In this document: positions 1-24,129 of the stretch, piece by piece | Layout of the letters: the number at the start of each line of letters is the position of its first letter | How positions within the stretch are numbered: position 1 is the first letter of the stretch | Origin: a virus | Virus record (IMG/VR): IMGVR_UViG_3300027608_000151 | Coordinates: 1 to 24,129 of that record | Length of the DNA stretch: 24,129 bases | Direction: 5' to 3' (one strand) | The notes under the pieces: model-generated | What the model saw: the letters and a program-made list of their open reading frames with translations, nothing else | The model's database searches: none | What the model was told of the DNA's origin: nothing | Position numbers and translations under genes: made by a program

Positions 1-1278
1 TTTATGCAGTTACCTTCTCAGCACCGAAGAGAGGTAATTGAGGATCTATTGGACATTAATATCTTCACAAAGATGAATGTCTTGCTGAAAGAGAAGTCGG
101 CCAAGCTTCGTGAACAGCTAGCACATGTAACTTATGAGGCGGATGTTGTTCGTGAAAAGATTGCAATACAACAGAAATATATCTCAGATCTAAAGAAACG
201 GGATGCCGAGGATCACGAAAAGGATCTTGTGAAGATTGCAGAAATTACGCAGGAAATCAATGAACTCTTTACACAGAATAAAACGGCTCAGGAAGAGTTG
301 GACTGTAAACAGGATCATGTGACCGCCGAGTTAAATACGGCCACAAAGAAGAAACAGACTCTCCTTACATTTGAAACTCAGATTAGCGGCAATATTCGTG
401 GTGTAGTCAAGGAATCAAAATTCTATGAAGAGAACGATAACTGTCCAACATGTTCTCAGATTCTAGAGCCCGAGTTTAAAGCACAGCGAACTCTTACGTG
501 TAAGTCTCGTGCAAAAGAATTACTTGATGGAAAGAGTAAACTTGACCTGGAGCTATCCACAATTGAAGAATCATTGGCTGAGATTCAACTTCGATTAAAG
601 GAGTGCAATCGGCTCTCGAATACAATTCAGACTAATTCAAATTCAATTCAGCTTCTTCAAAGACAGATTCATGACCTTCAGCGCGAAGGGAATAGTATTT
701 CAAAGACGGATATCACGGAAGCGGAAAGTTCTCTCACTGATTTACTTGAGGTGGGTAATAAACACGCAACGTCAAAACACGAGTGTTATGAAGAGGGCAC
801 GTATAATCAGGCAATGACGGAGATGCTAAAAGATACCGGTATCAAAACCAAGATTATTCGCCAGTATCTTCCAGTCATGAATAAGCTAATTAATGGTTAC
901 CTTCAGATTCTTGACTTCTTTGTTTCATTTAATTTAAACGAATCATTTGAAGAAGTGATTAAATCACGGCACCGCGATGATTTTACATATCCATCTTTTT
1001 CGGAAGGGGAAAAATCCCGCATCGATCTTGCACTACTCTTTACATGGCGTCAGATTGCACGGATGAAGAATTCTACATCCACCAACCTATTGATTCTGGA
1101 TGAAACATTTGATTCGTCTCTTGACACGGATGGTGTTGACAACCTTATTAAGATTCTTGGTACTCTGGAAGACAATACAAATGTCTTTATTATTAGCCAC
1201 AAGGCGGACGTTCTGGACGGTAAATTTAAGTCCAAGATTGAATTTTACAAGGAAAAGAACTTTAGTTACTATAAGTAA
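1..1278 (+). CDS. 46: Recombination endonuclease subunit gp46 (SbcC/Rad50-like), 5'-truncated by window edge
   Basis: This is the C-terminal part of an SMC-like ATPase that, with gp47 nuclease, resects DNA ends during phage recombination-dependent replication. The frame is open to base 1, so the ATG at 4 is internal; the N-terminal Walker A half is outside the window. T4 gp46 is about 560 aa and 425 codons are visible here. Seen: a long coiled coil, a zinc-hook CPTC (bases 442-453) at its middle, a second coiled coil, the ABC signature FSEGEKSR (around 1000-1020), and a Walker B/D-loop LLILDETFDSSLD (around 1090-1125) ending in a conserved ISHK. The hook and signature together separate it from other ABC proteins. 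The upstream neighbour would be expected to be gp47. No SD or internal start is credible. Family assignment is secure; the symbol follows T4 naming. Confidence 0.9.
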   Translation, partial: FMQLPSQHRREVIEDLLDINIFTKMNVLLKEKSAKLREQLAHVTYEADVVREKIAIQQKYISDLKKRDAEDHEKDLVKIAEITQEINELFTQNKTAQEELDCKQDHVTAELNTATKKKQTLLTFETQISGNIRGVVKESKFYEENDNCPTCSQILEPEFKAQRTLTCKSRAKELLDGKSKLDLELSTIEESLAEIQLRLKECNRLSNTIQTNSNSIQLLQRQIHDLQREGNSISKTDITEAESSLTDLLEVGNKHATSKHECYEEGTYNQAMTEMLKDTGIKTKIIRQYLPVMNKLINGYLQILDFFVSFNLNESFEEVIKSRHRDDFTYPSFSEGEKSRIDLALLFTWRQIARMKNSTSTNLLILDETFDSSLDTDGVDNLIKILGTLEDNTNVFIISHKADVLDGKFKSKIEFYKEKNFSYYK

Positions 1279-1284
1279 GAATGA

Positions 1285-1312
1285 CCTAAGTTGTTGATGG
1301 TCAACGTCTCAG
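1285..1312 (+). repeat. Boundary hairpin, copy A (core GTTGATGGTCAAC)
   Basis: An inverted repeat GTTGA-TGG-TCAAC (1293-1305), flanked by CCTAAG (1285-1290) and a partly complementary CTCAG, starts six bases after the gp46 stop and 22-30 bases before the next promoter. The same 21-base block recurs with one mismatch at 23862-23882, in the same position relative to a gene end and a promoter. There is no U-tract, so it is not a classical terminator. It could be an RNA-processing or attenuation hairpin, or a protein-binding operator. Confidence 0.6.
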
Positions 1313-1333
1313 CAATTCAGCGCTATAATAAGT

Positions 1334-1361
1334 TTTACATTCCTCAGAGTTAGTGTAGGAT
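1334..1361 (+). promoter_or_regulatory. Promoter, TTTACA-N16-TAGGAT
   Basis: TTTACA (1334-1339), a 16-base spacer, then TAGGAT (1356-1361) preceded by TTAGTG. The predicted start of transcription (seven bases after the -10) is about 1368, only three bases before the ATG at 1371. It belongs to the family seen at 9083, 13201 and 23921. Confidence 0.75.
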
Positions 1362-1370
1362 TGTAACAGA

Positions 1371-3599
1371 ATGAAGAACGAATCAATTGTCAAATCGACA
1401 CTGGCTAAATTACTGGCTCACGAGAATATCTCGGTTCAGCATGGTAACTTCTCCACAGCCTTTTTTGATGTGAAGAATCGTATTCTCGGTCTTCCAAATT
1501 GGAAAGACAAAGGCAAAGACGTCAACGATCTCCTGGTCGGCCACGAAGTTGGTCACGCTCTTTATACTCCCTCTGACGGTCTAGACAAGGATCATGGCTG
1601 TTCGAAAGACTATCTCAACATTGTTGAGGACGTCCGAATCGAGCGGATGATTCAATCCACCTATCCGGGTTTAGTGGCAGCATTTCGTCGGGGTTATTCA
1701 ACTCTGAACAACGATAATTTCTTTGGCCAAAAAGGCAAGAATCTGAATTCCTATGGAATTGCAGATCGCATTAATTTAAAGGCCAAACTCGGTTCACTTT
1801 TAGATGTTCCATTTTCTCAGGATGAAATGCCCATTGTAACGCAGGTTATGAATGTGAAAACCTGGAAAGATACGATTGCGGCCGCTGTTGCTCTATCAAA
1901 ATTTGCTGCAGAGCAGGACGAAATTAATAAGAAAGAAAAGCCTCAGAATTCGCCAGACAATAACAAGGCGGATGCAGAAAAGGCCGATGAATCTAGCGAT
2001 GACGCGGGTCCTTCAAGTCCTGCTAATTCAAACGATCAATCTCAAAAGAGCAAAGGCAGTCAGGATAGCAAATCCGAGAGCGTGGCACAGGATGAGACTT
2101 TAAAGTCAGATGCCAAGAAAGAAAATTCTGCCAAAGAAGATTCTAAAGATGGCCCTGAGAATAAAGCCGAGATGGATAGCAGCGAGAACAATCTTGTTTC
2201 AATGCCATCAGATAATAAAAATCCACCAGGAACGCCTCCTGTCCCTGAAACGTCTCGTCATTTTGAAAAGAGTGCCAAAGATTTATTAGACACGTCTATT
2301 AACACACTCAGGACTGCTACGGCTATTGAGCCAAGTCTTAAAATGTGCCAAAGCGTGATCATTTCATATAAAGAGATTTTTGCAGCTCGCAACGCGTCTG
2401 AGCGATACATTACGGTAAGTGCAAACAATGCTCCAGTGTTTCCAGAATTTTTAGCTAGCACCAAGAAATATGTGGGCGTTCTATCCAAGGCATTTGAGAT
2501 GCGCAAGGCGGCATATCAGTACAATAGAGCATCAATATCTCAGACGGGTACACTCAATGTGAATAGACTTCACAGTTACAAGTGCACGGATGATATCTTT
2601 CTAAGTGTTACTCAACTCGCAAATGCAAAGAATCATGGAATGATGATGTTTGTTGACTATTCGTCCTCGATGCGTCACGTTCTTCCACACATTTTAAAGC
2701 ATATCATCAATCTAAGTTTGTTCTGCAGAACCACTGGAATTCCTTTTCAGGTCTATGGCTTCACGGGCGGTCACAATCACACCAGACGCGATTACTACCC
2801 CAATAGCGGCAGTCTTGCGGGTCTTGAAGGTGAGATTGATTTATCTCAGCTGATTCTTCTTGATTTAATAAATTCTTCCATGTCGAAGGGTGATTTCAAT
2901 AGAGCAATTAAAGACCTCCATTGCCAAGCTGTGTCGGGCTACTCTTTGACGTCCGTTGAATCTCTGGGCAATACTCCTCTGAATGAGGCCCTTATTGTTG
3001 CTCATAGACTTGTGACAGAATTTCAAAAGAAGCACAATATTCAGAAGATGATCACAATGGTGCTGACGGATGGAGACGGTCAGAATATCAGCCTTAAAAT
3101 CAATGAGGATTATGACGCTCATCGTCAGGCTAATGGCGTATATCCATACAACTACAATTTTACTTTGAATGGTCGCAAGTTTAAAGTAGAAGGCTCTAGC
3201 CGTAACATGACCGCAGGATTGGTCAAGAATCTTAAAATTACCACAAAATCAGTTGTCATTGGATTCTTTATTCCAGCAAATAATGCATCAGCCCGCAGAA
3301 TGGGAACTGAATCAATGCAGAGTTTAACCCCCACGCCTTTATATCTTGATGCACAGGCCATGTGGCAATCGAAGGTACCAGAATATCGCAAGAACAAGTG
3401 TGTATGTATTCCTGGTGCTTGGAACTATGACGAATACTTTATTGTGGCTTCTGGAGATGACCTTGATACCGAAGAGGACGATTTCGAAATTACTGCTGAC
3501 ATGTCCCGCGGCCGGATTGCCCGCGCCTTTAGCGATTTCTCGAAGGCAAAACAGGTAAACAAGGTGTTTGTTACTCAGTTTGCAAAGAGCATTGCATAA
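1371..3599 (+). CDS. cobT: CobT-like VWA-domain protein with HEXXH metallopeptidase-like N-terminus
   Basis: A 742-aa protein of the kind called CobT-like in cyanophages and other aquatic T4-like phages. Seen in order: an N-terminal domain with HEVGH (residues 58-62) and a downstream E-D-x-R-I-E at about 86-91, the arrangement of a zinc metallopeptidase; an acidic, Ser/Lys/Glu-rich low-complexity linker (about 185-300); and a von Willebrand A domain with MIDAS motif DYSSS starting at residue 429 and TDGDG at about 566. The following gene is a MoxR-family ATPase, the usual VWA partner, and the pair probably acts as a chaperone-like remodelling complex. The real substrate is unknown. A role in cobalamin synthesis is only by name, as no other cobalt-chelatase genes are here. 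The ATG lies three bases from a predicted transcription start and has no SD. Confidence 0.75.
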   Translation: MKNESIVKSTLAKLLAHENISVQHGNFSTAFFDVKNRILGLPNWKDKGKDVNDLLVGHEVGHALYTPSDGLDKDHGCSKDYLNIVEDVRIERMIQSTYPGLVAAFRRGYSTLNNDNFFGQKGKNLNSYGIADRINLKAKLGSLLDVPFSQDEMPIVTQVMNVKTWKDTIAAAVALSKFAAEQDEINKKEKPQNSPDNNKADAEKADESSDDAGPSSPANSNDQSQKSKGSQDSKSESVAQDETLKSDAKKENSAKEDSKDGPENKAEMDSSENNLVSMPSDNKNPPGTPPVPETSRHFEKSAKDLLDTSINTLRTATAIEPSLKMCQSVIISYKEIFAARNASERYITVSANNAPVFPEFLASTKKYVGVLSKAFEMRKAAYQYNRASISQTGTLNVNRLHSYKCTDDIFLSVTQLANAKNHGMMMFVDYSSSMRHVLPHILKHIINLSLFCRTTGIPFQVYGFTGGHNHTRRDYYPNSGSLAGLEGEIDLSQLILLDLINSSMSKGDFNRAIKDLHCQAVSGYSLTSVESLGNTPLNEALIVAHRLVTEFQKKHNIQKMITMVLTDGDGQNISLKINEDYDAHRQANGVYPYNYNFTLNGRKFKVEGSSRNMTAGLVKNLKITTKSVVIGFFIPANNASARRMGTESMQSLTPTPLYLDAQAMWQSKVPEYRKNKCVCIPGAWNYDEYFIVASGDDLDTEEDDFEITADMSRGRIARAFSDFSKAKQVNKVFVTQFAKSIA

Positions 3600-3614
3600 G
3601 TGATTGGTCATCAG
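3598..3614 (+). repeat. Possible degenerate copy D of the boundary hairpin
   Basis: AAGTGATTGGTCATCA overlaps the stop of the VWA gene. It can fold as TGAT/ATCA and resembles the AAGTGGTTGATGGTCAAC block at 23865-23882. It again precedes a promoter. Short stem, so only a weak call. Confidence 0.3.
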
Positions 3615-3636
3615 CAAGATAAACTTTTTATATTGA

Positions 3637-3665
3637 TATACAAATAGGCTGGAATATGGTATAAT
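3637..3665 (+). promoter_or_regulatory. Promoter, TATACA-N17-TATAAT
   Basis: TATACA (3637-3642), 17 bases, and a perfect TATAAT (3660-3665). The predicted transcription start is about 3672, next to a TTG (3675) and 21 bases before the ATG (3693) of the MoxR gene. Confidence 0.7.
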
Positions 3666-3692
3666 ATACCACGATTGAAAAATCACTACATT

Positions 3693-4847
3693 ATGAAAGA
3701 CAAATCCAAAAAAATTCTAGCCCTCCTCGTTGAGCGCTATCCGGACTTGAAGCAATTCCGCCGGAAAGTTATTGATCAGGCAGCCATTGATTGTGGCTAC
3801 AACTACACGGCTTGCACAGAACTTATCGGCGATTCCTTTAAAGTTCAAAGGGGGTTATATGACTATAGCTCAATACTCCTAGACGCTAATGCTCCCGTGG
3901 CCGCAAGCACGGCCGCAGCTCCGACTGTTATGAAATTAGCAGCTCCGGTTACGTCGATATTAAATACGGACACATATGTGCCAACTGTAGAATCCACCTA
4001 TGTTCGGTGGGGTGAGTTTGCTGATATTGCCTCGATCATTAAATCTCGAGCATTCTATCCAGTTTATATTGCTGGTCTTTCTGGCAATGGCAAAACCATG
4101 ATGGTCGAACAGGCCTGTGCCTATGCCGAACGTGAATACGTCCGTGTTCAAATTTCACCCGAGACGGACGAAGACGATCTGATCGGTGGTTTCCGTCTTT
4201 TAAATGGCGAGACTGTCTTTGCCAAAGGTCCCGTGGTCAAAGCCATGGAACGTGGCGCAATTCTCCTCATTGATGAGATTGATCGTTCCACCAACAAAAT
4301 CATGTGTCTTCAGGGTGTTCTTGAGGGAAAACCCATTATGATCAAAAAGACCGGCGAAGTTATTCGGCCGGCAAAAGGTTTCAATGTCATCGCAACTGCC
4401 AATACCAAAGGTAAAGGCTCGGATGATGGCCGATTTGTTTCCGCCACTGTGATCGACGAGGCTTTCCTCGAACGCTTTGTCTGCACAATCGAGCAAACGT
4501 ATCCTCCATTGGCTACCGAACGAAAGATCGTGGTAAAACACATGGAAAAGTATAACAAGGTGGATGAAGATTTCGCAGAGAAACTTGTCACCTGGTCCGA
4601 GGTGATTCGCAAGACTTTTGCTGACGGTGGTGTGGACGAGCTCATTTCGACTCGGCGCCTCTGCCATATTGCCCATACGTTCTCCATCTTTGATGATCGC
4701 CTCAAGGCGATTAACATGTGCATTTCTCGGTTTGATGAGGATACCAAGTTGGCTTTCTCTGATCTTTATTCCAAGATTGATGCATCGGTAAATGCAAAGA
4801 GTTCTGAGGTTCCTCCTCTAGAGGATCCTAGCAAAGTTCCTTTCTAA
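3693..4847 (+). CDS. cobS: CobS-like MoxR-family AAA+ ATPase
   Basis: A 384-aa AAA+ ATPase. Seen: an N-terminal helical region (about 1-55), an Ala/Pro-rich linker, Walker A GLSGNGKT (about 128-135), Walker B ILLIDEID (about 190-197), sensor-1 region with IATANTKG, and an arginine-rich C-terminal lid. This is the CobS/MoxR layout, and its position directly after a VWA protein is the classical MoxR-VWA pairing, in which the ATPase drives conformational change in a VWA-bound client. Such pairs are recurrent in aquatic T4-like phages, but their client is not established. Start choice: ATG at 3693; the frame is open to a TTG at 3675 that would be nearly leaderless from the upstream promoter, adding six residues. 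No SD is visible. Confidence 0.85.
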   Translation: MKDKSKKILALLVERYPDLKQFRRKVIDQAAIDCGYNYTACTELIGDSFKVQRGLYDYSSILLDANAPVAASTAAAPTVMKLAAPVTSILNTDTYVPTVESTYVRWGEFADIASIIKSRAFYPVYIAGLSGNGKTMMVEQACAYAEREYVRVQISPETDEDDLIGGFRLLNGETVFAKGPVVKAMERGAILLIDEIDRSTNKIMCLQGVLEGKPIMIKKTGEVIRPAKGFNVIATANTKGKGSDDGRFVSATVIDEAFLERFVCTIEQTYPPLATERKIVVKHMEKYNKVDEDFAEKLVTWSEVIRKTFADGGVDELISTRRLCHIAHTFSIFDDRLKAINMCISRFDEDTKLAFSDLYSKIDASVNAKSSEVPPLEDPSKVPF

Positions 4848-4876
4848 AAATAAATCACTTATTCATCACTTTGTTA

Positions 4877-4904
4877 TTTACAATGTGGTGAAAATGTGTA
4901 TGAT
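4877..4904 (+). promoter_or_regulatory. Promoter, TTTACA-N16-TATGAT
   Basis: TTTACA (4877-4882), 16 bases, TATGAT (4899-4904), with ATGTG before the -10 as in sister promoters. The predicted start of transcription is 4911, exactly the A of an in-frame ATG. Confidence 0.7.
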
Positions 4905-4910
4905 TCTATT

Positions 4911-5204
4911 ATGGTTGAGAGTGGTTCAATCTTCCATAATCGTTTAAATGAACCAATGAAAAGTAATAATATGACAAACACTACATCCAAAAGCCAAAAG
5001 GCTCGCTTATTCAACTTCCTCGCCAAGGGCAAAGAAGTTTCAATCGCTGAGGCCTCTAAGCGCCTCAACATTGCGAATCCTTCGGCCGTTGTTGCTCAGC
5101 TCCGTGAAGACGGCGCCCGCATCTACACGAATCGTCGCTCCAACGCGGCTGGTCAGACGGTATTCAAATATCGCCTGGATCTCGCTCGTTCGGATCTTAG
5201 CTAA
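4911..5204 (+). CDS. Small winged-helix/HTH-like phage protein
   Basis: A 97-aa basic protein. From residue 21 on it reads as a compact helix-turn-helix: SQKARLFNFLAKGKEVSIAE, then a recognition-like segment RLNIANPSAVVAQLREDG and a beta wing with TNRRSN...FKYRL. This pattern matches small HTH proteins common in phages, so a transcriptional or DNA-binding role is plausible. The start is uncertain: ATG 4911 coincides with the predicted transcription start, whereas ATG 4971 (77 aa) begins right before the conserved domain and would leave a 60-base leader that contains a GGTTCA/TGAACC stem (4923-4954). No SD precedes either. Codon use is richer in G+C than the flanking genes. Target unknown. Confidence 0.65.
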   Translation: MVESGSIFHNRLNEPMKSNNMTNTTSKSQKARLFNFLAKGKEVSIAEASKRLNIANPSAVVAQLREDGARIYTNRRSNAAGQTVFKYRLDLARSDLS

Positions 5205-5224
5205 TAGCTAAACGATAATGTTTA

Positions 5225-5265
5225 AAGTGGCTATGGGGTTTTTAATTTTATCCTCATAGCCACTT
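5225..5265 (+). terminator. Strong hairpin, possible terminator
   Basis: A 14-bp stem (5225-5238 with 5252-5265, one G-U pair) closes a 13-base U-rich loop between two genes. The U-run after the stem is short (CAATTTT), so termination may be partial. The mirrored placement of Ts in the loop and As upstream is also compatible with an RNA-processing element. Confidence 0.5.
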
Positions 5266-5274
5266 CAATTTTCA

Positions 5275-5595
5275 ATGCCATCCATCCAAGAAGGTCGTAA
5301 GTTTGATTCGAATAAACCGGAATACGGTCTTATTCCTCCTTACGCCTTGGAAGAACTCGCAACTGTTTTAACGGTTGGAGCAAACAAATACTCCAGAGAG
5401 AATTGGAGATTTGTCCCAGAGGCAAAGCGTCGTTACTTCGATGCAATGCAGAGGCATCTCTGGGCCTGGAAACGCGGTGAGATACTTGACCTGGAGACGG
5501 GTCGCCATCATCTTGGACATGCCGCAGCATGCTTATTCTTTCTTTTTGAACATGATCTCAACAAAGCTGTCGAAAGTGACACGAATGTTGAATAA
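5275..5595 (+). CDS. Predicted dATP/dGTP diphosphohydrolase (DUF5664-like, all-alpha NTP-PPase)
   Basis: A 106-aa all-alpha protein with the signature of the phage dATP/dGTP diphosphohydrolase N-terminal family: an opening KFDSNKPEYGLIPPYALEEL, then GANKYSRENWR, a RHLWAWKRGE stretch and E-x-G-x-H-H-L-x-H-A. The acidic and His residues in the E..G.HHLGHA segment fit metal-dependent NTP pyrophosphatases. Known members such as MazZ cleave dATP/dGTP to monophosphates; substrate here cannot be read from sequence. It would adjust purine deoxynucleotide pools next to the replication genes. The start ATG follows the 5225-5265 hairpin at nine bases and has no SD. Not to be confused with the second pyrophosphatase at 11795. 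Confidence 0.7.
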   Translation: MPSIQEGRKFDSNKPEYGLIPPYALEELATVLTVGANKYSRENWRFVPEAKRRYFDAMQRHLWAWKRGEILDLETGRHHLGHAAACLFFLFEHDLNKAVESDTNVE

Positions 5596-5612
5596 ATAAT
5601 TTAATCTATACT

Positions 5613-6284
5613 ATGAAACTATCCGAAGATACACTCAACCTACTGAAGAATTTTTCAGCAATCAACCCGAATATGGTATTCAAGGCGGGTAATACGATCA
5701 ATACCATCTCCGAGGCAAAGAACATTCTTGCCACAGCTAAAATTGCAGAAAGCTTTGATCAGACGTTTGGGATTTATGATCTTAATGAATTTCTTGCAGC
5801 TGTTTCATTAGTTGAAAATCCTGAGCTTACTTTAGGAGAGTCTTCGGTTACCATTCGAGACGGTGTTACTTCAATTGAATACTTTTATTCAGAGCCATCA
5901 ATTCTTACATCACCTTCAAAGATGGTAACAATGCCAACCGCGGATGTTGTCCTGAATCTTTCTGCGGATGTCATCAATAAGATTAAGCGTGCATGTGCTG
6001 TATTTGGGCATACTAGTTTGGCAATTACGGGTGATAATGGTCGAGTGAGTGTAAGTATTGTGGATCCAAAGAACCCAACCGCGAATAAATACAGTATTCT
6101 TCTTGATGAAGTAAATGCTTGTAAAGAGGCCTTTACATTTGTAATGGCCATTGGTAATCTTAAGATGCTACCGGGTGATTACTCGGTAGCAATTAGCTCA
6201 AAACTAATCAGTCACTTTAAGAACAATAATATTCCCGTTGAATATTTTATTGCTCTTGAGAAAACTTCAACCTTCGCTGGTTGA
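5613..6284 (+). CDS. 45: Sliding clamp gp45 (DNA polymerase processivity factor)
   Basis: A 223-aa protein (T4 gp45: 228 aa) with the clamp-like opening MKLSEDTLNLLKNFSAINPN and the T4-clamp features GIYDLNEFLAAVSLVENPEL and a C-terminal half ending in a beta strand containing VEYFIALEKTS. As a trimeric ring it would tether gp43 to DNA and be loaded by gp44/gp62, both encoded just downstream. In T4 the clamp also activates late transcription, which matters because a T4-type late promoter motif lies at 8426. The ATG follows the upstream stop by 17 bases, without SD. A weak promoter-like pair (TGACA at 5578, TTAATC at 5601-5606) would place the transcription start on the ATG, but the -10 is poor. 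Confidence 0.9.
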   Translation: MKLSEDTLNLLKNFSAINPNMVFKAGNTINTISEAKNILATAKIAESFDQTFGIYDLNEFLAAVSLVENPELTLGESSVTIRDGVTSIEYFYSEPSILTSPSKMVTMPTADVVLNLSADVINKIKRACAVFGHTSLAITGDNGRVSVSIVDPKNPTANKYSILLDEVNACKEAFTFVMAIGNLKMLPGDYSVAISSKLISHFKNNNIPVEYFIALEKTSTFAG

Positions 6285-6299
6285 TATATATAACTAACT

Positions 6300-6557
6300 A
6301 TGGACAACGTAATACCTATGACAACAGAACAAACACCACAACCTGGAATGCCAGCAGCCGGTCCGTCGCAACTCGCGATGAACGATCTTGCCGCAGTCGT
6401 TCAGATTATTGATATCGTCTCCCGCCGTGGAGCTTTTGAAGGCACTGAATTAACTGCTGTGGGTGCATTGCGCACTCGCTTCGCTGACTTTTTAAAGGCT
6501 AGCGCCCCTAAACAGGAAGAGCCAGCAGCTCCGATGATTGAGCCCAACAAAGCTTAA
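6300..6557 (+). CDS. Small conserved phage protein between clamp and clamp loader
   Basis: An 85-aa protein with a Pro/Ala-rich N-terminus, a helical core NDLAAVVQIIDIVSRRGAFE and VGALRTRFADFLKA, and an acidic Pro/Ala-rich tail. The core resembles an uncharacterised small protein I associate with clamp/clamp-loader genes of aquatic T4-like phages, but no function is established. It is not T4 RpbA by sequence. The ATG at 6300 lies 15 bases after the clamp stop; a second in-frame ATG is at 6318. A TATATA stretch (6287-6292) sits at the distance expected for a leaderless start, but has no good -35. Confidence 0.7.
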   Translation: MDNVIPMTTEQTPQPGMPAAGPSQLAMNDLAAVVQIIDIVSRRGAFEGTELTAVGALRTRFADFLKASAPKQEEPAAPMIEPNKA

Positions 6558-6584
6558 TCTCTTAGATTCTAGTTCTAGACTTTT

Positions 6585-6615
6585 GGCGCGCAGTCTTTAA
6601 ACAGCGCGCTTTTTT
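6585..6615 (+). terminator. Intrinsic terminator
   Basis: GCGCGC (6586-6591) and GCGCGC (6604-6609) form a GC-rich stem with a 12-base loop, followed by TTTTTT (6610-6615). It ends the clamp transcript and lies directly before the gp44 promoter. Confidence 0.8.
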
Positions 6616-6618
6616 GTA

Positions 6619-6647
6619 TGTCAAAACATGCGAAACTGTGGTAGAAT
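6619..6647 (+). promoter_or_regulatory. Promoter, TGTCAA-N17-TAGAAT
   Basis: TGTCAA (6619-6624), 17 bases, TAGAAT (6642-6647) preceded by ACTGTGG. The predicted transcription start (6654) is within one base of the gp44 ATG at 6653, implying a leaderless message. Confidence 0.65.
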
Positions 6648-6652
6648 AAATC

Positions 6653-7597
6653 ATGAATAATAATGAATTTCTCTGGGTGGAGAAGTATAGACCCCAGAAA
6701 CTAGAAGAGTGTATTCTTCCTGCAGGGTTACTTAAGACCTTTCAACAAATTGTAGATTCTGGCGAAATGCAGAATCTACTTTTATCTGGAACTGCAGGTA
6801 CAGGCAAGACCACGGTGGCTCGTGCTCTGTGTAATATCCTTGATCTCGATTACATCATCATCAATGGATCAGAAGAATCTGGCATTGATGTACTTCGAAA
6901 TAAGATTAAGCAATTCGCTTCATCCGTTTCACTGCAGAATAATGGCCCCAAGGTAGTCATTCTTGATGAGGCTGATTATCTTAATCCACAATCAACTCAG
7001 CCAGCACTTCGTGGTTTTATTGAAGAGTTCTCTAATAACTGTAGGTTTATTCTCACCTGTAATTTTAAGAATCGAATCATTGCTCCATTACATTCTCGTT
7101 GTGCCGTAATTGATTTTAATACTTCTAAAAAGCAATTAGCAAGTCTTTCGAGTAGTTTCATGAAGAGACTTGAGTTCATTCTCAAGAGTGAGAATGTCAC
7201 CTATGAACCTCAGGTTATTGCAGATCTTATTATGCGATTTGCGCCGGATTGGCGTCGAGTCATCAATGAATGCCAAAGACATTCTGCATCGGGTTGCATT
7301 GCTGCAACCGTGCTCGTGAATCTTTCGGATGTCAATATTCAATCATTAGTGACATCACTAAAAGATAAAAACTTTAAGGCCATGCGTGGATGGGTGGTCA
7401 ACAATATGGACATTGAACCCGCCGCAATCTACCGTAAGATCTACGATAATATGATAGAGTATGTAGTTCCTGAGAGCATTCCTCAGGTCGTTCTTATCCT
7501 GGCAGATTACCAGTACAAGCAGGCATTTGTGGCAGATCACGAGCTTAATTTAGTTGCCTGCATGATAGAGTTGATGGGTGACATTCAATGGAAATGA
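6653..7597 (+). CDS. 44: Clamp loader large subunit gp44 (AAA+)
   Basis: A 314-aa RFC/DnaX-type AAA+ ATPase (T4 gp44: 319 aa) that opens the gp45 ring and places it on primer-template. Seen: N-terminal LWVEKYRPQKLEEC typical of RFC-box II, Walker A GTAGTGKT (46-53), Walker B VVILDEAD (101-108), sensor-1 FILTCNF and the SRC arginine-finger motif HSRCAVIDF, then a helical lid and collar. The ATG has no SD and coincides with the predicted transcription start of the promoter at 6619. It overlaps gp62 by an ATGA junction, suggesting translational coupling of the two loader subunits. Confidence 0.93.
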   Translation: MNNNEFLWVEKYRPQKLEECILPAGLLKTFQQIVDSGEMQNLLLSGTAGTGKTTVARALCNILDLDYIIINGSEESGIDVLRNKIKQFASSVSLQNNGPKVVILDEADYLNPQSTQPALRGFIEEFSNNCRFILTCNFKNRIIAPLHSRCAVIDFNTSKKQLASLSSSFMKRLEFILKSENVTYEPQVIADLIMRFAPDWRRVINECQRHSASGCIAATVLVNLSDVNIQSLVTSLKDKNFKAMRGWVVNNMDIEPAAIYRKIYDNMIEYVVPESIPQVVLILADYQYKQAFVADHELNLVACMIELMGDIQWK

Positions 7598-7992
7598 ACT
7601 TCTTCGACTATCTCAATTCCATCAATGATACAAAGGTGGACATTATGGCGGATGATATTGCTGAAAAACAGTATACTCCCTATATGGTCAACCGAGGATT
7701 GTCTTACTTTCTTGAGACCGCCCTCTTTGCAAATGAAATGAACCGAAATCACCACCTAGATAAGAAGCTTCAATATTCATATCTTATAAATACGGTAAGT
7801 AAGAAGAAACGTTTCAGTAAATGGATTAAACCCCAAGAACAGGAAACGATCATGATTGTCAAAGCATATTATGGCTATAATAATGAAAAGGCTCGATCTG
7901 CAGCGTCGCTCATGTCTTCTGAACAAATAGAAGAACTTAAATCAAGACTATATCAAGGTGGACGCTCTAGAATCAAACAATCAAAGCTCTGA
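7594..7992 (+). CDS. 62: Clamp loader small subunit gp62
   Basis: A 132-aa protein that would complete the gp44(4):gp62(1) clamp loader. It is shorter than T4 gp62 (187 aa), as in other distant T4-like phages. It opens MNFFDYLNSINDTKVDIM, contains YTPYMVNRGLSYFLETALFANEMN and ends KSRLYQGGRSRIKQSKL. The motif of a short N-terminus followed by PYMVNRGLSYF is typical of phage gp62. The ATG at 7594 forms ATGA with the gp44 stop; an ATG two codons upstream (7588) is the alternative. Assignment rests on this motif and the conserved 44-62-regA order. Confidence 0.85.
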   Translation: MNFFDYLNSINDTKVDIMADDIAEKQYTPYMVNRGLSYFLETALFANEMNRNHHLDKKLQYSYLINTVSKKKRFSKWIKPQEQETIMIVKAYYGYNNEKARSAASLMSSEQIEELKSRLYQGGRSRIKQSKL

Positions 7993-8044
7993 TGTCATAC
8001 AGGGTGACGCAATCGATGTCACTCCTGTAGAATGGACACCTGCA

Positions 8045-8425
8045 ATGATGCTTGAGGTCACCCTGAACGAACCGGATGATTTCTTAAAGGTACGTGAGAC
8101 ACTGACTCGAATTGGAGTTGCCTCACGAAAGACCACAAATAAGCTCTATCAGTCTTGTCATATTCTTCATAAGCAGGGACGTTATTTTATTGTTCATTTT
8201 AAGGAATTATTCCTTCTTGATGGCAAGCCCTCAAATTTAAATACGAACGATTTACAAAGACGTAACACTATTACCACTCTTCTGTCGGACTGGGGTTTAG
8301 TTTCAATTGTAAATAATGATCAGGCCAAGGAGAAAGCTCCCCTACGGCAGATCAAGATTATCCCACACCGAGACAAGGTAAATTGGGAATTGTTAGCAAA
8401 ATATTCAATCGGTAATACGAAGTAA
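8045..8425 (+). CDS. regA: RegA translational repressor of early genes
   Basis: A 126-aa protein that is strongly T4 RegA-like (122 aa). Shared stretches include EVTLNEPDDFLKVRETLTR, LYQSCHILHKQGRYFIVHFK and a closing AKYSIGN. RegA binds start regions of early mRNAs, including gp44/gp45 messages in T4, and represses translation. Start choice: the T4 protein begins at the Met-x-Glu matching ATG 8048 (8045 is the adjacent ATG). The frame is open upstream to a GTG at 7958, which would add 29 residues and overlap gp62 by 35 bases; that extension has no counterpart in T4. No SD is seen. If most targets here are leaderless, its recognition sites must lie inside coding sequence. Confidence 0.88.
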   Translation: MMLEVTLNEPDDFLKVRETLTRIGVASRKTTNKLYQSCHILHKQGRYFIVHFKELFLLDGKPSNLNTNDLQRRNTITTLLSDWGLVSIVNNDQAKEKAPLRQIKIIPHRDKVNWELLAKYSIGNTK

Positions 8426-8433
8426 TATAAATA
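8426..8433 (+). promoter_or_regulatory. T4-type late promoter motif TATAAATA
   Basis: An exact TATAAATA, the T4 late -10 element recognised by gp55-programmed polymerase, lies right after the regA stop and about 95 bases before hsp20. No sigma70-like -35 precedes it, as expected for this class. It is the only intergenic copy I found. Confidence 0.55.
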
Positions 8434-8436
8434 AGT

Positions 8437-8521
8437 TTGATGGCAATTACGCCATCAACTGATAATGCCCGACTGGGGTTATCGGTAATTAGAAAAGCAA
8501 TAACCTTGCATAACTGGAGGT
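8437..8521 (+). promoter_or_regulatory. Structured hsp20 leader with sequestered SD (possible RNA thermometer)
   Basis: Three stems can be drawn: TTGATGGC/GCCATCAA (8437-8458), GATAA..CCC/GGG..TTATC (8461-8483) and a weak ACCTT (8503-8507) with GAGGT (8517-8521) that covers the SD GGAGG (8516-8520). A weak SD-covering stem in front of a small heat-shock gene is the arrangement of ROSE/fourU-like thermometers. Pairing was found by eye and not energy-scored. Confidence 0.45.
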
Positions 8522-8528
8522 AAATCAG

Positions 8529-8945
8529 ATGACAAATACATACACGTTCCCACGGTCGGCCTTTGTAGGCTTTGACCATCTCTTCAACGAGCTCAACCGA
8601 GTCTCCTCAAGAGAAGATAGTTATCCACCGCATAATATCATTCAGATTGATGATGATAACTTTATGGTGGAAATCGCAGTCGCAGGATTCTCAAAAGAGA
8701 GTCTCGACATACAGCTGAAGGATTCAATCCTTACTGTAACTGGATCAATGGAAGATACTCGCAAATATACCTACAAGGGTATTTCAACACGTAAGTTCAC
8801 ACGAACTTTTACGTTGTCGGAATACGTTGAGGTAAAAGGTGCAGAGTTAGAGCATGGAATTCTTTCCATCTCTCTCACAAAAGTAATTCCTGAATCCGAG
8901 CGCCCAAAGAAGATCGAAATTGGTAAGACCTTTCTTCGGGACTAA
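8529..8945 (+). CDS. hsp20: Small heat-shock protein Hsp20 (IbpA-like)
   Basis: A 138-aa alpha-crystallin-domain chaperone that would hold unfolding proteins in a refoldable state. Seen: an IbpA-like N-terminus with FVGFDHLFNEL and YPPHNIIQ, the core VEIAVAGFSKESLDIQLKDS, KFTRTFTL, and near the C-terminus the conserved G-x-L-x-I motif (HGILSISL), ending in PKKIEIG. Hsp20 genes are common in cyanophages and other aquatic T4-like phages, and may help capsid or replication protein folding. It is the only gene in the window with a strong SD (GGAGG, eight bases before the ATG) and a long leader, and the only one after a T4-type late promoter motif. It therefore seems to be expressed differently from its neighbours. 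Confidence 0.93.
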   Translation: MTNTYTFPRSAFVGFDHLFNELNRVSSREDSYPPHNIIQIDDDNFMVEIAVAGFSKESLDIQLKDSILTVTGSMEDTRKYTYKGISTRKFTRTFTLSEYVEVKGAELEHGILSISLTKVIPESERPKKIEIGKTFLRD

Positions 8946-9040
8946 ATAATACTTCTGGCAGTCATCGATCACACCCAGGTCACACAGTATAATACGACAT
9001 GACATATTAATAAACACGTAGATCGACCTGTCGGATTCCT

Positions 9041-9079
9041 GAGTGGTAGCTGCTTTTTTGTGGCTACCACTCTCTTTTT
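9041..9079 (+). terminator. Intrinsic terminator
   Basis: A perfect 10-bp stem GAGTGGTAGC/GCTACCACTC (9041-9050 with 9063-9072) is followed by TCTTTTTTT. The remaining bases of the 170-base gap after hsp20 show a TATAAT (8988-8993) without a convincing -35 and nothing else I can support. Confidence 0.85.
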
Positions 9080-9082
9080 TTA

Positions 9083-9110
9083 TTTACTTCTGTGCAAACT
9101 GTGTTAGGAT
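9083..9110 (+). promoter_or_regulatory. Promoter of the DNA polymerase gene, TTTACT-N16-TAGGAT
   Basis: TTTACT (9083-9088), 16 bases, TAGGAT (9105-9110) preceded by CTGTGT. The predicted transcription start is 9117, exactly the G of the GTG start codon of gp43. Confidence 0.75.
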
Positions 9111-9116
9111 AAGACT

Positions 9117-11771
9117 GTGAAATTCTATACAAATGTGTCTCGCGGTCCTAGAGGTCATCTTCTTTATCGTGGATATGATAATGGCCTCCGTGTAACGGAA
9201 CGAGTAAAGTTTAAACCGACTCTTTATATTTCCAGCAAAAAGGAGAAAACAGTATGGACTTCGCTCGTTGAGAATAGTCCTCTTGAGCCAATGACGTTTG
9301 ATTCAATGTATGATGCTAAGCAATTCATTGAGCAATATGAAACACTTAAAGAATCATTTCCGATATACGGTACAAAGCGGTGGATTTCGCAATTTCTTCA
9401 GGAAAAGTTTCCGGATGAAATTCACTTCGATCGTGATATTGTCAATGTAGCAACGCTTGACATCGAGGTAATGTCCAATGATGGCTTCCCCCACCCGGGA
9501 GAAGCTCGGCATGAGGTGATTACGATTACAATCAAAAATAATATTGACAACACGTATTATGTGTGGGGAATGAAACCCTATGATTCTAACAAAAAGTTAA
9601 TCTCTGCACAAGTGCAATATCGTCAGTTCGCGGATGAACAATCCATGCTGTTAGATTTTGTTACGTGGTGGGCAACGCCAAAGAATAATCCAGACGTCCT
9701 TACTGGATGGAACAGTCGCTTCTTTGACGTTCCCTATCTTGTAAATCGCATAAAACAGTTGCTCGGTGAAGAGACGGTAAATCTTCTTTCCCCATGGGGT
9801 TCTATCGAAAGTCAAGAAGTAAAGACAAAACATGGCATGCAAATTGCCTACGTTATTGCTGGAATTTCTCAACTGGATTATATGGATCTCTTTCGTAAAT
9901 TTACCACGCACACCTATGGCAATCAAGAATCCTATAAGTTAGGAAGTATTGCTAATGTCGTCCTTGGAGATGATAAACTCTCCTATGAGGAATATGGCAC
10001 ACTTCACGCCCTCTACGAAAACAATTTTCAACTCTTTGTGGACTACAACATTAAAGACGTAGAGATTGTTGATCGGCTCGAGGACAAACTCGGGCTCATT
10101 ACTCTTGCGCTTACACTTGCATATATTGGCGGTGTAAATTACAATGATACGCTTGGAACAACTGCGATCTGGGAATCGATCATCTATCGCGATCTTATGC
10201 GTAAAGGCATTGCTCCAAATGTTCATCAGATCGTCCCAAGTTACGAATATAAGATTGTTGGTGCCCTTGATGATAGTACATCCGGCACATCCGGTGAAGC
10301 AAGTCATATTGCTGGTGGATATGTAAAACCCCCCAAAGTAGGTCTTCATAATTGGGTATGTTCGTTCGACTTAAATTCCTTGTATCCAAATCTCATTATT
10401 CAATACAACATGTCGCCCGAAACAGTATTGCCGGAACAGACACCCGATATTGACGTCGATTCAGTATTGACAGGAATTGAAGTAATTCCTACAATCCCAA
10501 ATGCTATTACTGCAGCAAATGGTGTTCAGTTTGATCCTACTCAGCCAGGCGTTATTCCCCGATTGATTCGCGAGATCTATGATCGTCGCGTAAGTCTCAA
10601 GAAAACAATGTTAAGTGAAAAGAAGCGGTTTGAGACGATTGAAAAGACGAATAAGATCGAACGCTATAAATGTGAACGTGAAATCTCACGATTAGAGAAT
10701 CAACAGATTGCTGTTAAAATTCTGCTAAATTCTCTCTACGGTGCCATGGGCAACAAATACTTCCAGTACTACGATACTCGCATTGCTGAAGGAACTACCC
10801 TAAGTGGCCAGTTGGCAATTCGTTCTGCTGAAAAGATAGTAAATACCTTTCTAAACGAAACTCTTAAAACTAAAAATACTGATTATGTCATTGCTATTGA
10901 TACTGACTCATTATATGTCTCGATGGAACCTATTGTTCAAAAGTTTAATCCAAAGAATCCGGTTAAGTTCTTGGATGAATTTTGTGCAAAAGCTATCGAG
11001 CCTATTGTAGGTAAGGCCTACGATCTTCTTGCGAAGAGAATGGGATGTCCGACAAATCGAATGGGTATGAAACGTGAGGCAATTGCTGATCGTGGTATCT
11101 GGACTGCAAAGAAACGTTACATTTTAAATGTTCATAATAACGAAGGAGTTCAATACGCAAAACCTAAAATTAAAGTGATGGGCATCGAGGCTGTAAAGTC
11201 ATCAACTCCCGGAGTATGCCGCGATGCACTTAATCTTATGTTTGACGTTATTATGACTAAATCAGAAACTGAAGCTCAAAGAGAAATTGCTCGGTTCCGT
11301 GATAAATTCGAAAATCTTTCCCCTGCTGAAATCGCGTTTCCTCGTGGTGTTACAAAAGTGGCCTATTATAGCCCAAAGAGCGGTGGCATTTATGCATCAT
11401 CTGCACATCCAGTAACTACAAAGGACATAGATTATAAAACAGGAAAGCACATTGTTGTTACGTCTACCCCTATTAATGCACGTGCAGCTTTACTTTACAA
11501 TTATCATATTAAGCTCAACGGGCTAGAACTAAAATATCCCCTAATTCGTGCGGGTGATAAAATCAAATACATCTATCTTAAAAAGCCAAATCCGCTAGGT
11601 GAGAACGTCATCGCTTTTGTTGACACTCTCCCAAAAGAATTAAATCTAGATAGATATGTTGATCATGAGCTGCAATTTGAAAAGACTTTCCTTGATCCTC
11701 TTGATATTATCTTTAAGGCTATTGGATGGCGTTTAGAAAAAAACGCAAGTCTTGAAGAATTCTTTACATAA
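9117..11771 (+). CDS. 43: Family-B replicative DNA polymerase gp43
   Basis: An 884-aa polymerase (T4 gp43: 898 aa) with 3'-5' proofreading. Seen: Exo I TLDIEVMS (D115, E117), Exo II NPDVLTGWNSRFFD, Exo III YNIKDVEIVD, polymerase motif A DLNSLYPNLI (about 418), motif B KILLNSLYGAMGNK, motif C AIDTDSLY (about 593-600) and the K-K-R-Y motif TAKKRY. The C-terminus SLEEFFT resembles the clamp-binding tail of T4 gp43. The GTG start sits at the predicted transcription start and has no SD. The frame before it has no better ATG. It opens a transcript that probably continues into the pyrophosphatase and primase-like genes. All catalytic carboxylates are present, so it should be active in both functions. 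Confidence 0.97.
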   Translation: MKFYTNVSRGPRGHLLYRGYDNGLRVTERVKFKPTLYISSKKEKTVWTSLVENSPLEPMTFDSMYDAKQFIEQYETLKESFPIYGTKRWISQFLQEKFPDEIHFDRDIVNVATLDIEVMSNDGFPHPGEARHEVITITIKNNIDNTYYVWGMKPYDSNKKLISAQVQYRQFADEQSMLLDFVTWWATPKNNPDVLTGWNSRFFDVPYLVNRIKQLLGEETVNLLSPWGSIESQEVKTKHGMQIAYVIAGISQLDYMDLFRKFTTHTYGNQESYKLGSIANVVLGDDKLSYEEYGTLHALYENNFQLFVDYNIKDVEIVDRLEDKLGLITLALTLAYIGGVNYNDTLGTTAIWESIIYRDLMRKGIAPNVHQIVPSYEYKIVGALDDSTSGTSGEASHIAGGYVKPPKVGLHNWVCSFDLNSLYPNLIIQYNMSPETVLPEQTPDIDVDSVLTGIEVIPTIPNAITAANGVQFDPTQPGVIPRLIREIYDRRVSLKKTMLSEKKRFETIEKTNKIERYKCEREISRLENQQIAVKILLNSLYGAMGNKYFQYYDTRIAEGTTLSGQLAIRSAEKIVNTFLNETLKTKNTDYVIAIDTDSLYVSMEPIVQKFNPKNPVKFLDEFCAKAIEPIVGKAYDLLAKRMGCPTNRMGMKREAIADRGIWTAKKRYILNVHNNEGVQYAKPKIKVMGIEAVKSSTPGVCRDALNLMFDVIMTKSETEAQREIARFRDKFENLSPAEIAFPRGVTKVAYYSPKSGGIYASSAHPVTTKDIDYKTGKHIVVTSTPINARAALLYNYHIKLNGLELKYPLIRAGDKIKYIYLKKPNPLGENVIAFVDTLPKELNLDRYVDHELQFEKTFLDPLDIIFKAIGWRLEKNASLEEFFT

Positions 11772-11794
11772 TAACACTAACACCTAAACATAAT

Positions 11795-12199
11795 ATGTCA
11801 CATAACTGGCCACAAGATATTGCTGAAATGCACACTAAATTTGGAGTGAATCCCGTCATTCATTCCTTTGACAAAGAGAAGCTATATTCCTTCCTCGAAT
11901 TTCGAGTTAAATTCCTTGAAGAAGAACTGAATGAAATTAAAAATGCCCGTACCGCGGATGACGTGGTTGATGGTTGCATCGATCTGTGCGTTGTTGCAAT
12001 TGGCACTCTGAACGCATTTAATATCGACTCTCATGAGGCCTGGAATCGTGTTCATCGTGCAAATATGGCAAAGGAAGTTGGCATCAAAGCTAGCCGCCCA
12101 AATCCATTAGGCCTACCTGATCTGATAAAGCCAGCAGGATGGACATCTCCTTCGCACGAAGATAACACAGGTTTACTCGGTCAGGTTTTTACAGATTGA
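11795..12199 (+). CDS. MazG-like nucleoside triphosphate pyrophosphohydrolase
   Basis: A 134-aa all-alpha NTP pyrophosphatase of the MazG/PRA-PH type. Seen: helix 1-2 pair with FLEFRVKFLEEELNEI (the E-E-x-x-E metal site), then DDVVDGCIDLCVVAIGTLNA (the E/D-x-x-D site on helix 4) and a closing W-x-x-V-H-x-A-N-M-A-K segment, which is typical of phage members. It would hydrolyse a dNTP to dNMP plus PPi. In a phage that makes hydroxymethyl-dCMP, destroying dCTP is the role of T4 gp56, which has the same overall fold; that substrate is inference. The gene follows gp43 by 23 bases without SD and overlaps the next by four bases. Confidence 0.75.
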   Translation: MSHNWPQDIAEMHTKFGVNPVIHSFDKEKLYSFLEFRVKFLEEELNEIKNARTADDVVDGCIDLCVVAIGTLNAFNIDSHEAWNRVHRANMAKEVGIKASRPNPLGLPDLIKPAGWTSPSHEDNTGLLGQVFTD

Positions 12200-13149
12200 A
12201 ATATTCTCTTACAATCTTTGATTCCATCTTTGATAATAAGACGGAGAAGCAGATGAGTTTCGGCTCGTGGGATGAATTGGAGAAACTTCTCTACAATCTA
12301 TCCTATCGAGCTGGCTATAAAGCGAAGAAGGGAGAACACAAAAAGTCTTCTCCGCTTATTTCTCCGGCTGTTTATACGAGTGGTGGAACTCGTTCGAATG
12401 CGAATGTTTCATGTTGGGGTGGATGGGCTGCTCTTGACATCGATGAATACACTCTCTCATTTGAGGAGACTGTGAATCAGTATCGGGCATATCAGTTCGT
12501 TTGTTATTCGACTGCCTCCTCAACAAAGGAGAAACCAAAGTTTCGCATGGTATTTCCATTGAATGAAACTGTTGCAGCAAATAAGATTCGTCATTTTTGG
12601 TATGCATTGAACAAGCACTTTAATTCGATTGCGGATGAGCAGACCAAAGACCTAAGCCGAATGTACTATGTTCCTGCACAATATCCAAATGCTCACAATT
12701 TCATCTTCACAAACAAAGGTGAGGTAATGAATCCGAATGATATCATGGATCAACATTCGTGGAGCGAAAAGCCGTCAATTAGCTTTCTGGATAAACTACC
12801 CGAGGCAATGCGTGCCGAGGTCATAAACCATCGCAAAGAGCAACTGAATAATACTCATGTTCATTGGACATCCTATCTTGATTGTCCGTTTGTGAATAAG
12901 AAACTTATAAGCGAATACAAATCGATTTCTTCAATTGATGGTTCTGGCCGATATCGAATGATCTATAAGATTATGACGAGCATTGCCTGTAATGCAATCA
13001 AGAAGCGTTATCCAATTAGTGGACCGCAGATTGCTGAGATGATTCGCGACCTGGATATGGACACATCGAGGCTTTATCAAAAACGCCCATTGAATACCGA
13101 GGCGGATCGTGCCATTGAATTTGCATATAAGAGTGTAATGCTTTCGTGA
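12196..13149 (+). CDS. Archaeo-eukaryotic-type primase-like protein
   Basis: A 317-aa protein. Its TTG start overlaps the previous stop as TTGA; no ATG exists near the natural N-terminus KYSLTIFDSIF. Seen: a hhhDhD-type motif GWAALDIDEY (about residues 75-85), then STASSTKEKPKFRMVFPL, matching the second motif of plasmid and VirE-like AEP primases, an acidic TKDLSRMYYVPAQYPN that would hold the third motif, and a C-terminal helical domain (about 240-315) like PriCT-type domains. The likely role is primer synthesis for the gp41/gp43 replisome. T4 uses a Toprim primase (gp61), of which there is no sign in the window. A Rep-like or inactive paralogue is possible; the fold call is from motif recognition alone. 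Confidence 0.55.
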   Translation: MKYSLTIFDSIFDNKTEKQMSFGSWDELEKLLYNLSYRAGYKAKKGEHKKSSPLISPAVYTSGGTRSNANVSCWGGWAALDIDEYTLSFEETVNQYRAYQFVCYSTASSTKEKPKFRMVFPLNETVAANKIRHFWYALNKHFNSIADEQTKDLSRMYYVPAQYPNAHNFIFTNKGEVMNPNDIMDQHSWSEKPSISFLDKLPEAMRAEVINHRKEQLNNTHVHWTSYLDCPFVNKKLISEYKSISSIDGSGRYRMIYKIMTSIACNAIKKRYPISGPQIAEMIRDLDMDTSRLYQKRPLNTEADRAIEFAYKSVMLS

Positions 13150-13187
13150 CCAACGACTTAAGAAGTGTTGGCTATCAATGACTTAGG
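13149..13187 (+). repeat. Boundary hairpin, divergent copy C
   Basis: Starting at the stop of the primase-like gene, CCAACGACTT pairs with AAGTGTTGG (one bulge), followed by TATCAATGACTTAGG. The part 13163-13187 aligns with AAGTGGTTGATGGTCAACACCTTAGG-type sequence of the copy at 23862, with the same AAGTG start and CTTAGG end. It lies 13 bases before a promoter. No U-tract follows. Confidence 0.45.
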
Positions 13188-13200
13188 ACGTTCTTATGTG

Positions 13201-13228
13201 TTTACTTTCCGAGAGATTAGTGTAGGAT
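13201..13228 (+). promoter_or_regulatory. Promoter, TTTACT-N16-TAGGAT
   Basis: TTTACT (13201-13206), 16 bases, TAGGAT (13223-13228) with ATTAGTG before it. The predicted transcription start, 13235, is exactly the A of the next ATG. Confidence 0.75.
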
Positions 13229-13234
13229 ACCAGT

Positions 13235-13666
13235 ATGAATCATACAATCAAAAGCAAAAAACTTCACCTCCTTGGTCTAAATCTTTTTGGAAAAGTGGCA
13301 AATCTCTCAACTCGGCAACTACGGACCCATTACGATGTGAGAATTCAGAATCGCCATACAAGCAAAACTTTCGGTAATTGCATGACGGTCAATCCAAACT
13401 CAAAGGGAACTGTTGAATGCATTACCGACACGAATCAACTCATTTTTATTGATTATGATGATCCAAAGTATATTCGCATCTACGAGTGCACAAATAAATC
13501 AAAATATGACATGGAATACGTGGGCGGTGAGGATCGCGAGGGGCTCAAGCGCGTGTCGGTATGTTACCATATCGCGGACATGAAACTCCTCCATGAAATT
13601 GATGAACCTAGTCTTCTGTCAGAAATGCAGTCTTTAAGCTCAGCACACAAATACCAAAAACTATGA
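13235..13666 (+). CDS. Hypothetical protein, leaderless
   Basis: A 143-aa protein that I do not recognise. The N-terminus is basic (MNHTIKSKKLHLLGLNLFGK) and the middle rich in beta-type sequence with acidic patches (LIFIDYDDPKYIRIYE). There is no signal peptide or membrane segment. The start was chosen because the ATG is on the predicted transcription start of the promoter at 13201; an overlapping 70-aa frame beginning at 13165 crosses that promoter and is rejected. It ends in an ATGA overlap with the next gene, so the two are probably co-translated. RNA or DNA binding is possible given the charge, but nothing in it proves this. Confidence 0.7.
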   Translation: MNHTIKSKKLHLLGLNLFGKVANLSTRQLRTHYDVRIQNRHTSKTFGNCMTVNPNSKGTVECITDTNQLIFIDYDDPKYIRIYECTNKSKYDMEYVGGEDREGLKRVSVCYHIADMKLLHEIDEPSLLSEMQSLSSAHKYQKL

Positions 13667-14328
13667 AAACCCTGAGTCAAAGAACTATGCGGTGTTTATC
13701 TAATACTGGCATAATTGATTGTAACGATAGAAAGCTTTTAAGCGATAGTATCAAATTTACTAAAAATATATACCGTGAGCAGAAAGATAAAATTGGTACA
13801 CAATACTATCGTAGCAAACTGAAAATATTTAAACATACATATCCAGGACTAGCGGGCGAAATGTTTTTATGTGAACAGGGGGAAGAGGGCGATGCGGCCA
13901 ATGACATGGTTTTTAGACAAACCTCTCCGGCTGTAGATAATGCAAATAAGCTCCTTTGGCACAAGCGAATGGTAGATCTTATTGCAGTTGATACAAATGA
14001 TGCTATAGCTGTTAAAAGTTTCCATATTCGCAATGATGAACAAAACTGGCTTGCATCTAAACGAACAATAGAGTCTATTGTTCGTTCAGCTCCATACTGT
14101 AATTTTCTCATAACAGTTGGATATCAATATGCTTCAGATTATAAAGATATCAAACTAGCAAAACGCGAATTAGTGTGTAGAGCATTATGGCTAATTGATA
14201 TTAAAAAACTGGCAGAATGCCCTTATGGCTATTTTAGAGACTGTGATTATTCACCATATAGTTCAAAGGAATTCAATGTAGCTATTGCACAAAAACGCAA
14301 CATTCTTATTGAACTTCAAGACGTTTAA
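13663..14328 (+). CDS. Hypothetical protein, weak nuclease-like pattern
   Basis: A 221-aa protein without a family I can name. The N-terminal third is basic and helical. A central stretch LAGEMFLCEQ, then WHKRMVDLIAVDTNDAIAVKSF has the look of a PD-(D/E)xK core (an E, then D, then x-x-K on a strand), but the expected acidic residue before the final Lys is a Val or Ala, so the match is incomplete. Several Cys and Tyr near the end (GYFRDCDYSPYSSK). It overlaps the preceding gene by ATGA and lies just upstream of the modification cluster. Its A+T content is higher than that of the neighbours, suggesting separate acquisition. It could be a small nuclease or an unrelated phage protein. Confidence 0.65.
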   Translation: MKTLSQRTMRCLSNTGIIDCNDRKLLSDSIKFTKNIYREQKDKIGTQYYRSKLKIFKHTYPGLAGEMFLCEQGEEGDAANDMVFRQTSPAVDNANKLLWHKRMVDLIAVDTNDAIAVKSFHIRNDEQNWLASKRTIESIVRSAPYCNFLITVGYQYASDYKDIKLAKRELVCRALWLIDIKKLAECPYGYFRDCDYSPYSSKEFNVAIAQKRNILIELQDV

Positions 14329-14331
14329 TGA

Positions 14332-14360
14332 TTTACAAACTGCTATAACTAGTGTATGAT
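14332..14360 (+). promoter_or_regulatory. Promoter of the modification cluster, TTTACA-N17-TATGAT
   Basis: TTTACA (14332-14337), 17 bases, TATGAT (14355-14360) preceded by CTAGTG. The predicted start (14367) is six bases before the ATG at 14373. No other promoter-like element of this kind was seen until 18873, so the cluster may be one transcript. Confidence 0.7.
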
Positions 14361-14372
14361 TATCTCTTTATT

Positions 14373-14723
14373 ATGAAAGAATCAATTAAAGTCCTGCAAG
14401 AGTGTGCAGATCTGCAGCTCAAAAAGTCTAATGATTATCAGAATCCGACGAGTACGATTCGTCAGGCTGATTACTACCCACGCGGTGCTGCATCCATCCT
14501 GGATGTAATGCACACCAAAGTGCTGCGTCTTCGTTCCGTTCTTGAGGCAATGGAGAATGATCCAAATTATTCACCTAATTTTGATTCCCTCGAAGACTCT
14601 GCAAAAGATCTCATCAATTATTCATCCTTCTTTGTTTCTTTTTGCCGTAAGGGTATTGACGGCCAGCGCACTGATCGTGACTTCCTTAACCGCAATCTCA
14701 ATGCTAAATCTACCCAGAGTTAA
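14373..14723 (+). CDS. Nucleotide-modification-associated domain 1 (DUF1599)-like protein
   Basis: A 116-aa helical protein. Features that recall the Nmad1/DUF1599 family: an opening helix with CADLQLKKSNDYQNP, R-x-A-x-Y-Y-P-R-G-A-A-S-I-L, then MHTKVLRLRSVLEAM and a closing SLEDSAKDLINYSSFFVSF. The family is found beside base-modifying enzymes in phages and bacteria; its chemistry is not established. The upstream in-frame GTG at 14352 falls inside the promoter -10 region and is rejected. The stop overlaps the hydroxymethylase start by 23 bases, implying coupled expression. Family call moderate; role inferred from context. Confidence 0.6.
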   Translation: MKESIKVLQECADLQLKKSNDYQNPTSTIRQADYYPRGAASILDVMHTKVLRLRSVLEAMENDPNYSPNFDSLEDSAKDLINYSSFFVSFCRKGIDGQRTDRDFLNRNLNAKSTQS

Positions 14724-15378
14724 TGACATTCGCCAGCATTTTAAAGATGCTCTTACGAATGGCGTCTATACGACAGACAAGAGTGGTGTTAAAACCCTTG
14801 AGTTGTGTGGTGCATCATTCTTTGCAGATGAAGAGGCCATCTTTGGCGAAGTGAATCATGCCTATGTAAAGGCTGAACTTGCCTGGTATGATTCTGAATC
14901 CTTGAATGTAAATGACATTCCTGGTGGTGCTCCAAAGATCTGGAAACAAGTTGCGACAAAAGATGGCTGGATCAACTCCAACTATGGCTGGTGTATTTAC
15001 TCAGAGAATAACCATAAGCAATATGTTTCTGCACGAAATGAGCTTATTGCAAATCGAAATAGCCGCAGAGCCACAATGATCTATACTCGGCCAACGATGC
15101 ATAAAGATTATTGTGAAGATGGCTGTTCAGATTTCATGTGCACAAATGCGGTGCAATATCTTATTCGCGAAAATAAACTTCATGCAATTGTGCAAATGAG
15201 AAGCAATGATGTGATCTTCGGTTATAAGAATGATCGTGCTTGGCAGTTCGAAGTTCAGAATCGACTCCTGAAAGACATCAATGCTCTATCCGATGAGAAA
15301 TATCAATTAGGTGATCTCATTTGGCATGTCGGATCGCTTCACGTCTATGAACGTCATTTCCCACTCATCAATGGATAA
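14701..15378 (+). CDS. 42: dCMP hydroxymethylase (thymidylate synthase superfamily)
   Basis: A 225-aa enzyme predicted to make 5-hydroxymethyl-dCMP from dCMP and methylene-tetrahydrofolate (T4 gp42: 246 aa). Seen: KAELAWY with the general-base Glu at residue 59, KDGWINSNYGW, SRRATMIYTRP, the nucleophile C147 in DFMCTNAVQ, QMRSNDVIFGYKND with D178, and GSLHVYERHF. An ungapped comparison puts D178 at the Asn that selects dUMP in thymidylate synthase; T4 gp42 has C148 and D179 there, the same spacing of 31. This favours dCMP over dUMP. The start is ATG 14701; a longer frame from 14542 only overlaps the previous gene. It overlaps the deaminase start. A plain thymidylate synthase is unlikely. Confidence 0.85.
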   Translation: MLNLPRVNDIRQHFKDALTNGVYTTDKSGVKTLELCGASFFADEEAIFGEVNHAYVKAELAWYDSESLNVNDIPGGAPKIWKQVATKDGWINSNYGWCIYSENNHKQYVSARNELIANRNSRRATMIYTRPTMHKDYCEDGCSDFMCTNAVQYLIRENKLHAIVQMRSNDVIFGYKNDRAWQFEVQNRLLKDINALSDEKYQLGDLIWHVGSLHVYERHFPLING

Positions 15379-15817
15379 CAAATGGAAAGGTCGCTATCTA
15401 GAGCTCGCTAAATGCGTTTCAACTTGGTCAAAGGATCCATCGACTCAGGTTGGATGTGTTGCAATCGGTAGCAAAGGTCAGGTCCTTGCGCAGGGTTATA
15501 ACGGATTCCCTCGTGGAATTGCTGACACCGAATTGCGACTGAATCATCGCCCCACTAAATACAAGTATATGGTTCATGCTGAAATGAATGTAATTTACAA
15601 TGCGACATATAGTGGCGTCTCTTTGGACGGCGCAACGTTATTTGTTCACGGTCTTCCGGTATGTTCAGAATGCGCAAAAGGAATTATTCAGGTTGGAGTA
15701 CGAACCGTTGTTATGCCACATCAAGAGATTCCAGATGCCTGGAGTGAATCGTGGGAATCCACTCGAAACATGTTCAAAGATGCTGGAGTGAATTGGGAAT
15801 TTATTAAACTAGAATAA
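15371..15817 (+). CDS. cd: dCMP deaminase
   Basis: A 148-aa zinc deaminase that converts dCMP to dUMP, the precursor of dTMP. Seen: DPSTQVGCVAIGSKGQVLAQGYNGFPRG, the zinc/catalytic H-A-E (69-71) and P-x-C-x-x-C (C98, C101), as in phage T4 Cd and the ComEB family. The start ATG lies in ATGGATAA, overlapping the hydroxymethylase stop; the frame upstream to 15311 lies wholly inside that gene. In this setting deaminase and hydroxymethylase compete for dCMP, as in T4. The usual allosteric dCTP/dTTP control cannot be judged from the sequence. Confidence 0.92.
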   Translation: MDNKWKGRYLELAKCVSTWSKDPSTQVGCVAIGSKGQVLAQGYNGFPRGIADTELRLNHRPTKYKYMVHAEMNVIYNATYSGVSLDGATLFVHGLPVCSECAKGIIQVGVRTVVMPHQEIPDAWSESWESTRNMFKDAGVNWEFIKLE

Positions 15818-15820
15818 TTT

Positions 15821-16981
15821 ATGGGACTCTTGACTACACGGTATTACGATGAATTTCTTCGCTATTATCAAATAGCAAAAGACCAGCAGGAAAAGTGCAA
15901 CGTATCGGTGCATCATCCTTATGGGATGTTAACACATCTCGAGTCGAACATGAACGACGATCTTCTTGAAAATGTAGAGCTCTATGACGTGGTTGAGCGT
16001 AAATACGCTGGATTCTCTCAGATTGTCAATGATTGTTTTTATGGATGGACTCCTGATCATCCTTATTGGGCAAAGATGTCTGCGGGCAATCATACTACTC
16101 AACGTAAGACCGTGGCCACAAACTGGACTGGAAAGAAATTCTCCCTTGCGGAATGGATGTACATATTCATTCTTCATCGCGTAACCGGTTCTGCCATCAA
16201 TTATGCAACCAAACCGTCTGGTTACCATAACACACTTCTCTTTAAACTTCATGCAGCTTCTTCAATTCCTGAGATGACGGAAATTGTGAAAGCGGAAAAG
16301 TCTCCGTTTTACACTTCAGTTGGATATCAGTTTCCCGCATTTCCAAAACCGCCTGCGGGTTATAAGCGCGGTGGCGATTACTACCTCTGCGAATTTGCTC
16401 CACGTTTGGCCACTGAACTTGCAGATTTCTTAGTTGCAGGAAATAAGAAGTCACTTCGCGAAATTGGCGAATTCATGTTGAGCTGGAATCAAGCAAATGG
16501 AATGCGTAGGTTTGCTTTCCAATATGCAGCAGTTGTTGCTGACGTTGCTGACTGGTTTCCTCAATATGTCCATCGTGATACTCCATTCTATTATGGTACC
16601 AATGCCATTGAGTGCATTTCATATCTTGCGACGCCAACCAAGAAAATGAAGACTGAGGCTTTCCTCGATCTTGTCATGGAAAAGATTCAATCTGATACCG
16701 GGGCATTCCCATATAACGCAGAAGATGTGTGCTGTGACTTTATTCGTTGGGTTGAGAATTACGTTCGCCCAGGTGCGGCATACAACCATCTTGACAGAGA
16801 TAAACTCTGGTCATCACACCGGATCCACGATCACCCGTACGGGCGCCAGAAGCCAATGCTTGAGCTGGGCCTCATTAAATCATTTAACGATCTTGACGTA
16901 CATCCATCAGACGACTATGTCATTAGCCGTGCCGGAGTCACTGTCGAAAAATACAAAGAGCTCTGCAAAACCTTAAAATAA
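15821..16981 (+). CDS. Putative amino acid:DNA transferase-like protein (aGPT-pyrophosphorylase-like)
   Basis: A 386-aa, mainly helical protein. The core EWMYIFILHRVTGSAINYA followed by GYHNTLL (about 112-140), a FPAFPKPPAGYKRGG loop, and the later RDKLWSSHRIHDHPYGRQKP (about 322-341) recall the alpha-glutamyl/putrescinyl-thymine pyrophosphorylase group, DNA-glycosylase-like proteins that put amino acids or polyamines on phosphorylated 5-hydroxymethyluracil in phage DNA. This is pattern recognition, not an alignment. It lies three bases after the deaminase and just before a PLP enzyme, a setting that fits base hypermodification. No P-loop kinase domain is fused and none is seen in the window. 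If the base is hydroxymethylcytosine, it acts on a new substrate. No SD; ATG follows TAATTT. Confidence 0.5.
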   Translation: MGLLTTRYYDEFLRYYQIAKDQQEKCNVSVHHPYGMLTHLESNMNDDLLENVELYDVVERKYAGFSQIVNDCFYGWTPDHPYWAKMSAGNHTTQRKTVATNWTGKKFSLAEWMYIFILHRVTGSAINYATKPSGYHNTLLFKLHAASSIPEMTEIVKAEKSPFYTSVGYQFPAFPKPPAGYKRGGDYYLCEFAPRLATELADFLVAGNKKSLREIGEFMLSWNQANGMRRFAFQYAAVVADVADWFPQYVHRDTPFYYGTNAIECISYLATPTKKMKTEAFLDLVMEKIQSDTGAFPYNAEDVCCDFIRWVENYVRPGAAYNHLDRDKLWSSHRIHDHPYGRQKPMLELGLIKSFNDLDVHPSDDYVISRAGVTVEKYKELCKTLK

Positions 16982-16982
16982 T

Positions 16983-17873
16983 ATGTCCCACGACAATCAT
17001 GTCATAGATGGTTTAAATAAAGATGTTGGACTCATGTCCTGGAAAGAAGCCAAGGACTATTATCTTTCGCTGTGCGAAGGATGGACTCCGTATAATCCAG
17101 ATCCCGTCATCATTGAACACGACGGAGTTCAGGTGGTTCGAGACGATCTCATCGTAGGAACGAAAACAAGAGCTGGTGATTTACTTGTTGCAAAAATCAA
17201 ATCGAATCACATTGTTTATTCGCAACCTCGCGTTGGACTTGCAGGAGTATCGATCTGCGATACCGCAAATCGGATTCATAAAAAGGTCACTCTTTTCATG
17301 CCGTCTTCGAAGAAAATTTCGCCTCATCAGGCTTGCTGCATTGAACGTGGAGCAACACCGATCTTTGAACGTATTGCGGCAATGCCGAATCTGAATCGAC
17401 TTGCTGAAAAGTGGGCAAAAGACAATAATGCATTTTTTGTTCCATTAGGTCTAAGACATGAATACGCCACTGCGGGTATTATTCATGCTGCATCTAAATT
17501 GCCAGAACCCGATGAAGTCTATGTTGCTATTTCTACCGGCGTATTGACCCGAGCTCTTCAAATTGCCTGGCCCAATGCCAAATTTACCTGCATCGCCGTC
17601 GCCCGCAATCTGAAAGAAGGTGAATTAGGTCGTGCAACTGTGATTAGCGAACCGCTAGACTTTCAAACTCCGGAAAAGAAAGAGAACCTACCGCCGTTTC
17701 CAACAGTGATTACATACGACGCAAAGGTCTGGAAATATATTCCTAAAAATACCGGAAAGAAGATTTTAATGTGGAATGTTGGAACTGATCCGGTTTTAAA
17801 AGATGCATCAATTATAGATAGAACAGATTCTTATAGAAAATGGAAGAAAGATGAACAATTGGCAGAATTATGA
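16983..17873 (+). CDS. Fold-type II PLP-dependent enzyme
   Basis: A 296-aa enzyme with the look of the tryptophan-synthase-beta/ACC-deaminase fold. Seen: VGTKTRAGDLLVA (about 58-70), matching the G-N-K-T-R-K-L-E-x-L block whose Lys (here K61) binds pyridoxal phosphate; SQPRVGLAGVSICDTAN (about 80-96) as the substrate/cofactor strand-helix; LFMPSSKKISPHQ and a C-terminal half with EVYVAISTGVLTRALQ, where the PLP-phosphate-binding loop is expected. It is about 30-50 residues shorter than many relatives. It follows the transferase-like gene by one base and overlaps the next by ATGA, so it is part of the cluster. Probable role: an elimination, replacement or decarboxylation on an amino acid, free or already attached to the base. 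Substrate unknown. Confidence 0.6.
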   Translation: MSHDNHVIDGLNKDVGLMSWKEAKDYYLSLCEGWTPYNPDPVIIEHDGVQVVRDDLIVGTKTRAGDLLVAKIKSNHIVYSQPRVGLAGVSICDTANRIHKKVTLFMPSSKKISPHQACCIERGATPIFERIAAMPNLNRLAEKWAKDNNAFFVPLGLRHEYATAGIIHAASKLPEPDEVYVAISTGVLTRALQIAWPNAKFTCIAVARNLKEGELGRATVISEPLDFQTPEKKENLPPFPTVITYDAKVWKYIPKNTGKKILMWNVGTDPVLKDASIIDRTDSYRKWKKDEQLAEL

Positions 17874-18868
17874 ACGTTTTAATCACGACTCCAATGGCTC
17901 CAATCTCGGAGCGTATTTCGTCTCATCGGGCTGCGCAGGCTGCAATCTATGCTGATCAATTAAGGTACATTGGTCACGATGTTACTGTTAACTATGGCGG
18001 TAAGATCGAAGATTACAATGACTTTGAATGCATTGCTGTTTATCACGGTAATGATTGGGGTGGTACGGTAAATTTGTTTGGTGGAGTAAAGCAGTACGGG
18101 TCAATTGATCAGATCGTTCGTCTATCTAAATTCACTGGTAAAGTTCTTTCTCTCGTGATCGATTTCCCGAAATATTCTGAGATGATCAAGCCGCGGGTGG
18201 ATAAAGAACCAGCATCGCATCCGGATTGGAAGAGTGTTGACTGGACTAACTTGGCACAGATTGAAACATTCGCAACGGTCATCAATCCCAACAATGAACT
18301 TCCTAGCACGCAACTAGCATTTGGTGATTCCCACGCAATTTCTATGTATCGACCCGGCTGGAAAGTTAATTCGGTTCCCTTCAAGACCCTTCACGGTGCA
18401 CTTGATATAGGTCTCGAATCATTCGTTCCGGATAATACGCTGGTGTATTTTGAATTGGAAGTTTATTTTGGCAACATTGATATTCGCCACCATCTACTTC
18501 GTCAGCCGGATCCAGTCAAAGCTACGCAGGCTCTTGTGGCAGAATATGTGAAGCAATGCCAAGATCTCTCTGAGAAACATAATGCAGAGGTGACAATCTG
18601 GGAACCGCTTCCGATTGAAAACGAATCGCGTAAACTACCAAAGACTGGGTATTACAAAGACGCTCCGTTTTACGGGAGCTGGAATGAACGTAACGAAATT
18701 CGAAAGATCTTTGTTAGGGAACTAGAGGAAAACGTCAAAGGAAACGTTCGTGTGTTTAAATGGGTTTCAAAGCTAATGAATCTCAAAGGCGAATTAGATT
18801 TTGCCTGCATGGAAAAACCACAATCTGTTCATTTATCCAGAGAATTTTATCCTCACTGGAATCAATAA
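17870..18868 (+). CDS. SGNH-hydrolase-like protein
   Basis: A 332-aa protein. The N-terminal 130 residues form an alpha/beta domain (MNVLITTPMAPISE, LRYIGHDVTVNYGGK) that resembles the start of GT-B glycosyltransferases but lacks enough to name it. The middle has SGNH blocks: FGDSHA (G152, D153, S154, H155) and VYFGNIDIRHHL (G201, N202, D204, R206), and the end has SVHLSREFYPHW, where the catalytic His would lie. The Asp usually found three residues before that His is not there. Such proteins hydrolyse or transfer acyl groups. ATGA overlap with the PLP gene argues that it works in the same pathway, perhaps on the modified base or on an activated precursor. Confidence 0.55.
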   Translation: MNVLITTPMAPISERISSHRAAQAAIYADQLRYIGHDVTVNYGGKIEDYNDFECIAVYHGNDWGGTVNLFGGVKQYGSIDQIVRLSKFTGKVLSLVIDFPKYSEMIKPRVDKEPASHPDWKSVDWTNLAQIETFATVINPNNELPSTQLAFGDSHAISMYRPGWKVNSVPFKTLHGALDIGLESFVPDNTLVYFELEVYFGNIDIRHHLLRQPDPVKATQALVAEYVKQCQDLSEKHNAEVTIWEPLPIENESRKLPKTGYYKDAPFYGSWNERNEIRKIFVRELEENVKGNVRVFKWVSKLMNLKGELDFACMEKPQSVHLSREFYPHWNQ

Positions 18869-18872
18869 AAGA

Positions 18873-18901
18873 TGTACAGATCCGCAAAACTATAGTATAT
18901 T
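18873..18901 (+). promoter_or_regulatory. Promoter of uvsX, TGTACA-N17-TATATT
   Basis: TGTACA (18873-18878), 17 bases, TATATT (18896-18901). The predicted transcription start, 18908, is the A of the uvsX ATG. An alternative -10, TATAGT (18891-18896), would start five bases earlier. Confidence 0.65.
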
Positions 18902-18907
18902 TCTATT

Positions 18908-19948
18908 ATGTCATCACTACTCGCCAAATTAAAAAAGAATTCGCGGATTGAAAGTTCCGCCACTCTTGAGGATTCTCAGATCTTCAATCAAAGCCCCAGT
19001 ATTCCTACGGATGTTCCCATGATCAATGTTGCTCTTTCGGGCGATCTTGAGAAAGGTCTCACATCAGGTCTTACTGTCCTCGCAGGTCCTTCAAAGCACT
19101 TCAAGACTTCATTTGCACTGATCATGATTGCTGCGTACATGAAGAAATATCCCGAGTCGGTTGTTCTCTTTTATGATTCGGAATTTGGTTCTCCTCAGGC
19201 TTATTTCAAGACCTTTGGCATTGACACTAGCCGTGTTCTTCATTGCCCAATTCTGAATGTCGAAGATCTCAAATTCGATCTCATGAAGCAATTAGATGGC
19301 ATCGAGAAGAGCGATAAAGTAATTATCATGATTGACTCTGTGGGTAATCTTGCTTCTAAGAAAGAAGTTGAGGATGCTCTGAATGAGAAATCTGTGGCTG
19401 ATATGACTCGTGCAAAAGCATTCAAGAGTCTCTTCCGCATGGTCACTCCACATCTTGCAATGAAGGACATCCCCCTCGTTGCGGTTGGTCATACATACAA
19501 GACTCAGGACATGTATCCCAAGGATGTTCTTTCAGGTGGCACGGGTCTCTACTATTCTGCCAACACCGTCTGGATTCTCGGGCGTCAGCAAGACAAGGGC
19601 GATGAAGGCATTGAAGGTTACCATTTCGTAATCAATGTTGACAAATCCCGGTTCGTGAAAGAAAAGTCTAAAGTTCCTATCTCAGTCTCGTTTGCAAATG
19701 GCGTTGAGAAATACTCAGGTCTTCTTGATGTTGCCCTTGAGGGCGGATTTGTCACAAAGCCGTCAATGGGATGGTATGCAAAGAAGGGTGATGATGCTAA
19801 ATTCCGTGAGAAAGATACATACAATAAGGAATTCTGGCAGGACATCCTTGATTTAAAGGAATTCAAAGACTATATTCGTCAACGTTATACTCTTGGTATT
19901 GATGGACAACACTACAGTCCAGCAATTATTGATGACGATGAAATCTAA
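18908..19948 (+). CDS. uvsX: RecA-like recombinase UvsX
   Basis: A 346-aa strand-exchange recombinase (T4 UvsX: 391 aa) that pairs homologous DNA in recombination-dependent replication and repair. Seen: Walker A GPSKHFKTS (60-68), similar to the T4 form, then VVLFYDSEFGSP, Walker B VIIMIDSVGNL, the L2-like loop region around SGGTGLYYSANTVW and an acidic C-terminal tail ending DDDEI, as in UvsX. The ATG has no SD and sits on the predicted transcription start. It works with the gp46/47 nuclease encoded at the left edge and with gp41 downstream. The next gene's start lies inside its last codons. Confidence 0.93.
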   Translation: MSSLLAKLKKNSRIESSATLEDSQIFNQSPSIPTDVPMINVALSGDLEKGLTSGLTVLAGPSKHFKTSFALIMIAAYMKKYPESVVLFYDSEFGSPQAYFKTFGIDTSRVLHCPILNVEDLKFDLMKQLDGIEKSDKVIIMIDSVGNLASKKEVEDALNEKSVADMTRAKAFKSLFRMVTPHLAMKDIPLVAVGHTYKTQDMYPKDVLSGGTGLYYSANTVWILGRQQDKGDEGIEGYHFVINVDKSRFVKEKSKVPISVSFANGVEKYSGLLDVALEGGFVTKPSMGWYAKKGDDAKFREKDTYNKEFWQDILDLKEFKDYIRQRYTLGIDGQHYSPAIIDDDEI

Positions 19949-20294
19949 TTCAATTACATCTAATTCATATGCATTCGTCGAGAAACCTCTCTCGGAAATG
20001 TATTCCGTGAAGATCAAGGAGGGTGAATACTCGGGTGCTATTGTTACATACGGAAAGGTCTCTATCAACGAGAGTGACGATAGACAAACCGCAAGACTTT
20101 CCTTTCAATTTAAATTAGATGAAGCTCCAGCCCCTCATAATATTGCAGAGCTGGAAAAGTCCGAAGATTTTAACAATCATCTCGGTGACATTCTAAGTCA
20201 TATTATTCAAAGTGCCTTTGATAGTGGTAAATACAAATTCGGATCAGATGACAAACAACCTACAAACAACAATTCTGCAGAAGTTAGTGAATGA
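19932..20294 (+). CDS. Hypothetical protein between uvsX and helicase
   Basis: A 120-aa acidic protein that I do not recognise. It has alternating strands in the first half (MYSVKIKEGEYSGAIVTYGKVS, ARLSFQFKLD) and a helix plus disordered Asn/Gln-rich tail. T4 has gene 40 (about 114 aa) in the same place between uvsX and 41, but I see no clear sequence match. ATG 19932 or 19938 overlaps the uvsX stop; the longer frame from 19893 lies within uvsX. It overlaps the helicase start by 47 bases. A replisome accessory role is possible from position only. Confidence 0.6.
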   Translation: MTMKSNSITSNSYAFVEKPLSEMYSVKIKEGEYSGAIVTYGKVSINESDDRQTARLSFQFKLDEAPAPHNIAELEKSEDFNNHLGDILSHIIQSAFDSGKYKFGSDDKQPTNNNSAEVSE

Positions 20295-21618
20295 TGAAGG
20301 GTATTGCCGCAAGGTACTGCCATTTATTAAATCTGAATATTTTGAGGGAGCTCATAAGGCAACATACAAACTTGTCATTGACTTTATTGTTAAATACAAT
20401 AAGTTGCCAACTCCTACAACTCTGCATATCGACCTAGAAAAGGCTGATGTACGAGAAGACATATATCCAGAGACTGCAAAGTTAATCGAGAGTCTGGATC
20501 AAAATCCCAAGGTGGAGGATCTTTGGCTGATCGAGAGCACCGAGAAGTGGTGCAAAGACCGTGCAGTGTTTTTAGCGATTATGGAATCGATTCAGATCAT
20601 TGATGGGAAGCGCCAGGATACTTCTCAGGGTGCAATTCCAGAGATTCTCCAGAAAGCATTGGCAATTAACTTTGACAACTCGGTGGGTCATGACTATATT
20701 GCCAATGCTGATGATCGATTTGATTTTTATCACAAAGTAGAAGATCGCACTCCATTCGATCTTGAGATGTTCAATACCATTACCAAGGGCGGTGTTCCTC
20801 GCAAGACCTTGAATATCTGTCTTGCGGGTACGGGCGTGGGTAAATCCCTCTTCATGTGCCACGTGGCATCATCGTATCTTGTTCAAGGAAAGAAGGTTCT
20901 CTACATTACATTAGAAATGTCCGAGGAACGTATTGCAGAACGTATCGATGCAAATTTGATGAATATCAATATTGATCAACTGGTGACTCTTCCCAAGGAT
21001 CTCTATGATAGCAAAATTCAAAAGATTGCATCAAAGACAAATGGTGCACTCATCATCAAGGAATATCCCACAGCATCGGCTCATGCCGGTCACTTCCGTG
21101 CTCTTTTGAATGAATTAAAGTTAAAGAAAGATTTTACTCCGGATGTGATCTTTATTGATTATCTGAATATCTGTGCATCGGCACGTATGAAGGGAGTTGG
21201 TGGTGCAGTAAATACCTATTCGTTCATTAAGGCAATCGCGGAAGAGATTCGTGGTCTTGCCGTAGAGTTTAATGTTCCGATCTTTTCCGCAACGCAGACA
21301 ACTCGAGCTGGATTTAATTCATCCGATGTTGAACTTACAGACACATCCGAATCATTCGGTCTTCCAGCAACTGCCGACCTCATGTTTGCACTCATCTCCA
21401 CAGAAGAACTTGAGAAGCTGGGACAACTCATTGTAAAACAGCTCAAGAATCGCTACAATGATCTTACAAGTCACAAGCGGTTTATTATTGGAGTTGATCG
21501 ATCAAAGATGAAACTCTTTGATGTCGAGTTAAAGGCTCAAAATTTAGCAAAAGAACCAACCTCCTCAAAAGTAGTAACACAATCCCGCGGCAATTTTAGC
21601 GGATTTAAAGTAGAATAA
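20248..21618 (+). CDS. 41: Replicative DNA helicase gp41 (DnaB-type)
   Basis: A 456-aa hexameric 5'-3' helicase (T4 gp41: 475 aa). Seen: an N-terminal helical domain, Walker A AGTGVGKS (193-200), KVLYITLEMSEERIAERID, Walker B VIFIDYLNI and motif H4-like PIFSATQTTRAGF, followed by LPATADLMFAL and an RYND segment, all of RecA-fold type IV helicases. It unwinds the lagging-strand template and recruits primase; the local candidate primase is the AEP-like protein at 12196. ATG 20248 is favoured over the GTG at 20212; both lie inside the upstream gene, suggesting coupling. The C-terminus is Ser/Thr-rich. Confidence 0.93.
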   Translation: MTNNLQTTILQKLVNDEGYCRKVLPFIKSEYFEGAHKATYKLVIDFIVKYNKLPTPTTLHIDLEKADVREDIYPETAKLIESLDQNPKVEDLWLIESTEKWCKDRAVFLAIMESIQIIDGKRQDTSQGAIPEILQKALAINFDNSVGHDYIANADDRFDFYHKVEDRTPFDLEMFNTITKGGVPRKTLNICLAGTGVGKSLFMCHVASSYLVQGKKVLYITLEMSEERIAERIDANLMNINIDQLVTLPKDLYDSKIQKIASKTNGALIIKEYPTASAHAGHFRALLNELKLKKDFTPDVIFIDYLNICASARMKGVGGAVNTYSFIKAIAEEIRGLAVEFNVPIFSATQTTRAGFNSSDVELTDTSESFGLPATADLMFALISTEELEKLGQLIVKQLKNRYNDLTSHKRFIIGVDRSKMKLFDVELKAQNLAKEPTSSKVVTQSRGNFSGFKVE

Positions 21619-21622
21619 TATT

Positions 21623-21718
21623 ATGGAAACACAAATGGAATTCAATCAAATCAGTAGCAGCTTCATTCTTTTGAATGATCAGATGACATTGTCATTTTTT
21701 AGTGTACAAATAGGGTAA
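21623..21718 (+). CDS. Possible 31-aa peptide
   Basis: A short frame begins at an ATG five bases after the helicase stop, in the TAATATT-ATG context seen at other gene junctions, and encodes METQMEFNQISSSFILLNDQ followed by 11 residues. It covers a small hairpin (21683-21695) and the -35 of the next promoter, so it may be fortuitous. Confidence 0.2.
   Translation: METQMEFNQISSSFILLNDQMTLSFFSVQIG
21683..21700 (+). terminator. Possible weak terminator after the helicase gene
   Basis: ATGAC-ATT-GTCAT followed by TTTTTT. The stem is only five pairs, so termination would be inefficient, but the U-run and place between two transcripts fit. Confidence 0.4.
21694..21710 (+). repeat. 17-base direct repeat, left copy
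   Basis: attttttagtgtacaaa occurs here and at 22294-22310, exactly 600 bases apart, flanking the 191-aa gene. This copy includes the TGTACA -35 box of that gene's promoter. Confidence 0.7.
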
Positions 21719-21731
21719 TTCGGTATAGGAT
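21703..21731 (+). promoter_or_regulatory. Promoter, TGTACA-N17-TAGGAT
   Basis: TGTACA (21703-21708), 17 bases, TAGGAT (21726-21731), overlapped by TATAAT (21731-21736). The predicted transcription start is 21738 or 21743, six or one bases before the ATG at 21744. Confidence 0.7.
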
Positions 21732-21743
21732 ATAATCTACAAT

Positions 21744-22319
21744 ATGGGAATGTTCGATACAATTCAATGCAGCGATGCAATGCCGTTTAATGACGACATG
21801 GCCGCTTTGGGACTTAATGTCCGTGACTGGAGCTTTCAAACGAAAGACCTTACCGACCTTATGTCGGTATATGTTTTACAGGATGGTATCCTGTATGAAA
21901 GAAGGTACAAAGAAACAAAATGGATTGAGCCTGATTTCAGCCGCGAACCAAGGTTGGGAAATTTTGGTCATATGGAATATACCGGAGAGTATCTTGAAGA
22001 TACAAAACATCATGGTGTAATAAATATGTATGATTACCGGCAAGATGTAATGGGGTGGGATTGCTATATTGAGTATGCTGTTACTTTTACGGATGGCAAA
22101 GTAACTCATACCGAATTAACAGAGTTTACCAAGGAAGACAGCGCTCCAAGAATTCAAAAAAGTAAAGAACTGTGGGATAGAATTGATGCTTATAAAGCTA
22201 AATGGTATAACAGATACATTTTTTATACGAAGCCGTATCGTTTCTTTCGTTTACATCTTATCAAGCTGATTGGAGTAATCCGCAGGTGCTGTGATTTTTT
22301 AGTGTACAAACTACCATAA
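21744..22319 (+). CDS. Hypothetical phage protein (MGMFDxIxC type)
   Basis: A 191-aa protein whose opening MGMFDTIQCSDAMPF is a recurrent start of small phage proteins of unknown function. Further features: FQTKDLTDLMSVYVLQDGILYE, a GHMEYTGEYLED segment, several strands (YIEYAVTFTDGKVTHTELTEF), then a C-terminal basic, hydrophobic stretch (YRFFRLHLIKLIGVIRRCCDF) that could be an amphipathic membrane anchor. Its last codons lie in the right copy of the 17-base repeat. It is rich in A+T compared with the replication genes, typical of accessory phage cargo. The ATG is close to the predicted transcription start, with no SD. Confidence 0.7.
   Translation: MGMFDTIQCSDAMPFNDDMAALGLNVRDWSFQTKDLTDLMSVYVLQDGILYERRYKETKWIEPDFSREPRLGNFGHMEYTGEYLEDTKHHGVINMYDYRQDVMGWDCYIEYAVTFTDGKVTHTELTEFTKEDSAPRIQKSKELWDRIDAYKAKWYNRYIFYTKPYRFFRLHLIKLIGVIRRCCDFLVYKLP
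22294..22310 (+). repeat. 17-base direct repeat, right copy
   Basis: Identical to 21694-21710. Here it encodes the terminal FLVYK of the preceding protein, and no -10 follows at the proper distance, so only the left copy works as a promoter part. Confidence 0.7.
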
Positions 22320-22325
22320 CCAACA

Positions 22326-22631
22326 ATGACAAACCAAGACAAAAAGACATCATCTCAGGGCTTTCGCAGAAAACTCAAGAAATTCACCGAGACGGTGAAG
22401 TACATGCGCGAGATGAATAGGATTCCACGCGCCCAGAAGCTAAAGAGCTCGGCAACGGATCAGGAGAAGGAAGCACATGCAAAGAAATACGCATTTGTTC
22501 CAGATACGTCAACCATCATGTTCTTTTGCATCCCTCAAGAGGGCGGTTCACAGCGTTATATTTCTCAAAAGCCCCTGACCGCAGCGGAGGAAACATCCGA
22601 CGCTCCGACTGGCGCACCTCAGGTGCTCTAA
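22326..22631 (+). CDS. Hypothetical basic protein
   Basis: A 101-aa protein, strongly basic and Lys/Arg-rich in its first 60 residues (GFRRKLKKFTETVKYMREMN), with a short hydrophobic MFFCIP segment and an acidic/Pro-rich tail. No known domain. It starts seven bases after the previous stop in an ACCAACA-ATG context without SD. Charge distribution suggests a nucleic-acid-binding or host-interaction protein, but nothing specific. Same operon as the flanking small genes. Confidence 0.6.
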   Translation: MTNQDKKTSSQGFRRKLKKFTETVKYMREMNRIPRAQKLKSSATDQEKEAHAKKYAFVPDTSTIMFFCIPQEGGSQRYISQKPLTAAEETSDAPTGAPQVL

Positions 22632-22635
22632 TTGC

Positions 22636-22830
22636 ATGAAAGCATTCTCTATAGCATTGGCCATTGTGGCGGGCATACTTTTGTTAATATGGTTTCCATT
22701 TGCAGTTACCTGGAGCCTGAATACTCTTTTTGGTCTGTCGATACCCGTAACTCCAAAAACATGGTTGGCCACAATGGTACTTTTAATGGTTCTTGGAACA
22801 TCATCTCGGATTAGTACCACAAAAAAATAA
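22636..22830 (+). CDS. Small two-helix membrane protein
   Basis: A 64-aa protein with a hydrophobic segment at about 5-32 (ALAIVAGILLLIWFPFAV) and another at about 43-56 (WLATMVLLMVLG), ending in a polar SSRISTTKK tail. This is the layout of a small inner-membrane protein. It begins four bases after the preceding stop and ends one base before the next start. Functions such as superinfection control or lysis are common for such proteins, but no motif decides. A 60-aa overlapping frame at 22632 is rejected because it lacks any membrane or domain signal and shares the region. Confidence 0.55.
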   Translation: MKAFSIALAIVAGILLLIWFPFAVTWSLNTLFGLSIPVTPKTWLATMVLLMVLGTSSRISTTKK

Positions 22831-22831
22831 T

Positions 22832-23464
22832 ATGATCGGTCGTACTGTACACACTGTGTCGGAATATCTTGCACAGGATATCTCAAAGAGAGAACGCAAA
22901 GTTTGGTATTGGCCAACAAAATGGTATGTTGAACCATATGCTCTTGAGCTCGATGAGTGGGATAAATTATATGCGCATTTAAAGATGGCATATCCGATAC
23001 AGCATTTTATTCGTATGGATTGCAATATTATGTTTTGCAGAATACGGCATAAGTGGAGCAACGTAAAGCACTGGTGCGAATACCGCTTAAATCATCCACG
23101 CAAGCATATGATGAAAGCGATATTTACAAAAGATTATCAGGATCTTGATACAATTACCGTAAATTTCTGTCTAGAGTCCATTGTCGAGTATGTTGATCGC
23201 GAGAAATGTTTTGAACATATTCTGTGGGATGATACGGATGAACGTATTCAGCAGGCCGCAATGATTAAAGAAATCTATGAATATGCAACCAAGTGGCGAG
23301 ATCTGCGTGGAAAAGAAATTAATCTTTTATGGGCAGATGTTCCACTCAAAAACACTCGTCTAGACGATTATGCCGTAATCGAGATAAAAGAGAAAGAAAT
23401 AGAAGATCTGGATACAAAATACTGCAATTGGGTGATAAGTAATCGAAAACATCTCTGGACATAA
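22832..23464 (+). CDS. Hypothetical protein, Trp-rich
   Basis: A 210-aa protein rich in Trp and charged residues (RKVWYWPTKWYVEPYALELDEWDKLY). It contains a basic His/Arg middle (FCRIRHKWSNVKHWCEYRLN) and a mostly helical second half with EYATKWRDLRGKEINLLW. No family recognised. The ATG at 22832 follows the membrane-protein stop by one base (TAATATG); a TTG at 22793 in frame overlaps the previous gene and adds 13 residues, less likely. It may be a cytoplasmic accessory protein. Confidence 0.65.
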   Translation: MIGRTVHTVSEYLAQDISKRERKVWYWPTKWYVEPYALELDEWDKLYAHLKMAYPIQHFIRMDCNIMFCRIRHKWSNVKHWCEYRLNHPRKHMMKAIFTKDYQDLDTITVNFCLESIVEYVDREKCFEHILWDDTDERIQQAAMIKEIYEYATKWRDLRGKEINLLWADVPLKNTRLDDYAVIEIKEKEIEDLDTKYCNWVISNRKHLWT

Positions 23465-23466
23465 TT

Positions 23467-23853
23467 ATGTTAAACGATTATCCTGTTGACGAAGATACCG
23501 ATCTAGCAGTCTATGAGTTTGTGGGTGATATTATCACCGCGGTCAAAGAGTTTGATTACAATTGTGATATTGATGCTCAATTTGACGCATGTTTAAACAA
23601 GCAAGAGACTCTCAGGGCAAGTCAGGGGGCAATTAAATCGCCTCTTGGCACAATTGCAGTCTTTCCGGATTTTAAGAATCGAAGTGCAAAAGCATATATC
23701 ATCAATAAGGGAATTATTCACAATATGCAGCAGGAAGGTTTCGATGACGACTTTATTCAGGACGAAGGGCGGTTTTATAGCGTTCCCTTTTCCTACACAA
23801 AAAAGAACGTAGATACGCTGGCATATTACTTAACTCACAAAATTGCTCCGTAA
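23467..23853 (+). CDS. Hypothetical protein
   Basis: A 128-aa acidic protein of unknown function. The first part is strongly acidic (LNDYPVDEDTDLAVYEFVGD), the middle has KSPLGTIAVFPDFKNRSAKAYIINKG that reads as strands, and the end is amphipathic. It begins two bases after the preceding stop, so it shares that transcript, and it is the last gene before the hairpin and promoter at 23862-23948. Confidence 0.65.
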   Translation: MLNDYPVDEDTDLAVYEFVGDIITAVKEFDYNCDIDAQFDACLNKQETLRASQGAIKSPLGTIAVFPDFKNRSAKAYIINKGIIHNMQQEGFDDDFIQDEGRFYSVPFSYTKKNVDTLAYYLTHKIAP

Positions 23854-23861
23854 TAAAAAGT

Positions 23862-23890
23862 CCTAAGTGGTTGATGGTCAACACCTTAGG
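23862..23890 (+). repeat. Boundary hairpin, copy B (core GTTGATGGTCAAC)
   Basis: CCTAAG (23862-23867) pairs with CTTAGG (23885-23890) and GGTTGA with TCAAC around a TGG loop, a 13-bp stem with two mismatches. It starts eight bases after a gene stop and ends 30 bases before a promoter. No U-tract. Near-identical over 21 bases to 1285-1305. Confidence 0.65.
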
Positions 23891-23920
23891 TAAAATACCG
23901 ACCCTCTTGTCATTATTATG

Positions 23921-23948
23921 TTTACTTTGATCCTAAATGTGCTAGGAT
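23921..23948 (+). promoter_or_regulatory. Promoter, TTTACT-N16-TAGGAT
   Basis: TTTACT (23921-23926), 16 bases, TAGGAT (23943-23948) preceded by ATGTGC. Unlike its sisters it is followed by a leader of about 64 bases before the next ATG. Confidence 0.7.
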
Positions 23949-23967
23949 TATAGCCAGATTGAAGAAC

Positions 23968-23998
23968 AACAGCAAGTCACCATGTCGGTGACACTGTT
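23968..23998 (+). promoter_or_regulatory. Leader hairpin
   Basis: AACAG (23968-23972) with CTGTT (23994-23998), and GTCACC (23976-23981) with GGTGAC (23987-23992) around the loop ATGTC, with a small internal loop. It lies in the transcribed leader of the gene at 24019. May protect the mRNA end or control translation. Confidence 0.5.
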
Positions 23999-24018
23999 CT
24001 ATGAGATCAAATTATATC

Positions 24019-24129
24019 ATGAAAACTACGTTAAATACGTCTGCTCCCCAAACCACAGTCGCTACATCTTCCATCACGGCCCCTCGCCGTGGCGTCAAGA
24101 AACCAGAGGCTGTTTCACTCGTCAACACA
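24019..24129 (+). CDS. Start of an unknown gene, cut by right edge
   Basis: An ATG at 24019 opens a frame of 37 codons that runs to the window end. The visible N-terminus is Thr/Ser/Ala-rich then basic (TAPRRGVKKPEAVS), with no signal peptide. It has its own promoter and a hairpin leader. The product cannot be named. Too short to judge reliably, but the promoter argues that it is real. Confidence 0.5.
   Translation, partial: MKTTLNTSAPQTTVATSSITAPRRGVKKPEAVSLVNT

Follow-up and report, generated by a model that had tools for sequence, protein, structure and literature searches.

Leaderless translation initiation is regarded as characteristic of actinobacteria and Deinococcus and as uncommon in enterobacteria, and leaderless transcripts are also produced by Thermus phages. 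In T4, repeated promoter cassettes, the promoter early stem-loops (PeSL), precede small genes. Two bacterial studies describe TA-led leaderless genes, in which a -10 element of the TANNNT type lies about 12 bp before an ATG or GTG at +1 and no Shine-Dalgarno (SD) sequence is present (Zheng et al., 2011, PMC3160421; Shell et al., 2015, PMC4633059). The second of them also describes leaderless short upstream ORFs of unconserved sequence in mycobacteria (Shell et al., 2015, PMC4633059), and the lambda cI mRNA is described as leaderless in a third source (PMC9031893). Among open-licence PMC papers, no account of leaderless early genes of T4-like phages was found. Leaderless genes are already known; the lineage-wide leaderless early class proposed here for a T4-like phage would be a new form of them.

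The window, that is, the whole stretch of DNA analyzed, is the 24,129-nt IMG/VR record IMGVR_UViG_3300027608_000151, from an uncultured T4-like phage. The T4 replication core is recognizable in it (gp41, 43, 44, 45, 46, 62, regA and uvsX), with best matches in Kyanoviridae; gp43 is closest to that of Phage C48C1 (46%), followed by those of cyanophages (43-44%). By protein similarity the window is thus assigned to a T4-like phage related to Kyanoviridae. It was scanned for a -35 element TTTAC[ACT] or T[AG]TACA, a spacer of 16-17 nt and a -10 element TANNAT. The predicted +1 is the seventh base past the -10 hexamer, and start codons at offsets 6, 9 and 12 correspond to leaders of 0, 3 and 6 nt. 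The pattern occurs exactly ten times on the + strand and nowhere on the - strand. Eight sites precede genes (-35 elements at 1334, 3637, 4877, 9083, 13201, 14332, 21703 and 23921), and the other two lie inside coding sequence, at 1244 in the end of gp46 and at 12188 in h12196. We consider it likely, on the arrangement of such sites here and in relatives, that a sigma-70-type promoter class gives leaderless or near-leaderless (0-6 nt) mRNAs in this phage lineage. The promoters would probably be read early by the host's main RNA polymerase, transcription would start on the start codon or 0-6 nt ahead of it, and ribosomes would recognize a 5'-terminal AUG or GUG instead of an SD sequence. Many genes directly behind such promoters, in 23 of the 40 groups with an ORF, would be translated in this leaderless or near-leaderless manner.

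For the DNA polymerase gene gp43 (9083..9119, + strand), TTTACT (9083-9088), a 16-nt spacer and TAGGAT (9105-9110) put the predicted +1 at 9117, on the GTG start, and for h13235 (13201..13237, +), TTTACT (13201-13206), 16 nt and TAGGAT (13223-13228) put it on the ATG start at 13235. The winged-helix (HTH_39) promoter (4877..4973, +) consists of TTTACA (4877-4882), 16 nt and TATGAT (4899-4904), and the ATG at its +1 (4911) probably opens an upstream ORF, which would be leaderless, or an extension of the N terminus. The winged-helix gene itself probably does not begin at this ATG, because homology begins near codon 19 counted from it and because the +1 ATG, kept in the window and in the related records G001 and G012, opens short, unrelated and unconserved ORFs in the latter two; the gene's own start is probably ATG 4971, 60 nt past +1. 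At uvsX (18873..18910, +), TGTACA (18873-18878), 17 nt and TATATT (18896-18901) again put +1 on the ATG start (18908). The -10 of this site (TANNTT; TATAGT in G001 and G004) falls outside TANNAT, and the site was recognized by eye, the automatic scan not having returned it; a spacing of about 6 nt recurs in the sister loci L138, L139 and L140.

Short leaders are predicted at other genes. The promoter of the vWA/peptidase-like gene (1334..1373, +; TTTACA 1334-1339, 16 nt, TAGGAT 1356-1361) has its +1 at 1368 and the ATG at 1371, a leader of 3 nt; offset 9 is also found in G001, and the sister lineage carries ATG-ATG in 4 of 4 loci, so that an ATG stands at +1. Offset 12, a leader of about 6 nt, is found at ATG 14373 (14332..14375, +; TTTACA 14332-14337, 17 nt, TATGAT 14355-14360), as in G001, G004, G012 and sister locus L134, and at ATG 21744 (21703..21746, +; TGTACA 21703-21708, 17 nt, TAGGAT 21726-21731), as in G001, G004 and G012, four sister loci (L138, L139, L140 and L146) having offset 9. 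At the MoxR-type ATPase gene (3637..3695, +; TATACA 3637-3642, 17 nt, TATAAT 3660-3665; +1 at 3672), the start may be TTG 3675 (leader 3) or ATG 3693 (leader 21); an ATG occupies offset 9 in G001, and the start is ambiguous because the sister loci L148, L143 and L126 carry an ATG at offset 27. TTG 3675, at offset 9, had been overlooked earlier. The promoter at 23921..23948 (+; TTTACT, 16 nt, TAGGAT) has no ATG or GTG near its +1 (23955), and the first open ATG, at about 24001, implies a leader of about 46 nt. The hsp20 start (8514..8531, +), in contrast, is an ATG (8529) behind a strong SD (GGAGG) without a family promoter. The sequence-only reading had counted ten elements and had placed transcription starts on, or within a few bases of, eight start codons. 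Ten matches to its motif do exist, two of them within coding sequence, and leaders of 0 nt at 9117, 13235 and 4911, of 3 nt at 1371 and of 6 nt at 14373 and 21744 stand, as does that at 18908 if the off-motif -10 is accepted. The gp44 candidate at 6653 (6619..6655, +) is weak and does not fit the motif: TAGAAT (6642-6647) lies 5 nt before the ATG, the -35 TGTCAA is mismatched, the automatic scan gave no match, and the arrangement is not conserved in G001.

Seven related records were searched for the family motif (TTTACW, 16-17 nt, TAKGAT-like -10), and start codons played no part in the search. Among 100 coding-strand sites, an ATG or GTG followed the -10 at 6 nt in 32, at 9 nt in 28 and at 12 nt in 9, and none of the 12 opposite-strand sites had one at these offsets. 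Kinship among the records and duplication of promoter cassettes mean that these 100 sites cannot be counted as independent, and they were collapsed to 47 non-redundant groups; 14 of these have the start codon at offset 6 (binomial P ~4e-10) and 8 at offset 9 (P ~2e-4), against a background of 3.45%. G001 alone has offset 6 in 10/29 sites and offset 9 in 8/29. In the sister records, 6 of 18 sites are at offset 6, counting only sites not used to find those records; offsets of 7, 8 and 10 nt occur there too, and the spacing is not absolute. A comparable start-codon peak is absent from stretches of T4, syn9, Melnitz, C48C1, G003, L060 and E. coli, offset-6 sites being few in these controls (T4 2/12, G003 2/13, C48C1 1/11). 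In whole records, exact matches number 0 in T4, syn9 and Melnitz vs. 7 in G012, and the outgroups G003 and C48C1 have mostly TTGACA/TATAAT and longer leaders. The start-blind counts and the control genomes rule out chance or AT-richness as the cause of the spacing. The earlier assertion that the spacing exceeds chance is upheld, more strongly beyond the window than within it, and random distances between motif and start codon, named in advance as evidence against it, were not found. The arrangement agrees with that of TA-led genes, with a TANNNT-like -10 about 10-12 bp before the start codon.

Ordinary leadered genes, transcribed from further upstream or truly starting downstream, with a spacing that reflects compact intergenic regions, are an improbable alternative. 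The probable winged-helix start at 4971 speaks for it, as do several family sites with leaders of 20-60 nt; leadered sites besides 23921 include G001rc 97318, 59907 and 52503. Compactness, however, would not produce peaks as sharp as those at 6, 9 and 12 nt, and gp43 is already homologous to the outgroup proteins within three residues of its proposed start. Nor would leadered genes account for the exchange of ATG and GTG between orthologues at one fixed position: at offset 6, gp43 has GTG in L009, L010 and G001 and ATG in G012, and the h13235 orthologue of G012 has GTG at the same +1. They also leave unexplained the change from ATG to ATA beside an in-frame ATG, observed in the orthologous gene MKAIT..KG, where G001 and G212 have ATA-ATG and G211 and G215 ATG-ATG behind a promoter of unchanged position. 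These alignments indicate that start codons have drifted in frame from an ancestral ATG at +1, and this drift accounts for the predicted leaders of 0, 3 and 6 nt. Drift was dropped as a source of longer leaders, since only 6 of the 15 groups with leads of at least 9 nt have multiples of 3, which is no excess. Leaderless transcription as first proposed is thus supported by the nonrandom distances and by the start-codon exchange; a zero leader applies to part of the family, other members having 3 or 6 nt and some being leadered.

Somewhat less probable still is that the ATG at +1 is a promoter or initially transcribed sequence, serving promoter escape or start-site choice, and that its match with a start codon is secondary. 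The cassette is repeated, and the winged-helix +1 ATG is kept in three records though the peptides behind it differ. Against this stand the GTG that replaces ATG in two orthologue sets and the triplets ATA, AGA, AGT, CGT and TAT that other promoters of the family have at +1, among them the three in the tRNA/tmRNA region of G001 that lack ATG or GTG there; at most zero-leader sites, moreover, the triplet opens the following gene. That a recently copied promoter-plus-start cassette inflates a few independent cases is very improbable: TTTACT-N16-TAKGATTGTAYCATAATGA does recur in 45 stretches of viral contigs, with three near-identical copies within 700 nt in G012, but offset 6 persists in the non-redundant groups, which largely refutes it, and the single-copy core genes gp43, uvsX and vWA have their own diverged promoters with spacing conserved or nearly so.

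SD sequences had been described as missing at these genes, and SD-like sequences do precede only 1 of 19 leaderless-class genes, vs. 13 of 106 other called genes of a relative and 6.7% of random positions. Their rarity is not special to the class and discriminates weakly, because the genome is SD-poor overall. Codons 2-9 are A-rich (A 0.447 vs. 0.376), which favors the proposed class. The TAKGAT-like -10 with its -35 differs from the T4-type late promoter, a TATAAATA -10 without a -35. Late (structural) genes would be served by this separate class, which shows no sharp offset to start codons, and late promoters are thereby ruled out as leaderless too. From the genes served and the separate late class, we infer that the family genes are early.

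CsgG and CsgF, identified by Pfam in G001, are present in 5 of the 13 records searched (three of the window clade and two sister records; most of the others are partial). The nearest phage CsgG proteins are those of Pelagibacter and Methylophilales phages, and both proteins suggest a host with an outer membrane. An actinobacterial host, first guessed from TAGGAT and the leaderless genes, was dropped in view of the presence of CsgG, CsgF, FecR and a CHASE2-cyclase and of the absence of the marker WhiB from five related records, which may be incomplete. A Planctomycetes host, suggested by the only GTDB match (L060, 49% identity), was rejected, 199 genomes giving no host signature (14 of them contained 15 exact matches to the leaderless pattern, vs. 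8 matches for the reversed control). A tmRNA search for the host returned only T-arm matches of 28-30 nt, none of them in plasmids. It is conceivable, though doubtful, that a widespread T4-like lineage infecting a diderm host makes leaderless mRNA the normal output of its early promoters, with a DNA polymerase message that begins at GUG and with leaderless upstream ORFs before a regulator. If so, either some diderm host clade translates leaderless mRNAs efficiently and has so far gone unrecognized, or the phage shifts ribosomes toward leaderless initiation early in infection; the lineage hints that leaderless mRNAs are favored by its host, probably a diderm, or by the phage. Starts kept at +1 across large sequence divergence offer a natural orthologue series for effects of leader length and of AUG or GUG on leaderless translation, and gene callers that expect SD sequences may misplace starts in such phages.

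The phage family resembles bacterial TA-led genes in its -10 spacing, its ATG or GTG at +1, its SD-poor starts and, as in mycobacteria, its probable leaderless short upstream ORFs, and differs in its strong -35 (TTTACW) and in start codons shifted 3 or 6 nt within the reading frame. It also differs in belonging to a T4-like phage with an apparently diderm rather than actinobacterial host, and its leaders are predicted from sequence. Lambda cI and the Thermus phages represent single genes or hosts rich in leaderless mRNAs, whereas the class proposed here comprises early genes throughout a lineage of T4-like phages. Like the early sigma-70 promoters of T4, cyanophages and Melnitz, the family combines -35 and -10 elements with 16-17 nt spacing before replication genes and small genes of unknown function. 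Unlike those in the stretches of T4, syn9 and Melnitz that were scanned, it peaks at start codons 6 or 9 nt past the -10. Its repeated cassette, which resembles the PeSL of T4 in preceding small genes, includes the start codon.

The promoter-to-start arrangement of this T4-like phage is real and lineage-wide and is apparently under selection, and its predicted product, leaderless or near-leaderless mRNA, is with good confidence the best reading of the sequences; we infer early timing from the genes served. The family promoter combines a TTTACW-like -35, a spacer of 16-17 nt and a TAKGAT-like -10. With +1 placed seven bases after the -10, offsets of 6, 9 and 12 nt between the -10 end and the start codon would give leaders of 0, 3 and 6 nt. 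The motif given by the sequence-only reading has ten sites in the window, all on the coding strand, with none on the opposite strand; eight precede genes, two being inside coding sequence. That reading's spacing arithmetic proved correct when offsets were recomputed: with the motif as stated, the offset is 6 at 9117, 13235 and 4911, 9 at 1371 and at a TTG at 3675, and 12 at 14373 and 21744, whereas no start codon lies close to the +1 of the 23921 site. Two of the reading's examples fall outside its own motif, namely gp44 (6653, offset 5), which lacks a proper -35, and uvsX (18908), whose offset of 6 counts TATATT as the -10. Similar stem-loop-like stretches (CCTAAGT..TTGATGGTCAAC..CTTAGG type) at 1285-1315, 13150-13190 and 23860-23892 lie directly upstream of three family promoters and resemble terminator-promoter cassettes.

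The window, which spans the entire virus record of 24,129 bases, carries a T4-like replication cluster (gp45, gp44, gp62, regA, hsp20, gp43, uvsX, gp41 and a truncated SMC-type gp46), a vWA/peptidase-like gene (“vWA” being our working label), a MoxR-type ATPase gene and genes of unknown function. Among named gp43 proteins the nearest belongs to Phage C48C1 (Kyanoviridae, 46%), and those of cyanophages come next (43-44%). One viral-contig scan yielded 34 loci, two with gp43 identity of 95%, one group at 69-70% and others more distant; G001, a 140-kb record of the 69-70% group, has the same gene order as the window. At 14701-15378, a “thymidylate synthase” shows ~60% identity to dCMP hydroxymethylases of the T4 type from Klebsiella phages; a dCMP deaminase gene comes next, so that the phage DNA may carry hydroxymethylcytosine. 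A 386-residue protein (15821-16981), without a match in Pfam, PHROGs or phage records, is 92-94% conserved relative to the related records G001 and G004, most neighbors being near 70-85%.

Seven clade records were scanned for the promoter motif, start codons playing no part in site choice. Distances from starts were not random, in line with the earlier claim of exact spacing: ATG or GTG stood at offsets 6, 9 and 12 in 32, 28 and 9 of 100 coding-strand sites, at offsets 7 and 8 in only 1 and 3, and at offsets 6, 9 and 12 in none of 12 opposite-strand sites. To allow for relatedness among the records and for repeated cassettes, sites alike in the 33 bases that follow the -10 were merged, which left 47 groups; offset 6 occurred in 14 groups (binomial ~4e-10, background 3.45% per position) and offset 9 in eight (~2e-4). 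The lead was 0 nt in 12, 3 nt in eight and 6 nt in three of the 40 groups with an ORF behind. The related record G012 has three promoter-plus-start cassettes of nearly identical sequence at 44347, 44590 and 45026, all inside 700 nt and each before a different small gene, which suggests cassette duplication.

Control stretches of at most 50 kb (T4, syn9, Melnitz, C48C1, G003, L060 and E. coli) gave 0-2 offset-6 sites per sequence with the -35 unmutated (maximum 2/12 in T4 and 2/13 in G003) and 0-4 with one mismatch permitted (Melnitz, 4/53). With RTG required at +1, the exact pattern was absent from T4, syn9 and Melnitz, each searched over its whole record, and from clade record G010, and was found seven times in G012, three times in G009 and once in G011. 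Another viral-contig scan, for TTTACTTT-N14-TAKGAT-N6-ATGA, returned 42 stretches, with 34 new loci among them. Six of these (L131, L135, L150, L151, L153, L157) share no similarity with the clade, and L141 shares almost none; the remainder are relatives, many forming a sister lineage of about 50% GC whose gp43 identity is 55-62%. As the new loci had been picked by the pattern itself, counting was limited to other sites in four of their records, where 18 unselected coding-strand sites showed offset 6 in six, 7 in two, 8 in two, 9 in three and 12 in three.

Orthologues exchange start codons in place. In the window, L009, L010 and G001 gp43 starts with GTG, in G012 with ATG; the distance from TAGGAT is 6 nt in every case, and the intervening six bases differ. 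Similarly, the gene at 13235 starts with ATG in the window vs. GTG at the same position in G012. The vWA gene starts with ATG-ATG, the first at +1, in 4/4 sister-lineage loci, and with AGA-ATG in the window and G001. A small gene (MKAIT..KG) has ATG-ATG in G211 and G215 but ATA-ATG in G001 and G212, at equal promoter distance. Such differences are direct evidence that a start codon once occupied the +1 triplet and drifted in frame. Counting against strict spacing are the gp43 offsets of 9 in L134 and 8 in L148, and that of the gene at 21744, which is 9 in four sister loci vs. 12 in the window.

Alternatively, the +1 ATG could be a feature of the promoter or initially transcribed region, its coincidence with start codons being secondary. 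The chief argument for this is the ATG at +1 before the winged-helix gene, common to the window, G001 and G012: similarity of the winged-helix protein starts near codon 19, and the ATG opens MLRLVQSA* and MVELVPSIISN* in the relatives G001 and G012, while in the window it begins an in-frame extension. The earlier assignment of 4911 as the start of the following gene is probably incorrect, protein similarity beginning near codon 19. Comparable leaderless small ORFs of unconserved sequence are described in mycobacteria (PMC4633059). Of the family promoters of G001, three within the tRNA/tmRNA region (69612, 75188 and 76726 of the reverse complement) have neither ATG nor GTG at +1, and the late-type TATAAATA sites, a separate class, showed no sharp offset.

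As for leaderless mRNA, the reported lack of SD sequences is not particular to these genes. SD-like sequences precede 1/19 family-promoter genes and 13/106 other G001 genes (called with a simple gene caller made for this analysis), against 6.7% at random positions, and hsp20 has a strong SD; since they are rare at the other genes too, the phage is SD-poor as a whole.

G001 encodes a one-piece tmRNA (63854-64222; 3854-4222 of locus L055) with a long predicted tag, GINKALSNFFGFAEEMPLAA, adjoining 23 tRNA genes. Its genes for CsgG, CsgF, FecR and a CHASE2-cyclase lie at 47037-52239 (locus L054); a search of 13 records recovered these four genes in five, namely G001, G009 and G011 plus G211 and G212 of the sister lineage. 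The CHASE2 enzyme is a phage-borne adenylate/guanylate cyclase, which appears unusual. The nearest phage CsgG proteins (48-50%) belong to Pelagibacter phage HTVC008M and Methylophilales phages, whose curli pore genes are described as phage-borne and missing from the host (PMC9004378). Carriage of CsgG/CsgF and these nearest relatives make a host with an outer membrane likely; an early guess of an actinobacterial host is unsupported, WhiB being absent from G001 and CsgG/CsgF present. One survey puts the leaderless share at ~20% in Actinobacteria, 40% in Deinococcus-Thermus and 13-16% in Acidobacteria and delta-Proteobacteria (PMC3160421). The GTG-led gp43 is notable because a leaderless GUG start is reported to be poor in E. 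coli, and efficient in some actinobacteria (PMC9031893).

Follow-up and report, generated by a model that had tools for sequence, protein, structure and literature searches.

Organization of the Gene Cluster

The window, i.e., the whole stretch of DNA that was analysed, is an entire 24-kb contig (24,129 nt), so the remaining genome could be examined in relatives only. All six open reading frames of a cluster at positions 14373-18868 were confirmed, while no tRNAs or Rfam RNAs were found in the window. The cluster genes and two further genes considered here are listed below; two proteins, 15821 and 17870, are named after the first positions of their genes.

11795..12199, + strand: MazG/PRA-PH-like pyrophosphohydrolase (PF01503, E 5e-7)
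14373..14723, + strand: small Nmad1-like (DUF1599) protein (PF07659 below the cut-off; E 0.0015-0.16 in the family)
14701..15378, + strand: dCMP hydroxymethylase with a dCMP-type Asp, homologue of T4 gene 42
15371..15817, + strand: dCMP deaminase (PF00383, E 1e-17; PHROG 174, E 8e-41)
15821..16981, + strand: 15821, aGPT-like protein with an HhH-DNA-glycosylase-like fold, proposed DNA-base transferase
16983..17873, + strand: fold-type II PLP enzyme, remote homologue of phage M6 gp52
17870..18283, + strand: N-terminal domain of 17870, T4 beta-glucosyltransferase (BGT)-like (PF09198 below the cut-off)
18284..18868, + strand: SGNH/GDSL domain of 17870
18908..19948, + strand: uvsX (DNA match annotated RecA-like/uvsX), the right-hand flank defining the T4 b-gt slot

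Gene spacing was computed with family-consistent starts. The hydroxymethylase gene, whose reading frame has a further TTG upstream at 14542, starts with the ATG at 14701 and overlaps the Nmad1-like gene by 23 bases, and the deaminase gene (ATG at 15371) overlaps the hydroxymethylase gene by 8 bases. Gaps of 3 bases and 1 base separate the 15821 gene from the deaminase and PLP genes, respectively, and the PLP and 17870 genes overlap by 4 bases. The preliminary description of six consecutive genes, mostly overlapping or 1-3 bases apart, was thus borne out. The single promoter that it placed ahead of them was not, as promoter-like matches numbered 13 against 15.3 in shuffled sequences, with no excess; one 10/12 match is located at 14332-14360, ahead of the Nmad1-like gene.

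In related contigs, a 15821 homologue was found upstream of the PLP gene in 76/76 testable loci, and a 17870 homologue downstream of it in all 83 testable loci. The three genes remain joined despite a rearrangement in L186. Their association exceeds chance, being inseparable in every testable relative, and the environmental T4-like phages bearing the cassette form a widespread family.

Hydroxymethylase and Accessory Genes

The best PDB match of the hydroxymethylase was the T4 dCMP hydroxymethylase (1b49, E 5e-80), and the protein also matched PF00303. Its motif GYKNDRAW is common to the cluster loci. An Asp is aligned at T4 D179, versus Asn in the 6l18 sequence. This dCMP-type Asp, pointed out in the preliminary description, was kept in all readable hydroxymethylases of the cluster-bearing contigs (60 sequences, some of them from the same contig twice), as well as in those of phages 44RR and phiAS4. 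The cluster therefore carries the dCMP-type residue in place of the dUMP-specific hydroxymethylase that marks the M6 and ViI systems. Since every readable hydroxymethylase has this Asp, the starting base of the cassette is very probably 5-hydroxymethylcytosine (hmC). The window's Nmad1/DUF1599 match did not reach the cut-off (E 0.026), yet 7/9 family members scanned gave a match. The MazG/PRA-PH-like protein possibly acts as a dCTPase.

The Helical Protein 15821, Kinases, and Radical SAM Genes

The AlphaFold2 model of 15821 (pLDDT 87.9) had its closest PDB folds among HhH glycosylases, namely 8-oxoguanine glycosylases (AGOG) and Qng1 (Z about 8). The nearest named viral models were amino acid:DNA transferase (ADDT) and 5-hmdU-DNA-kinase helical (HMUDK_hel) proteins. 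The ADDT-named models included one 63% identical homologue and another matched with E 4e-4 and TM 0.47/0.54; HMUDK_hel-group proteins of phages phiW-14 and SP10 gave weaker fold matches. No Pfam family matched 15821. Above the curated cut-offs, ADDT (PF18724) was absent in 15821, its 28 homologues and 13 contigs, whereas M6, ViI and phiW-14 did match, and HMUDK_hel (PF18723) had no match in the cluster contigs. When 15821 was compared by profile (hhalign) with ADDT and HMUDK_hel, each represented by a small alignment, nothing significant was returned; however, these two profiles barely detect each other, so this null leaves kinship possible. The aGPT-like label given to 15821 earlier thus held for the nearest viral models but not for detectable membership in either Pfam family. 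Based on the structural model, we propose 15821 as a candidate DNA-base transferase.

A second helical protein of ~325 aa, designated A4, was encoded in 56/97 loci and was weakly related to 15821 (A4 profile against members of the 15821 family, best E 1.7e-5 in a small database). It was considered as the missing cassette partner and rejected, as neither the window nor the closest of its long relatives encodes it. A tblastn search of 50,697 phage records with 15821 and A4 gave no match.

A search for the known 5-hmdU P-loop kinase came up empty in the window and in 12 related contigs (up to 305 kb, mostly fragments); the same query did find M6, ViI and phiW-14. The lack of a visible hydroxymethyl-base kinase noted previously therefore extends to these relatives. 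As for the other enzymes suggested for a search in the rest of the genome, there was no match to the T4 alpha-glucosyltransferase; radical SAM genes were present in four related contigs and absent from the window and its nearest relatives.

PLP Enzyme

The PLP enzyme matched PHROG 7093 and is a remote homologue of M6 gp52 (hhalign P 97.8, E 8.7e-13). Its Schiff-base Lys61 is kept in 23/23 sequences, and both features agree with the earlier fold-type II assignment. The thymidine hypermodification cluster of M6 comprises gp51 (ADDT), gp52 (PLP), gp53 (radical SAM), gp54 (kinase), gp55 (HMUDK_hel) and gp58 (TS-like), so that gp52 lies between the ADDT and the radical SAM gene. The link to the M6 cluster is an addition to the preliminary description.

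The Two-Domain Protein 17870

The SGNH domain of 17870 (residues 139-331) superimposed on 2hsj with Z 14.0 and rmsd 2.8 over 169 residues, and Ser154, Gly176, Asn202 and His321 were invariant in 34/34 members. Both the fold and these four blocks uphold the SGNH-like label. Block III reads GNID versus the usual GxND. The Asp three residues ahead of the catalytic His is absent in the family, the column being Q/K/S/H/R, with Glu315 being invariant in its stead.

Beyond the SGNH label, 17870 has a BGT-like N-terminus and a b-gt locus. The N-terminal domain matched T4 BGT in Foldseek (prob 0.99) and hhalign (E 1.4e-4). PF09198 was found below the cut-off in 14/36 family members (best E 0.0015), and such matches fell inside the 17870 gene in 7 related contigs; none of the family exceeded the cut-off, the BGT likeness being under every Pfam cut-off. 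Asp98, weakly aligned with the catalytic Asp100 of T4 BGT, occurs in 28/34 members. A shuffle control that set just the one T4 BGT sequence against the profile of 17870 came out weak (1/1000 shuffles outscored the real sequence); therefore, the BGT assignment is based on the Pfam counts together with the fold match and the position of the gene. The gene occupies the b-gt slot of T4, after 42 and before uvsX (T4 order 42, b-gt, uvsX). In cultured Aeromonas phages, e.g., 44RR, a 17870-type protein is fused to an HMUDK_hel-like domain.

Proposed Pathway and Alternative Interpretations

Amino acid:DNA transferases substitute the 5-hydroxymethyl group on hmU, and hmU hypermodification systems use a P-loop kinase for activation. 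On a slight balance of probability, the present genes form a cassette for DNA hypermodification that starts from hmC, best read as an M6/ViI-type amino-acid hypermodification system working on hmC and without a kinase. The hydroxymethylase would produce hm-dCMP, incorporated in DNA as hmC, as its active-site Asp strongly suggests. The fold and gene company of 15821 point to a protein that may flip hmC out and swap the 5-hydroxymethyl group for an amino acid or amine; by analogy, the side chain on hmC is probably of the amino-acid type. Kinship with M6 gp52 suggests that the PLP enzyme would remodel that amino acid, with decarboxylation or elimination as the likeliest reaction. The 17870 protein may bind hmC DNA via its BGT-like domain, and its SGNH domain may acylate or deacylate either the side chain or hmC. 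The lack of Pfam ADDT or HMUDK_hel members and of an activating kinase, the sub-cut-off BGT likeness and the absence of A4 count against this reading.

It is conceivable, at low probability, that 17870 substitutes for the kinase: the BGT-like domain would bind hmC and the SGNH domain would esterify the hydroxymethyl group, yielding a leaving group displaced by 15821 with an amine or amino acid. The kinase null with its positive controls and the fusion in 44RR are in keeping with this, and there is a parallel in SP10, whose annotated 5-hmdU DNA kinase has 637 residues, part of which matches the 15821 fold. However, most SGNH enzymes are hydrolases, and no acyl donor is known in this setting; a kinase of the host or a non-homologous one could serve, and the relatives are mainly fragments. 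We regard as rather unlikely a kinase-free phage route to amino-acid-modified cytosine in which a BGT-like/SGNH chimera esterifies hmC, an HhH-glycosylase-like transferase puts an amino acid in place of the ester and the PLP enzyme tailors that amino acid.

The strict pairing of 15821 homologues with the PLP gene, and the position of gp52 beside an amino acid:DNA transferase in M6, make it improbable that hmC bears only a simple O-linked group (for example, an ester of acyl or amino-acyl type) attached by 17870, with 15821 doing no more than present the flipped base and the donor being made from free amino acids by the PLP enzyme, although Aeromonas T4-like phages do have 17870-type proteins without detected 15821 or PLP homologues. 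The resemblance of 15821 to 8-oxoguanine glycosylases and Qng1 could indicate a genuine DNA glycosylase or a protein of DNA repair in a neighbourhood of ordinary nucleotide metabolism. This is very unlikely, since ADDT and HMUDK_hel proteins are the viral models closest to 15821 and its strict linkage to the PLP and 17870 genes would be left unexplained.

Comparison with Known Systems and Significance

The hmC-based amino-acid cassette favoured here resembles the Pseudomonas phage M6 system in its TS-family hydroxymethylase, aGPT-type helical protein and homologous PLP enzyme; it differs in the dCMP-type hydroxymethylase, in the P-loop kinase not being found, in the absence of radical SAM from the window and in the extra BGT-like/SGNH protein. 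The T4 gene 42/b-gt module shares the dCMP hydroxymethylase, the b-gt slot before uvsX and the BGT-like N-terminus, whereas the window has an SGNH domain in place of the UDP-glucose half and the dCMP deaminase, 15821 and PLP genes inserted. Proteins of the ADDT/HMUDK_hel group are likewise used by Salmonella phage ViI and Delftia phage phiW-14, but these systems build on hmU, their members are recognised by Pfam, and they include a kinase relative. Aeromonas phages 44RR2.8t and 31 encode a 17870-type protein (795 aa), and 44RR has, like the window, a dCMP-type hydroxymethylase with no 5-hmdU P-loop kinase found; unlike in the window, the 17870-type protein is fused to the HMUDK_hel-like domain, and no 15821 or PLP homologue was detected. 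To our knowledge, the amino acid:DNA transferase systems described so far act on hmU (thymine-type bases) only, and the literature searched, mostly open-access papers, yielded no description of one acting on hmC. Synechococcus phage S-B43 makes 5-carboxymethylcytosine-glycine via a homologue of carboxy-SAM-dependent methyltransferase and an amide ligase (PMC12783734); cytosine likewise serves as the handle for an amino-acid adduct, but this adduct is not made from hmC (PMC12783734).

The fused form makes part of the question testable at once in cultured Aeromonas phages. The chimeric 17870 protein hints at how the locus of a glucosyltransferase gets re-used for different chemistry. If the proposed pathway is true, it would provide enzymes for hmC tagging in DNA and open a second base, hmC, to amino acid:DNA transferase chemistry, and the modification could shield many T4-like phages of freshwater and marine habitats against defences that rely on nucleases.

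Gene order and linkage

The window, a complete IMG/VR contig of 24,129 bases, carries a T4-like replication module. The six genes claimed in the preliminary description were all confirmed, with tight or overlapping spacing. The T4 order is 43, imm, 42, b-gt, segA, uvsX, 40, 41, whereas the window has polymerase, Nmad1-like, 42-like hydroxymethylase (HMase), dCMP deaminase, 15821, PLP enzyme, 17870, uvsX, a small gene, and 41-like (numbered genes are named by start position). In T4, b-gt lies between 42 and uvsX; in the window, 17870 precedes uvsX, and the deaminase, 15821, and PLP genes follow 42. The comparison therefore places 17870 in the b-gt slot, and the remaining cassette genes are an insertion between gene 42 and 17870. 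In L105:2950-4715, an insertion of genes resembling those for a nucleotide-sugar epimerase and a UDP-glucose dehydrogenase separates the 17870 homologue from uvsX. A PF00145 C5-cytosine methylase-like gene lies directly 3' of the 17870 homologue in L083:9955-11154 and L121:12638-13840.

IMG/VR pattern scans yielded 51 loci for 15821; for the PLP gene, 80 of 89 were retained. Some of these loci coincide on the same contig. Among PLP loci with enough flank, a 15821 homologue was located ≤3 kb upstream in 76 of 76 and a 17870 homologue downstream in 83 of 83. The HMase was also upstream in 30 of the 43 loci having 7.5 kb of upstream sequence; the rest form part of a group whose HMase is found at another site of the same genome, e.g., in the 127- and 160-kb contigs. 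L186 has the rearranged order HMase, 17870, PLP, 15821, with all four still together. This linkage far exceeds chance proximity. Contigs assigned to bacterial MAGs (Bacteroidetes, Microbacteriaceae, Rhodobacteraceae, and others) hold cassette copies L181-L188; these are probably phage contigs that ended up in those bins.

Starting base

The window HMase matched T4 dCMP hydroxymethylase with an E value of 5e-80. As in T4, Asp occupies its specificity position, which is residue 179 of T4 gp42 and is pinpointed by the Asn of PDB sequence 6l18. The motif with the dCMP-type Asp reported earlier recurs in every one of the 60 cluster-contig HMases that could be read, and it is also present in Aeromonas phage 44RR and in phiAS4. 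Since Asp at this position selects dCMP over dUMP in the thymidylate synthase family, hmC is very probably the starting base.

M6 gp54, a P-loop 5-hmdU DNA kinase (PF18748), had no match in the window or 12 related contigs, in agreement with the earlier remark that no kinase was visible; the same query finds ViI and phiW-14. One sub-threshold PF18748 match occurred on one contig. Neither alpha-glucosyltransferase nor, beyond matches inside 17870, beta-glucosyltransferase (BGT) was found in the searched contigs. Because these contigs may be incomplete, the absence of a 5-hmdU kinase and glucosyltransferases is suggestive only.

Protein 15821

Neither 15821 nor its 28 homologues credibly matched any Pfam family. 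The amino acid:DNA transferase (ADDT) and 5-hmdU DNA kinase helical (HMUDK_hel) models matched M6, ViI, and phiW-14 and gave no match in the cluster contigs. The AlphaFold2 model (pLDDT 87.9) had HhH DNA glycosylases and the queuine-salvage enzyme as its top PDB matches, which were weak but consistent (Z about 8 at 5-6 A). Among viral models, the top protein, 63% identical, is named 'amino acid:DNA transferase domain'; a second ADDT-named protein came further down (E 4e-4), followed by the phiW-14 and SP10 5-hmdU DNA kinase (helical) proteins (probability 0.96-0.99). As its nearest viral models are of these types, 15821 is likened by fold to the ADDT/HMUDK_hel group and may work similarly, whether as transferase or kinase partner; it is assigned to neither Pfam family. 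It would substitute the side chain on hmC. The A4 family (~325 aa; L018:4366-5355 and 55 more loci), weakly related to 15821 and not in the window, is encoded next to the 15821 and PLP homologues or in the space separating them and is maybe a second helical partner.

Protein 17870

The 17870 model (pLDDT 89.8) contains an SGNH domain at 139-331, matching 2hsj (Z 14.0, rmsd 2.8), with sialate O-acetylesterase and PatB O-acetyltransferase also near. All 34 family sequences share Ser154, Gly176, Asn202, Asp204, Glu315, and His321, while the customary Asp three before His is not conserved. Fold and residues bear out the SGNH-like assignment; the domain would perform acyl chemistry.

The N-terminal domain resembles T4 BGT in profile and model comparisons. 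PF09198 (BGT) matched more members than any other Pfam family did (14/36, runner-up 3), all below the cut-off (best E 0.0015), and matched within 17870 in seven related contigs. Foldseek listed T4 BGT with probability 0.99; hhalign gave E 1.4e-4, its shuffle control with a single BGT sequence not being clean. In a weak alignment, T4 Asp100 falls on Asp98, present in 28 of 34 sequences. The b-gt slot position supports descent from b-gt, and the domain may recognise hmC. In 44RR, a 795-residue protein is a fusion of a 17870-type portion and a C-terminal portion that weakly matches HMUDK_hel (E 0.0036) and has its GxGP...GPG pattern, judged by eye against ViI; this fusion, in a cultured phage, connects 17870 with helical proteins that modify bases.

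PLP enzyme and its apparent exchange

The PLP family profile aligned with M6 gp52 across 224 columns (P 97.8, E 8.7e-13). Within the family, Lys61 never varies and the STG loop hardly does. In M6, gp52 has ADDT gp51 on one side and gp53, a radical SAM gene, on the other. A role in tailoring the attached side chain is proposed because M6 and ViI reportedly use PLP-dependent decarboxylation of hmU-attached amino acids. Of the cassette proposed earlier, the gene content, linkage, Asp motif, and PLP and SGNH assignments stand, and hmC is strongly inferred; the substitution, tailoring, and acyl steps, and BGT-like recognition of hmC, are those we infer. The earlier idea is partly borne out and sharpened. 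In the Erythrobacter and Microcystis phages of L004 and L005, PLP relatives are annotated as DNA modification methylase, and in Mae-JY30 one lies directly 3' of two ParB/sulfiredoxin genes.

In L008, L009, L012-L014, and L047, 15821 is 92-97% identical to that of the window, but the PLP protein at the same place is only 38% identical:

L012:9143-10090, apparently swapped PLP gene, compared with 16983-17873 in the window

Across all phages with 92-99% identical 15821, either this type or the window's PLP type occurs there. Near-identical 15821 with either type at one place suggests that the tailoring enzyme has been exchanged among relatives and that the pathway is modular.
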